Assembly (NCBI RefSeq): GCF_000004825.1
Contig: NW_008805100.1
Coordinates: forward strand, 246,238-310,237
DNA: 64,000 nt
Direction of reading: 5' to 3'
From: Heterostelium album PN500
Lineage: Eukaryota > Evosea > Eumycetozoa > Acytosteliales > Acytosteliaceae
The translations under genes and the position numbers were made by a program. Within the stretch, counting starts at the first letter, position 1; the number at the start of each line of letters is the position of its first letter. Shown piece by piece: positions 1 through 64,000 of the stretch. A model generated the notes under the pieces. It had not been told where the DNA came from. It saw nothing but the letters and a program-made list of their open reading frames with translations, and ran no database searches.

Positions 1-1230
1 ATGTCGGTACACCAGAAACTTGTAATTTCATTTTGTTCCGGTCAAGGTAAAGTTTAAACATAAACAAACATACCAATTGTCCAATAGTTCTATTTAATTT
101 ATGATATCTATTATTCGTTTCATTATCTAATCTACCTAACAATTCATGAATTACTATAAACAAGTTATATTATCATCTGATTCCATCTGACTTTAAAAAT
201 AGGTATCATCTCTAACATATTAAAAAAAAATAGGTGACATACGTAACTACGATTACACGCTATAAAGCAATGTCATTCATGCTTGACTTACAATTGTTCT
301 ACAACAGATCATAAATACCTATCAAAACGGTTTCATCCTGGTTGATTGATCCACGACAATTTAATACTTTTGAAAGAGATAGTTGGGACAGCAGCAGTCG
401 TTGGCAATGCCGAATCTATCATCACTCTGTTTGACAAACCCATTCAAGGCTTTCGACTATGTGTGGCATGGCTGTATTTAAGGAACCATCTATACCCAGA
501 AACAATCAACGATGTCAATCTAATGATGTCCATGCTTAGAAGTTCTTCAAATTCTATGATGGGTCAATGGCATTCCAGTCACATTGAATAGGAGAGGAGA
601 GTTGGCGACTTTGGTGTATCATTATCCAAGAAAATGAATTTAGGTGAAGATATGTACAGGTTGTGAGTGGCTATATCTATCAGTGTCCACTTAGAACGAC
701 ACTCGGTCAATCAGTGATTAACAAAGTTGAAGATTGTGAGCGTTCTAGTATGACTGGGCACATCGAATTCCAACCTCTAATCAAATAGAAATAAACTAAT
801 CTGTTTTGATATATACATATTAAGTAAGATATTCTTTTATAATAATTCAAATAGTCTATTATGCATTACTTTTTCTTTGAACTGAAGAGTCACTTATTTT
901 TGTTTTAATTTAATCTTTAAAATTTTTTGTTTAAAAAAAAATAAAATTTTGTAAACCTTCGTTCATAAGAGACACAGAGAGGATTAGTGATGCTTTGGTT
1001 TACCATGATGGCAAAAGCCAACTCTCTGACTCTATTCGTGACGTTGCTAAAACCAACAGCAACTCGATGAGTAAGCTCACACCAGTGATTGTGAAAGAGT
1101 CTGCTTCTCTAAGGATAAGCCAGAGATATCACATAACTCTTTAAAATTAATATTTTTTTAGAACAAAATTTCTTAATAACCGTCATTAATGAAGTTCATT
1201 TTTAACAAATATACAGAGTAATAAATCGAT
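1..1230. repeat. Degenerate repeat R1, first copy
   Basis: Three blocks recur in the same order near 4.1-4.6 kb: about 1-130 matches 4117-4248, about 985-1125 matches 4330-4470, and about 1160-1225 matches 4560-4627. The longest matching block can be read as a decayed coding stretch on the plus strand (motifs such as LSDS, RDVAKTN and TPVIVKESAS), but stops and indels interrupt it and I do not recognise the protein. A reading frame of 81 codons at 346-591 lies between the blocks; it matches nothing I know and is probably also a scrap. Confidence 0.6.
661..789 (+). pseudogene. Short decayed coding scrap
   Basis: The plus strand reads as a plausible protein segment (contains YIYQCPLRTTLGQSVINK) ending at a TAG at about 787-789, with no in-frame start. 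It lies inside the R1 mosaic. The family is not recognised. Treat it as a gene remnant, not a gene. Confidence 0.25.
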
Positions 1231-1289
1231 ATTGTTTTTAAAGTGTGAAGACATTTATTTATATATTTTTTAATGTGTTCTGATGTTCA

Positions 1290-1532
1290 TTTATCTCTTT
1301 TCTCAAATAATATTCTTTTTTTTTTGGTAGATGGTTTTTAAAAAAAAATTTTGGTACCTCCACATTACTTGGATATATTAGTACTAATAATAATGATTTT
1401 TTAATATTGATTGTATACGGTTGTGATTTGTTTAAAAACAATACGCATATGGATGAGGAATCTAATTTTGATGGTGTTTTTATGATAATTAATTGATATT
1501 GAGCATCAACTGTATCTGGTATTAGAATCCAA
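1290..1532 (-). pseudogene. FNIP-kinase N-terminal fragment (copy E)
   Basis: On the minus strand this reads PDTVDAQYQLIIIK and then LNKSQPYTINIKKS. That is the same order and spacing as the N-terminal domain of the four FNIP kinases in this window (PDTVDTQYQ and LNKSESYTINIQKS in copy A). Only about 80 codons survive. The upstream end abuts repeat R2 at about 1535, and the downstream end dissolves into AT-rich sequence. No kinase or FNIP segment follows. It is a truncated duplicate of the family, not a gene. Confidence 0.75.
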
Positions 1533-1534
1533 TT

Positions 1535-2905
1535 TTAGTTCTACAGTGACAATGTTTGTGAGCTGTTGGTTCATCTGGGTGCTAAGGTCATCTACTTTCG
1601 AAAGCCTGGCCAATCAGTGATCATTTTAAAGTATTGTTGTGGTGCTTGTTGTTACTGTCTTTACTGTATTACCACTCTATTATTATTTATTATTATTTAC
1701 ATTTGAACTATTATTTTCATTATTCTATTCATCAGTAAAGAAATTGTAGATGATGATGATGATTATTGATAGTTTGTGAAAAGAGTACACTGATCGCTGA
1801 CACCGTCAAAGAAGTCTTTGTTCTGAAGATGGCTAAAGTAACTCTGATGTCGAGTTTGTCGGGATTTTGGTGTGACGGTATCGATGAATATTGAATGTAC
1901 TGAGTTGGTAAAACTAATTGTATTACATTTTAATATCCAATGAGTCGGTGACCACTGAACCAGAAGTAGGATGTAAGGTGCTTGATGGAGGTTCTGTGGA
2001 TCCTGTGGTTCTGTACGTCCAGACTGCTACTAACTCGTTGCAGACATGGGTAATGTGTTGTCAGCATGCAAGTTACGCCTCTTAAAGTGGTGGTCATGTC
2101 TCTAACTGCTATCCATCTTCAACATGATCAAAGCTGGTGTAGTTCTTGTTCAAAAAACGTATTGCTGTCACTCATCGTCAAGTATGCCAAAGTTATTCTA
2201 TTAATCTGTACGTTGTGTTACCAAGCGATTCTGAAATAGCTGTAATAGAGAGCATGATCAAAGCGACAACGGTAGGCAAGACACTTGCGATCATCACGTG
2301 ACTGACCAGACCACACCACACCATTTCATCGGGATACAACACACCAGTGCATTGTAACTCTGATTCTTACGAACGATTTCCTTCAGAGCAGCTGACTTTC
2401 ATGTGGTTGATAGCTGGTCAAACTTCAAGTTTTACTAATCAGATTTACCGAGTGAGTGTTCAAAGGTATGATTGGCATTCCTTCAAGTACATTTAACATT
2501 CAAATAGAAATCGACTAAAACTGATTTATTATGTTACATAATAAGTAAGTAAGCTATTCTTTTATAATTCAAATTAATATTGATTACATTTGATCACTTA
2601 CACTAAATAGCATTACTTTTACTTATTTTTACTTTAAACCTATTGGTTGAATCTATATTAATGTGATGCACCAATTAATGTTATCATAAGAGATATATAT
2701 TATTTAATGTTGTTTCTGATTGTGAAAATTATCGATACATTTCATTATTTAAAAAAAAATATCAAAAAAAAAAGAATAGGTAACATTCATTTCAAAATGA
2801 AGTTAAAGTTTGGTTTAAAAATTTAATTTTTTGGTTATTTAAAAATACTTAATAAAAATCTATTTATTCTTTTAGATGAATAAGATAAAATTAACAAAGA
2901 AAGAA
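1535..2905. repeat. Degenerate interspersed repeat R2, copy 1
   Basis: This segment aligns over most of its length with 41945-43385, with indels and point changes. Parts recur at 46860-47240, 47530-47900 and, for the distal end, 56490-56960. On the plus strand short protein-like stretches are conserved between copies (for example LGAKVIYFRKPGQSVI at about 1580-1620 and ADTVKEVFVLKMAKV at about 1800-1850), but every frame is interrupted. No terminal repeats or target-site duplications were visible. It may be an old transposable element or a decayed multi-copy gene. Confidence 0.6.
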
Positions 2906-3187
2906 GAGAGAAAGAAAAGAGAAACTCTCTTATTCACATTTCATTTTTGGTTCTTTTGAAGACTTTGGACATGCAGGTTCAGAGAAATTTATTCTACATG
3001 TTCCAAACTTGTAAGTTATAACTACAATATTTAGCATACTGAGTGATTTTACATTTGTTAACCAATTGTTATCATAGATGACAGATCACCATACAATAGA
3101 TTCATGCTATCTTTACACGGTTTGTCAAACGAATAGACTTGAGCAAACAAGAATAGATAGATATGTTTCAGATTGTGTAGCTCAACA

Positions 3188-3470
3188 TCAGTTAAATGGA
3201 TGGGTTAGACCATAAGTAGTGTGATTCATGAAGTTAGCACGCGTTGTTCTCAATGGAAGCAGGCGTCTATCGGATGCCATCATTAGTGAACCTGGAGGTA
3301 ATGTCTGTGGCATAATGACTGGATTCTTTTCGAAGGTGGCTGTGATGATCATCAGTAGTGCTTTTACAGAATTGTCCATTGATTAAAGGTTGACAAAAGT
3401 TTGTAGTGTCGATAGAATCGGTGGTTTGCAACGTCGAAAAAGCTCGATGCTTCAATAGAATCTAACATTC
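3188..3470. other. Decayed GC-richer segment, origin unknown
   Basis: This stretch is richer in G+C than its surroundings and is open in two minus-strand frames of about 60 codons each. That is how decayed coding DNA often looks in this genome. Neither translation matches a family I recognise. It directly precedes the splA-like fragment, so it may have been copied in with it, but it does not match the window's splA-like gene. Confidence 0.2.
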
Positions 3471-3473
3471 CAC

Positions 3474-3765
3474 CAGCATACAAGACAACATTCACGGTCT
3501 GCTTTGTCGACACATAATGAATAATAATGATAGTACGACTTCAGCAACAGCAGCAACAACAACATCATCATCAATATCACCGGTCACACCAAATCATCAC
3601 CAAGCACTTTCAAATTATGCACAACCCATTCTACCACATCCACTCCAACAGCAGCAGAAACAACTGATAAAGTCTGCATCAGAAAACAGTACCATACACC
3701 AAAGTAGTAGTAGTTAATTCATTCATCATAAGAGGCGCGGTATTAAACCATCAACATTAATAAAG
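3474..3765 (+). pseudogene. Fragment copied from the splA-like kinase N-terminus
   Basis: The plus strand matches the minus-strand splA-like gene at about 28230-28570. Shared features in order are the non-coding-frame match around the Arg/His-rich start, then NNDSTT, SISPVTPNHHQALSN, a Pro/Gln stretch, KQLIKSASENST and, after a stop at 3715-3717, GIKPS. The parent has SISPGTPNHHQALSN, KQLIKSASENST and GIKPSF. The poly-Pro and poly-Asn runs are altered, a stop codon interrupts, and neither SPRY nor kinase sequence follows. It is a non-functional duplicated fragment of a low-complexity exon, inverted relative to its source. Confidence 0.8.
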
Positions 3766-4116
3766 TTATGTTGATTCATTTGAGATAATTATAATTCTAA
3801 GTACCATATGAATCTAGATTTGTTAAAAATCAAATAAAACCCCACACCTGACCAGACATAGCAAAAATAGTGTTCTGCAGTCGCCACAAACTTTTTTTCA
3901 TGCAAAAAAAAAAAAATGTGTGAACAGCAAGTGGTTCGCTATGTTGGTTTTTTTTTGTTTTTCTCACTAGCTTTAATTGACTTTTAACATTTATTGACAT
4001 TTAGTTTATTGATTTATATTTATTTGTGTTCGATATTATGTTCTATTATGAATGAGATCATCACAAAATCAATACTCTGTTTGACTTGCAATCATTTGTC
4101 AATAAACCCTTGGTGC

Positions 4117-4630
4117 ATGTTGGTACACCAGAAACTGTAATTTCATTTTGTTCAGGTCAAGTAAAGTTTAAAACATAAACAAACATACCAATTGTCCAAT
4201 AGCTCTATTTAATTTATGATATCTATTGTTTATTTCATTATTCATGTACTTCTAAATCTAAAAAACTTAATATAAAGTAAAGATCATATGCTCTCGCAGT
4301 ACAAATCACTTGTTACCAATTGCTGTCAAAGAAGTGCTTTGGTCTGGCATGATGACAAAGGCCAACTCTCTGACTCTGGAGTGCGTGACGTCGCTAAAAC
4401 CAACATCAACTCGATGAGTAAACGCACACCGGTGATTGTGAAAGAGTCTGCTTCTCCAAGGCTAAGCCAGATTAATATTAATATTAAAAATAAATAAAGA
4501 GACTGTAAAGTTATCAAAATTATATTTATTTAGATTCAAATCACGCTATTATCAATTGTACAAACAAACTTTCTTAACCACCGCCAATAATGAGGTTCAT
4601 TTTTAACAAATATAAAGTGTAATAAAAGAA
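4117..4630. repeat. Degenerate repeat R1, second copy
   Basis: This is the counterpart of 1-1230 but more compact, with the same three blocks in the same order. It carries a 69-codon open frame at 4288-4497 (contains LSDSGVRDVAKTN and TPVIVKESASPRLSQ) that aligns with the broken frame at about 985-1125. The copy ends about 175 bp before the start codon of FNIP kinase A, so it may contribute promoter sequence. The protein family is not recognised. Confidence 0.6.
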
Positions 4631-4805
4631 TAATGTTTTTGCAATGGGCTTTAAAGCCAAAATTTTTTTGTGGGACTAAAATTAAATAATTAAATTATTA
4701 TTTTTGGTTTTAAATTTAAATAATATTATTAATCACCACTACATTTAACATTTGCAATGATTTTGCAAACAATCATTTTTGATAAAATATAGAATAATGT
4801 TCAAA

Positions 4806-7752
4806 ATGAATACAAATACAAATAGAATCGAGAAAACAAATAGATTAATCAATGGAAAGAATGTCTTGGAATTTAGAAGTTATGAATCTATATTTGATGA
4901 AGATCTAATAGTTTTAGTTCATAATCATTTGAAAGATAAAGATAATGAACAACACACAAATATCATATTAATCAGAAATACTAAAACTAATGATGAGATA
5001 GTAGTTCCAGATACAGTCGATACTCAATATCAATTTATAATAATCTTTCCATATTCACCCTTAAATCTATCGATACTTTTAAACAAATCAGAATCATACA
5101 CAATCAATATTCAAAAAAGTCAATTCAAAGACACGTTTGACTATTTCAAACAAAGACACATCATTAATAACAAACAATATCATTCAATATCAAGATTTAC
5201 AAACAGTAATGATATCAATGATGTATATTTAGTGTGTGGTACTGATGAAAAAAGATTGGTAAGATCATTTTTCAAAGTAATTAATCAATTGACAATCATA
5301 AAACTAACAAAATCAATTCAAAAGTATGTTTATAAAAAGATAAACTATAAAGGTAAAGATAATCAGAAATCTTATGAAAGAACTGAGAATGAAATCAAAT
5401 CAATGAAATTACTCAAAGGTAATCGAAGATTTGTTCAACTTGTTGACTATCATCATGATAAAGACAATCAAATCTTTCATATCATCACTGATTATTGTTA
5501 TGGTGGTGATCTTACTCAAAAGTATAAACATTTAACTGATCATAATCTGTAAGAATAAAAAATAAAATTCTAATACAATCGAGATATTGATTTAACTTTC
5601 ATATTGAACATAAAAATAGGATCTTTAAAGAATCAGATATTAGCGAATATATTCGACAACTTTTCAATATTCTTTTGGATCTTGATAAACATGGAATTGT
5701 TCATTGTGATATCAAACCATCAAATATATTCATTGGTAAATATGGTACTTTGATTCTTGGTGATTTTGGATGTTGTAAATTCATTGATCAATCAACAATC
5801 ATTGAATATCAAGATTCAAAAGTATATCTTGAACAACCTGTTGTCATAACAAGTGTTTCGAATTCGAAAGAAATATCAGATCCAACTATCGATATAGATC
5901 CAAACACACTTATAAATGCAACTCGTGGAACACCTGGTTATATTGCACCAGTAAGTAAATTCTGATTAAATTAAATATATTTTTTAACTTATTCCATAAA
6001 ATAATAATACAATTAGGAAGCAATGAACAGACAATATGCACAATCATGTGACATCTTTTCAATTGGATCAACAATTCTCAAATTATTATGTTGGTAAATA
6101 CTCGAATAATCATTTTTTTAAAATATTATTATCAATCAGATATTAACTCTGTATTTTTGAATATTTAAATTTATCAGTCATCAAGATGATCGAAATAATC
6201 ATGATTTATTCAAATTAAATAGTGAAATTAAGATTTCAGAATGTAGATATTCAAAACAATTGATTGAATTTATTCATCGATTGTTGGATCAGAGTCCAAA
6301 GAATAGAGAATCATTGAATCAATTATTAAACCAATATATTGAAACCATCACCAATCAACATTTAATTACATTCAATTTAAATACTACATTCAAAAACACC
6401 TCAGTAAATATCACTGAAATCAAATTTGGTGATGGATTTAATCAACCTTTGGAATCTAATTCACTCCCTCCAAATCTGAAATCATTATCATTTGGATATT
6501 CTTTCAATCAAATATTATCAGTTGGTGTGTTACCTGAATCACTGCAATCATTGGAGTTTGGATATTCATTCAATCAAATATTATCAGTTGGTGTGTTACC
6601 TAAATCACTGACATCATTGAAGTTTGGAAGGGAATTTAATCAAATATTATCAGTTGGTGTGTTACCTCAATCACTGAAATCATTGGAGTTTGGTGATAAA
6701 TTCAATCAAATATTATCAGTTGGTGTGTTACATGAATCACTGAAATCATTATCATTTGGATATTCATTCAAACAAATATTATCAGTTGGTGTCTTACCTA
6801 AATCACTTGAATCATTGGTGTTTGGAAATGAATTCAATAAAATATTATCAGTTGGTGTGTTACCTGAATCACTGAAATCATTGGTGTTTGGTGGTAAATT
6901 CAATCAAATATTATCAGTTGGTGTCTTACCTAAATCACTTGAATCATTGAAGTTTGGATATGAATTCAATCAAATATTATCAGTTGGTGTCTTACCTGAA
7001 TCACTGAAATCATTGGTGTTTGGAAATGAATTCAATCAAATATTATCAGTTGGTGTTTTACCTAAATCACTTGAATCATTGAAGTTTGGAAATGGATTCA
7101 ATCAAATATTATCAGTTGGTGTGTTACCTGAATCACTTGAATCATTGGTGTTTGGATTTAAAATCAATCAAAATTTATCAAAAGGTGAGTTAGTCGAATC
7201 ACATATCTTAAAAAAATTGTTAATAATGTAAAAATTATAGGTTATCAATATAGAATTGAGAGAGAAGTTCTACCACAACATCTTAAAGAGATAGATTTCG
7301 GTTTACATGATCAACCATTGGATATTGGAGTATTACCACAATCTCTACAACATTTAAAACTTAGGTCTTATAAACACATGATTGGCATTGGTGTTCTTCC
7401 ATCATCACTCAAAATCATATCAATTTTTAGTCAATTTGGAGAATCTAAAACAAATACCTCGTTACCAAAATCAATTTCATCACTCGTTATTGGTGGATAT
7501 CATAAAGATTTAAAGAATCAAAGCACATTTCTTTCAAATCTAAATATTCTTGAAATTAATGATTGTGGTCAGCAAAAATTTGAAGCATTGATATTAACCA
7601 ATTCTCAAGATTCACTTGAATTTATAAAAGAATTCTATCCAATGTATTATTCAGATAACGATTTATGGAAGATCAGAGACTCCTATATTTCTTCTCAGTA
7701 CATTCTCAAAGGAGAATACATCACTGCTCTACTTTTATCACTATGGAATTAA
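4806..7752 (+). CDS. FNIP-repeat protein kinase, copy A
   Basis: Six exons are inferred: 4806-5258, 5325-5548, 5620-5950, 6017-6093, 6178-7184 and 7241-7752. They join in frame to 867 residues. After a family-specific N-terminal domain (about 1-130) comes a protein kinase domain: VYLVCGT as the glycine-loop strand, catalytic Lys in YVYKK (about 155), HCDIKPSN (about 253; HRD is HCD here) and DFGCCKF (about 271). The activation segment ends in GTPGYIAPEA across the third intron. From about residue 449 come at least eleven 22-residue FNIP repeats (FNQILSVGVLPESLKSL...), then a divergent C-terminal region. FNIP repeats are leucine-rich-repeat-like and probably bind a partner; the substrate is unknown. 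I chose the Met at 4806 because copies B and C also begin MNTN. All joins keep frame, so this looks like the intact family member. Confidence 0.85.
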
Positions 7753-8123
7753 CATTTCTAAGAATATGTTTTTTAAAAATAAAGTTTTTCTTTCTTTGTT
7801 AATTTTATTTTATTTTAATTTGTAAATTCTATTCTAAAATAATAAATACAGTAAAATTACTATTTTTTTACCATCTAGTACCAAACTTGAAGATTAGTAT
7901 ATATCTTTTATATTTTTAATTTATTAAAGTTAAATAATATATTATCAGTAAGTACAAATTAAGATGTATTCAAATATAAGTCTTAATTTAAAAAAATAAA
8001 AATAAAAAATAAAAAAAAATAAAAAATAAAAAAAGTTATAAATTCAAACATGACAATTATTTAGTAAGGAATGGTGAGTTGATGTTTTGAAGAAAAAATA
8101 ATTTTTAAAAAAAAATAATTTAT
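7753..8123. other. AT-rich spacer
   Basis: No coding signal is seen. AATAAA-type polyadenylation motifs follow the stop codon of kinase A, and A-rich and T-rich runs fill the remainder up to the mariner fragment. Confidence 0.5.
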
Positions 8124-8411
8124 TTAATATTTGGTCCATTTGCCTTTTGCCTGTATAATAGCTTCCATTCGGTTTGGAAGTGATTCATATAAATGGTCAA
8201 TTAATTGTTGGTCAATATCCTCCCATATCTCACAGATCACCTCCATCATATCAGCGCCAGGGTGACTGTACATGTGATTCTTTACTTTCTTTTTAACTAT
8301 TCCCCATAGGTTCTCGATGATATTAATATCTGGTGAGTATGCCGGTATGAGGATAGATTTCTTAAACGTCGATATAATAGAACCCAGAGGAGAGATTGAA
8401 TCATAAACCAT
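8124..8411 (-). mobile_element. Tc1/mariner transposase, C-terminal fragment
   Basis: The minus strand encodes about 95 residues containing AYSPDINIIENLWGIVKKKV. This is the signature around the last acidic residue of the Tc1/mariner DDE/D catalytic domain (SPDLNPIENLW in typical Tc1 enzymes). It is followed by a short helical tail ending in GKWTKY. The DNA-binding helix-turn-helix domains and the first two catalytic aspartates are absent. Upstream the frame runs straight into an unrelated plus-strand transposase fragment, so the element is 5' truncated. No terminal inverted repeat was identified. Non-functional. Confidence 0.8.
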
Positions 8412-8429
8412 TAGTAATCAACAATACAA

Positions 8430-9033
8430 AAATGTATTGTGCGATTGACTCTTCCTCTTATAGAATCAAAAAACCGTCTCAAAGCCATTCATATGAAAAA
8501 CAATTTTTTTCTGTTGAACATAATTTCCATTGCATAAAGATAGAGTCGGCAGTCTGCATCGATGATGGAACAATAATATGGGTTGCTCCATGTAATATTT
8601 ATTTAATTAACTTATCAATCACGAATATTATTTTATTAGCATCAATCCATATTTAGATTATGCTATAGGTACAGTTCATGATCTTACTATGGCACGGGAG
8701 TCAGGTGTAATGAATCCTGATACATTCAAGCTTGCTGAAGGAGAACGTATTTTGGCAGATCTTGGATATGTGGGTGAACCTGAAGTGTTTATGACTCCAC
8801 AGAAAGGAGATTCAGCAGATTTATCTATTTTAGAAAATGCATTAAATAGTCTCAAGCACAGATTCAGAACAATTATTGAGAATCTGTATGGTAGACAAAC
8901 ATCCTCTTTGGCCATCCTCAGAACTGCCTACAGAGGAGATATTGACGATTTTGGTGAGATCTTGCAAATTATTTATTGGGTTACCGCTTTTTTGTTACAA
9001 GAAAATCCTCTCAGAAAAAAAAGAAAAATTTAA
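8430..9033 (+). mobile_element. PIF/Harbinger-type (DDE_Tnp_4) transposase, 5'-truncated
   Basis: The plus strand shows the catalytic core of a Harbinger-like nuclease in the expected order. These are AIDSSSYRI (first Asp), FHCIKIE with DGTIIWVAP, then TVHDLTMAR (second Asp), ILADLGYVGEPEVF (third acidic position) and the RTIIENLYGR helix. It ends ENPLRKKRKI and TAA at 9031-9033. An AT-rich insert at about 8592-8668 has GT and AG ends, and removing it joins WVAPC to TVHDL in frame, so it is probably an intron. The N-terminal part is missing and the start abuts the mariner fragment. Probably dead; no terminal repeats were seen. Confidence 0.75.
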
Positions 9034-9101
9034 AAAAAATAAAAAAAATTTGCAAAAAAGCGTTTTTAATTCCTCATATTTTTAAATTACTCATTAGATA
9101 A

Positions 9102-9407
9102 TTCCATCGTCCAATCGAAATAAAACCTATCGATAAAGATCTAAAGATTGTTCAGAACAAGATAATAGATACGTACGTGGCAATGATAGATATTAAACAG
9201 GGTCTTTGTTTAGAAAACTTCGAGATGGTCGAGTACTCTCTTAATATAGCCACAATTTCTCTCGCAAATGTGTTCAGCTCCGTCAGTAATTTAAGAATGA
9301 AAGAAGCAACCAAGAAGACGAACTTTAATAAACAATTCTCAGTGGTTTCTAGATCAGAAGATTACTTGTGGGATGCTATTCAAGGAAATAAGTTCTGTTG
9401 GTATTGA
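9102..9407 (+). pseudogene. Unknown coding remnant, about 100 residues
   Basis: An open plus-strand frame without an obvious start reads as a plausible folded protein segment (contains KIVQNKIIDTYVAMIDIKQG, LANVFSSVSNLRMKEATKK and SEDYLWDAIQGNKF). It begins just after an in-frame stop and ends at TAA 9405-9407. The family is not recognised. Its position right after a transposase fragment makes a mobile-element or broken-gene origin likely. A real gene with an upstream exon cannot be excluded. Confidence 0.3.
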
Positions 9408-9443
9408 ATATAAAATAAAAAAAAGATATACATTTATAATTAC

Positions 9444-9502
9444 CTGAGTGATACAGATAAAACTAGAACAACTACAATTAAAATAGAGGTATTGAATTTC
9501 AT
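9444..9502 (-). pseudogene. Orphan signal-peptide exon
   Basis: The minus strand encodes MKFNTSILIVVVLVLSVSL, a textbook secretion signal, followed at once by a GTAATT splice donor. No convincing downstream exon was found on the minus strand; the nearest acceptor leads to a stop within a few codons. A secreted Cys-rich exon lies 175 bp away on the opposite strand. It could be the first exon of a lost or rearranged small secreted-protein gene. Confidence 0.35.
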
Positions 9503-9621
9503 TTTTTATATTTGTTTGAATTAATAATAATACTATGATGTGTTATAATGGATTAATCTTTTAAATAGAAAAAATTGTAAACTTTGTAAAGAACCGATAA
9601 AAAAAAATATTAATTTAATAG

Positions 9622-9765
9622 ATCATTCAAAGAATACACATTTGTCTTTTGATTGGGTCTAAGTTTTTGGTTTTTAATGAATATAGCTGTGTTCAAGCAT
9701 GTGTTTACGACTCTGATTGCGGTCCAACTGGTAGATGTATCAATACAAGATGTGTATCCCGTTAA
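9622..9765 (+). pseudogene. Cysteine-rich secreted-peptide exon (orphan)
   Basis: The plus strand contains CVQACVYDSDCGPTGRC followed by INTRCVSR and a stop at 9763-9765. Five closely spaced cysteines in this pattern (C-x3-C-x6-C-x5-C-x4-C) resemble small disulphide-rich secreted modules of dictyostelids. No in-frame ATG or signal peptide precedes it on this strand. A second frame is also open here but lacks the cysteine pattern. Likely the terminal exon of a small secreted protein whose first exon is missing or inverted. Confidence 0.35.
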
Positions 9766-10211
9766 AACACTCAAAAAAGTAAACCATTCCATTTAAATAA
9801 TAAATTTATTCTTTTTATATTCATGACTTAATATTGATGCTTCTATTTTTTAAATTATTGTATTAAGATATCGCTAATACACTGAACAAACATAAAGTAA
9901 AAAAAATGGTAAATAATTTAATTTTTCGTTAAATACCCATCTTTCTTTAATTTATTCATAAATATAACACCTTTTTAATGTAATGTTTTTAAAGATATTG
10001 ATTATTGAAGAATGATATATTATTAGCTAAATGTATTAATAAAATTAAAAACAAAAAAAAAAAGATTATTTTTCATTAAAAAATTAAAAAAAAAATTTTA
10101 ATTTTTGTCTTTGTTTGTTATAATTACGATTTATATTAGTAAAGCTGCTGAAAGAATAAAGTTGAATTATAATTAAAACAAAAGAATAAATATTTTTCTA
10201 TTATAGATATA
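9766..10211. other. AT-rich spacer
   Basis: The stretch holds only A/T runs, with no coding signal on either strand. It provides the upstream region of the ankyrin-type pseudogene. Confidence 0.5.
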
Positions 10212-12234
10212 ATGGATAAAAATTTATATTTATTAGTATTAAATAATGTTTTGAATAAAATAATATTTAGTCATGTTAAGAATATATGTAGTTTGAATAG
10301 TGTGAAGAGCTACAAATGGAGTGAAGTGTGTCAGTAGTCTAGGGTATTGGCATCACACAACTACTTTGGACAACTTAAGGTGTGTTTATCAAGCATTAAT
10401 AGAAGTAACAACGGTAACAAAGTTCCTACACTTCAAATGGCGATCAGATATGGTTGTCTCGATATGCTTATCTATCTTATCAATCGATATAAGGTCGATC
10501 TAAACACTTCACATCACAACTGGACAAATGATAGCTTTACCCTATATCCTAAAATGGTTATCACCGATTTGTATCCGGAGCCATGCTGTACGATCAGCAG
10601 TATATTATGTTTGGCATCGCAATATGGCCGAATGGACATTGTTGAGTATCTGATCTCAAGATTCCCTCGATACCAATGGAATTACTACCGGGCAATGGTA
10701 CAGGCACCCTTCCTCTGGCAGTATGGAGATGTTGAAATTCTTTACCGATAAACAAAACAACTGTGTCAATAGATATAAGTTCAAAGATATCAAAGTAACA
10801 GCGTTTGACAGTGCCGTATTCATTGGTAGAAAAGATATGTTTGAATATCTTTGGAAAGAGAGACCACAGGATGTTGAAACCAGTAGAATGTTTGAGTTTG
10901 CAATCAAAGGTAAACAAACGGCAATGGTTGAATATCTATTAAGAGAACATAGAAGTCTATCTATCAAGGTTCAAGATAAATTGATAGGTTTTGCTTCTAG
11001 TGTCGATTGTGGAGAAATCGTTAAACTATTATATCACCACAATATAGCTATGAGTCCAAATTCATATCCAATTATGAAATATTTTGCTTCATACTGAAAC
11101 TTGCAGATGTTGAAATGGATTCATCAGAATACAACAGATAACAATTCTGATACGTCAATGGAATGTGCCGCGAATAACGGCCATTTCAATTGTGTCCGGT
11201 GGTTACATGAGAATAGTGCAGGTAAAGTTACGTACAGTGCAATGGATAATGCAGCGAGCTTCGGTGATCTGGAATGTGTGAAATTTCTACATCAAAACAG
11301 AACAAAAGGTAGTAGTTGTGAAGCTATGGATAGAGCTGCTACTTGCGGTCATTTCGATGTTTTAGTTTGGTTGAATGAGAATCGTACCGAAAGATTCACG
11401 CCTGGTGTAGGAACACTCTCTGATGTAATTGAAAACACAGGACAGCAAGAAATCTTTGAATGGCTGTACAATCATCAAGAATTGGATTCAGAAGATTTCC
11501 AACAAATAATAGAGCTCTCTGTGTGTATTGGTACAAATGATATCTTCAAATTTCTTCATTCGCAAAACAGAGAGTATGATGGAAAAGATTTCATTGAGCA
11601 TGCGACTAAAAATAGTGATCTAGTGATGGGAAATTCCTCTATGAAAATGGAATAGATAGAAATCTTGACGAAGATATACTCTGTGAGGCAACCTATTTAT
11701 CATGCACTGACATTGTTCAATACATTCTAGAGAATGTCGTTGGATTGCAGGTAGTCCAAGCAATCAAATTTGCTATTTTATATCATCAATTGGATATTTT
11801 AAAACTTTTATTTGGCTATTTCAATAAAGGTTTGGGAGAGATGGATATCATATATAAATTTTATGAAAATAGCGGCAAGTAAGGATAATATGGAAGCATT
11901 ACTTTGGATGAATGATAATGTCTCTTCTGAATATCGTGGAACCATAACTATAGATTTATTAAAATCAGCAATGAACAACTCTAACATTTCAATGGTGAAG
12001 TGGATCATTTCTCATTTAGATAGTATTGAATCTATCAGTCAAGATAACCAATTCGATTTCAAACAACTTTTCAAACTTAATCAATTCGAAATAGTTGAAT
12101 TGATTCTTCAAACATTTAAAGAAGAAGCAACAAAAAGTAAACTTGAATCATACAAACAACTTTTGGAATATGAATATTCAAATTCTATTGAAACAATAGA
12201 AATTATCAATAGTTTTTTATCAAAATTAATGTAA
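10212..12234 (+). pseudogene. Ankyrin-repeat-type protein, broken by stops and frameshifts
   Basis: An ATG at 10212 opens a dictyostelid-type ankyrin-like protein: a short N-terminal helix, then repeating units such as GCLDMLIYLINRY, GRMDIVEYLISR, GHFNCVRWLHEN, GDLECVKFLHQN and GHFDVLVWLNEN. The frame is interrupted at least five times: TAG at 10335-10337, a frameshift near 10715, TGA at 11095-11097, a frameshift near 11620 and another near 11865. The homologous repeat pattern continues across every break, which shows one ancestral gene of about 670 codons. The last frame ends at 12232-12234. Each flaw could be a sequencing error, but five together indicate decay. Confidence 0.8.
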
Positions 12235-12252
12235 AAATTAATAAATAGAATT

Positions 12253-15200
12253 TTATTTATTGAGAGTTGTTGTTATTACAATAATTAATAGTAAAGCTGT
12301 AAGGATAAAGTTGAATGATAATTGATTAGATGAGTTTATATCAGTGGTTGTAGCTCCGGTAGTTGTAGCTCCGGTGGTTGTAGTTCCAGTGGTGGTCGTT
12401 GTTACAGTGGTTGTAGTTCCTGAAGTTGTAGTTGGAGTTTGTTCAGAACAATCAGAACCTTGATACCCTTGGTCACATTGACAAACGGCAACAGTATAAT
12501 TACATTGACCATGAGATGAACAATCATTTAAACATGGTTTTGTGTAATATGATAGTGTGTAGTTGCTGTAATCAGCTAGTCCTGAAACTGAAACAAAAAT
12601 TGATATTGGATTAACTGTTGTGTTGGCGTTGATCTTTGGTGTAAGAGTACATGTTGCATTTCTTGTGTTGACTTGTGTCACATTGCACACTTCATTATTG
12701 ATCTTCCAAACAAAGTCTATATCGATAAAGTTGTTACCAAAGATAGTAAATATCGTTTCATTGTTTTCGAAATAGACCTTTGGGTTTACATTGACGATGC
12801 TTGGATATACATAATTGGTATTAACATAGTTTGAAGTTTTGTTGTTTGTCGATACAAGAGCCGATTCGGAGTGAACTTGGAATCTACCAGCTCCCATTGG
12901 CACGGTACATATCATTCTAGCTGGATAATTGTTCTCGTCGATGCTGTTGCATTTGATAGTAGCGTTACCGGCATAGATGGTATTGTATCGAAGGAAGTAT
13001 CCTATAACGAGAATGGGTCCTCCTGTCACTGGTGCTATAGCTGAAATAGGTAGTATAGTTGGTTGTAAATTCAAATAAAGTGGATCTACTGTTTGTTGTG
13101 TATCGACAAATATGTTATAGATATTGGTGATAATTGTATTGGGCAGTATGGCTATTAGTTGTGTATTGTTTACTGAAAGAAAGGTGAAGTTAAAGTTGAT
13201 ATTGTTATTGTTGGTTACTGATAAAAGAGAGCTGGAGATACCGAAATCGCTTCCTTCGATTGTGATTACATTGGTTTCTGTTTGATTTTGTGTGAACGAT
13301 ATGACAGTTGGTCTGTTGTAGCTGAATGACAAGGCATTGGAAAAGACTTCACGTTGATAACTGTAGGCACGAATATCTTTTCTGGAAACTATACCCGATG
13401 GTGTAGTAAATGAAATTTCGTTCATGCTCAGCACATCAGCCAATATCTCAATGTCTCCAAAATAGATTTTCTGTTTTGTTGGACCAGGGTTCGATTGGAA
13501 AAAGTCACCGGTAATTTGAAGTGAGCTCTGACTGGTGCTTATCAAACTTTGATTTACTGATATTAAATATGGGATGAGATAGATGATATTGTTATAGATG
13601 GTTTGAGAAGTGAGAGTTTGAACAAGAAGTTGGCTACTCTGGGAACCTGGAGGAACGGTAATGAGTAATGAAGTGGTAGTTGTACTGTATTCCGACAGCT
13701 TGGTACCACCAAAAGAGACTTGGAGATACACCTCAGGATACATGTTGGTTGCGTTTACTGTGATGATATTGTTTGTTTGAGAATAGTCACCAAGAGTGGG
13801 TGTTATGAAATTGATAAAACTCGCCGGGGCGGATTGATAGGAATTGAATGAGACTAAAACAGTACATATTGTGTATGGACTCACATTGGCGGTGGTTCCG
13901 TTAAAATCAAGAGAACAAGATACACTGTTAGTGGAATAGAACTGCATATCTGTACAATTGACTCCACAAACGGTTATCAGATAGTTGGGAGTATCGACAA
14001 AGTTTGAACCAACGATAGCGATTGTCGAGTTTCCTATGAAGGGGATTAGCGGTGTACCTCCAGTGACAACAGGCGACGGTACTGAGCAATCATTGGAATT
14101 CCAGGATGGGTAGCACGTACATACACCAGTATCACATTGACCATGATTTGAACATTGGTTTGGACAAAGATTGTTGTAACTCATTGAGTAAATCTGTCCT
14201 GAGGAAGAGGCAACGCTGACTATATGCAAATCGGTATCGAGACCAACTGAATAAGAGTAGGAATTAAGTGTTGAAGGTTGAATTTGTTCATCTGAGATTT
14301 TTACAACACTGGGGTTTATTCCTGTGTTGGTAATGGTAGCCAATGCCAACTTTGATTGTTTATCTGCAATCGAGATGAATAGTTGAGCGTAACTGGTGTC
14401 AAAGTTCATATTTAAACAGAGGCTTGCATCGCTTGTCAGGTTGAAAACATCGTGTTGATTGGTAACACAATTGATTCTTTCGATGTATGCTCCATTGCTA
14501 TCGGTGGTACAGGTGTATAGGTAAAAATTGGAAGCTACTGCTGTCATTGACGATGTTTTCACAAGTGTGTAACTATTAAGGACCGAGAATCCAGTAGTTG
14601 AATATTGGACAACCTTTCCACGAGCTGATATATAAAGAAAGTTTTGTTGCCTGTCATAGACCATAAAACCGATATCTTCATTTCCTGGGAATGTAGTCTG
14701 TCTCTGTACTGTTTGAAGAGAGTTTGCATTATACATTTGTGTATTGGAGTTGTAGGACCAAGGAGTCAGCAATATGCTCATTAATTGGGCACCACCTGGA
14801 AAAACAGTATAGAGAGTATAGTAGGTACCACCAATGTCAAGCCATCTTAGAACTGGATTGTTCATCATCCATGAAGCAAAAGATTCCATCGATGAAGATG
14901 CTGAATTACTTCCTATTTGCTGGGCAAGACATATTTTCGATGAAGATGAACGAGTGTAGATATTTGGTGATGATAAAAATACGGCAATGGCTTGAGAGGA
15001 ACAGTCTTCTGGTCCATTTACAATTGGAAACAATGAACTGGTTATCGAATCGTTACTCAACGGATTGGTATTGTCGGCTGATCGAAATCCAAGAAGTCTA
15101 TAATCATTCGTTTGAACAATAAAGTTCTTTTGTTTTGGTGTGTTGTAATCTGGAGCGAATTCAGCTCTAATAATTCCACTAATCACTGTATTTGAGTTAT

Positions 15201-15300
15201 CTTTCAAAGTCTTGGTATAAACTGTGCCAAAGATTTGTCCGTCTATAACTTGAATTGAAATTACTAGAAAAATAGCAAATAATATTAATTTTATTAACAT
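12253..15300 (-). CDS. IPT/TIG- and EGF-domain cell-surface protein
   Basis: A single-exon gene of 1,015 residues. I start it at 15300 because MLIKLILFAIFLVISIQVIDG is an ideal signal peptide; an ATG further upstream would place a poorly fitting 34-residue leader in front. The N-terminal third is a secreted domain with no family I can name. An EGF-like module (CPNQCSNHGQCDTGVCTC) follows at about 400-430, then several IPT/TIG-like beta-sandwich repeats (VVTGGTPLIPF and similar). A second EGF module (CLNDCSSHGQC) and a Thr-rich stalk come next. The protein ends in a hydrophobic tail (FNFILTALLLIIVITTTL) with no cytoplasmic basic stop, suggesting a GPI anchor. The layout resembles dictyostelid Tgr-type and related adhesion or recognition proteins, but no ligand can be assigned. 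Confidence 0.8.
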   Translation of the reverse strand: MLIKLILFAIFLVISIQVIDGQIFGTVYTKTLKDNSNTVISGIIRAEFAPDYNTPKQKNFIVQTNDYRLLGFRSADNTNPLSNDSITSSLFPIVNGPEDCSSQAIAVFLSSPNIYTRSSSSKICLAQQIGSNSASSSMESFASWMMNNPVLRWLDIGGTYYTLYTVFPGGAQLMSILLTPWSYNSNTQMYNANSLQTVQRQTTFPGNEDIGFMVYDRQQNFLYISARGKVVQYSTTGFSVLNSYTLVKTSSMTAVASNFYLYTCTTDSNGAYIERINCVTNQHDVFNLTSDASLCLNMNFDTSYAQLFISIADKQSKLALATITNTGINPSVVKISDEQIQPSTLNSYSYSVGLDTDLHIVSVASSSGQIYSMSYNNLCPNQCSNHGQCDTGVCTCYPSWNSNDCSVPSPVVTGGTPLIPFIGNSTIAIVGSNFVDTPNYLITVCGVNCTDMQFYSTNSVSCSLDFNGTTANVSPYTICTVLVSFNSYQSAPASFINFITPTLGDYSQTNNIITVNATNMYPEVYLQVSFGGTKLSEYSTTTTSLLITVPPGSQSSQLLVQTLTSQTIYNNIIYLIPYLISVNQSLISTSQSSLQITGDFFQSNPGPTKQKIYFGDIEILADVLSMNEISFTTPSGIVSRKDIRAYSYQREVFSNALSFSYNRPTVISFTQNQTETNVITIEGSDFGISSSLLSVTNNNNINFNFTFLSVNNTQLIAILPNTIITNIYNIFVDTQQTVDPLYLNLQPTILPISAIAPVTGGPILVIGYFLRYNTIYAGNATIKCNSIDENNYPARMICTVPMGAGRFQVHSESALVSTNNKTSNYVNTNYVYPSIVNVNPKVYFENNETIFTIFGNNFIDIDFVWKINNEVCNVTQVNTRNATCTLTPKINANTTVNPISIFVSVSGLADYSNYTLSYYTKPCLNDCSSHGQCNYTVAVCQCDQGYQGSDCSEQTPTTTSGTTTTVTTTTTGTTTTGATTTGATTTDINSSNQLSFNFILTALLLIIVITTTLNK

Positions 15301-15506
15301 TTTTCTATCTATTTGTTTATAAACGATTATTAATAGTGAAAAAACCAAGGTAATTACCTTTAAGACTTTATGAAGCCAAAAATAAATATTTAATCGCAAC
15401 AAAAAAAGTGGTTATAAACATGTTTTATTGGGCTAAATCTCTTCATCAATTTATCTAAATCTAAATATCTTTGTACAAGGGGGTGCTGATGTTTAAAACT
15501 TTGAAA

Positions 15507-15603
15507 GTTTCCAAAGAGGTGCTAAGTTTTTCGGTGAAAAATTGATCTATGTTTTTTTTAACAATATAAAAAGCCGACTTTTTAGAAGCACCTCTTTGGA
15601 AAC
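15507..15603. repeat. Perfect 17-bp inverted repeat (hairpin)
   Basis: GTTTCCAAAGAGGTGCT at 15507-15523 is followed 63 nt later by its exact reverse complement at 15587-15603. The flanks show weaker extended complementarity. It lies about 200 bp upstream of the surface-protein start codon, between that gene and a duplicated scrap of its 3' end. It could be a small MITE, a hairpin RNA gene or a regulatory stem-loop. Confidence 0.6.
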
Positions 15604-15694
15604 TTCATAAGAGTTTGTTTTCTTTTAAAATAGAAAATTAATAATAATATTATTAATTTGAATATTAAATAGATAATATGTTGTTAAAAAAAAA

Positions 15695-15805
15695 CTTGTT
15701 ACAAAATTAATAGGAAAGCTGAAAGGATAACGTTGAATGAAAATTGATTGGATGAGGATAGATCAGTGGTTGTAGTTCCAGTCGTCGGTGTTGGAGTACT
15801 ATCTA
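15695..15805 (-). pseudogene. Stray copy of the surface-protein 3' end
   Basis: The minus strand reads a Thr-rich segment, then DLSSSNQFSFNVILSAFLLIL and a stop. This parallels the C-terminal DINSSNQLSFNFILTALLLII of the gene at 12253-15300, and the DNA is also clearly alignable with 12283-12400. Only the stalk and anchor region remain. It is the tail of a deleted tandem paralogue. Confidence 0.75.
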
Positions 15806-16313
15806 TTATACACATACTTTTGTATTGATTTTTTTTAGTTATAGGATTGTCAATCGATTAATTTGATTTCAAACTAGTCTTACCATTTAAACTATTACAG
15901 TTTGTAAATCCTGTTAGTGATTGATTATAGATAATTCTTTTAATTTTGATTTATTATTTGTGAATGATACAAATTATATAATAGTATAGTATGTATTACA
16001 TTTGTAATATCAATATGATTTTTTGTGTAGTTCATCATCTTTATCTTTCAAATGAACATAAATTACAAATCGATTAAGTATATATCAATTCTAAATTTCA
16101 CTGTAATTTGATAATTTGTAAAGTCTATTTTAAAATAAATAGATGATAAAATAAACTAACAAACTTGTACTGCATAAAAATTATTCATTTGCAAATGAAC
16201 GTTACCTGTTTTATTTTTTTTGTTCAACTTTGAATTAATATTAATATTAATAGTTGTCTTTAATTAAATTCAACCTTTTGATCTTTTCTTTTTCTCTTCT
16301 TATTGTTTTACTG
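15806..16313. other. AT-rich spacer
   Basis: No gene is seen. The stretch separates the surface-protein tail fragment from the 3' end of the DnaJ gene. It contains one GTTACCT motif near 16201. Confidence 0.4.
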
Positions 16314-17877
16314 TCAGTATTTATAGTAAAAGAAGCTTGTATAAGTTGCTGAAGTAGTTGAAGTAAAACTTGTTGATTTCTTTGAAGTGGTTGAAGTTGT
16401 TGTTGATGTTGATGTATGTGATGATGATTGTGGTGGCGTTGATAAATAGAAAATATCTTCGGGACTGATACTCTTTGACTCACTTCCTTTCTTTTCGAAA
16501 ATTTGACCGATCAGCTTGATTGCCTCGCCTCTGAGCTTTCTCTCTTTCGACTCTACCTTCTTCTTGTTCATAACTTGCTCACAGACTTCACGCACAGTAC
16601 TATCGATATCGAGTCGACCCACCTTAAAAAGAATCTTTAGACTTTCCTTTAGAAAAATATCGGATGATCGTGTATTCTCATCGATTGTATCGAACCGATT
16701 CTGATACTTTAAAGCGGTCATCACCACAGAGAGCGTCTCTCCCATTCTATGAGTCTTCTCTGAAATCTCATGAACGAAACCAAATGTAGATGTATGTTGT
16801 TTTGCTTCCTGAATGTAAATGTAACCCAACAAAGAAAGAAGTTCCGATCCTCCTGGTGTATCTGACAAATCTGTTGCTCTATTTGTTATCTATATACACG
16901 GTATTGTTTTATCAAACATGTTAGTTGTTGTTGTTGTTGTTATTGTTATAGTTTCAAATATATACTATTGTTCAAACAAACAAACAAACACTTACCATTT
17001 CAATGAATTCCTTTTTGTTATCTGGTGTATATTGTTCAATGAGTTTAATGAGTTGTTTGCAAAGTTTATCGACTCTTATACGTTGTTTCCTTTCCAATTC
17101 TTCGGGTGTTGGTCGTTTGTTTTGTGATGAGTCGGTCTGTGTCTCTTCACGTGCAAACAACTCGTAGAATGCTAGATCACCAAAGAAATCGAGGAATCGA
17201 TCACCTCCGAATACCAATCTGAACAACTCGATTGGATCAATCATATTACCATTCAAACCATCGAATCCAAACTGATCGTATTGCTTTCTCATGTTTGGAT
17301 CTGACAACACATGATATGCCTGACCAATTCTCTTAAACATCTCCTCTGCATATTGTTGATCATATCTATTCTTATCCTAAAAATAATCATTTTTAATAAC
17401 CACTCTTTTAATTCTATCTATCTATCTATCTAACAGTCTTATTATTATAATTAATTAACCTAACTTACAGGATGAAATTTAATTACCAATCTACAATATG
17501 CTCTTCTAATTTCGGAAGGAGTTGCTGTTTTACTGACACCCAGTGCTTCATAGTAACATTTGATCGGTTCTGTACCATTTGACAAAGGTGACGATTCTGT
17601 TTGATTGTTTTGTGCTGCACCAGGTACTATTTGTTTTAGCTATAGTTTATTAGTTGAGAAGACATGATTGATGACAATTTGTTAGATAATGATAAATAAT
17701 AACTCTTTCAAACAGATAAATATAAACAATTACAATACTTACCTTCATTGCAGTCTCAACTAAAGCCTCTTTTTCAAAGCAACCATTAACCTTTCCACCT
17801 GCAGCCAATATGAGTCGTTTCAACTCGACAACACTCATCTGTCTCAATTCATCTTCTTTGTATTCAGAGATAAACAT
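16314..17877 (-). CDS. DnaJ/DnaJ-X family co-chaperone with N-terminal SAP-like segment
   Basis: Four exons are inferred on the minus strand: 17743-17877, 17469-17639, 16996-17376 and 16314-16889. They give about 420 residues, and all joins keep frame. Residues 1-45 (DELRQMSVVELKRLILAAGG, then CFEKEALVETAM) look like a small SAP/ARMET-type helical motif. The J domain follows (YYEALGVSKTATPSEIRRAY); its HPD motif is split exactly by the second intron (HP|D), then KNRYDQQYAEEMFKRIGQAY and LSDPNMRKQYDQFG. The central region (ERKQRIRVDKLCKQL to SLLGYIYIQEAKQH) matches the DnaJ-X domain of the yeast Djp1/Caj1 group. The C-terminus is Ser/Thr-rich. J proteins stimulate Hsp70 ATPase; the client is unknown. 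Confidence 0.85.
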
Positions 17878-18707
17878 ATTCTATTATCTATTATCTATTA
17901 TGTTTACTTTTAAAGTCTTTACTCTCTACCTAACACACACACACACACACACACTAACATTAATATTATTACAATTACTATAGTAATAATTACACAATTA
18001 TGATATTATACTTTTCTTTTCTCTATCTATTATTAGAATATTATATAAATAAAATATTTTATTTTCATAATTTTATATTTACTACTACTACGTAGAATAG
18101 AAATGATCATATGTTTGGTTTTTATAGTAATATTATTATGATCATTAAAGAAGTGTGTTGTTGAGGGGTGAAAATTTAATTTTTGTTTTCTTTTTGCCCA
18201 GGCTTAAAATAATTTAATTTAAGCAGGGTGTAAAGCTTACCACGACCCAAAATTTCCTTTTAAACCAAAAGAGGTGGTGATCACCCAGTGTTAATGTTTA
18301 CAACGACCCAAATATTTTTTCCCTGGCACCTCCTCACCACTAAAAACAATTCTTAACATTAGATGGTGGAAGATTTTTTTTTTAAGTAAAAGTTTATTTC
18401 TATCCTCAAAAATAAAGATCAATTATTATATTTTTATTTTAATTTGTGAAAAAACAAGGAATTAAAGTTAATTATTATCTTTAATTCAGTTTTTGAAACG
18501 TTTACCTTTTTTTTTTAATTTACTTTTTATTTTTTTTAAATTAATTAACTAATCGTTTATATCTTTACAATTTTATATTTTTAATTAAAATGATTAGGTA
18601 AAATGAGAGAATTTTATTTAATTTGAAAGTTAGTGTGAGATCAGGTTTAATGGTTGTCATATGTTTTTATTTTACACAATTCAAAAATATTTGAAAAAAA
18701 TAGTTTC
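17878..18707. other. Spacer with AC microsatellite and a short direct repeat
   Basis: The stretch holds an (AC)n tract near 17933-17955. Two copies of a CGACCCAAA-containing motif lie at about 18243 and 18304, around a G/C-richer patch with a GGTGATCACC palindrome. There is no coding signal. It lies between the 5' end of the DnaJ gene and the 3' end of kinase pseudogene B. Confidence 0.45.
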
Positions 18708-21406
18708 TTAAGTTAAAAGTAGAGCTATGATGTATTCTCCTTTGATTTGATTGCTTTGAGAATCAGTGGTGGAATCACTGATATTGAATAAATTATGTGT
18801 TGAATAATATTCTGGATAGAATTCTTTGATAAATGAAAGTGAATCTTGAGAATTTGTCAATTGAAATGCAGATATTGTTTGTCTAATGCCAAGTTTAATT
18901 TCAATCATTTTTAGATTTGGAGGTAATTTATATAACTTCTTTGAGTCTTTATGATACCCATCAATACTGAGCAATTCCATTGGTTTCGGTAAAACTATTC
19001 CATATCCGGTATTAGTTGGAGGTTGATCAAAAATAAGCGATAATCTTTTAAGCGATGATGGAAGAACAATGTCAATAATATGTTCATGAGAACCAAGATA
19101 AAAATGTTCAAGAGATCTTGGTAATACCCTATATCCAATGGGCGATCAAGTATATTAAAATATACCTCTTTAAGATGTGGTGGTAGAATATCTCTCTCAA
19201 TTCTATGGTAGTATCCTATCATTTTTAATGATTTCAGTGATTTAGGTAACACACCAACTGATAATATTTGATTGAATCCAAATCCAAACTCCAACGATTC
19301 CAAATATTCAGGTAACACACCAACTGATAATATTTGATTGAATTCACGACCAAACTTTAATGATTCAAGTGATTCAGGGAATACACCGACTGATAATATT
19401 TGATTGAATTCATTTCCAAACTTCAATGATTTCAGTGATTCAGGTAACACACCGACTGATAATATTTGATTGAATCTATTTCCAAACTCTAACAACTCTA
19501 GAGATTCAGGTAACACACCGACTGATAATATTTGATTGAATGAGTTTCCTAATAGCTTTAATGATAAAAGAGAGGATGGTAATGTTCCAGGTTCTAAAAT
19601 TTGATTAAAAGACCAAACAAATGATAAATGTTTGAGTGATTTTGGAAGTACACCGTTAGGTATTGGTTGATTGAATTTAATTACAAATGATAATGATGTC
19701 AGATTTGGAGGGAGTGAATTCGATTCCAAAGGTTGATTAAAATCGTGACCAAACTTGATTTCAGTGACAAATTCAGAGGTATTATAAAAAGTAGTATTTA
19801 AATTGAATGTAATTGAATGTTGATTGGTGATGGTTTCAATATATTGGTTTAATAATTGATTCAATGATTCTCTATTCTTTGGACTCTGATCCAACAATCG
19901 ATGAATAAATTCAATCAATTGTTTTGAATATCTGAATTCTGAAATCTTAATTTCACCAGTTGATTGGAATAGTTGATGATTATTTCGATCATCTTGATGA
20001 CTGATCAATTTAAATATTCAAAAATACAGAGTTAATATCTGATTGATAATAATATTTTAAAAGTATGATTATTCGAGTATTTACCAACATAATAATTTGA
20101 GTAGAGTAGATCCAATCGAAAAGATGTCACATGATTGTGCATATTGTCTGTTCATTGCTTCCTTTAATTGGAATAAAGTTAATAATATAATACTTTTATT
20201 AATGGAGGAGAATTTACTTACAGGTGAAATATAATTGTTCCACGAGTTGCTTTTATAAGCGTGTTTGATTCCATATCAAAAATGGATGGTTCTGATAATT
20301 CAGTAACGGTCGGTTCTGATATTTCATTTTCGATAAATTTCAAATTCGAAGTATTTGATACCATAACAGGTGGATCAAGAATGTGTTCTTTTCTATCTTG
20401 ATATTCAATGATTGTTGATTTATCAATGAATTTACAACATCCAAAATCACCAAGCATTAAGGTACTATCAATTCTACCATCACCAATAAAAATATTTGAT
20501 GGTTTGATATCACAATGAACAATTCCATGTTTATCAAGATCCAAAAGAATATTGAAAAGTTGTGAAATATATTTATAAATTTCTGATTCTTTAAAGATTC
20601 TATTTTTATTGTATTAATATCTCCATAAAGGTTATGTATATTTTATAACTAACTTACTCATTTTGATCAATTAAATATTTATACTCTTGAGCAAGATCAC
20701 CACTAACACAATATTTAGTGATGATATGAAAGATTTGATTGTCTTTATCATCTTGATAATCATAAAGTTGAACAAATCTTGGATTATTGATGAATAATTC
20801 CATTGCTTTGATTTCATTCAGTACTCTTTCATAGTTTTCTTGATTTCTTTTATAGTTTATCTTTTATAAACATACTTTTGATTTTGTTAGTTTTATGATT
20901 GTAAATTGATTTGATATCTAAATGATCTTACCAATCTTTGAGCATCAGTACCACACACTAAATATACATCATTGATATTATTACTGTTTGTAAATCTTGA
21001 TATTGAATGATATCGATTGTCATTAATGATATGTGTTTGTTGGAAATAATTAAGATTGTCTTTGAATAGACTCTCTTGAATATCGACTGTGTATGATTGT
21101 GATTTCTTTAATAACGCTGGGTATAGATATTGATAAGGGATATGATCTTATTATTATTAATTGATATTCAGTATCGACTGTATCTGGTACTACTATCTCT
21201 TTATTCTTTCTCTCAATATTTCCTATTAATATGATATTTCTGTGTTGTTCATTATCTTGATCTTTTAATGGGTTATAAACTAAAACGACGTATTTATCAA
21301 TTGGAAGTTTATCACCGATAAATTTCAAAACATTCTTTCCATTGATTAATCTATCAGTTTCCTCTATATTTTTATTAGTTATCTCATTATTATTATTTGT
21401 ATTCAT
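18708..21406 (-). pseudogene. FNIP-repeat protein kinase, copy B (frameshifted)
   Basis: This has the same architecture as copy A: N-terminal domain from 21406 (MNTNNNNEITNK), kinase segment with HCDIKPSN and DFGCCKF, about eight FNIP repeats at about 19250-19760, and the C-terminal region ending at 18708. Against its paralogues at least four indels break the frame: near 21125 (before the LLKKSQSYTVDI equivalent), near 20868 (one A lost after YVYK), near 20235 (4 bp lost in the GTPGYISP segment) and near 19128 (one base lost, GGAGTA to GGGTA). Exon and intron positions are otherwise conserved. Its FNIP repeats are fewer and more diverged, which fits an older, decaying copy. Confidence 0.8.
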
Positions 21407-21972
21407 TATTTATCAAAAATAGCAACTTTTCAAAGTGTCTGTTGTCAACCCTAGAGTAACATTCAGAATGGGAACAGAAAGATATTTTTAAATGTGGACA
21501 CTAATTGTAAATTAAAAATTTTTCACCCTTTTAAAAAATATCTTTTTTTAACGTTACCTTTTTCACTCTTGTAAAAGATTGATGAGCATATCGGAAATTA
21601 TTATACTATTAAATTCAAAAACAATTTTATTAATATTTATATTATTAGTTTAATTTATTATACACATTATTGCTAACAATATCGACAATATAGAGTATCA
21701 TGTTAATGGATAGGTTATTTGATTGTTGATAATTCAGTAATAATTTGTGTATATAAACATTATTAAACATTATTGATAGTCTATAAGGTGCAAAAACCAT
21801 TGAAAAAAGAACTAAATTTGAGTAGTCATTGTCTATGATATTAATTATTCATTTATTTTTACAATACACTCAGAATCTCTTCGTAAGAAATCTGAATATT
21901 AATTGGAGGTTTGTGTTTTTAACCTCATTTATCGGTCTTTTTTTGTTTGTTTTTTTTTTGTTTTTTGAGTTT
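21407..21972. other. Spacer between kinase B and the splA-like gene
   Basis: AT-rich with no coding signal. It contains AACGTTACC at about 21549, which on the minus strand is GGTAACGTT, about 140 bp upstream of the kinase B start. Confidence 0.4.
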
Positions 21973-24900
21973 CTATCCATAGAATCCAGTATCGAAATTG
22001 GCCACTGGTATTGGTGCAAACGATGAGATACCCTTTGATTCCATTTCTTTGATGTGAGCAATGATTTGCTTGAAGGTTGGTCTACGGTCTGGATCGGAAT
22101 CCCAGCACATTGTGATCAACTCTTTCCATTTGGGAGCGGTTGTCAATGGAATGGGTGGTCTGTATGATTCGTGGGCGGCGAGGTAAGCCATCTTCATTGG
22201 CTTCATGTCTTGCTGTGGCTCCTCCGATGTCAACAACTCCCAGAGAATCATGGCATACGAATAGACATCACTCTTTTCACTGTTGGATTCACCTTGGAAA
22301 ACTTCGGGTGCCATGTATGGAATACATCCAACCGATGCAGTCATGGTGCCCTGCTCCATCTTTAGACGCGACAAACCGAAATCGGAAATCTTACATTTGA
22401 AATCGTTGACATTGTAGGTACCTCTTGTGTCAATGGTGTTATCGAGCAAAATGTTTCTAGACGACAAATCTCTGTGTAAAATGGGTGGTGTCCAACCGTG
22501 AAGATAACACATTCCTTTGGCAATATCTTTGGCAATATTCAAACGAAGACGTGGATTTTGTTCGAGGATTTGGAAATGATCTACCAAGAATTGTCTCAAA
22601 CTACCACCTCCCATCCATTCAATAACTATACAATGGTGTTCTTCACTACCAGAAGTACATGCACCAAGGAATTGTACAACATTTGGATGTCTCAATTTAC
22701 TATAATTAATTGATTTAATCAAAAAATAATAAAGTTAGATTAAATTATTATTATTATTATTATTATTAATCTTCTTCTTCTTCTTCATCGTACCTTAAAA
22801 TTGAAACTTCATTTTGGAACATTTCAAATGAAGTTTTAGTTTTGAATTGATCACGATAGATAATCTTGATGGCAACATCTGTTTCTCTCCATGTTCCACG
22901 CTTCACTTCACCAAAGAAACCTTTACCCAAGAGTTCACCAAATTCCAACTCGTTGAAATCGATTTCGTATTCTCTTCTTTCTGGTTGTGCCTGTTGATGT
23001 TGTGGTGGAGGTGGCGGTAGTTGTTGCTGTTGTGTTGGTTGAGAAACGGTTGGTGTGATTGAGCTGCTCTCTGCCCAATTGGCAAAGGAAGATTCATCCC
23101 ATCGGTTGTTGGTGGTGGTCGATGTACTTGTGATAGTTGGCATTCCACTCGAGTGTGATCTGTAATTGCTGCTGAGATGTGAGTTCAGTTTGGGTGACGA
23201 TGACATCTCGTGGATGTTTGGTGTGACGAATGTGTGGTGAACGGAAGCCTGTTGATTGTATGGACTGTTGCTATGATGAGTTACAATGGGTGGAAGATTG
23301 AAAGACGATGGTGACTGTTTGGGTTGTGGCGGATGAGTACTGCTATTGTTGTTATTGCTATTGCTGATACCTCCCGACTTTGAAATATAAGTGTTTGGAG
23401 GAGGACGTGGTGAAAATGTATGAATTGGCGAGTTGTTGTTTGGTAGGTTACCAAAGTTACTATTTACATCAAAGAATTCATCTTTCTTGTGCATGAGGAA
23501 TCGTAGTTGTTCACCAGAGAGTGTCTTGGAACCGTGTGGAACATCGTCCATCGAGATATCATCGCCACTACCGTCGATACTGCTAGTGATGAGCGAATTC
23601 TTATTTTTCTTTGGCTCACCACCGCTGATTGTGCTGCGTCTGTTGCGATCCTCAATCATCTTGGTAGTGTATATCTTGGTGGGTCTGCCGCTCTTGTTGG
23701 AGTTGGGATCGAACTGGTCGAGTCCAGAGGCGTCGTCCTCTCCCCAGCGAACTTTCTTTAGACGGTCGTCGTCACCAGAGCCAGATGGATCCATCTCTGG
23801 TATGCTGTCATTCGACACCTTGAAGAGGTCGGTCGAACCTCCACGATCCTTCCAGATCTCAACCATGCGTTGCACTCTGTTTAGGATGTCGGCACGATGA
23901 CCCATCGGTTCAATACCGAGCTCATTCTTCAAGTTGTGGTTGGTAAAGAGCTGTAGATGACGACCACTGATATTGTTATCACGGAAATTCTTGCGATACT
24001 GTCCGTATCCGATTGCCTCAAGCCAGATGGCAACGTCGTTGGGTGGCCAACCACGGAATCCTTGATTTCCACGGTCCGGTCCCAAACTCTCTGTCCAGAA
24101 CGACGGAGAAATACCGGGAAGCGAATCGAACGAGAATCGGAAAGGTGCTTGGAAAGTTGCCACTGCAATACTACCGACGGCGTGTCTCATCGAAATCGAT
24201 GGGTAGAGTGGAACAGACGGCACACGCCAGAATGCAACACCAAGATAGACACCGTTACGTGTAAAGAATATCTCCTTGGTGGTATTGTTGATACCGCAAC
24301 CGATGACAGTTGGTTCATTGGCTTTGAGTTCAGTGGTAAAAGGTGGACCGTAGCTCTCACCGATATCGCCGTTGCCACCAAACTTCTCACCGTCGGAACT
24401 GTAACCATAGGATTTTGGCTCACGACCAATGTGCTTGTTGAATGGGTGGGTGGCATGTGTCAAACCAACAGAGATATAGGTCTTCTTATCGAAACCTTCA
24501 ATGTACACTTCAAAGTAGCAGATGGTGGAGGAGTTCGATGGGAAAGGACGGTTGGCCTGTGCCAGTGATGTCTTCTTCTTCATCATGGTGATAGTGATCT
24601 TGTCTTTCATCTTGAGTGACTTTCCACAACGACGCCATTCGCTTGGCTGTTGACCATCACCATCTTGGAATGATTGTACAAAACTCAGCTCGTCCGAGGA
24701 GCTCAATATCTTTCTTGGCGAGGTCTTGGGAGACGACGGAGGCGATAGTGAACTGAACGAGAGTGATGCAAGCGATGAGGTGAGCGTGGTGGAGGTGTTT
24801 GAAGCTGGCAGTGATACACACTGACGTGGATTGCTGCTGTTGATACCGTTGCTGGTGTTGGTTGCCTGTAGATTTGGATTGCTGTTGGTATGGTTATAGG

Positions 24901-27900
24901 TGTTGGGTGGTGGAATCGAGGAGGATGACGACGAGGTGAGTGAACCAGACGATGAAAACGACGACAACAACGTGGAACCAGTGCTGATTGGTGCACCCGG
25001 TAGTGAAATGCTGTGTGGTGGTGATGTTCTGGTTGGTTGTGGTGGGAGGTTACTCATTTGTTCGAGTGAGGTGAGTGATGGCATCGATCTCGATGGGAAT
25101 ATACTGGATTGACCGTTGTCGACTACCAATCCACCGGATGAGTTGGTATGTTGTGACTGTTGACCAGAGTTGAAACTGACGCTATTGGAAATACCGACAC
25201 TGTTGTTTCCGCCGACGGAATTCGACGATTGACCAGTGCTGGTTGTCGTTGTGGTCGATGTGTTGGTTGTAGTTAGCTGTGGTTGCTGTTGCTGCTGAGT
25301 GCTATGAGAGACGTCACGCATCATCAGAACAACCTGTGAGAATCTAAAGGGTGGCGAGAACGTAGCAACAATCGACGATCCTGGCTCACTTATAGCAACC
25401 GATGGGTACAATATACCGTAGACATTAGAGAATGCAACACCCAAATAGGTACCGTTCTTTGTAAAGAATATCTCACGTGTCTCAAAGAACAAACCACAAC
25501 CAACGATATCGCCCTTCTTGAATCCTGGCCCGTATGGCTCTCCCTCGTTAATTCCCGCGCCAACATCTTTCCACTTGAATTTACGTCCGTCGTCCGAGTG
25601 GTATCCGTACGATCGCTTCACCCAACCGATATGTAGATTCAGTGGATACTCCTTGCTGGCAAGACCAATCGATACATGACCCTTATCCAGATTCTTTATG
25701 AGCACCTCAAAGTAGCAGAATCCATCTTGCAGTGGGTGTGTACTCTGAATGACACCGGTTCCGCTCGGACTGTCAGAGGCAATCGTAGCAGTACGCTCGC
25801 GAACCGTCAGCACTCGACCGCAACGATTTGCATCCCAACGACAGCTCTCCAGCTCCTCCTTGGGAATCAAATCCTCGACCTGTGCAGGTGCAGTCTGTTT
25901 CTCTGTCAGCTTGAATTGGAATGGTGGAGAGAATTGAATCAACACGGAATCACCACTGGTCTGCAAACCGACGGTCGGGAACAAACCATTCACATTGACC
26001 TTCTTTGCCGCAGTGCCCAAGTAAGTTCCATTTCTCGTAAAGTACAATGATTTGTTTGCGTCTACTCCACAACCAACCACATCTCCGCTAGAGAATGATG
26101 GTCCGTAATTTTGTGGAGTTGAATTACCTAAATATATTTTACCATCACCAAAATATCCATATGAACTATAAATATTAAAAAAAAATAATAATAATAATAA
26201 AAAGTATTGTTATATTAGTATACTAATTGTTGTTTTACTTAAATAGTTATATGTTATTCTCTTACCCTTGTGCAAAGCCTGGGAATATATCGGGTGGATG
26301 CTCTCCACTCGACAAACCAAAACATATTTTTCCTTCTTTGCCCGTAATGAAAAGTTCAAAGTATGAAAATGTACTTGAAAATGGAATCGATGCTCTTGCA
26401 ATCTGATTGACGATGATAATGATCTGTTAGTTGTTGTTATACTTTTCTATATAATCTTTTTTTTTTTTTTTAAATATACATACTCCTTTTGATCCACTAT
26501 GATTTGCTATATAAGAAACTTTAGTTCTATCTTCAATTTTGAGAATCTGTGAATTTGTCTTTTTCAAATCCCATCTTGCATCCTTTGGATCGTTGACACC
26601 AGGTGTCAGTTTCTTTTTGAAATATTTGAATCCCATTCCCAACCAAGACGAAGAGTCAACTGCTGGTTGCTCTGGTTTCTCTGGCTTCTCTGGTTTCTTT
26701 GTACTATTTGGAAGAGGTGGTGGTGCCGGTGGTGATATGCTTGTAATATTCGCTGCAGGACTATTATTATTACTACTATTGTTATTATTGTTGTTAGATG
26801 TGTTTGGCGATGATGTTGATGAATTGATTGTTGTATTGGGAGATGGTGAAGGTGTAGGTGGTGGTGGTCTATTTGGTGGCTTACTACTTCCGCCAATTAG
26901 ATTATTATTGTTGTTGTTGTTGTTGTTTTGATTTGTAGGTGACCCACTTGATGGCGATGAAACCAATGGTGATGCAGGTGGTGAGATGGTAGATGGTGAC
27001 TTTTTACTGGGTGAGACAGAGAGTGTATTGTTGTTGTTATTACTCTGACTGGAGAGTGAGTGTGAGTGTGGACGATTACCAAACGATGGTGATATCGATG
27101 ACGGTGATCTGTTGTCCTCAACGTTTGCCGATGATTTAGTGGATGACGATGGTGATGCCGATGATGAAATACTTCCCGCTGACGAAGACGACTCCTTCAG
27201 GTGTTGTAGCTGTTGTTGTAAGTAGCTATTGGATGACGATGTTATCGATGAGTTATTTGATGATGATGTTGATGGTTCGATGCTATTACTGCTATTGTTA
27301 TTACTATTGCTATTGTTGTTGTTGTTATTGTTATTAAAGATGGATGGTGCGGATGGTATGGGTGCGGATGCAGGTCGTGGAGTTCGTGATTTCGGTAGCA
27401 GTAACAATGGAACGGGTGGTGATTGGTTGTTTGGCGACGATGATAAATTATTATTGTTGTTGTGATGTGATTGATGTTGTAGATTTGAAGGTGGTGGTGT
27501 CAGTGCGTCAGTTGATTGATTTAACGGGAATTGCTGTTGTTGTTGTTGTTGCTGCAACGATTGTTGTTGTTGCTGCTGTTGCTGTTGTTGTTGTTGTTGT
27601 TGATGATGTTGTGTTGGTACAAAACTATTTGAATTATAATTACTATATGCTTGCTGCTGTTGATGTTGTTGCTGCTGGTTGATCGGTGATGAAAAACTAC
27701 TATTACTACTATTGTTGTTGTTGTTGTTGTTGTTGATAGTATTCGATAGATCTATATTGTATCTATTGAAGTTATTTGTAAAAATGTTTGGTGTTGTTGA
27801 TTTTTGATATTGTGGATATTGTTGTTGTTGCTGTTGTAGTTGCTGTTGATGCTGTTGATGTTGTTGCTGATTTGGAACAAGAAAATCAAAGTCTAGATCA

Positions 27901-28676
27901 GCACTACCGAATAAAGATGAATTGGAGGTATTGATTGATCGTACAACTGGAATGGGTGTAAGCACTTCGTTAAAGAGCTGAGAATGTTCGTTACTGGTGT
28001 GTATTGATGCATGTGAGTGTTTCGAGTTTCTAGGTGGCGATGATAAATTAATAAGTGTATGGCTGTTGATATTGCTGCTATTATTGTTATTGTTATTCAA
28101 CAGCAGACTATCTGCACTATTGTTATTCCTGTTGATCCTCTGAAACTGTGGTTGTTGCTGTGTAACTACTGGTTGTCCAGCTTGTCTAAAACTACTACTA
28201 CTATTGCCACTATTGTTGCTGCTGCTGCTGCTCGTATTATTAAACGATGGTTTAATACCGCCGCTATTACCACTCATGAATGAACTACTACTATTATTAT
28301 TACTGTTATTTTTTGGCTGTGTATTATTATGTTTCAGTTGTTGTGTACTGTTTTCCGATGCAGACTTTATCAGTTGTTTACTGCTGCTATTGGGAATGGG
28401 TGGTGGTGGTGGCGGAATGGGTGGTGCAGAGTTTGAAAGTGCTTGGTGATGATTTGGTGTGCCCGGTGATATTGATGTTGTTGTTGTTGTAGCTGTTGCT
28501 GTAGTCGTACTATTATTATTATTGTTATCTGTCGACGAACCAGACCGTGAATGCTGTCTTGTATGCCTGCGAATATAAGGTGAAGTAGACGACGGTGGCG
28601 GTGGTATGATTAGTGAGGGGGGCTGTGTTGGATCCAGTATGTCAATGTGTGTTTGATCTGGAAGTTTGGAGAGCAA
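21973..28676 (-). CDS. splA-like kinase with SPRY repeats and SAM domain (5' end unresolved)
   Basis: Four exons are inferred: 26484-28676 (or from a splice acceptor at 28657), 26266-26402, 22794-26165 and 21973-22699. They give at least 2,140 residues. The N-terminal 700 residues are Asn, Gln, Pro and Ser runs. Three SPRY/B30.2 domains follow (GCGVDANKSLYFTRNGTYLG, GCGLFFETREIFFTKNGTYL and GCGINNTTKEIFFTRNGVYL mark each core). Then come a SAM domain (WPPNDVAIWLEAIGYGQY), a Ser-rich linker and a C-terminal kinase domain: LLGKGFFGEVKRGTW, VAIKII, HRDLSSRNILLD, DFGLSRL and MAPEVF. Domain order matches Dictyostelium splA, a dual-specificity kinase needed for spore integrity. No ATG opens the first long exon (TTG only), so a 5' exon is missing, probably in the 4.4 kb upstream. 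Confidence 0.85.
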
Positions 28677-28679
28677 TTA

Positions 28680-31600
28680 TAGAAAAGGCTTTGTTTGAAA
28701 CTTTTCTAAAATGCTCTCTTTTCCCAAAAAATAAAAATAAATTAAAAAATTAAAAAATTTGATATTATTATTATTAATAAAAAGGTTATTTGTTTTGTTG
28801 CTGCTATTATTGATTATTATTATTATTATTATGATTATTACTAATTTTGATTATCTACTAAAAAAATAAAAATAAACCTATAAATATAATTAAATAAAAA
28901 TAAAAATAAAAAACAAAAACAACAGTATAATAATGTTGTTGTTTATTTTTGTGTTAATAAATAATATTAATATCAATAAACAATTTTTTGTTTTTTTTTT
29001 TTGTTTTTTTGTTTTTGTTTTTTCAAATATTCTGTTTCTATTCACTTTTTTTTTTTTTTATGTATGTCTTTGTCTTTGTCTTTGTTTTTCTTCTACTTTC
29101 TTTCTTTTCTTTCTTTCTGTTTTATTTTTTATTTTTTATTCAAACAATTTCAACAATTTCTGTTGATTGATTAAACATATAATGTTAAAGATGATCCTAC
29201 CCTTGTAATTGATATGAAATAATTGATTGTTTGATTGATCGATTGATTGATTGTTTGTTTGTTTGTTTAAATGATTGATTGATGAAATAAACAAAATTCT
29301 CTTTTTTTGTTGATGCTATAGTACTATATCTTCCTTTGATTAACTATAAACTCCAAATATATATTTTTAAAACCTAAATATATATTTTTGTATGAATTTC
29401 TAAAATATTTCTTTTTTTTTTTCTCTTTTTTTTTACTACAAGTCTACTTTTATCTATTAATTAATCTGTAATCTATGCTATCTAGATCTAAATCAATCTA
29501 TCTGTATATATATCTATTATTATTTTTACTACTTTTTTTAAAAAAAAAAAAACAAAATATTTTTAAATATAAAACCAATATTTACAGTGTTGCTTATGTA
29601 ATGTTCAGTTTTTATTTTTAAATATTGTTATGTTGTTGATGCTATCTATTCTATTCTATCTAATTAATATTAATATTATTTTATTTTATAAATTTATTGT
29701 TTGATTGTTCAAACAACCAGCAATTCGTCAACAATATTATTGTTGTGAAACAAGTTTTGAAAAAAAAAATAAAAATAAAAAAATAAAAAAATAAATTAAA
29801 AAAACTAGTTTTGGGTGGTCTTGGCACAATTCTGAATCTCCTTTTACATAAAGTAGACTGCGAACACAAACAAAGTGTTTTTTTTGTTTTTTTTTGTTTT
29901 CAATCTGATGAATTGAAATTAATTTATTTACCTTTGATTTTTTTGTTTTGGATTGGTTTGTTGGTCTCTTTATCTAAATTAAATCCTAATATCTTGCTTG
30001 ATTGACCTTTATAAATAATTATATATAAAAAAAAGTTAAACTATTTATATTTTAAAAGAGAAATATAAATAATATTAATACCAATGATGTAAAAAAAAAA
30101 AGTCAAAAAATTAGATTGACTGATTTGACTGATTGATTAATTGATTGATTGATTAGTGAATATTCAAAGTAAACTATCGTTTTAAGATAATCAATGATAA
30201 AATATGAAATACGCGAATGGAAGATAAAATATGGTTTGGTTTTTTTTTTTTTTTTTTAATTGAACAATTTTAAAAATTTACAAAGATGATGGGTGATGTG
30301 ATAGATCTATCAATGAATGACAAAGACACTTTCATTGTGTGTAAGTCTCACCTCATTTACATAACATAAGCATACACAGTAGTTTAGTTAAGTTTTACTC
30401 TTCAAACAAACAACAAAAGACGAAATTTAATTGATCAACACATTACCTGCTAGATTGAGTGTTATGAGTTTCTTTTGTAATGGGATTAGTTAGAGTTAGG
30501 GTTGTTGGTTTGGTTTGGTTGTTGCGTTTTTTGGTTTACCCACAAGAAATCGTGAGTGGCTCAATCAATCAATGGTATGGAAAAAAAAACAAACAATCTA
30601 TTCTTTTTTTTTTTTTGTTCATAAAAAAAATTAAAAAAAAAATCAGTCTATGTGTGTGGGATCATGATTAAAAAAAAATTTTTTAAACATTTTTGATGGG
30701 TGGTTTTTGTGGTGATTATTTTGTTTTTCAAAGTCTTTGCACCAACAACATGGTCTTGATGCTAAAATTAACTTATTTTTATCATTTTTCGACGCGGCTG
30801 TGCGCGGTTGGCGAAAAAAACACTTTGATGATTTTTCAGAGTTTACAGATAATTAAATCAATTATTAGATTTTGGGTGTTTGAAAAGAGAAAGATGAATG
30901 AGTTTTTGACTATTGTTATTATCATATAATCTGTACTATATGGTGTATGTTTTGGACATAAAAAAACATAGAAAAAAAAAAATAGAAAAAAGTTTAAACA
31001 GACAAAGCATCTTGCAAACTCTAAACTTGTTTAGTTTGTTAATTAATCAATGAATTAAACAAACAAACAACATCAAGCAAATACACAGAAGAAATAAAAC
31101 AAAGAATATTGATATTATTATTGTAAAAGAATTAAAATTATTAGAATTTTAATGGTATTGATCAAATCGAAAAAAAAAATGGTCAAAAGTTATTGACAAC
31201 CACAATTGCACTAATAACATGTTAATTTCAGAATATTTGATGTTGAAATTACATAAGAAATAGGTATTATTAAATTTATAACATACTTTAAATTCACAAA
31301 GATAACTATTATTATTCTATATTTTTTAAAAAAATAACATGAAACTTTAAATATGATCTAAAATACAAAAAAAAAAGATAAATAAATAAATATATAATAT
31401 TCTCTTTATTGTTATACTTTCTATATTTATAATATGATGCTTTTTTGTTTTTATATTTGTAATCATTGTGGTGGTGTTTACGTCTGTGACAAAAATTGAT
31501 TGATTGATCGATTAATTTGAATTGAATGAGAAATAAATAAATGAATATTACATTTATTATTTGATTGGTTTGGATGTGATGGTTACTACTAACATAATAA

Positions 31601-33115
31601 CAATACTACTAATATAATAGTACTTTGGTCTCAATGTTGCCCACTCGTACCAACCATAAACAACAACAAACAAACATTTCCAAATATAAACAAAATTTTA
31701 CATACCCAAATCAAATCAGTGATTTAGTGAAAAATATATCGATATCTTTAAATAGATATATAATAATAAAAATGAAAATAAAATAAAATGTATAAAGTGT
31801 AGTTATACATACATATATACATACATAGTCTATCTATTATTATACATGAGGATTATATTTTTTTTTTTAATTTTTTTTTTAAATAGATTAAATTAAATTT
31901 TGAATTGTTGGAGTCATCAAATTGATTGGTTTTAGTTTGTTTAATAGATGCATGCAACAAACAATATAGTACTTGATTTGAATTGAAAATTTTATGTTTT
32001 AATTCATATGAAAGTTGAAATAAAATAAAAAAATAAAAAAATAATAATTATTATTTGTTAAATTTTTTTGAACAAAAAAGTCAAGTCATAAACACGATCA
32101 ACAATGCAAACAACAAAAATCAGACATTACTTTGTTTTTAAATTGATAATAATAAATAATACCAGGTTATCTTTTTTCTATCTGTCAAAACAATGTCATA
32201 TTTCTATCGCAAAATCAATTGTAAAATGAATTGTCTTTAATTAAATTTGAACAAAATCAACATGATATTATTATAGATGGGAAAAGAGAATCTTTAATTG
32301 TGTGAGTGTGTTTGATCATTATGATTATGTGAATAATTACTTTGAGAGGGGGTGTTGACAAAACAAATTGTTATCTAATAGAAAAAATAAAAACACATGT
32401 TGTTTGATTGATTTTAATATATGATTTTTTTGATAAACTAATAAATCCTAACACTTTAAATAAGTATTGTTTTTTTTTACAACAAAATAAAACAAAATAA
32501 AAAGAGTAGTATATGATTTTTTCAATTTACTTACTACTATGATTGTAATACTAAATAGCTATAATTGATAATGGTAAAAATAAAACTTGAATTAACTTAT
32601 TCAACAAAATTGAATTGCATAGATTGAGCTCAATAATTTTCGGTGATGATGAAATTTTATTAATTATAAAAATTATGCAAGAAATGATTTTCAAAAAAAA
32701 AGTTTTAGCAAATTTTAATTAAATTAAAAGAATCTCAATTCTCAATTAGTTTGTCTGTTGGTTCCCACCCACAAAATTGTGCACAATTAATTACTCAACA
32801 CACTCGCTTTTTTCGAAACATTTGGTCGAATCTAATATCCCATCATAGATATGAAAATTAATATATGATCATCAATCTAACTACACCTTTATTCTTGATG
32901 ACATATCCTATTATTTTTTTAAAAAATAAATATATAAATAAATAAAAAATAAAAATATTTAAACAAAACTTTATTATTTTGTAACGGCTAAAAAAATAAT
33001 TAAATTTTTGAAAAATTGAAAATTTTCAAATAATTCATATTCAAGTGATTGATTTGATAGATAGCATCTGTTTGATTACTATATACTATACATAGTAATT
33101 CTATTCAAAGTTATA
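28680..33115. other. 4.4-kb non-coding divergent spacer
   Basis: This is the longest gene-free stretch, between divergent splA-like and Bdp1 genes. It is A/T homopolymers and GATT/GTTT short repeats (29220-29290). It includes a GC-rich patch at 30785-30818, a possible small exon with a GTAAGT donor at 30286-30340 (plus), and a CCCACCCACA motif near 32765. It probably holds the missing splA 5' exon or leader and both promoters, but I could not place them. Confidence 0.45.
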
Positions 33116-34792
33116 ATGTCAGAGGTTAGTGAATCAAATATAGATAAAGATAAAGAAGTAGAAAAAGATAAAGATAATGATAAAGAAGTAGAAAAAGAAG
33201 TAGAAAAAGAAGTAGAAATAGAAAAAGAAATAGTAAAAGATAAAGAAGTAGAAAAAGATATAAATGATTCGACAACAAAATCAACATCGGATGAGAATCA
33301 ACAACAGGAACAACAACAACAACAAGATTTAATAGATAATATAACTATTGATGGTGAATTTAAGATAGCTGATATTGGAATAGAGGTTAATGTTGGTGAT
33401 ATCGCTGTTAGTGAAAAAGATAAAGATAAAGATATAGAGATAGATAAAGAGAAGGTTGACTATGAAGATTTAAGTGATGAAGAATACAAAGAACCCGAAG
33501 ATAAAGATGTACCACCAAACATTGTAAATATCGAATCCTATCAAACGAGAACAAGGAGATCAACTGCCGCTGCAACTGCTGCATCCATATCCAGAACCAA
33601 TCCAACAGCGACAACAGCAACAACAAGCAAACCTAAAACAACAACAACAGCAACAACAAAGAGAAAAAAGATAAAAGTAGATGGTGATAGTGATGAAGAT
33701 TATCAAGAGGAAGAAGGAGAAGATGGAGAAGATGATGAAGAAGATGTAGATAGTGTAAATAATAATAATAACAACAACAATAAAAGTAAAACTAAAAAGT
33801 TAAAGAGTTTGGTTGTAGAACCAAGAGTACCAAAGAGAGAGAGAAAGAAGAAAGCAGCCGGTCCATCGACACCGAGAAAGAAGAGCGAATATGAATCGTT
33901 GGCTGAAGCAATACAGCCGGAATCGATTGCTCTATATTCGTTGGGTGCACTGCTAAAGACAAAGGTGGCGGGTCGTGAGATGCCATCGACCATCGAGAAA
34001 CGAAAGCAAAAGAGTGAAGACGCCAAGAAATCCGCTGGAAGAAGACCACCCATCCAAATGCAGCAACTGGCGAGTCAACAATCACAATCGGCGACCGACC
34101 CCGATGCGGCAGAAGACGACGGTGGTACCGAGTTTGAAGTGGTCGACGGTAAAATCGTGCCCAAAATGCGTGACACACCACTCTCCTCGCAAGTCGTCTA
34201 CGAACAATACGCAGACTACGATACCAACGCTTTTATCAATTCCAATTCATTCTCCCGACGTGAAGTAGTGAAGAAGTGGACGTCGGAGGAAATCGAGCGA
34301 TTCTACGACGCGCTACGCAAGTACGGCACCGACTTTAGCTTGATCGAGGCGGTCTTTGAAGGTCGCTCTCGTACACAGCTGAAACAGCGCTTCAAACTCG
34401 AGGAACGACGCAATCCCGAGTTGATAAAGGATCTGCTAACGGAGCGACCGCGTATCAATCTCGAGGATTTCCAGAAGGAGAGTGAGCTGGTGCGTCAGCG
34501 CAATGCGCAACGCGCCGAAGAGAAGGCAGCTGTGGAGGCAGGCAAACGTACAGGCCAGGACAACTACAACGAAGACGAAGAGCTGATGAACATGGAAGAT
34601 CAAAACGAGCGAGAGAGACGTATCAACCAACTGAATGGACTGAACCGCGCGAATGGTAGAACAGACTTTTCAGAGGAGGTCATCATCGATAAGAAACAAC
34701 AACAGGCACAAGCACAACAGCAACAATATTACGATCAATATGATTTCTATGGTTTTGGTAGTGATCGTTATGATGTTGGTGATGATTATTAA
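33116..34792 (+). CDS. TFIIIB subunit Bdp1 homologue (SANT domain)
   Basis: Single-exon gene of 558 residues. The key region is a SANT/Myb domain at about 385-440: VVKKWTSEEIERFYDALRKY, then FSLIEAVFEGRSRTQLKQRF and KLEERRNPELI. This is the signature of Bdp1 (B''), which locks TBP and Brf1 on RNA polymerase III promoters in the nucleus. The N-terminus (10-60) is a run of KDKEVEK-type charged repeats, followed by poly-Gln, Thr/Ala and acidic tracts. The conserved block before the SANT (LYSLGALLKTKVAGREMPST) is also typical of Bdp1. The tail is acidic and Gln/Tyr-rich. The conserved half uses GC-rich synonymous codons, unlike the low-complexity N-terminus. AATAAA follows the stop by about 20 bp. 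Confidence 0.88.
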   Translation: MSEVSESNIDKDKEVEKDKDNDKEVEKEVEKEVEIEKEIVKDKEVEKDINDSTTKSTSDENQQQEQQQQQDLIDNITIDGEFKIADIGIEVNVGDIAVSEKDKDKDIEIDKEKVDYEDLSDEEYKEPEDKDVPPNIVNIESYQTRTRRSTAAATAASISRTNPTATTATTSKPKTTTTATTKRKKIKVDGDSDEDYQEEEGEDGEDDEEDVDSVNNNNNNNNKSKTKKLKSLVVEPRVPKRERKKKAAGPSTPRKKSEYESLAEAIQPESIALYSLGALLKTKVAGREMPSTIEKRKQKSEDAKKSAGRRPPIQMQQLASQQSQSATDPDAAEDDGGTEFEVVDGKIVPKMRDTPLSSQVVYEQYADYDTNAFINSNSFSRREVVKKWTSEEIERFYDALRKYGTDFSLIEAVFEGRSRTQLKQRFKLEERRNPELIKDLLTERPRINLEDFQKESELVRQRNAQRAEEKAAVEAGKRTGQDNYNEDEELMNMEDQNERERRINQLNGLNRANGRTDFSEEVIIDKKQQQAQAQQQQYYDQYDFYGFGSDRYDVGDDY

Positions 34793-34911
34793 ACCTAACC
34801 AAACCAAAATCAACACCAATAAAGCAATAATAATAATACATGTATTTATTAATTATATATATACAATCTTTGTTTTTATTTATTTGTTTTTTTCTTTATC
34901 TATATTAATTT

Positions 34912-35586
34912 TTATTCTGATATACTTTTATCATTATTATTATTATCTTTTTCTTCTTCTTTTTTAAAGTTATTATTATTACTACTATTGTTATTATTGT
35001 TTGGGTTATCAAATGATACTGCTAAAAATTGATATGAGTAATTCAATGTCTCGAGTGTCTTAAAGTCATCTTCACACTTTTTAAGCTCTTGAACGGTTGC
35101 TAATGGTGGTGAAATAGCAAAGGTTCCTTTTTCATCTTGATATATAAATGCAAATGTAAACTTTGTATTCTTGTCTCTTGCTGGTAGATGTACTTCTTTA
35201 ATTAAATCTGAAATATCTTTTAATGTTGTATTCTTCCTACAATTATTATTATTATTTAATAATGGAATGGAATAGAATAGTTAGTTAGATTCTAATCATT
35301 TCAAAGACTATTCTTTAAATAATTGTTTGAACAAAAGATATCTGTTCAATAAAAACTGATTTACATACCAAACATATAATTGTATTTCATCATTTTCAGG
35401 TACTATAGATCTCGATTTAAACTCTGATGGGCTATGAAATTGATTCTCTCTAATGAATGTACGTAGTAGAATAGGACACATCTTATCTCTGTCTCTTGTG
35501 ACAAAGTTTGGTGGTATTATTTGTTGTTGTCCATGATATAGCGGATGAATATTATCACGATTTAAATGACCATAATGTGATTTCAT
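34912..35586 (-). CDS. SAP18 homologue (Sin3-associated / ASAP complex subunit)
   Basis: Two exons, 35369-35586 and 34912-35236, joined through a GTATGT donor inside a Trp codon, give about 180 residues. The N-terminal part carries the SAP18 signature DRDKMCPILLRTFIRENQFH and ENDEIQLYVW. Exon 2 continues with LKDISDLIKEVHLPARDKN and TKFTFAFIYQDEKG, the ubiquitin-like fold of the family. The tail is Asn/Lys-rich low complexity. In animals SAP18 acts in Sin3-HDAC repression and in the ASAP/PSAP splicing-associated complex. The gene converges on Bdp1 with only about 120 bp between stop codons, so the two 3' UTRs probably overlap. Confidence 0.88.
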
Positions 35587-35823
35587 TATCTATAAAATAT
35601 CTTTATTTATATCTATATATATATAATAATATAAAGCTTATAGCTAATAATTAATATATTTAAAAAAAAGCAAATGAATGAAGTAATATGATCGATCTGA
35701 AAAAAACTTATAAATGACAATGAAAAACAAAGCTTTGATTTGTGCCAAATTTGGAAAAACAATTTTTATTTATAAATATGTTTATGCGTATTTAAAGGTT
35801 TGAAATTATTTGTTGTTTAGGTT

Positions 35824-36923
35824 TTAATTCATTTTTGAGATTACGATATCGATTGGGAATTCAATGGTGATCTCAAAGTTCTCGTCATCTGTTTTGAATG
35901 CATCCATGAGTCTCTTTTTCAGGGTTGGAAGATAGTCTTCGTTCTCTGTTAAATACTTGCTGTAGCCTGACCATGTTGAATAGTATCCAATCATATTTAC
36001 AATCGATAATGTTTTCTATAATAATTAATTGTTAAATAAGTAAGTTAGTTAGTTATCATAAACACCATATTGATTATCGAAACAATAGTTTTGATCTATA
36101 AATATAAATACCTGGAATGAAATAGATTTTCTTGATGTATTCTCAAATGGTGGTATGATATCGATATAACGACGATCTACAAATCTTCTATTTGGTAACC
36201 AATACTTATCACCTAGAATATTCTCATAGAACTGATTTAATTTATTATTAGTAAATGAATATGTTAACTATATATTCTTTTGATAATTTACATCGTGATG
36301 AACTTTTTGACCTTCTTCATTTAGGTAAGTTGCAGTACCATAACACCAAATAATTAGATATCCATTTGGTTTCAATATTCTCCTATAAAAATAATAATAA
36401 TCATATTATATTAGTATACTAATATATATCAAATTGTATTTATGTCTTTTTCTTTGTTAAATATTAATAATTACTTTGATTCTTCAAAGAACTTTGGTAA
36501 ATCAAACCAATGTACTGCTTGTGCAACTGTTACGAGATCGGCAGTGTTGGATGGCTGATCAATATGCTCAGCAGGTGATTGTTTATATTGAATGTTGTCT
36601 GCTTTCTTTGCATTTGAGATTTGAGAGAGTGATGGGTCAACACCAATCACCGATTTGAACAACTTTCCAAGTTCGACAGTTGCTTGACCATTTCCACAAC
36701 CGACATCTATTGCCAACTCTTGTGGAGTATCTTTTGTTATGTCATTGATGATATCGAACAGCTGTTGTGGATAGGTTGGTCTGAACGTGGCGTACTTATC
36801 ACCTACCTTTCCGAATGGATCCTTAAACTCCTTGGTCTCTGTTGAATATGCTGGCTTTGCATCTGTTACTCTTTGTGATGATGACATGATCGGTATTATT
36901 ACTTTAGATAATCTCTTAATCAT
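35824..36923 (-). CDS. SAM-dependent methyltransferase (class I), copy 1
   Basis: Four exons: 36475-36923, 36292-36382, 36112-36231 and 35824-36015, all joining in frame (about 283 residues). It opens with a short linker and KVGDKYATFRPTYPQQLFDI. Motif I follows (LAIDVGCGNGQATVELGK), with the acidic ribose contact in VIGVDPSLSQI and motif IV VTVAQAVHWFD. It belongs to the small-molecule Methyltransf_11 group that includes yeast trans-aconitate methyltransferase and uncharacterised Dictyostelium relatives; the substrate is unknown. A second Met (36887) aligns better with copy 2's start, so the first 12 residues may be leader. The paralogue lies directly upstream at 37465-38503. Confidence 0.85.
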
Positions 36924-37095
36924 AAATATGATATGATTTTAAAAATAACTAACTAAACTTATCGAAATGCAATGCTAATACCACTATCTATTTATAATAA
37001 TTTGCAAATTTCATGATTTCATTTGTATTTTCATTTCTTTATTTAATTTGATTTAATTTTTTAATTAAAAATCAAATATCTAATTATTTGGTGTT

Positions 37096-37137
<42 letters not shown>

Positions 37138-37464
37138 TTTTTCAAAAAAGTCTAATATCCCATGCTAGTAACCATAAAAGGAAATCAATGTGGCATCATC
37201 ATTAATAATGAATAATACAAATATTAATTAGATGTCAAATGAATTCAATAATTTATTATAAATTATTATAACTATACAGCAAAGATTGAATTGAGAAATT
37301 CGCAAGAAATTGAAAAAGTGTAAGCAAATATCTTGCAATATCTACATACTTTCTTTTGATCATTTGTATGAAATGATAGAGAATATATTTTCTACTTTAT
37401 TATTATTTACATAAAGTTACAGATTAGTTAATAAGTTTTAATGATTATTAGTAAGATAGATGTT
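36924..37464. other. Spacer between tandem methyltransferases with poly(A) tract
   Basis: AT-rich with no coding signal. An uninterrupted run of 39 A residues occupies 37097-37135. No retroposed gene precedes it, so it is a simple homopolymer and a likely assembly weak point. Confidence 0.6.
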
Positions 37465-38503
37465 TTAATTCATCTTTGAGATTATGATATCGATTGGGAA
37501 TTCAATGGTGATCTCAAAGTTCTCATCGTCTGTTTTGAATGCATCCATGAGTCTCTTTTTCAGGGTTGGGAGATAGTCTTCGTTCTCTGTTAAATACGTG
37601 ATGTAGCCTGACCATGTTGAATAGTATCCAATCATATTTACAATTGATATTGTTTTCTTTAATGAATTGATATATATATATGATGTTAGTTATCAAAACA
37701 TTCTAATAAAGATCGATAGTAATCAACTAATCATCTATACATACCTGAAATGAAATAGATTTTCTTGTTGTATTCTCAAATGGTGGTATTATATCTATAT
37801 ATCTACGATCTATATATCTTAGATTTGGTAACAGATATTTATCACCTAGAATATTATGATAGAACTAATAAAGATATTAGTAAAAGTTGGTTTGAATATT
37901 CTAATGATAATTTACATCTTGATGAAGTCTTTGAGCTTCTTCATTGAAGCAAATTGCAGATCCATAACACCAGATTATTAGATATCCATTTGGTTTCAAT
38001 ATTCTCCTATTATTTATATATAAGTATATCTTTATCTATTTCTATCTATTTATATTCTTTTCTTTGTTAAATATTAATAATTACTTTGATTCTTCAAAGA
38101 ACTTTGGTAAATCAAACCAATGTACTGCTTGTGCAACTGTTATAAGATCAGCTGTGTTTGGTGGTTGATCAATGCACTCTGCAGGTGATTGTTTATATTG
38201 AATGTTGTCTGCTTTCTTTGCATTTGAGATTTGTGAAAGTGATGGATCGACACCGATCACCGATTTGAACAACTTTCCAAGTTCGATAGTTGCTTGACCA
38301 TTTCCACAACCGACATCTATTGCCAACTCTTGTGGAGTATCTTTTGTTATGTCATTGATGATATCGAACAGCTCTTGTGGATAGGTTGGTCTGAACGTGG
38401 CATACTTATCACCCACCTTTCCAAACAGATCTTTTAATTCTTTGGTCTCTGTTGAATAAGTTGGTATTGAATCGATAACCCTTTTTGATTGCATGGTTGG
38501 CAA
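37465..38503 (-). CDS. SAM-dependent methyltransferase (class I), copy 2
   Basis: Four exons, 38085-38503, 37916-38006, 37745-37864 and 37465-37656, give about 273 residues. Exon boundaries are identical in phase and position to copy 1, and motif I (LAIDVGCGNGQATIELGK) and motif IV (VTVAQAVHWFD) are intact. Differences concentrate in exons 2 and 3 (for example LHQDFYHNILGDKYLLPN against VHHDFYENILGDKYWLPN), so substrate preference may have shifted. No stops or frameshifts. The gene is a recent tandem duplicate. Its start is about 120 bp from the divergently transcribed FNIP kinase C, so they may share a promoter region. Confidence 0.85.
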
Positions 38504-38625
38504 TTAAAAAGAAGTCAAGTTATAAACTTTTATAAATTTAAGTTTTGCAAAAATAAAAAATAAATCTTGAACCACTTTATTTTTTTTGCTTTGTGATCAT
38601 TTAAAATTAAGAATAAACAATAAAG

Positions 38626-41475
38626 ATGAATACAAATAATATCGAGGAATCAGATAAATTACTAGAGAATACCTTGACATTTACTGATTTTTATCCATTT
38701 GAAAATTTCATAGTATTAATTAAAAATCATATGAAAGAAAATGATAATGAACAACACATAAATATCATATTAATGCGAAATATTGATATTATGTATGATA
38801 GAATTGTAATACCAGATAAAGTCGATACTCAATATCAATTAATAATAATAAAATCACAATCAAATTTATCATTATACTTACCTGTATACACAAAGTTTTT
38901 AAACAAATCACAATCATACACAATCAAAATTAAAGAATGTAAATTCAAACAGGTATCACGTTTTGACTATTTCAAACAAACACACATCATTAATAACAAA
39001 CAATATCATTCAATATCAAGATTTACAAACAGTAATGCTATCAATGATGTGTATTTAGTGTGTGGTATTGATAAAAGACCGGTAAGATCATTTTTCAAAG
39101 TAATTAATCAATTGACAATCATAAAACTAACAAAATCAATTCAAAAGTATGTTTATAAAACGATAAACTATAAAGATAATCAAAAATCTTATGAAAGAGC
39201 TGAGAATGAAATCAAATCAATGAAATTACTCAAAGGTAATAAAAGATTTGTTCAACTTGTTGATTTTCATCATGATAAAGACAATCAAATCTTTCATATC
39301 ATCACTCAATATTGTGAAGGTGGTGATCTTTCTCAAAAGTATAAACATTTAGCTGATCTAAATATGTATGTATAAAATATTTATCAAGATATGAATATTA
39401 CAATTAACCACTTTTATATTGAACATAAAATTAGAATCTTTTCAGAATCAGATATTATTAAATATATTTCAGAACTTTTCAATATTCTTTTGGATCTTGA
39501 TAAACATGGAATTGTTCATTGTGATATCAAACCATCAAACATATTCATTGGTGAAGGTGGTACTTTGATACTTGGTGATTTTGGATGTTGTAAATTCATT
39601 GATCAATCAACAATCATTGAATATCAAGATACAAAAGTATTTTTTGAGCCACCTGTTTTCATAACAAGTGTTTCAAATTCGAAAGAAATAACAGATCCAT
39701 CCATTTTTGATATGTATTCAAACACACTTATAAATGCAACTCGTGGAACAATTGGTTATATTTCACCAGTATGTATATTCTATTAATTAATATTTAAATA
39801 TATTTTAAACTAAATCAAAATTATAATAACAATTAGGAAGCAATGAAACGACAATATGCACAATCATGTGACATCTTTTCAATTGGATCAACAATTCTCA
39901 AATTATTATGTTGGTAAATACTCGAATAATCATTTTTAAAATATTATTATCAATCAGATATTAACTCTGTATTTTTGAATATTTAAATTGATCAGTCATC
40001 CAGATGATCGAAATAATCATCAACTATTCCAATCAACTGGTGAAATTAAGATTTCAGAATTCAGATATTCAAAACAATTGATTGAATTTATTCATCGATT
40101 GTTGGATCAAAGTCCAAAGAATAGAGAATCATTGAATCAATTATTAAACCAATATATTGAAACCGTCACCAATCATCATTTAATAACATTCAATTTAAAT
40201 ACTCCATTCAAAAACAGCTCAGTCATTATCACTGAAATCAAATTTGGTAATGAATTTAATCAACCTTTGGAATCTAATTCACTCCCTCCAAATCTGACAT
40301 CATTATCATTTGGATATTCATTCAATCAAATATTATCAGTTGGTGTGTTACCTAAATCACTGAAATCGTTGAAGTTTGGATATTCATTCAATCAAATATT
40401 ATCAGTTGGTGTGTTACCTATATCACTTGAATCGTTGAAGTTTGGAATTGAATTCAATCAAATATTATCAGTTGGTGTATTACCTGAATCACTTGAATCA
40501 TTGGTGTTTAGTGATAAATTCAATCAAATATTATCAGTTGGTGTGTTACCTGAATCACTGAAATCATTATCATTTGGATATGAATTCAATCAAATATTAT
40601 CAGTTGGTGTGTTACCGGAATCACTGAAATCATTGGTGTTTGGATATTCATTCAATAAAATATTATCAGTTGGTGTGTTACCTGAATCACTTGAATCATT
40701 GAAGTTTGGAGATAAATTCAATCAAATATTATCAGTTGGTGTCTTACCTGAATCACTGCAATCGTTGGAGTTTGGTTGGGAATTCAATCAAATATTATCA
40801 GTTGGTGTGTTACCTCAATCAATGTATTCATTGATTTTTGGTTGGGAATTCAATCAAATATTATCAGTTGGTGTCTTACCTGAATCATTGCAATCATTGG
40901 CGTTTGGATATTCATTCAATCAAATATTATCAGTTGGTGTGTTACCTGAATCACTGAAATCATTGGTATTTGGAAATGAATTCAATCAAATATTATCAGT
41001 TGGTGTGTTACCTGAATCACTTAAATCATTAGTGTTTGGTCGTGAATTCAATCAAATATTATCAGTCGGTGTGTTACCTGAATCACTTGAATCATTGGTG
41101 TTTGGATTTGAATTCAATCAAATACTATCAGTCGGTGTGTTACCTGAATCACTGAAATCATTGGTGTTTGGTGATAAATTCAATCAAATATTATCAGTTG
41201 GTGTGTTACCTGAATCACTGAAATCATTGGTGTTTGGATTTGAATTCAATCAAATATTATCAGTTGGTGTATTACCTGAATCATTGAAATCATTGAAGTT
41301 TGGATATTCATTCAATCAAATATTATCAGTTGGTGTATTACCTGAATCACTGAAATCATTAGTGTTTGGATCTGAATTCAATCAAATATTATCAGTTGGT
41401 GTGTTACCTAAATCACTGCAATCATTGGAGTTTGGTTGTGAATCCGATCAGTTTTTGTATTACTGGAATCACTGA
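38626..41475 (+). CDS. FNIP-repeat protein kinase, copy C (3' end frameshifted)
   Basis: Five exons: 38626-39081, 39148-39365, 39435-39768, 39837-39913 and 39996-41475, about 854 residues. The kinase core is complete: YVYKTINYKD (catalytic Lys), HCDIKPSN, DFGCCKF, GTIGYISPEA across an intron. Eighteen near-perfect 66-bp FNIP units follow from about 40255. The frame then closes early at 41473-41475 after CESDQFLYYW. Downstream DNA to 41817 still encodes two more FNIP units and the C-terminal region of the family in other frames, so a frameshift near 41450 truncates this copy. The N-terminus and kinase show no damage, so a shortened protein may be made. The substrate is unknown. Confidence 0.8.
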
Positions 41476-41817
41476 AATTATTATCATTTGGATATTCATT
41501 CAATCAAATATTATCAGTCGGTGTCTTACCAAAATCAATTTCATCACTCATTATTGGTGGAATACAAAAAGACTCAGTGAATCAAAGCAAATTAGCTTTA
41601 AATTTAGAAATTCTTGAAATTTATGATGATGGTAATAGGCACAACATAACAACATTCCAATTTGACAAATTCTCAAGATTCACTTTCATTTATCAAAGAA
41701 TTCTATCCAGAATATTATTCAACACACAATCTATCGAAGATCAGTGATTACATTGTCGATTCTCAGAACAATCAAATCAAAGGAGAATACATCATTCCTC
41801 TACTTTTAGCACAATAG
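41476..41817 (+). pseudogene. Out-of-frame remnant of the kinase C C-terminus
   Basis: A second frame continues the family: LESLKLLSFGYSFNQILSVG, PKSISSLIIGG, LNLEILEI. It then needs another shift, where CCAATTTGAC has one T more than expected (about 41660), to read SQDSLSFIKEFYPEYYSTHN and GEYIIPLLLAQ, ending at TAG 41815-41817. Copies A and B have the same tail in place. Two indels therefore separate it from kinase C. Either they are real decay or they are assembly errors next to the repeat array. Confidence 0.75.
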
Positions 41818-41944
41818 AAATATCATAATTATTAGATACTTTTATTGGTTACTTTGTTAGAGAGTTGTTTTTACACATTAATATATATCAATAATATAAA
41901 GTGTTATAATAGATATATCTTTTTTTATATTATTATGATCTTAT

Positions 41945-43385
41945 TTTAGTTCTATAGTGACAATGTTTGTGAGCTCTTGGTTTAGCTGGGTACTATGGTC
42001 ATCTACTTTCGAAAACATGGTCGATCATTTTTAAGGTGTTATTGTTGTAGTGCTTGTTGTTACTGTCTTTACTATATTACCACTCTCTTACCATTATAAT
42101 TTATTATTATTTACATTTGAAATATTATTTTCAGTATTAGATTCATCATATAAGAAAATGTAGATGATTACTGAGAGTTTGTGAAAAGAGTACACTGATC
42201 GCTGACACCGTCAAAGTCTTTGTTCTGAAGATGGCTAAAGTAACTCTGATGTCGAGTTTGTAGCGTATTTGGGGTGACGGTATCGATGAATATTGAGTGT
42301 ACTGAGTTGGTAAAACTAATTGTATTGATCGCACACACACCTCTTTCAGAGTGATTGGTTGAGCAGCATCACAACAATGTTGTTCTTCTCGTAGAATGAG
42401 TAGAAAGCATCTAATATCCAATGAGTCGGTGACCACTGAACCAGAAGTAGGATGTAAGGTGTTTGATGGAGGTTCTGTGGATCCTGGTTCTGCATGTCCA
42501 GACAGTTACCAAGTCGGTGCAGACATGAGTAATGTGTTGTCAGCATGAAAGTTACTCCTCTTAAAGTGGTGGTCATTTTCTAACTGCTATCCATTTTCAA
42601 AATGATCAAAGCTGGTGTAGTTCTCGTTCAAAAAATGTATTGCTGTCACTCATCGTCAAGTATGCCAAAGTTATTCTATTAATCTGTACGTTGTGTTACC
42701 AAGAGATTCTGAAATAGCTGTAATAGAGAGCATGATCAAAGCGATAACGTCAGACACTGAATAGTATAGTAGGCAAGACACTTGCGATCATCACGTGACT
42801 GACCAGACCACACCATTTCATCGGGATCCAAAACACCATTGCATTGTAACTCTGATTCTTAAAAACGATTTCCTTCAGAGCAGCCGACTTTCATGTGGGT
42901 AGATAGCCAGTCAAACTTCAAATTTTATAAATTAGATTGACCGAGTGAGTGTTCAAAGTATGACAGGTATTCCTTCAAACACATTTAACATTCAAAATAG
43001 AAATCGACTAAAACTGATTTATTATGTTACATAATAAGTAAGTTAGCTATTCTTTTATAATTCGAATTAATATTGATTACATTTGATCACTTACACTAAA
43101 TAGCATTACTTTTACTTATTTTTACTTTAAACCTTTTGGTTGAATCTATATTAATGTGATGCACCACCTAATGTTATCATAAGAGATCTAATATTTAATG
43201 TTTCTGATTGGGATATATCGATACATTTCATTATTTAAAAAAAAAAAGAAAAAAAAAAGGTAACGTTTGTTGAAAAATGAAGCTATGATTATTCTATAAA
43301 TTTTATTTTATTTATATGGGTAAACTTTATTTTATAATAATCTATTCTGAAAGATGAAAATAAGATAAAATTAACAAAGAAAGTA
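41945..43385. repeat. Degenerate interspersed repeat R2, copy 2
   Basis: This is the best-matching partner of 1535-2905, beginning about 130 bp after the end of the kinase C family tail. It preserves the same order of protein-like patches and the same distal AGGTAAC motif (about 43257) followed by a GATGAAAATAAGATAAA stretch. All frames are interrupted. Sequence similar to the 56.5-57.0 kb copy continues to about 43740. Confidence 0.6.
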
Positions 43386-43538
43386 GAGAATGAAATGTTA
43401 TATGAGAGTTTGCAGAGAGTAGATCGTGGTGCTTTGTTTTTGGTGATCACAATCGGTGTTACAGAGTTGTAAATAGAGTGTATGTACTATATTATGTGTA
43501 TAGAGGTGTCAGCATTTCCAATATCTAACTAACCGGTA

Positions 43539-43739
43539 GTGTTGTTTTATTCACCAAACAGAGATGACAGGCCCAATTGTGAGCCAGATAGCTATTCGTG
43601 TCATGCTAGTAATCGAATTCTGTTGGCAAGAGACATGTTGACTGACAACTCGATAATAGGTCTGCCTTTTTCAATGACCAATTCTGTAAAAGAGATGGAG
43701 AGATTGGATCAACTTGTCTGGTTCAACGATAGATATTGA
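43539..43739 (+). pseudogene. Coding remnant at the end of R2 copy 2
   Basis: A 66-codon plus-strand frame contains SNRILLARDMLTDNSIIGLP, FSMTNSVKEMERLDQ and LVWFNDRY, then stops. It looks like real protein sequence but has no homologue I recognise, and the corresponding part of the 56.9 kb copy is broken. It may be the 3' end of whatever gene or element R2 once encoded. Confidence 0.3.
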
Positions 43740-44289
43740 ATCAGTCAGACAGGAATCTATAGTTTAGACAAGATTAGATTAACAGAGTCACTGTGAATAC
43801 CAATATGCATAAACGTTCGTTCAATGCAGTCATGCAACACTGAACATTTCATAAGTAACACTGAAAATGATATTAAAAAAACAAAGAAACAACACTCAAA
43901 CTAACACATTTGGTACTCGAATACCACAAACGAACTCTAAAAACTAATTCAGAGACATCAAACAGTAATAGCAATATGATATTTGTGGTGTTGTATTAAT
44001 AAAATAAAAATAAAAATTTAAAAAATCTAAAGTATAATTCATTAAACTGTCAGTTTATAACTAAAAATATATATTTTTACTATAATATTGAAGAAAACAA
44101 TAAAAATTTTAATTTTTCTTTCTTTTGTAAAAATAAAAGATACATAATTAAATTAATATGATGATACAGAAAATATAAAAACTCATTCCAAAAACTTCCT
44201 ATTATCTTCCTCAAAAAAAACAATCACTTATAATATCCTTTAAAAATCTACTAATTCCATCAATAATCAATTCTTCTCCATTGAAATAT

Positions 44290-44781
44290 ACTTTTTCTTT
44301 TAGAGAATTCAGTATTATCACTGAAGATCCCAACAGTAATGAAAACCCAGTGATACCCTTTGAATATGAGGATATCGAAGATGAAACAGATAGGTTAAAG
44401 AGAAAGAGATTTCTATCGTCTGAAATATAGGGTTGGTGAAATGGAAAATTTAAGAAATTCATCAGTGAAGTTTCGAAATTTTAGAAAGTATTAGATTTCT
44501 AAGAGAAAATAAAAAAGAAAAAAGAGATTATAATTAAGAGACCTTTGATTGAAGGAATTGGTATTTTAATTCGAAATAGCTTTTTGTAAATCAGTATTTG
44601 CCCAAAAACACCATTTGAAATTCTCGACTGCCTTTCAAGTATAAATATTTTATTTGAATTAAGGGAGAAGATCGAGAGATATATTGGATGGGATGATGAT
44701 CTAGAAGAGACAATAAATTATCTGAAATATTTTGAAGTTGAACTCAATTCATTTAACGATAATGAATCTTCACTTGAATAA
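44290..44781 (+). pseudogene. Unknown decayed plus-strand coding pieces
   Basis: Two protein-like stretches lie on the plus strand: about 44302-44430 (FREFSIITEDPNSNENPVIP, then DRLKRKRFLSSEI and a stop) and about 44600-44781 (CPKTPFEILDCLSSINILFE, REKIERYIGWDDDLEETINY, a stop). They are in broken relation to each other and lack starts. Family not recognised. An 83-codon minus-strand ORF over the first piece looks like a shadow. Confidence 0.3.
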
Positions 44782-45184
44782 AGAATCATTAACTGTACAA
44801 AGAACAATTTTTATTGTGAAAAATATCAATATCATCATTCAATGGAAAATATCATAAAGATATCAAAAAGATGAGAAGATATTTGAGTTTTTATAATGGA
44901 GTCAAATTATTTGTCTAACTCTTCATATTGACCATTCATCAGCACTATGTTTTATATTTCTTGGAAAGTAATAAAATATTTATAAATCAACCTAAAAAAA
45001 TTGTTTCATTAAAAAAATAATAAAAAAAGATAATTTTTAATAATTTAAAAGGATTTCAGAACATTCCAATAAACTATTATGATTTAAATTTAAGTGACTA
45101 TAAATAATATATTAATTAATAACAATTTTTTTATTATAATAGTTTGAAATATATATATAAATTATTATTATTTTAGTAAAAAAG
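44782..45184. other. AT-rich spacer
   Basis: Nothing is seen beyond A/T runs. It forms the 3' flank of the minus-strand gene at 45185. Confidence 0.4.
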
Positions 45185-46318
45185 TTAAATTGAGAAATCT
45201 GGAACAGCTTCAATAATTGTTTTGAGTTGGAATAAATCAAAATCTAAGTTTGGGAGATTTTGATAGATATGTCCCGGTCCAAAAATGTCCACTGCTGGGA
45301 TCTATTAATTAAAAAATATTAAAAAATTAATAATAATGTTCTAAAAAAGATTAATACTTTTACTTACAGAAATAATATAAGGAGCAACAGAGGCGATGAC
45401 GGGGTTTGGATGGTTCTGCAGATTACCCTCTAAATCATGTTGTTGAAGACCACTATATCTCAAAAATTTGTTCTCTCTTCTACTGGTGGTTTGTGCAGAA
45501 CCAAACGATATTAAACGAACAACTCTTGGATCGTTAGGAAAACGTTGAAAGTAAAATGAGATTGCATTAAAACTTCCATTTACAGCCGGTTGTCTTTCCC
45601 ATATATGAACACCGAGGACAATGTTAATATACGGATTATTGAAATAGAGTCTACACTTTTGGAAGAACATTCTAACACTTTGAGATTTTCGGTTGACTTC
45701 AACGACCAACGGTTTAGTACTATAATTATTTGGTGGTATTGGAAATATTGATAAAGCACTATCTGCTGTAAAACTATTGTTTCCAAAAGATATTCTACTC
45801 TCGCCTGGAGCCATCCCATTGATTTGGTTATTTACCAAGTATCCATCAATAAATCTAACAAAAAATGCAACTGAGTATGCATGTAGATCTGAAACTGATA
45901 AAGAGGTGATAACTATTTTGCCATTCAAATAGAAAGCCTGTCTTGGTAGTTTTTCTGACTGTTGATAGTCTTGAAGGTTGTATTTTCTATATAAAATGAA
46001 ACCATCATTTCTATTTATTTCATTGATGTTCTAGGTTTAAAACAAATTGAATTAATAAATAAATTAAAGATAGGGTTCATTGTTTTATTTTTAATATAAT
46101 ACCTCTTCAACAAATTTCATTTTAGATTCGATTGTTTTGATAGATGAAATATCTATAAAGTTCAAATCTTCGATATTTATTATTTCAAATTTTCTTCCAT
46201 TGGAAAAAATGATATAATATCTATCACTTACAGATTCACCTATACATTTTGGTAATATTAAGTTTGATAATGATCTACTCATTGATTTGTCTTCTACTTC
46301 AACACCTAATGTTAACAT
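45185..46318 (-). CDS. Hypothetical protein, three exons
   Basis: Exons 46103-46318, 45368-46030 and 45185-45301 each join in phase 0 and give 331 residues. No signal peptide or membrane segment. The central exon has alternating beta-strand-like stretches (AYSVAFFVRFIDGYLVNNQI, GESRISFGNNSFTAD, LVVEVNRKSQSVRMFFQKC, YINIVLGVHIWERQP). The end is DIFGPGHIYQNLPNLDFDLF. I do not recognise the family. The intact frame and clean GTATTA/GTAAGT donors and TAG acceptors argue for a real gene, although its neighbourhood is mostly decayed repeat. The start at 46318 is the first Met after upstream AT-rich sequence. Confidence 0.6.
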
Positions 46319-46859
46319 AATAAAGATAATATATATATAATAAAATGTATAGAGTTAGTTATATTGAATAATAATTATAATATTTTATTATATAAAACTT
46401 ACTTTATATTTAAAAAAAATTCTTTTAACAAAAAAGATTTAAATAATATTAATTATAATTTTTTTCGATTGTGAATATATGTCTTTCCTATCTCTTCTTG
46501 TCACTTTTTTATTTTTATAACTTGAAATTTGTTTAAGAATTTTAAATTTTTTATTAAATTGTTAAATTTTTTTCAATTGGTTGGGGTTTTTCATAATTTT
46601 TTTTTCAAGAGAATAAATCAAATACTCAATCAATCATCTTCAAAACTCAGCAAACATCTTCATCCCAAATGAGGCTTTTCTAAATTAACACAAAAAAAGA
46701 AAAATGGGGTGGTTTTTTATTAATTGAGGTTACTTCACTTTTTTATTCTGCAAAATTAATTTGTTTTTTGCAAAAACAAAAAAGTAAAAATGACAAAAAT
46801 TGAATAAGACAATTCTCAACTGATTGATTTGGTTCTTCGTAATATTAATATACATATTT
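46319..46859. other. AT-rich spacer
   Basis: Promoter side of the hypothetical gene. No coding signal is seen. Confidence 0.4.
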
Positions 46860-47240
46860 CTGTTTGTAAGCAGTTGGTTCAGCTAGGTGCTATGGTCATC
46901 TACCTTCGAAAGCCTGGCCAATCAGTGATTCTGATGATTTAAGGTTTGTAATTGTTGTAGTGGTTTTTATTACTGTCTCTACTATATTACCACTCTTTCC
47001 AATAATGTTTTTGCTATTATAATTATTTATTATTTTCATTATCAGTTGGTAGAACTGGTTTTATTGATCGAGCACACAACCTCTTTCAGAGTGATTGGTT
47101 TAGCGGAGAACAAGTCTACTGCACTAGAAGAAATGGCCAGCGTTGGAAGAGTACATAATGTTATCATAAGAGATATATATTATTTAATGTTGTTTCTGAT
47201 TGTGATATATCGATACATTTCATTATTTAAAAACAGTACC
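46860..47240. repeat. R2 partial copy 3
   Basis: It carries the LGAMVIYLRKPGQSVI patch, a short gap, the FRVIG-type patch (about 47050-47110) and the CATAAGAGATATATATTATT block, then ends. Compared with copies 1 and 2 the central part is deleted. Confidence 0.55.
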
Positions 47241-47529
47241 AAATTTTTATTTGAAAATTAACTAAACAAAAAACAAATAAAGAATAGACTTGCTCTTTAT
47301 TAATTTGAATGATTCTTTTTAAAGTGTAAATAAAGTAATAGATTGAGGTTGAATGATTTATTAATATTTATGAGTTGGTATAAAAAAATCGATTAATTAT
47401 TAATTATTATTTGGATCTCTGAGTTTATGTTGTTGTGGTTACTCTTTTTGCTTTATTATTAGTAGAGTCATTGTATCATCTACATTTTCTTTAGATTTTA
47501 AAATTGAAAATTTTATTGTATAGGATAGT

Positions 47530-47900
47530 CGGTGATAGAGTACACTGATTGTCGACACAGTCAAAGAAGTCTTTGTTATGAAGATGTCTAATGTAACTGT
47601 GTTTCGTCTTTCACTCAGTCGCGAACATCAACCCGTTGTTGTGGATGTGTATTCGGCAGTGGTATGACATCGATGAATTGAATGCATGCACTGCGTTGGT
47701 AGAACTAATTAGTTGTATTTCAGAGTGAATGGTTGAGCCTGCTCACTAGGTAATGGCGCATTGATATTACCACTAGATTACTATTACCAAAATGATTGAA
47801 TCGGAGTGAGCTCCTGCTTCGGCCATGGTGATATCAAAGTTTAATTTGAAGTTTCAATCTACAATCAGTCGGCATTATATTATGTACTTGATTGTATGTT
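47530..47900. repeat. R2 partial copy 4
   Basis: It matches the ADTVKEVFVLKMAKV region of copies 1 and 2 (here VDTVKEVF-like, broken) and the GATATCGATGAATTG / TTGGTAGAACTAATT segment. It then diverges, with extra sequence not seen in the others. Copies 3 and 4 together cover most of R2, so they may be one element split by 290 bp of AT-rich DNA. Confidence 0.5.
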
Positions 47901-48387
47901 CGTTCATCTATGATAAAAATTAGTAAACAAAAATCAAAGCTCTGCTGTTTTAAATTTCTATATAGTAGCTATAACATACAAGTTGGTACGGAACTACACG
48001 AATAAACTTCTTTGAACCCGCTAGTGGTTAAAAGGTCTTTTAAAAGAATAAATTGTTTACATCTCAAACCTGTTAACATTTGTCTATTTGCCTATAGTTG
48101 CGGCTTGTTATCTGTTTGGTAATAAATAATATCACCTAATTGACCTAATTCTATTTTCTTTGATTCCATTTATAATGATTAATTAAAAAAAAAAATGTAA
48201 GATAAATGATTAATTATTAAAAATAAAATAAAAAAATGTTTAAAAAAAAGGATTTTTTGGATTCATTTAAATTTTTGAGTTAGTTATTAGTTTATTTTAT
48301 ATTCTAATATCTCTTTACTCATTAAGAGGCTAATATAGAAAAATGGAAGTTCTTTTAAAAAATAAGTAAACATCTTGAAATTTATTT
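47901..48387. other. AT-rich spacer
   Basis: No coding signal. It forms the 3' flank of the FG-GAP gene. Confidence 0.4.
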
Positions 48388-50594
48388 TTAAAATTTATCA
48401 ATCTCTTGAACTTGACCACCAGAATAGATCTTGACCATCGATAAATCATGTTGTGATTGTTGTGAAACCACTTTCTTTGGTTGACTCTTCCTCTTGTATA
48501 AAACAACGAATATAATGATCGATATCAACACAACACCACCAATGATTGGTCCAATGATGACACCAACATTTCTCTTTGAATCTTTATCATCTTTATCTGA
48601 TGAATTGTTCGATATTCCTGTTGTTGTCATTGTAATACCTGTTGTTGAGCCAACTGTTGTAGATCCACCGTTTGTTGTTGTTGTTGTTGTTGTTGAACCA
48701 CCATCAGTCGTAGGAGTACCACCTGTTGTTGATGTTGTTGTTGTCGAAGTAGATGTTGTTGAAATGTCTGTTGTTGTTGTTGTGGTTGTTGTTGACGAAG
48801 CTTCATCTTTGATATTGATATAAAATGGTTGTTGTGATCCAAGTGCTTCTCCAATGATAGTGATTGATGTGTTGGTTGTACTGTTCAATGAAACGAATGG
48901 TAATAGATCTCCAATTGGTGCTGAAATGGAGTCATTCGAATATACAATGATTTCACTTGATGATAATCTTACATAATTATAATGATTGTTGTTTGGTTCA
49001 TTCAAATATAGAATATCATTGATTGATGCTTCTGAAACTTTCAATTTGATTCTTAAAATTGGACATGGTCCAACATCTTGAAATGTAAAGTTGTTGAAAA
49101 CTTTATAATTGTGTTCTGGTGAATAGTTGAGTGTTGTATTTTGATTGTCGATTGAAATTGAATAATATTTAGATCCATACATTCCATACATATTTGGGAG
49201 ATAGTAAGACAATATATCTAGAATTCCATCATTGTTAAAATCACCATAGGTGAAATGACTAAATGTATTTAATATAAATCCATTACATTGATTAATTGTG
49301 CTTGGAGTTACACTCATAGTGAGTGGTAATGAATAGGCTCCAAATACCGACCAAACATTATTACCAGCACATGTTAGATCATCTAAACCATCTCCATTGA
49401 TATCTTTGAGAATTGCATTTAAACAAAGGTTATAAGAACTACCCATGGAGAGAATGGAACCTTTTGAACTTTCATTCAAATAACTTATTGCATTAAACTG
49501 AGCGGGGAAACTATCGACTCCATATATCAAGTAAACATAATTAATTGAACCTCCTTTAAAAGATAATGAAATATCATTTTTTCCATCACCATTGAAATCA
49601 CCAACACTATTTGCTGCATTTCCTGAAGTGAGTATAGAATATCCAGGAAAGGTTATTTTAAAACCATCTTGACCGTCGAAAGAAGGTGTATATACAGATC
49701 CCGAAACCGAAAAACTCTTTGATCCATACACTATTTGAAGATATGTATGACCAATATCACCCATCATATCTAATATTCCATCGTTGTTAATATCACCCAA
49801 GATTAAGCTCCATTGATTAGAACTAATACTGAATCCATTTACTCCATTGACATATGATGCTAAATCAAGTATTCCGTTTGTGGATGAATATTTTCCACTT
49901 TGGAGACCATAGATCACATAAGTAACTCCAGTTCCTGTAGAACCTGTGGCACCTAAAAATAAAACAAAAAAAACAAAAAATTAATATGAAATTTTTCATT
50001 ATTTTAATATTTTATATCGTTTTGAAACATACCAATAGATGATCCAAAAATCAAATCAGATATACCATCTCCATTGATATCACCAATTTGTCTGATGTAT
50101 CCAAGTGCTTGAGTAGTACCAGCTTCACCCTTATAATAGAATCCTCTGACTCCATCAAAGTATGTGTTATCAATTGTACCTGGAGATAGATTCTTGTCAC
50201 CATAAATGACATACAAAGTACCAGATGAAGGATTCATTGAACAGATTGCAAGATCAGGATATCCATCATTGTTTATATCTCCACAAACTGGTATCAGATT
50301 GTTGATAAGAATTGGAAGTACAATTGAATTTGTATTATTTGGTGGGGTGTTGAATTGTTTAATTGGTCCAAACATTATGTATGTTGTTCCGCTTACTTCG
50401 ATAATGACATCTATATATCCATCTCCATTCATATCACAACTAGTTGTACCAAAAAGTGTTCCTGAAGAATATATAAATCCATTGGTTTCATTTACTTGTT
50501 GATAAGTTGATGGAAAAAAAGCTAATACTCCATTCCTATTTATACACATAAAATAAATAATAATAAATTTTAAATTAAATAAATATTTATACAT
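48388..50594 (-). CDS. FG-GAP repeat single-pass membrane protein
   Basis: Two exons, 50033-50594 and 48388-49952 (GTATGT donor, TTTAG acceptor), give 708 residues. A hydrophobic N-terminus (YLFNLKFIIIYFMC) serves as signal peptide. The ectodomain has several FG-GAP/VCBS calcium-binding loops (CDMNGDGYIDVI, GDINNDGYPDLAI, GDINGDGISDLIF, GDINNDGILDMM, GDFNGDGKNDI, GDFNNDGILDIL), as in integrin alpha beta-propellers. A Thr/Ser-rich stalk, a transmembrane helix (VGVIIGPIIGGVVLISIIIF) and a roughly 35-residue basic cytoplasmic tail follow. Probably a surface adhesion or sensing receptor; no ligand can be assigned. No frameshift seen. Confidence 0.83.
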
Positions 50595-51434
50595 TATTTA
50601 TTATTATTTATTTATTTTTTCGAAAAAATTTAAAAAAAAAGAATAAAAAAAAATCAAAAACTTTTAAAAGTTATAGATAGACCATACCGTTGTCGATTAA
50701 TTAATTAATCAAAATTAAAAATAAATATTTCTATCTTTTTTTTTTTTTGGTGCAACTCAAAGAAAAATAAAAAAAAGGTTACCACCTCACTGCTTGTTAA
50801 CCTGTGAAATGACTTTTATTTTGGATCTAAAAAATAAAATAAAAAATCTGTGGGAGTGGTGTGTGAAAACTTTGACGAATTTTAACAATAATATGTCGTT
50901 TAGTGATTCCTCGCAAGAACTCAAAATTGATCTCATTATAATAAACAAAAAACAAATCTAAAAAAAAAAAAAAAAAAAAATCTGTTGCTCTTTTGGATGT
51001 TCTACAAGTAAATAATAATATTTATTCATTCATAAATCAAAATAGAATAAGATTCTTCCATTTTATTTTGTCTTTGATATTGCTGTGTACCGAGTTTCTT
51101 GTCCTAAACTCAATGAACTCAAATACTTTTAAGCTTCAAAAATCAGCTATATTTAAAACAGATTTTTATGTGTACACAAAAGAAATACTCCTACATTACC
51201 ATATAAATTCATAAATTAAAAATTTGCACTCAATTGTTATTTTATTCATTATTATCATCTTTATAATATTTGTACTCAAAGAAATCATCAACATTTTTGC
51301 AGTTATTATAATTATTTTTGTGATTTGTGCATATTATTTTGAAAAACGTCTTTCATTGGATGATTTTAACTTTAGTAATTCATTTTATTGTTTTTCAATC
51401 AATCATGACTGTGGTGACTTGAACTTTTAAATAA
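50595..51434. other. Spacer between FG-GAP gene and glycogen phosphorylase
   Basis: AT-rich. It contains A19-21 runs near 50960 and a small G/C patch with GGTTACC and GTTAACC at 50778-50812 that may belong to the FG-GAP promoter. Two plus-strand ORFs here are too AT-biased to be credible. Confidence 0.45.
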
Positions 51435-54400
51435 TTATTTTGATGAAGGGACATTGAATCCTTTGACAGTTTGTTTTGGTACGTTGTCTTGACCGACTCT
51501 CAATGAGGGGTGTGACGATGGGTGTGGATTTCTTGAGCCGGTTGGTGTCATCGGTGAGAGACGTTCCATTGAGATCATAGGATTGTTGAGCGAATCGAAT
51601 GGACTGCCAACCGGTGACTTTGTAATGGTTTTAATCTCTTCGGTGGAGATTGGCATTGGACCTGGTCTACGACACTGCTGGATATGCCAAATCGATTCAG
51701 CGTACTCCTTGATGGTTCGGTCCGAGCTGAACATACCGCAGCCAGCACTGGCCAGAATTGACATCTTGGCCCATTTCGATCGGTTCTGATAGGCGAGATC
51801 GATCTGCTGTTGCGCCTCCAGGTACGAAGGGAAGTCGTAGCTGAGAATGTAGTGATCGTTGCCACCGGTTATCGAATCGATGATTGGCTGGAAGTCTTGG
51901 AGTGGACCAAACATACCTTCCTTGATGGCGGTAATCACTTGAATCCAACGACGATCGGGAACGAACGTTCCTTGGTGAATCTCCTTCTTGATTCTCTCGA
52001 CGTCCGGTGTCAGTGCACCAAAGATAAACATATTCTCATGACCGATTGCATCACGAATCTCAATGTTGGCACCGTCCAACGTACCGATGATGAGTCCACC
52101 GTTCATGGCAAACTTCATGTTGCTGGTTCCCGATGCCTCTGTTCCGGCGGTCGAGATGTGCTCGGAGATATCGGAACTGGGAATGATAATCTCGGCATTC
52201 GACACACAGTAGTTGGGAATGAAAACTACCTTGAGCATGTTGCCAACGATTGGATCGTTGTTGATGACTTTGGCAACGGCGTTGATCAGCTTTATAATGA
52301 GTTTCGCCATGTAGTAACCGGGTGCTGCTTTTCCACCAAAGATGACAACCTTTGGGTATTTGACTTTGCCCGACTTTATCTCGAGATAACGGTGAATGAC
52401 ACCGAGGATATTGAGCAACTGACGTTTGTACTCGTGGAAACGCTTCACCTGGACATCAAAGATGGCGTCGACATTGACAATGTCACCGCAGACACGCTCA
52501 ATGTACTTGGCCATACGAATCTTGTTCTCACGCTTGATGTTCATCCATTGGTCTTGGAAGGTAGTGTCGTCGGCCATATCTTTAATCTTTCGGATGATAT
52601 CCAAGTTGACAATCCAACGCGAGGTGTTCAGAGTCTTGGTGAGGAATTGACTCAGGCTCGGATTACACTCGTGAATCCAACGACGTGGTGTTACACCATT
52701 AGTTTTGTTTTGGAATTTCTCTGGCCAGAGCTCGTAAAAGTGGCGGAACACTACATCTTTGATGAGATCAGAGTGCAGCGCTGCTACACCGTTGATGGTA
52801 TGCGAGCCGACAATAGCAAGGTATGCCATTCTTATGGTACGACCACCGGATTCGTCGATGATGGACAACGAACGACGACGGTCAATATCGCCAGGCCATC
52901 TCTTCTCCACCAACTGAAGGAATCGCTCGTTGATATCATAGATAATACGTATGTGTCTCGGTAGAAGACGCTCGACCATCTCAACACTCCAACGTTCCAA
53001 CGCCTCAGGAAGTACAGTGTGATTGGTATATGAGAATGTCTTGGTTGTAATATCCCATGCTCTCTCCCAAGACATATGTTCTTCGTCGAGCAAGATTCTC
53101 ATCAACTCTGGAATGCCGAGGGTTGGATGAGTATCGTTCAACTGAATGGCATGCATCTTTGGAAACTCTGAAAAGTCACGGCCTGTATCCTTGAACTGCG
53201 AGATAATATCCTGGAGTGTGGCGGAAACAAAGAAATACTGTTGTTTCAATCTCAGTTCTTTTCCTTGAGTGGTATTGTCATTTGGGTAGAGAACATTTGT
53301 GATATTCTCACAACGCTGTTTCTCCTCGATCGAGCCGAGATAGTCACCTTTGTTGAAGGAAGTCAAGTCAAACTCGTCGGACGGTTTCGAACTCCACAAC
53401 CGGATATTGATGGTGTTGAATGTGCTGAATCCAGGGATTGGATAGTCGTATGCGATTCCCACGATCTTCTCAGCTGGATGCCAAACGAGATGCTTCTCGC
53501 CGTTCACTATCTCCTCCTCGACGACACCGCCAAACCCTACGGAATGCGAGATATCGAGACGCTCGATCTCCCAGGGCGATCCGTAGTTGAGCCAGTAGTC
53601 TGGCAGCTCCACTTGCTCGCCGTCCTGCAAGTCCTGGTAGAACATACCGTAGGTGTAACGCAGACCGTATCCACAGGCCGGATAGTCCATCGTTGCCAGC
53701 GAATCCATAAAACAAGCTGCCAAACGTCCTAGACCACCATTTCCAAGACCGGCATCATGCTCCTCATCGTAGAGATCCTCCAAGTAGAATCCCAACTCCT
53801 TCAGCGCATCTGCATACTTTCCAGTCAAACCGAGAGCAACCAGTGAATTCTGAAGTGATCTACCCAACAGGAACTCCAACGATAAGTAATTCACTTGTTT
53901 AACACCGTTCTGTTTGAAATATAACATTGTATCTTTCCATCTTTCAATTAATCTATCTTTTGTACTATGATAGTTGTTGTTAGTTATAATTTATATAATT
54001 AGTGCAATGTAATGTTTAAACATACCAAAGTGCTAATGCTTCGAATCCAGAAAAGTTGTTTGCTTCTGTTCTTGTTTGAGCAAGATTGTATTCTACATGT
54101 CTGACGAATTCACGTTGCAAAGTGAATTTATCCTCTGGCAGATAGGATGCAAGCAATGCCCATAACATAGCCAAGTTCTTCTCATCAACATCTTCATTTT
54201 CATTTACATCCTCTATTACTTTGAATGTTGGTTTCTGTGTTTTTGGTGAAGCAACAGATATCCTATTATTATGTTTATTAAATAATAAATAATGTTAAAT
54301 AAATAATAATGATACACTTAAGTGTTTGATCAAATAGATTGTAATTAATGATCACTTACTTTGGAATTGAACCATCTCTTGATGACTTTAACTTTGAATT

Positions 54401-54499
54401 TGGTAATGCAGTAGCACTGGTCGATTTACGAAGCACATGTCGCTCCAAATCAACATTTTCTTTTGCATTTTGCTCTGATTTGGGTTGTTTTTCCATCAT
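51435..54499 (-). CDS. Glycogen phosphorylase (glpD type)
   Basis: Three exons, 54360-54499, 54026-54262 and 51435-53964, give 968 residues. It cleaves alpha-1,4 glucosyl units of glycogen by phosphate to glucose-1-phosphate in the cytosol. The GT35 core is complete: YLSLEFLLGRSLQN, DAGLGNGGLGRLAACFMDSL, QLNDTHPTLGIPELMR, KTNGVTPRRWI, VKRFHEYKRQLLN, and the pyridoxal-phosphate lysine in EASGTSNMKFAMNGG. An N-terminal extension (MMEKQPKSEQNA...) and a Ser/Pro C-terminal tail (SPVGSPFDSL, SPMTPTGS) make it longer than glpV-type enzymes. This resembles the developmentally regulated phosphorylase-2 of Dictyostelium, which supplies glucose for cellulose and trehalose during fruiting; glpD is my inference. 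Codons are GC-rich, fitting high expression. Confidence 0.93.
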
Positions 54500-55156
54500 T
54501 TTTTTTTTGAATTTTGAACTTCAAACCACAAATATCTTTTTTTTTTTTAAATTAAATATTTAATTTATCTTTATTTTTTAATTAAATTATTTTCTAATAT
54601 TTATTTATAATCTTTTTAGGTGATAATTCTATTCTATTATATATTTTTATGATTGTATCTTGTTATATATTATTTTTTTGAAATGAAATAAATGAGTGAA
54701 TTGTTAAAGATTAAATATGAGAGTAAATGGTTGAAAAAAAAATGTGTTAAATTTATCTTTTATATTTATATTTTTTTGTTTAATTTGATTGTTTATTTTA
54801 CTTTTGTTCAATGATGTTAACAGTTCTCACAGTGAAATGAAAAAATGATTGGGCAGTGTGTGTGAGAGTTCCCCCTACCCTCCCACTACCTAAATAAGCT
54901 TTCAAATTAAACAAACCCTTTTAAAATCCCCCGTATTTAATTGAAAAAAAAATAAAAAAAAGAAAAGAAAACAAATTAATTAAAGTTAAAATTATCTTTA
55001 AAAGAAAAAAATATATTAAATTACAATAATGAATCTTTTTTTTTTTATGCAAAGATCTTTTTAAAGTTTTTTATTAATTTATCTTTCAGATTGAAGATAA
55101 AGATGATGACGATAATAATTCTTTTTATTTTTATTTTTAAAACTGCTATTTTATTG
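54500..55156. other. Spacer with glpD upstream region
   Basis: The stretch is AT-rich but carries a short C-rich patch (CCCCCTACCCTCCCACTACC, 54871-54890) about 370 bp upstream of the glpD start. That could be a dictyostelid promoter element. No gene is seen. Confidence 0.4.
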
Positions 55157-56041
55157 TTATTTATTATTATTCATTATTTTAATATTGAATTGGTTAAGAA
55201 CTTCAAAGACTTGTTCTTTATTGGTTTCATGAAAAAGATCGTGACTAACTCCATTGAAGAGGTGTGATTCATATTGATTGGTCTTAATTTGATCTAAACC
55301 TTTTCTTACGAGGTCATGTGAGAGCAGGTCAATCTCACCGTGTAACCAGAGTACTTCAACATTGTCGAGATTGACTTGATCTTTAATGTCACGCAGTTTG
55401 TCAATGACATTCAAGAGTGTTTCTCTCTTGAACGGAGCGAGATGATAGAGTGGATCGTCATACATTTCCAGCTGAGCTTGCTTATCCGTAGTATAGACTT
55501 CTGCTCTTATAACCATTGGTGGAGCATCGATATCCTGCAGCTTAATAACAGCGTGTTCAGTACCAATCAACGGTCCAACTAGAACCAATCCTTCGATCTT
55601 ATTATTATCAATATTTATTGAACCATATTTATGATAATACATCACTGTTAACATTCCACCAACTGAATAACCAATGATTATAAATTTCAATGGAGTGTTG
55701 TTTTTGTTGTTGTTGTTATTTAGTTTATGATTCTCTCTTACTAGTTGAACAGCTGTATATAAATCATCTACAACACTATCGTAGTCTTTTACTAGAGTTG
55801 CTTCACCACCTGATAATCCATGTCCTGGATGATCGATTCCAAAAACAATAGCACCCCTATTGTTTTTTATAATGTTTTTTGCCAGTTCTTCATATCTTTT
55901 CATATGATCACCATAACCATGATTCATCATAACCAAACAATTACATCCACCAATTTTAATTGCTTGTTCATCATACCATTCATGATAAGCAATTAACTCA
56001 CCATCTTTACTACTCTTTATAAATTGTTGTTCATAAATCAT
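55157..56041 (-). CDS. Alpha/beta hydrolase, monoglyceride-lipase-like, copy 1
   Basis: Single exon, 294 residues, no signal peptide. The serine-hydrolase fold is clear: oxyanion segment MMNHGYGDHMKRYEELA, FGIDHPGHGLSGG, nucleophile elbow GYSVGG (GxSxG), the acid in LWLHGEIDLLS and the catalytic His in GVSHDLFHE. This is the Hydrolase_4 (serine aminopeptidase S33/monoacylglycerol lipase) arrangement, so it probably cleaves lipid esters in the cytosol; the substrate is not known. A poly-Asn insertion (about 110-117) sits in a loop before the nucleophile strand. A more GC-rich paralogue lies at 62166-63008 on the same strand. Confidence 0.86.
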   Translation of the reverse strand: MIYEQQFIKSSKDGELIAYHEWYDEQAIKIGGCNCLVMMNHGYGDHMKRYEELAKNIIKNNRGAIVFGIDHPGHGLSGGEATLVKDYDSVVDDLYTAVQLVRENHKLNNNNNKNNTPLKFIIIGYSVGGMLTVMYYHKYGSINIDNNKIEGLVLVGPLIGTEHAVIKLQDIDAPPMVIRAEVYTTDKQAQLEMYDDPLYHLAPFKRETLLNVIDKLRDIKDQVNLDNVEVLWLHGEIDLLSHDLVRKGLDQIKTNQYESHLFNGVSHDLFHETNKEQVFEVLNQFNIKIMNNNK

Positions 56042-56489
56042 TTTCTAACAACGAAGAATTAAAAAAAAACTATAAATATATATAGATAATAAATATATTT
56101 ATAAGATTTATAAGTTTTTTGTATAGTTATACTTAATATATAATAATATAATATAATATTACAACATAATAATATTATTACAAATTTATATTTAGCAGCA
56201 CTTTTTGACCTTTCAAATTTTAACAAGTAATTATCACCCACTTCATTATTACTACTATATAGTATTTTATTTTTGTTACTATATTAATTTCATTATTCAT
56301 TATTTAGTTATCTGTTTAATAGATAATTTATATTTGATATTTTAACAGTATTTCTGATTGTTTTCTTTGATTTCATTATTTAATATATATAAAAATACAA
56401 AACAAATCAAAATATATAATAGCTGGTAAAACCATTAGAGATTTCTTTGGTAGTGATAACTTGTTTTTTGGTGATCTTGATTCCAAAAA
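56042..56489. other. AT-rich spacer
   Basis: Promoter side of the hydrolase; mostly TA repeats and A/T runs. No coding signal. Confidence 0.4.
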
Positions 56490-56960
56490 AAAACAATAGG
56501 TAACGATGTTACTTTTGCAACAAATGAATAAAAAAGTAATTAAAAATAAAACTAATTAGTTTTTGCGTTGCTTTACTTTATTATTATAATAATTTATTCT
56601 ATCAGTGGTTCAGACTTTACAGATGAAAATAAGATAAATTAGAAGAGAGTGATCATCGTGTTGTTGGAGATCACAGTCAGCGTTACAGAGAACCTTGTGC
56701 TTAGAGGTATTCTTGAGATTGATTCTATTTTTCAAATACTGGTGTCGTAATTTATAAAGATGTAGATTCAGAGTTTACCAACCACTTGGAGAGTTGTAAA
56801 TAATGTGTATGTATTATTGGTGTGTATAGTGTCAGTGGTGTTGTTTTTATCAGCAAACATAGATATCAACTGTAAACTGACAGACAACTGTATACCAGAT
56901 AACTGAACAATTAAGAAATGATAGTGTTGCTTTAGACTTTAGAGATGAAAATAAGATAAA
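56490..56960. repeat. R2 distal-end copy 5
   Basis: It contains the AGGTAACG motif, the AGATGAAAATAAGATAAA stretch (twice, about 56620 and 56943) and a block matching 43425-43600 with insertions and deletions. It ends just before the Ku80 pseudogene fragment. Confidence 0.5.
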
Positions 56961-57013
56961 ATATAAATCATCTTTTATTTGACTTTTGTCATAATAAAGG
57001 ATCGACAGAGATC

Positions 57014-57812
57014 ATGGTTTCACCACCTGGTGATAAAGTTGCACGTTCAGCACTGTCGTCACTGATCCACGGAATGGCTGAAACCAAACAAGCATTACTG
57101 TCGCGTTATGTCAAGAGAAACGGAAGTTCAGCATCGATTGCATTGCTATATCCACATATCAAAGCCAACTATGAATGTCTCTATGTTTGTCAACTTCCAT
57201 TCCTTGACGATTTGAAACAATATCAATTCCCACCGATCGCACCCACCAACCCGGCAACAAGAAAACCATTCATTCCGACAGCGGAACAAGTCGATGCTAC
57301 ACGAGCACGATCGAGCACTTCATCCGGAATCACAACTTCCAAAACTCGATCCGATCATCTCGAAATATATCTCCCGATGAAGCGATTATGGAGAATGCAC
57401 AAGATGCAATAAAGAACTTCCAAACACTGTTTCCACTCACGAAAACCACCAACTTTAAATCGGAACCGAAATATCGATGGCAAGATGGAATGTTGGTCAA
57501 ACAACAACAAGAGATTCGTTTGGATTCCTATGTTACAGACGATGCCAACACATCGAAGAAGAGAAAGGCAGATGATCTTGCAGATTACTCGCTCGACAAG
57601 CTGGTTTCTGGTTACGTCAATGAAGTCGGTTCGATCAATCCAGTGCAGAACTTCAAAGATATGTTGGCAAGACGTGATATCGATCTGGTAGACAAAGCGA
57701 TATCATTAATGAAACAACGTATTGTCCACTGGTAAACGATTCACTCAAAGATCAATTCTATGGAGTGTGTTGCACTTTGTCGTGGATCTATCAAAGAATC
57801 AGAATCATTGGT
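57014..57812 (+). pseudogene. Ku80 (XRCC5) pseudogene fragment
   Basis: The DNA encodes the central-to-C-terminal part of the Ku80 subunit of the DNA-end-binding Ku heterodimer. Landmarks in order: ALSSLIHGMAETK, PHIKANYECLYVCQLPF, DDLKQYQFP, PTAEQVDA, ALHPESQLPKLDPIISKYI, PDEAIMENAQDAIKNFQTLF, then VGSINPVQNFKDML and KINSMECVALCRGSIKES. Each matches the corresponding Ku80 segment, but the frame shifts near 57300 and near 57375, and a TAA at 57733-57735 interrupts before the homology ends near 57812. The N-terminal von Willebrand-like half is absent. A functional Ku80 must lie elsewhere; this is a truncated, decayed copy. Confidence 0.85.
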
Positions 57813-58083
57813 ATTAATAATAATTTGTATTTAATATTAAAATTACTAAAAACCGTATACATTACAAGTTATTGTTAAAAAATTACATTTTAAAACTTAA
57901 ACAACCTTTTTATTTCATTTTGGGTGTGAGTAACGTTTTTTGCAAAGATAATACGATCAAATTCCGGAAAATGAAAAAAAAAAAGAGTGCTGTTTAATTT
58001 TAATAATTTCTCCAATAAAATCAAAGTTTTAGTTTAACTTGATTTTTATTTTTGAAATTAATGAATTTTAAAAATACTTCAAA

Positions 58084-60930
58084 ATGAATAATATCGAGCT
58101 AACAGATAAATTAATCAATCGAAAAAATGTATTGAAATTTATTAATTTTAATTTTAAATACTATCAACAATACACAGTTTTAGTTTATAATCATTTGAAA
58201 GATAAAGATAATGAACAACACACAAATATCACATTAATTGGAAATATTAATCGAAATAATAATAATGAGATTGTAATACCAGATACTGTCGATACTCAAT
58301 ATCAATTATTAATAATATCATCAGATTCTTACGCAGTAGATTTTAAATCCATGTGTGTCGAGCTATTAAACAAATCACAATCATACACAATCAATTTTGA
58401 AAACAATCTATTCAAAAACAACCTTGACTATTTCAAACAATCTCATATCATTAATAACGAACGATATCATTCAATATCAAGATTTACAAACAGTAATGAT
58501 ATCAATGATGTATATTTAGTGGGTGGTACTGATGATCATAAATCTTTTTATAAAAGATTGGTAAGATCATTTTTCAATGTAATTAATCAATTGACAATTA
58601 TAAAACTAACAAAATCAATTCAAAAGTATGTTTATAAAAAGATAAACTATAAAGATGATCAGAAATCTTATGAAAGAGCTGAGAATGAAATCAAAGCAAT
58701 GAAATTACTCAAAGGTAATCGAAGATTTGTTCAACTTGTTGACTATCATCATGATAAAGGCAATCAAATCTTTCATATCATCACTGAATATTGTAAAGGT
58801 GGTGATCTTTCTCAAAAGTATAAACATGTAACTGATCAAAATGAGTATATATCAAATATTTAATATAATTGACTTTTATCAAGCAATTAACCACTTTTAT
58901 ATTGAACATAAAAATAGAATCTTTAAAGAATCAGATATCAGTAATTTTATTTCACAACTTTTCAATATTCTTTTGGATCTTGATAAACATGGAATTGTTC
59001 ATTGTGACATTAAACCATCAAATATATTCATTGATGAATTTTTTACTTATGGTACTTTGATTCTTGGTGATTTTGGATGTTGTAAATTCATTGATAAATC
59101 AACAATCATTGAATATCAAGATACTAAAGAACATACTCTTGAAACAAATGATTTTAATTTAAAAACTATCGATCATGAAATATCGGAGCCAACCACTTTT
59201 TCATACATAAATGCAACACGTGGAACACCTGGTTATATTTCACCAGTAATTAAATTTTATTTATTTGATTTTCAATATAATTTTAACTTATTTAAAATAA
59301 TAACAAATAGGAAGCAATGAACAGACAATATGCACAATCATGTGACATCTTTTCAATTGGATCAACAATACTCAAATTATTATGTTGGTAAATACTCGAA
59401 TAATCATACTTTTAAAATATTATTATCAATCAGATATTAACTCTGTATTTTTGAATATTTAAATTGATCAGTCATCAAGATGATCGAAATAATCATCAAC
59501 TATTCCAAACTAAACGTGAAATTAAGATTTCAGAATTCAGATATTCAAAACAATTGATTGAATTTATTCACCGATTGTTGGATCAGAGTCCAAAGAATAG
59601 AGAATCATTGAATCAATTATTAAACCAATATATTGAAACTATCACCAATAATCAGATAATTACATTCAATTTAAATACTCCATTTCATAATACCTCCGTC
59701 AATGTCACTGAGATCAATTTTGGAAATGAATTCAATCAAATATTATCAATCGGTGTCTTACCTGAATCACTGAAATCATTGGTGTTTGGAAATAAATTCA
59801 ATCAAATATTATCAGTTGGTGTATTACCTGAATCACTGCAATCATTGGTGTTTGGATATGAATTCAATCAAATATTATCAGTTGGTGTGTTACCTGAATC
59901 ACTTGAATCATTGGTGTTTGGATATGAATTCAATCAAATATTATCAGTTGGTGTCTTACCTGAATCACTGAAATCATTGGTGTTTGGAATTGAATTCAAT
60001 CAAATATTATCAGTTGGTGTTTTACCTGAATCACTGCAATCATTGGTGTTTGGATATGAATTCAATCAAATATTATCAATCGGTGTGTTACCTGAATCAC
60101 TGAAATCATTGGTGTTTGGTTGTGAATTCAATCAAATATTATCAGTTGGTGTTTTACCTGAATCACTGCAATCATTGGTGTTTAAATTTAAATTCAATCA
60201 AATTATACCAAAAGGTGTGTTACCTGAATCACTGAAATCATTGGTGTTTGGAATTGAATTCAATCAAATATTATCAGTTGGTGTATTACCTGAATCACTT
60301 GAATCATTGGTGTTTGGATATTTCTTCAATCAAATATTATCAGTTGGTGTGTTACCTGAATCACTGAAATCATTGGAGTTTGGAAATGAATTCAATCAAA
60401 TACTATCAGTCGGTGTGTTACCTAAATCACTGAAATCATTGAAATTTGGATATTTCTTCAATAAAATATTATCAGTCGGTGTGTTACCTGAATCACTTGA
60501 ATCATTGGTGTTTGGACATTCCTTCAATCAAATATTATCAGTCGGTGTGTTACCTGAGTCACTTGAATCATTGGTGTTTGGATATTTCTTCAACAAAATA
60601 TTATCAGTCGGTGTTTTACCTAAATCACTGAAATCATTGGTGTTTGGATATTTCTTCAATCAAATATTATCAGTTGGTGTATTACCTGAATCACTTGAAT
60701 CATTGGAGTTTGGAAATGAATTCAATCAAATACTATCAGTCGGTGTGTTACCTAAATCACTGAAATCTTTATCATTTGGAAAAGGATTCAATCAAATATT
60801 ATCAGTCGATGTCTTACCTGAATCACTGAAATCTTTATCAATGACGAACTACATCGATAGAAAAGATCTACCTCAACATATTGAAAACCTATTTATTGGA
60901 GGACAAAGAATAGATATCGAGTCATTCTAA
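58084..60930 (+). CDS. FNIP-repeat protein kinase, copy D (C-terminally shortened)
   Basis: Five exons, 58084-58560, 58627-58844, 58918-59245, 59311-59387 and 59472-60930, give 852 residues with no frame break. The kinase core is complete: VYLVGGT, YVYKKINYKD, HCDIKPSN, DFGCCKF, GTPGYISPEA. The HRD Arg is again Cys. Seventeen FNIP repeats follow from about 59730, several differing by only one or two bases per 66-bp unit. The C-terminal region of copies A and B (FIKEFYPEYY...) is missing; the protein ends LPQHIENLFIGGQRIDIESF. Conserved exon phases show it arose by duplication of the same ancestor as A and C. Substrate and partners unknown. Confidence 0.83.
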
Positions 60931-61173
60931 ATTTTCTTTAAATCTTCTATTTTAATCAAGAGTGCAGATTTTAATACTTAGACATTCATTTTAAATAAAA
61001 AAGATCACTTCGATTAAAATCAGGATATAATTAATGCTTATTTATTATTTATTCTATTGAATTTAAAAGATATGAATTATATTCTCGTTCTCTGTTTAAT
61101 CTTCTAGAATTTTACAGTACCGCTGAATCTCGGTTGTCTTAGCTTGTTTATCAAATCTATTTGCATTTTGAAG

Positions 61174-61707
61174 ATGTCGAACTTTGTACAGCTATGTGAT
61201 ATCCTCGTGAAGGAGGTGTGCGTTGGCATACTGGACTGTGCCAACATTCGTCTGCACTACAGAGGTGCTGCATGTACTGACGCCAGCTCTTTTGTTGAAT
61301 TGCTGAGTTTCCTTTCGGATTTTAAGAAACTTCCTCTCAGAAAGAGAGAGTGGCTCCGGCAAGAGGAAAAGAGTAACAATAACTGTTCGTATACCCAAGT
61401 GCTCTTTCGAGAGTTCACAGTATTGGATTTCCAGAAGTACCATGATCACAAAGCTGCAGATGTATCTTACTTTAAATCTCTCTACTTCGATGATCGTGCG
61501 ATTAAGTATTTGTGTCTGAAGCTATTTTCACCAAAGATGTCAACCATAGAGGATTATTTAATTCACTATCTACTATCATATCCTCATCTGAATCTATCTT
61601 TCTATAAGAAGTTTAAATTTAAAAAAAAAATGGAGTTGATAACCACTCTTCAGTGTGTAAAGAAGGGTATAAGAAGAAATGCAATTCTCCTTACTATGTT
61701 AAAATAA
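61174..61707 (+). CDS. Hypothetical protein
   Basis: An ORF of about 178 residues. I prefer the Met at 61174 (MSNFVQLCDILVKEVCVGIL) over one ten codons upstream. The protein reads as mixed alpha/beta with cysteine- and leucine-rich segments (SSFVELLSFLSDFKKLPLRK, YDHKAADVSY-like, FDDRAIKYLCLKLFSPKMST, YLIHYLLSYPHLNLS). The Lys-rich stretch FKKFKFKKKM is followed by a final helix. No family is recognised and there is no signal peptide or membrane helix. Base composition over the first 300 bp is coding-like, but it may be the surviving exon of a broken gene. Confidence 0.45.
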   Translation: MSNFVQLCDILVKEVCVGILDCANIRLHYRGAACTDASSFVELLSFLSDFKKLPLRKREWLRQEEKSNNNCSYTQVLFREFTVLDFQKYHDHKAADVSYFKSLYFDDRAIKYLCLKLFSPKMSTIEDYLIHYLLSYPHLNLSFYKKFKFKKKMELITTLQCVKKGIRRNAILLTMLK

Positions 61708-62165
61708 TTTAATTTTGTCTTACTCTTTTTCATTTTTTTTCAACCAAAATCCAAAGGATGTAAAATAAAATAATAAGAGATTATTTAATAATGTGTAAAA
61801 ATAGATGTTATTGATCGATCATATGAAAGAAAAGTCAATATTTTAAATTTGATCAAATCTGTTATTGATAGTTTGACACAAAATAGATTTTTTTGTGGAT
61901 CATGATAAAGATTTTGTAATTATAATATTACCTTTCTTTTTACATAAAATCTATTTTGTTGGTGGTGAGTATATTTGAGAATATCACATCATTGAACATC
62001 TATTAAATCTTTTTTAATTTTTCTAAAAAAAAAAAAAATTAAATCTATACCTTTGATGATCGTTGTCATCAACCCACATCATAAAATAAAAACTGAGAAA
62101 TAGTGGCATAACAGGAGAATCAGTTGTTTTACTCTGATTATTATTTATTTATTATTATTTTTTTT
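61708..62165. other. AT-rich spacer
   Basis: Convergent 3' flanks of the hypothetical ORF and hydrolase 2. Nothing further is seen. Confidence 0.4.
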
Positions 62166-63008
62166 TTATTTCATTCTTTCAACATAATCACTTATCGAAT
62201 CAAATATCTCTTGTTTATTAGTTTCATGATAGAGATCGTGTCTTGCACCTTTAAAAATAAGCGATTCGTAATGATTCTGTTTGATGTGGTCGAGTCCGTG
62301 CTTTGAGTGTTCAATGAGGAGCAGCTGATCGTCGTCGCCATGAACCCACGCCACTGGAACATCATTGAGACTCACGTGGTTTTCGATATAGGTGAGTGAC
62401 TTGACCATGGCAGCGAGTGTTGCCTTCTTGAAGGGACCCTTGTAAAAGAGAGGATCCGCTTTGATTTCCTCGATGATGTTGCCGTTGCGCGATGCCACGT
62501 CAGGTGAAAACGGTGCCTCTGGCTGGACGTCGAGTTTGTTTAGTTCGAGAATCTTGTGCTCGCGACCAAGTAGCGGTGCCACCAAGACGAGCGACAGGAT
62601 ATTGTCTGCGTTCTTGAACTTTTGATAGTAGAGAACGGAGATCATTCCACCCATTGAATGGCCAATTAGGGTGACTCCGATGTTCTCGGGTAGAGAATGG
62701 CGCTCTTTCATGTGGATGACTGCTAGATGTAAGTCGTTGATACACAAATCAAAGTCCTTGATGAGAACACGTTCACAATCGGACATCCCATGGCCGTGAC
62801 AATCGATGCCAAATGCAATCACGTCGGTATTCGCCTCCACCAGATTGTGAGCCATTTCATATTGACGACCCATATGGTCACTGTAACCGTGTACTATCAA
62901 AACCAAACTTCTACATCCAACTCCATTATTCACATCTTCATTATACCACTCGTGGAGAGCTAACCTCTCTGCTTGAGTTCCCTTTATATAAGTTTGATTA
63001 TAAACCAT
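62166..63008 (-). CDS. Alpha/beta hydrolase, monoglyceride-lipase-like, copy 2
   Basis: Single exon, 280 residues. It is colinear with the 55157-56041 protein: LIVHGYSDHMGRQYEMAHNL, FGIDCHGHGMSDCE, nucleophile elbow GHSMGG, acid in VAWVHGDDDQLLL and His in GARHDLYHETNKQEIF. The poly-Asn loop of copy 1 is absent here. Synonymous positions are much richer in G/C than in copy 1, suggesting different expression or age. No stop or frameshift. Cytosolic lipid-ester hydrolysis is inferred from the family; the substrate is not known. Most of the D-kinase and Ku80-fragment block lies between the two paralogues. Confidence 0.86.
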   Translation of the reverse strand: MVYNQTYIKGTQAERLALHEWYNEDVNNGVGCRSLVLIVHGYSDHMGRQYEMAHNLVEANTDVIAFGIDCHGHGMSDCERVLIKDFDLCINDLHLAVIHMKERHSLPENIGVTLIGHSMGGMISVLYYQKFKNADNILSLVLVAPLLGREHKILELNKLDVQPEAPFSPDVASRNGNIIEEIKADPLFYKGPFKKATLAAMVKSLTYIENHVSLNDVPVAWVHGDDDQLLLIEHSKHGLDHIKQNHYESLIFKGARHDLYHETNKQEIFDSISDYVERMK

Positions 63009-64000
63009 CTCTGGAAATAATTATTAATATTTTTGGAAAATTAAAATTTTAAAAACAAAAATTATTTATTTATTAAATTATTATAAATTATTTAAAATAC
63101 AAACAAAAATATCTAATCAAAACACAATAGATATATATAAATAAAATCTTTCCTATTCCAACTTTTTTTTAATAAATAAATAAATAAATAATAATTGTTA
63201 TTCAAAATCCAAAACAAATATTTTTATTTGGATTATATATTTATTGTTTTGTTTTATTTAATCTATTTTATGCTTATAATATAATTATATATATTACTTA
63301 TTTTATATAATCTGATATATCATTTATGTATAATGAAGTAGGTGTGTGGTATCATTACAATTGTTACCCATCATGATTAATTCAAAAGCGCAAAAAAAAC
63401 CACACCACACCACCACTCTCAGCATTAGAGTAAGTGGTATTTTAATATTGTTGGTATTTATCAATAATATAGGGGTGTATAATATAACAACATCAATAGA
63501 GAACATCCAAATTTGATGGTAGTAGTGTAGCTACTAGTAACATGTTTGATAGAAAATGGAAATACAATATAGATGTTTATCATTCAGATGAATGAATGGA
63601 TGATGAATGCTACTGTCCAATTTGATAAACTTGTATATTGAATCAAATTTTGTAGTGCAAGAATTTTGATAAAATATGGTTTAGGATAGAAATAATAATA
63701 GACCAATAAAAAACAATAATAAAAAAAAATAATAAAAAATTAAAACTTACTCTTATTCTTTGCCAACATTTTTTAATATTGTTATTGTTTATATTTATAA
63801 TACAATTGGAAAGTATTTATTAAAAGTGAAAAAAATGATTTAATTTTTTATAGAGAATTTCTAAAAATTTAAAAAATACAATAAAGAAATTCTAACAAAT
63901 AGAATATTTCTTTGTATTTAAAAAAAATAATTTTTAACTTTTGTAATATTTTTATTTTATTCTCATTGATTTGTAAGAATCAATTAAATTAGTTTCTAGT
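63009..64000. other. Spacer to window end
   Basis: AT-rich, no gene seen. A CA-rich block (CCACACCACACCACCAC, 63400-63416) lies about 390 bp upstream of hydrolase 2. On the minus strand it reads as a GTGGTGTGG-type G-box-like motif. Confidence 0.4.

Follow-up and report, generated by a model that had tools for sequence, protein, structure and literature searches.

The terminal 64 kb of contig C35 in a 32.9-Mb dictyostelid genome, the whole stretch analysed here and referred to below as the window, carries several genes that join a protein kinase to FNIP repeats. The locus raises the question of what family these copies belong to, how that family multiplies, and whether its repeats merely drift or are being diversified. 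The features of the window, numbered from its first nucleotide, are as follows.

418-4149, no strand assigned: flank upstream of copy A, an inverted duplicate of C35:200000-196562
1262-1534, minus strand: fragment E, part of the N-terminal domain, within the inverted copy of C35:197-200 kb
4806-7752, plus strand: copy A (subfamily I), exons 4806-5258, 5325-5548, 5620-5950, 6017-6093 and 6178-7184 by spliced alignment
5259-5324, plus strand: intron 1 of copy A (GTAAG...ACTAAC...AAG)
7185-7240, plus strand: possible fifth intron of copy A, read by eye, with a last exon at 7241-7752
15799-16100, minus strand: fragment F, an N-terminal/kinase remnant with about 79-82% identity over 80-90 bp to other members
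18711-21397, minus strand: copy B, a diverged pseudogene with 8 FNIP repeats
35821-38489, no strand assigned: two direct copies (35821-36879 and 37462-38489) of the flank upstream of copy C
38626-41820, plus strand: copy C (subfamily III), exons 38626-39081, 39148-39365, 39435-39768, 39837-39913 and 39996-41475
56926-62085, plus strand: duplication unit of copy D, comprising a Ku80-like 3' fragment (56926-57815), the gene and downstream sequence (60970-62085)
58084-60930, plus strand: copy D (subfamily II), exons 58084-58560, 58627-58844, 58918-59245, 59311-59387 and 59472-60930

Copies A to D are kinase plus FNIP-repeat genes with four common introns (phases 0, 2, 0, 2), and the same phases were found in the 19 loci with unbroken alignments described below. 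A preliminary description of this DNA had reported common exon phases and placed copies A to D and fragment E on these strands and at these places, with about 11, 8, 18 and 17 repeats; we counted 12, 8, 18 (plus one past a frameshift) and 17. Fragment F is an addition to that inventory. The first exon then given for copy A crosses intron 1, which is open by chance, and the frame breaks in this first ORF, considered as marks of a pseudogene, proved to be that intron. Copy A is intact and reaches its tail only if the fifth intron is real, and otherwise its frame stops at 7231. An extra fifth intron was assigned by the alignment program in one of the 19 unbroken loci (C35:232 kb). Copy B has three frameshifts in its N-terminal and kinase part and, by our own reading, an out-of-frame tail. 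Copy C is truncated, with 18 in-frame FNIP repeats after which the frame is lost and an out-of-frame tail remnant extends to about 41820. Copy D is intact; it was considered as a truncated copy, but this was ruled out because its end is a C-terminus that recurs in subfamily II.

A genome-wide search with the N-terminal domain, as the preliminary description had suggested, matched 47 places (E <= 0.001) with a query in which 13 of 164 residues were intron 1 read as coding; the queries used for the FNIP profile search and for locating fragment E likewise contained intron 1 residues. A kinase query matched 78 places at the same threshold, the weaker matches being other kinases. Retrieval and examination of the kinase loci gave a family of at least 36 loci. 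Over 2600 bases per locus, the alignment from N-terminus through kinase to FNIP repeats was unbroken in 19 of the 36 and contained a frameshift or stop in the other 17. About 14-15 copies have complete frames (14 counted by eye from tails and alignments). The dN/dS, intact-only and motif counts given below refer to an earlier set of 18 intact loci, without C9:1651 kb, and the trees to 32 and 33 loci.

The copies in the window represent three subfamilies (A in I, D in II, C in III) and one diverged pseudogene (B), and A, C and D each have their closest relatives outside it. The window forms the margin of a more extensive family region on C35, where six same-strand copies occupy 196-243 kb at a spacing of 6.6-10.6 kb. 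The four copies are thus not a dispersed cluster of their own, as had been proposed. The proposal of birth-and-death evolution fared better, given 36 loci of which 17 are broken, recent duplicates of inverted, tandem and dispersed types, and a repeat number that varies among members.

The sequence around the copies shows how they have spread. The flank of copy A matches its C35 duplicate at 96.3% over 2.8 kb (418-3195) and at 89-92% in later blocks, and it is flanked on both sides by pieces of a GPN-type GTPase gene (47-156 and 4158-4275). The unit that carries copy D is partly common to other subfamily II members. The member at C11:33 kb has next to it a Ku gene whose frame spans 594 aa, and truncated Ku pieces adjoin copy D and at least three other members of the subfamily. 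The flank upstream of copy C, the first copy of which contains a methyltransferase-like ORF, is also found upstream of C's sister at C11:315 kb. Family copies therefore move as segmental DNA units with pieces of neighbouring genes, and many break afterwards. Mosaic histories of the N-terminal and kinase parts were considered but not borne out by AU tests (p = 0.17, 0.20, 0.31, 0.05 and 0.31, with one C9 pair at 0.048). Between copy C and six subfamily I loci, synonymous distance was greater at the N-terminus (0.20-0.27) than in the kinase (0.06-0.09).

The joined copy A sequence matched Pfam Pkinase with E 4e-33, and the family carries the eukaryotic protein kinase motif set (beta-3 Lys, alpha-C Glu, HxD, DFG and an APE-like motif). 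HCD, DFG and PEA were each present in 18 of 18 audited loci. The beta-3 Lys pattern and the alpha-C NEIK were each found in 17, the exceptions being PYVYKTI in copy C and NEIR at C35:82 kb. The kinase is non-RD, with no Arg before the catalytic Asp (HCD in all 18), and one of these loci has Q for K in HCDIKP. The glycine-rich loop GxGxxG was absent from all 18, NxNxxN standing in its place as positioned by eye on the kinase consensus. Catalysis is therefore putative only, and the loop is a biochemical puzzle in its own right. No 19-residue hydropathy window exceeded 1.4 in a simple scan of copies A, C and D. Pfam and PDB profile searches with the N-terminal domain were uninformative, and an AF2 model from a three-row alignment gave only a strand-rich hint (mean pLDDT 36.5).

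The repeats were readily identified. The four main repeat ORFs matched Pfam FNIP (PF05725) above its cut-off with E 2e-66 to 1e-157. The closest solved structures were the FNIP proteins Crov588 and Crov539 of the giant virus CroV (PDB 6nyr and 7zal), with a phmmer E of 2e-156 to Crov588, and an AF2 model of the copy C repeats matched 6nyr with a Foldseek E of 1e-21, 44% identity and a TM of 0.48. Giant viruses use the same FNIP repeat fold. In the available part of the published account, Crov repeat proteins appear without enzyme association, unlike the kinase fusions described here (PMC9525666). No viral relative of the kinase piece or the N-terminal domain was confirmed in two IMG/VR scans. 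Repeat identity was 0.835 within genes and 0.795 between them, and four DNA-identical repeats were common to different genes.

Selection was assessed on repeats that passed a strict filter, with FG, FN and P obligatory and codons 1, 4, 18 and 19 scored. It left 318 repeats in 30 loci, of which 310 were distinct in DNA. At codons 8 and 9, which lie between FG and FN, pN/pS was 3.82 (gene bootstrap 2.79-5.05), a pairwise ratio that pools repeats lacking positional equivalence, and pN at these codons over pS at all codons was 2.02 (1.73-2.32; both from the 318 repeats). Neutral simulations with a mean pN of 0.54-0.62 gave medians of 1.08-1.35 and a maximum of 1.86, and 3.82 was reached in 0 of 1620. 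The signal persisted within genes, at 4.9, and within subfamilies, at 4.3 for 7 of the 10 loci of subfamily II and 10.6 for 6 of the 9 loci of subfamily I. Tree-based counts, whose assumptions are violated by recombination among repeats, gave dN/dS of 3.3 at codon 8 (p = 3.5e-5), 2.2 at codon 9 (p = 0.011) and 2.5 at codon 21 (p = 0.038). Once all 22 codons were corrected for, codon 8 alone remained significant, and neither codon 2 nor codon 5 was significant by these counts. Purifying counts were significant at codons 14 and 16, both unaffected by the filter. The remaining codons had a ratio of 0.35, partly by construction of the filter, since conservation at FG, FN, P and codons 1, 4, 18 and 19 follows in part from their selection. 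Amino-acid change at codons 8 and 9 is faster than in the neutral controls, and the other codons are conserved, the filtered ones partly by construction. An earlier, shorter set of neutral simulations had produced single values of up to 2.05.

Four other explanations were weighed against diversification of a recognition surface. The repeats may instead pick substrates for an ordinary internal signalling kinase; during growth or development the copies would have specialised by target, with subfunctionalisation accounting for the variable residues. The intact catalytic motifs in the 18 audited loci fit such a role, but with conserved targets one would not readily expect codons 8 and 9 to show an amino-acid excess inside one array or one subfamily, nor 17 of 36 loci to be broken, and we regard this account as possible but rather unlikely. 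Less likely still is near-neutral decay, in which the copies made by repeated segmental duplication and slippage mostly drift and their variability reflects relaxed constraint. Median pairwise dN/dS across 18 loci was 0.65 for the kinase part and 0.96, near 1, for the N-terminal part, which would fit drift in some of the family, and the 17 broken loci and fragments E and F are consistent with decay. Against near-neutral decay of the whole, the ratio at codons 8 and 9 is higher than in the neutral simulations, purifying selection acts on codons 14 and 16, which lie outside the filter, the catalytic and loop motifs are intact in the 18 audited loci, and the codon 8 and 9 ratio rises to 4.98 in the 18 intact loci (231 repeats).

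We give very little credence to carriage by a mobile element with the gene as cargo, which would account for the spread over both strands and several contigs. Subfamily II units of about 5 kb on C11, C9 and C35 and a stray flank piece on C39 would suit such a carrier. It was rejected on several grounds: introns are retained, one left and one right unit end compared by eye had no terminal inverted repeat or target-site duplication, truncated neighbour genes (Ku-like and methyltransferase-like) are carried, as segmental duplication predicts, and the window ORFs scanned yielded a single weak, sub-threshold DDE match. An assembly artefact, with apparent copies and frameshifts arising from repeats that were collapsed or wrongly joined, is the least credible, for although single-base frameshifts could be sequencing errors and the window lies at a contig end, N-terminal types and repeat arrays differ among copies and 310 of 318 repeats are distinct in DNA.

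Our best reading is that these are kinases of the cytosol whose LRR-like recognition surface is diversifying, by analogy with the fungal HET/NWD repertoire. The organisation and evolution of the family as described are very likely correct as read from sequence, and the explanation as a whole, a diversifying FNIP-kinase family, we consider moderately probable; the mechanism of recognition is offered tentatively, as our best conjecture. In this reading the kinases are lineage-amplified and apparently cytosolic. Each joins a private N-terminal domain to a NEK-like non-RD kinase, followed at the C-terminus by a solenoid of FNIP/FGxxFN leucine-rich repeats of 22 residues. In each repeat the residues of codons 8 and 9 are next to the short strands, and for this reason they may form a variable binding surface. 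A variable partner, whether a non-self cell, a protein of microbial or viral origin or one of the amoeba's own fast-changing proteins, would by its binding control the kinase, which would then relay the signal. The likeness to recognition gene families drawn in the preliminary description gains the excess of amino-acid change at variable repeat codons; recognition itself is what we infer.

FNIP repeats and a kinase are also combined in the D. discoideum fnk kinases. Plant receptor kinases such as EFR, XA21 and FLS2 likewise join LRRs to a non-RD kinase, and HCDIKPSN resembles their catalytic loops. They are membrane receptors with extracellular LRRs, whereas the present kinase is NEK-like, and the plant layout of signal peptide, extracellular LRR and transmembrane helix was not found in copies A, C and D by the simple hydropathy scan. 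FNIP/FGxxFN LRR proteins fused to kinases have already been published for Polysphondylium pallidum, and in the part of that account available they agree with the present family in both repeat (Pfam FNIP) and kinase fusion (PMC9525666). They very probably correspond to all or some of the present family. The excess change at codons 8 and 9 is new here, as are the non-RD motif and the NxNxxN loop, and the gene structure, subfamilies, decay and duplication units are absent from that part of the account.

The HNWD/NWD genes of Podospora anserina form a non-self recognition family, several members of which act in incompatibility (PMC1805685). The present family resembles it in having nearly identical repeats that vary in number, in its pseudogenes and in a small set of positively selected repeat codons that flank conserved ones, but a WD40 propeller with NACHT/HET domains takes the place of LRRs and kinase in HNWD/NWD (PMC1805685). 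The HNWD-type pattern of diversifying repeat codons with the rest conserved is present here, codon 8 alone passing correction and the filtered conservation being partly by construction. It is conceivable, if doubtful, that the family is an intracellular recognition repertoire in a social amoeba, a counterpart of fungal HNWD and plant NLR proteins, in which dozens of cytosolic non-RD kinases have exposed FNIP residues that change through conflict with non-self (other clones, bacteria or giant viruses). Fungi are known to have recognition repertoires made of nearly identical repeats, and plants and animals have immune receptors based on LRRs. If the reading is true, the amoeba kinase family would be a tractable microbial system in which to look for the binding partners of such a surface. 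The same reading would suggest a reason for the dozens of FNIP repeats in giant viruses of protists, which may be decoys or mimics of a host sensor.

The window contains four gene copies (A to D) that encode a kinase with FNIP repeats, and fragment E of their N-terminal domain. Raw open reading frames and reading of the sequence bore out the placements and strands of the preliminary description, and the observation on these copies was confirmed, with the corrections given below.

4806-7752, plus strand: gene copy A
18711-21397, minus strand: gene copy B
38626-41820, plus strand: gene copy C
58084-60930, plus strand: gene copy D
1262-1534, minus strand: fragment E
15799-16100, minus strand: a further kinase-family fragment, missing from the preliminary description, that matches C35:209 and 219 kb at 72%

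The window spans C35:246238-310237, and its right end coincides exactly with the end of this contig. Its base composition, the style of its introns and its FNIP content are consistent with a dictyostelid. Gene structure was assessed by spliced alignment, with introns and frameshifts permitted, of 36 kinase loci taken from the genome. A single structure with intron phases 0, 2, 0, 2 was recovered at all 19 unbroken loci, one of which (C35:232 kb) was assigned an extra fifth intron by the alignment program. Intron 1 is mostly about 66 bp (GTAAG...ACTAAC...AAG) and differs in length across the family; what had been described as a single first exon contains this intron, which happens to be free of stops in A, C and D. 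D is a complete gene, B has three frameshifts in the aligned N-terminal and kinase part, C loses its frame past repeat 18, and A reaches the tail only if a possible fifth intron is counted. At 7185-7240, copy A has a degenerate repeat of the FNIP type that contains stops and is bordered by GTGAGT...ATAG; these 56 bases are an intron of recent formation or else a break in the frame. Complete frames to one of two recurring C-termini were found, as judged by eye, at 14 of the 36 loci (15 counting A). Frameshift or stop breaks were present at 17, an upper figure, as a lone frameshift could be a sequencing error and some breaks are partly the result of forcing the alignment onto sequence that is diverged or absent (two each on contigs C28 and C2, one each on C39, C15 and C25).

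The N-terminal domain, of about 150 residues, was compared with known domains using seven members, which gave no convincing Pfam match (just two single-member hits, E 0.035 and 0.12) and no PDB match up to E 1. By coordinates, its long genomic matches adjoin a kinase match, and those that do not are short pieces (C11:115, 124.6-125 and 178 kb; C2:388 kb; C35:199 kb; E). The kinase domain matched Pkinase (E 4e-33), with NEK1/NEK2 as nearest PDB relatives. At the 18 loci audited, the non-RD catalytic loop HCD and DFG were present, and NxNxxN occupied the place of the glycine loop; the HCDIKPSN sequence presumably has a closer likeness to the EFR or XA21 loops. The protein closest to the FNIP part was giant-virus Crov588 (phmmer E 2e-156). 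A single-sequence AF2 model of the repeats of C (mean pLDDT 67) matched structure 6nyr and had two short strands per repeat, at positions 3-6 and 9-13, which would place codons 5 and 8-9 of the 22-codon repeat in or beside strands.

The genome (32,926,113 bases, 39 contigs) was searched at E <= 0.001. The N-terminal query matched 47 places, mainly at C35:80-306 kb and C11:10-385 kb. The kinase query matched 78, of which 41 fell below E 1e-10 and represent 40 loci, two pieces belonging to one locus; the others were mostly other kinases. The 36 loci fetched leave four more distant ones (C9:316 kb, C9:1425 kb, C10:1728 kb, C27:1420 kb). A DNA tree of the N-terminal domain at 32 of the 36 loci (C39, two C28 loci and C2:1685 kb omitted) resolved subfamily I (nine loci including A, support 100/98), subfamily II (ten including D, 100/100) and subfamily III (C and C11:315 kb, 100/100), with B standing apart. 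In the kinase tree (33 of the 36 loci), subfamily II held together (84/99), and I and III were not resolved. The kinase locus at C9:1659411-1660640 groups by its kinase with the adjacent locus C9:1651 kb, as sisters, yet has an N-terminus unlike the usual domain, a possible N-terminal replacement. At C35:196-243 kb, six of the nine loci of subfamily I lie in a row on one strand, in steps of 6.6-10.6 kb. The row and the tree placements therefore indicated that the window is the edge of a larger array together with older arrivals.

The flanks of the copies retain traces of how they spread. Window 418-3195 is an inverted copy of C35:200000-197191 (96.3% identity), and the match runs on in blocks to the adjoining gene. 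Flanks in subfamily I contain fragments of a GPN-type GTPase gene (C35:192-193 kb; PF03029, 3e-64), which we take to be GPN3. Methyltransferase-like sequence, in two direct copies, flanks C and is also present beside its sister C11:315 kb. The unit that holds D spans about 5.16 kb (56926-62085). Parts of it are found again at other loci of subfamily II on C11, C9 and C35, and C39 has an isolated piece of the flank. At its upstream end the unit carries the 3' portion of a Ku gene, with a Ku domain match at E 1e-12 and a Ku80 C-terminal domain match that fell below the cut-off. Two long Ku frames occur in the genome; one of them (594 aa, C11:34.0-34.7 kb) is immediately upstream of the C11:33 kb member of subfamily II, making that place a likely source. 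Because neighbours are truncated and introns retained, the sequences point to segmental duplication rather than retroposition. Other features of the window are as follows.

3818-3990: repeat of about 175 bp, at least 20 places on many contigs (79-98% identity), possibly a short mobile element
8689-8994, downstream of A: weak sub-threshold DDE_Tnp_4 match (E 6e-4), a possible remnant transposase
12256-15411, minus strand: IPT/TIG-EGF protein, a possible surface adhesion gene
21976-26209, minus strand: SPRY-SAM-kinase gene, to our mind reminiscent of D. discoideum splA
48391-50597, minus strand: FG-GAP-repeat protein, also a possible surface adhesion gene
51438-53990, minus strand: glycogen phosphorylase (E 0)
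52-54 kb: GC 0.465, against about 0.28-0.32 on both sides
55160-56044 and 62169-63020, minus strand: two serine-hydrolase (Hydrolase_4) genes on either side of the D unit, which looks as though inserted between tandem paralogues

Selection was assessed on 318 repeats (310 distinct) from 30 of the 36 loci scanned, all passing a strict filter that required FG, FN and P. By its design, codons 6, 7, 10, 11 and 20 are fixed and codons 1, 4, 18 and 19 are biased towards hydrophobic residues, so conservation at these positions is partly by construction. At codons 8 and 9, between FG and FN, pN was 0.546 and pS 0.143, a ratio of 3.82 (95% 2.79-5.05, genes resampled); against the all-codon synonymous level, pN gave 2.02 (1.73-2.32). 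The ratio was 0.35 for codons other than 2, 5, 8, 9 and 21, filter-fixed codons included. The third base was T at codon 8 in 280 of the 318 repeats and A at codon 9 in 272, with the first two bases variable. AAT was used 81 times and AAC 0 times, compared to 710 and 175 times in the exons of the N-terminal and kinase parts. With kappa of about 1.4-2.1, which we converted from counts, simulations of neutral change at comparable pN gave medians of 1.08-1.35 and a maximum of 1.86, and none of 1620 reached 3.82; a smaller set gave values up to 2.05. Tree-based counting supported codon 8 (p = 3.5e-5), codon 9 (p = 0.011) and codon 21 (p = 0.038), gave non-significant ratios near 1.1-1.2 at codons 2 and 5, and detected significant purifying selection at codons 14 and 16, which the filter leaves untouched. 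The excess at codons 8 and 9 persisted within genes, in subfamily I alone (six of nine loci) and in II alone (seven of ten). Median pairwise dN/dS at 18 intact loci was 0.96 for the N-terminal domain and 0.65 for the kinase, indicating generally weak constraint, which argues against a strong reading. The interpretation in the preliminary description was partly supported: birth-and-death evolution held up, with copies duplicating and often broken, and the picture of the four copies as a cluster of their own did not, the window being the edge of a larger array.

The FNIP-kinase family is known in outline. A single published sentence reports the P. pallidum fusion, and the same source places the most variable FNIP residues at the two between FG and FN (PMC9525666). 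A table in PMC4334915 gives FNIP/B-box gene group sizes of 241, 381, 206 and 55 in four dictyostelids, and a word search of the main text of the kinome paper PMC1420674 did not find FNIP. Literature searches, with most subscription papers beyond reach, found nothing among the papers listed on selection on these repeats, and no paper on fnkA-E, which suggests novelty only weakly. The nearest parallel in working is the NWD family of Podospora, in which four WD40 codons are positively selected and flanking ones conserved, repeats are near identical and variable in number, and pseudogenes are present (PMC1805685).

Observations on the family are confined to variability, conserved catalytic motifs and the absence, by sequence, of a hydrophobic membrane-like segment; the partner, activity and pathway are what we infer. 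These are most likely cytosolic kinases whose FNIP solenoids would offer a variable surface to a partner, and binding of that partner may alter kinase or scaffold activity. Three features of the family should interest specialists: repeat codons that are diversifying, the asparagine loop, and duplication units that can be traced.
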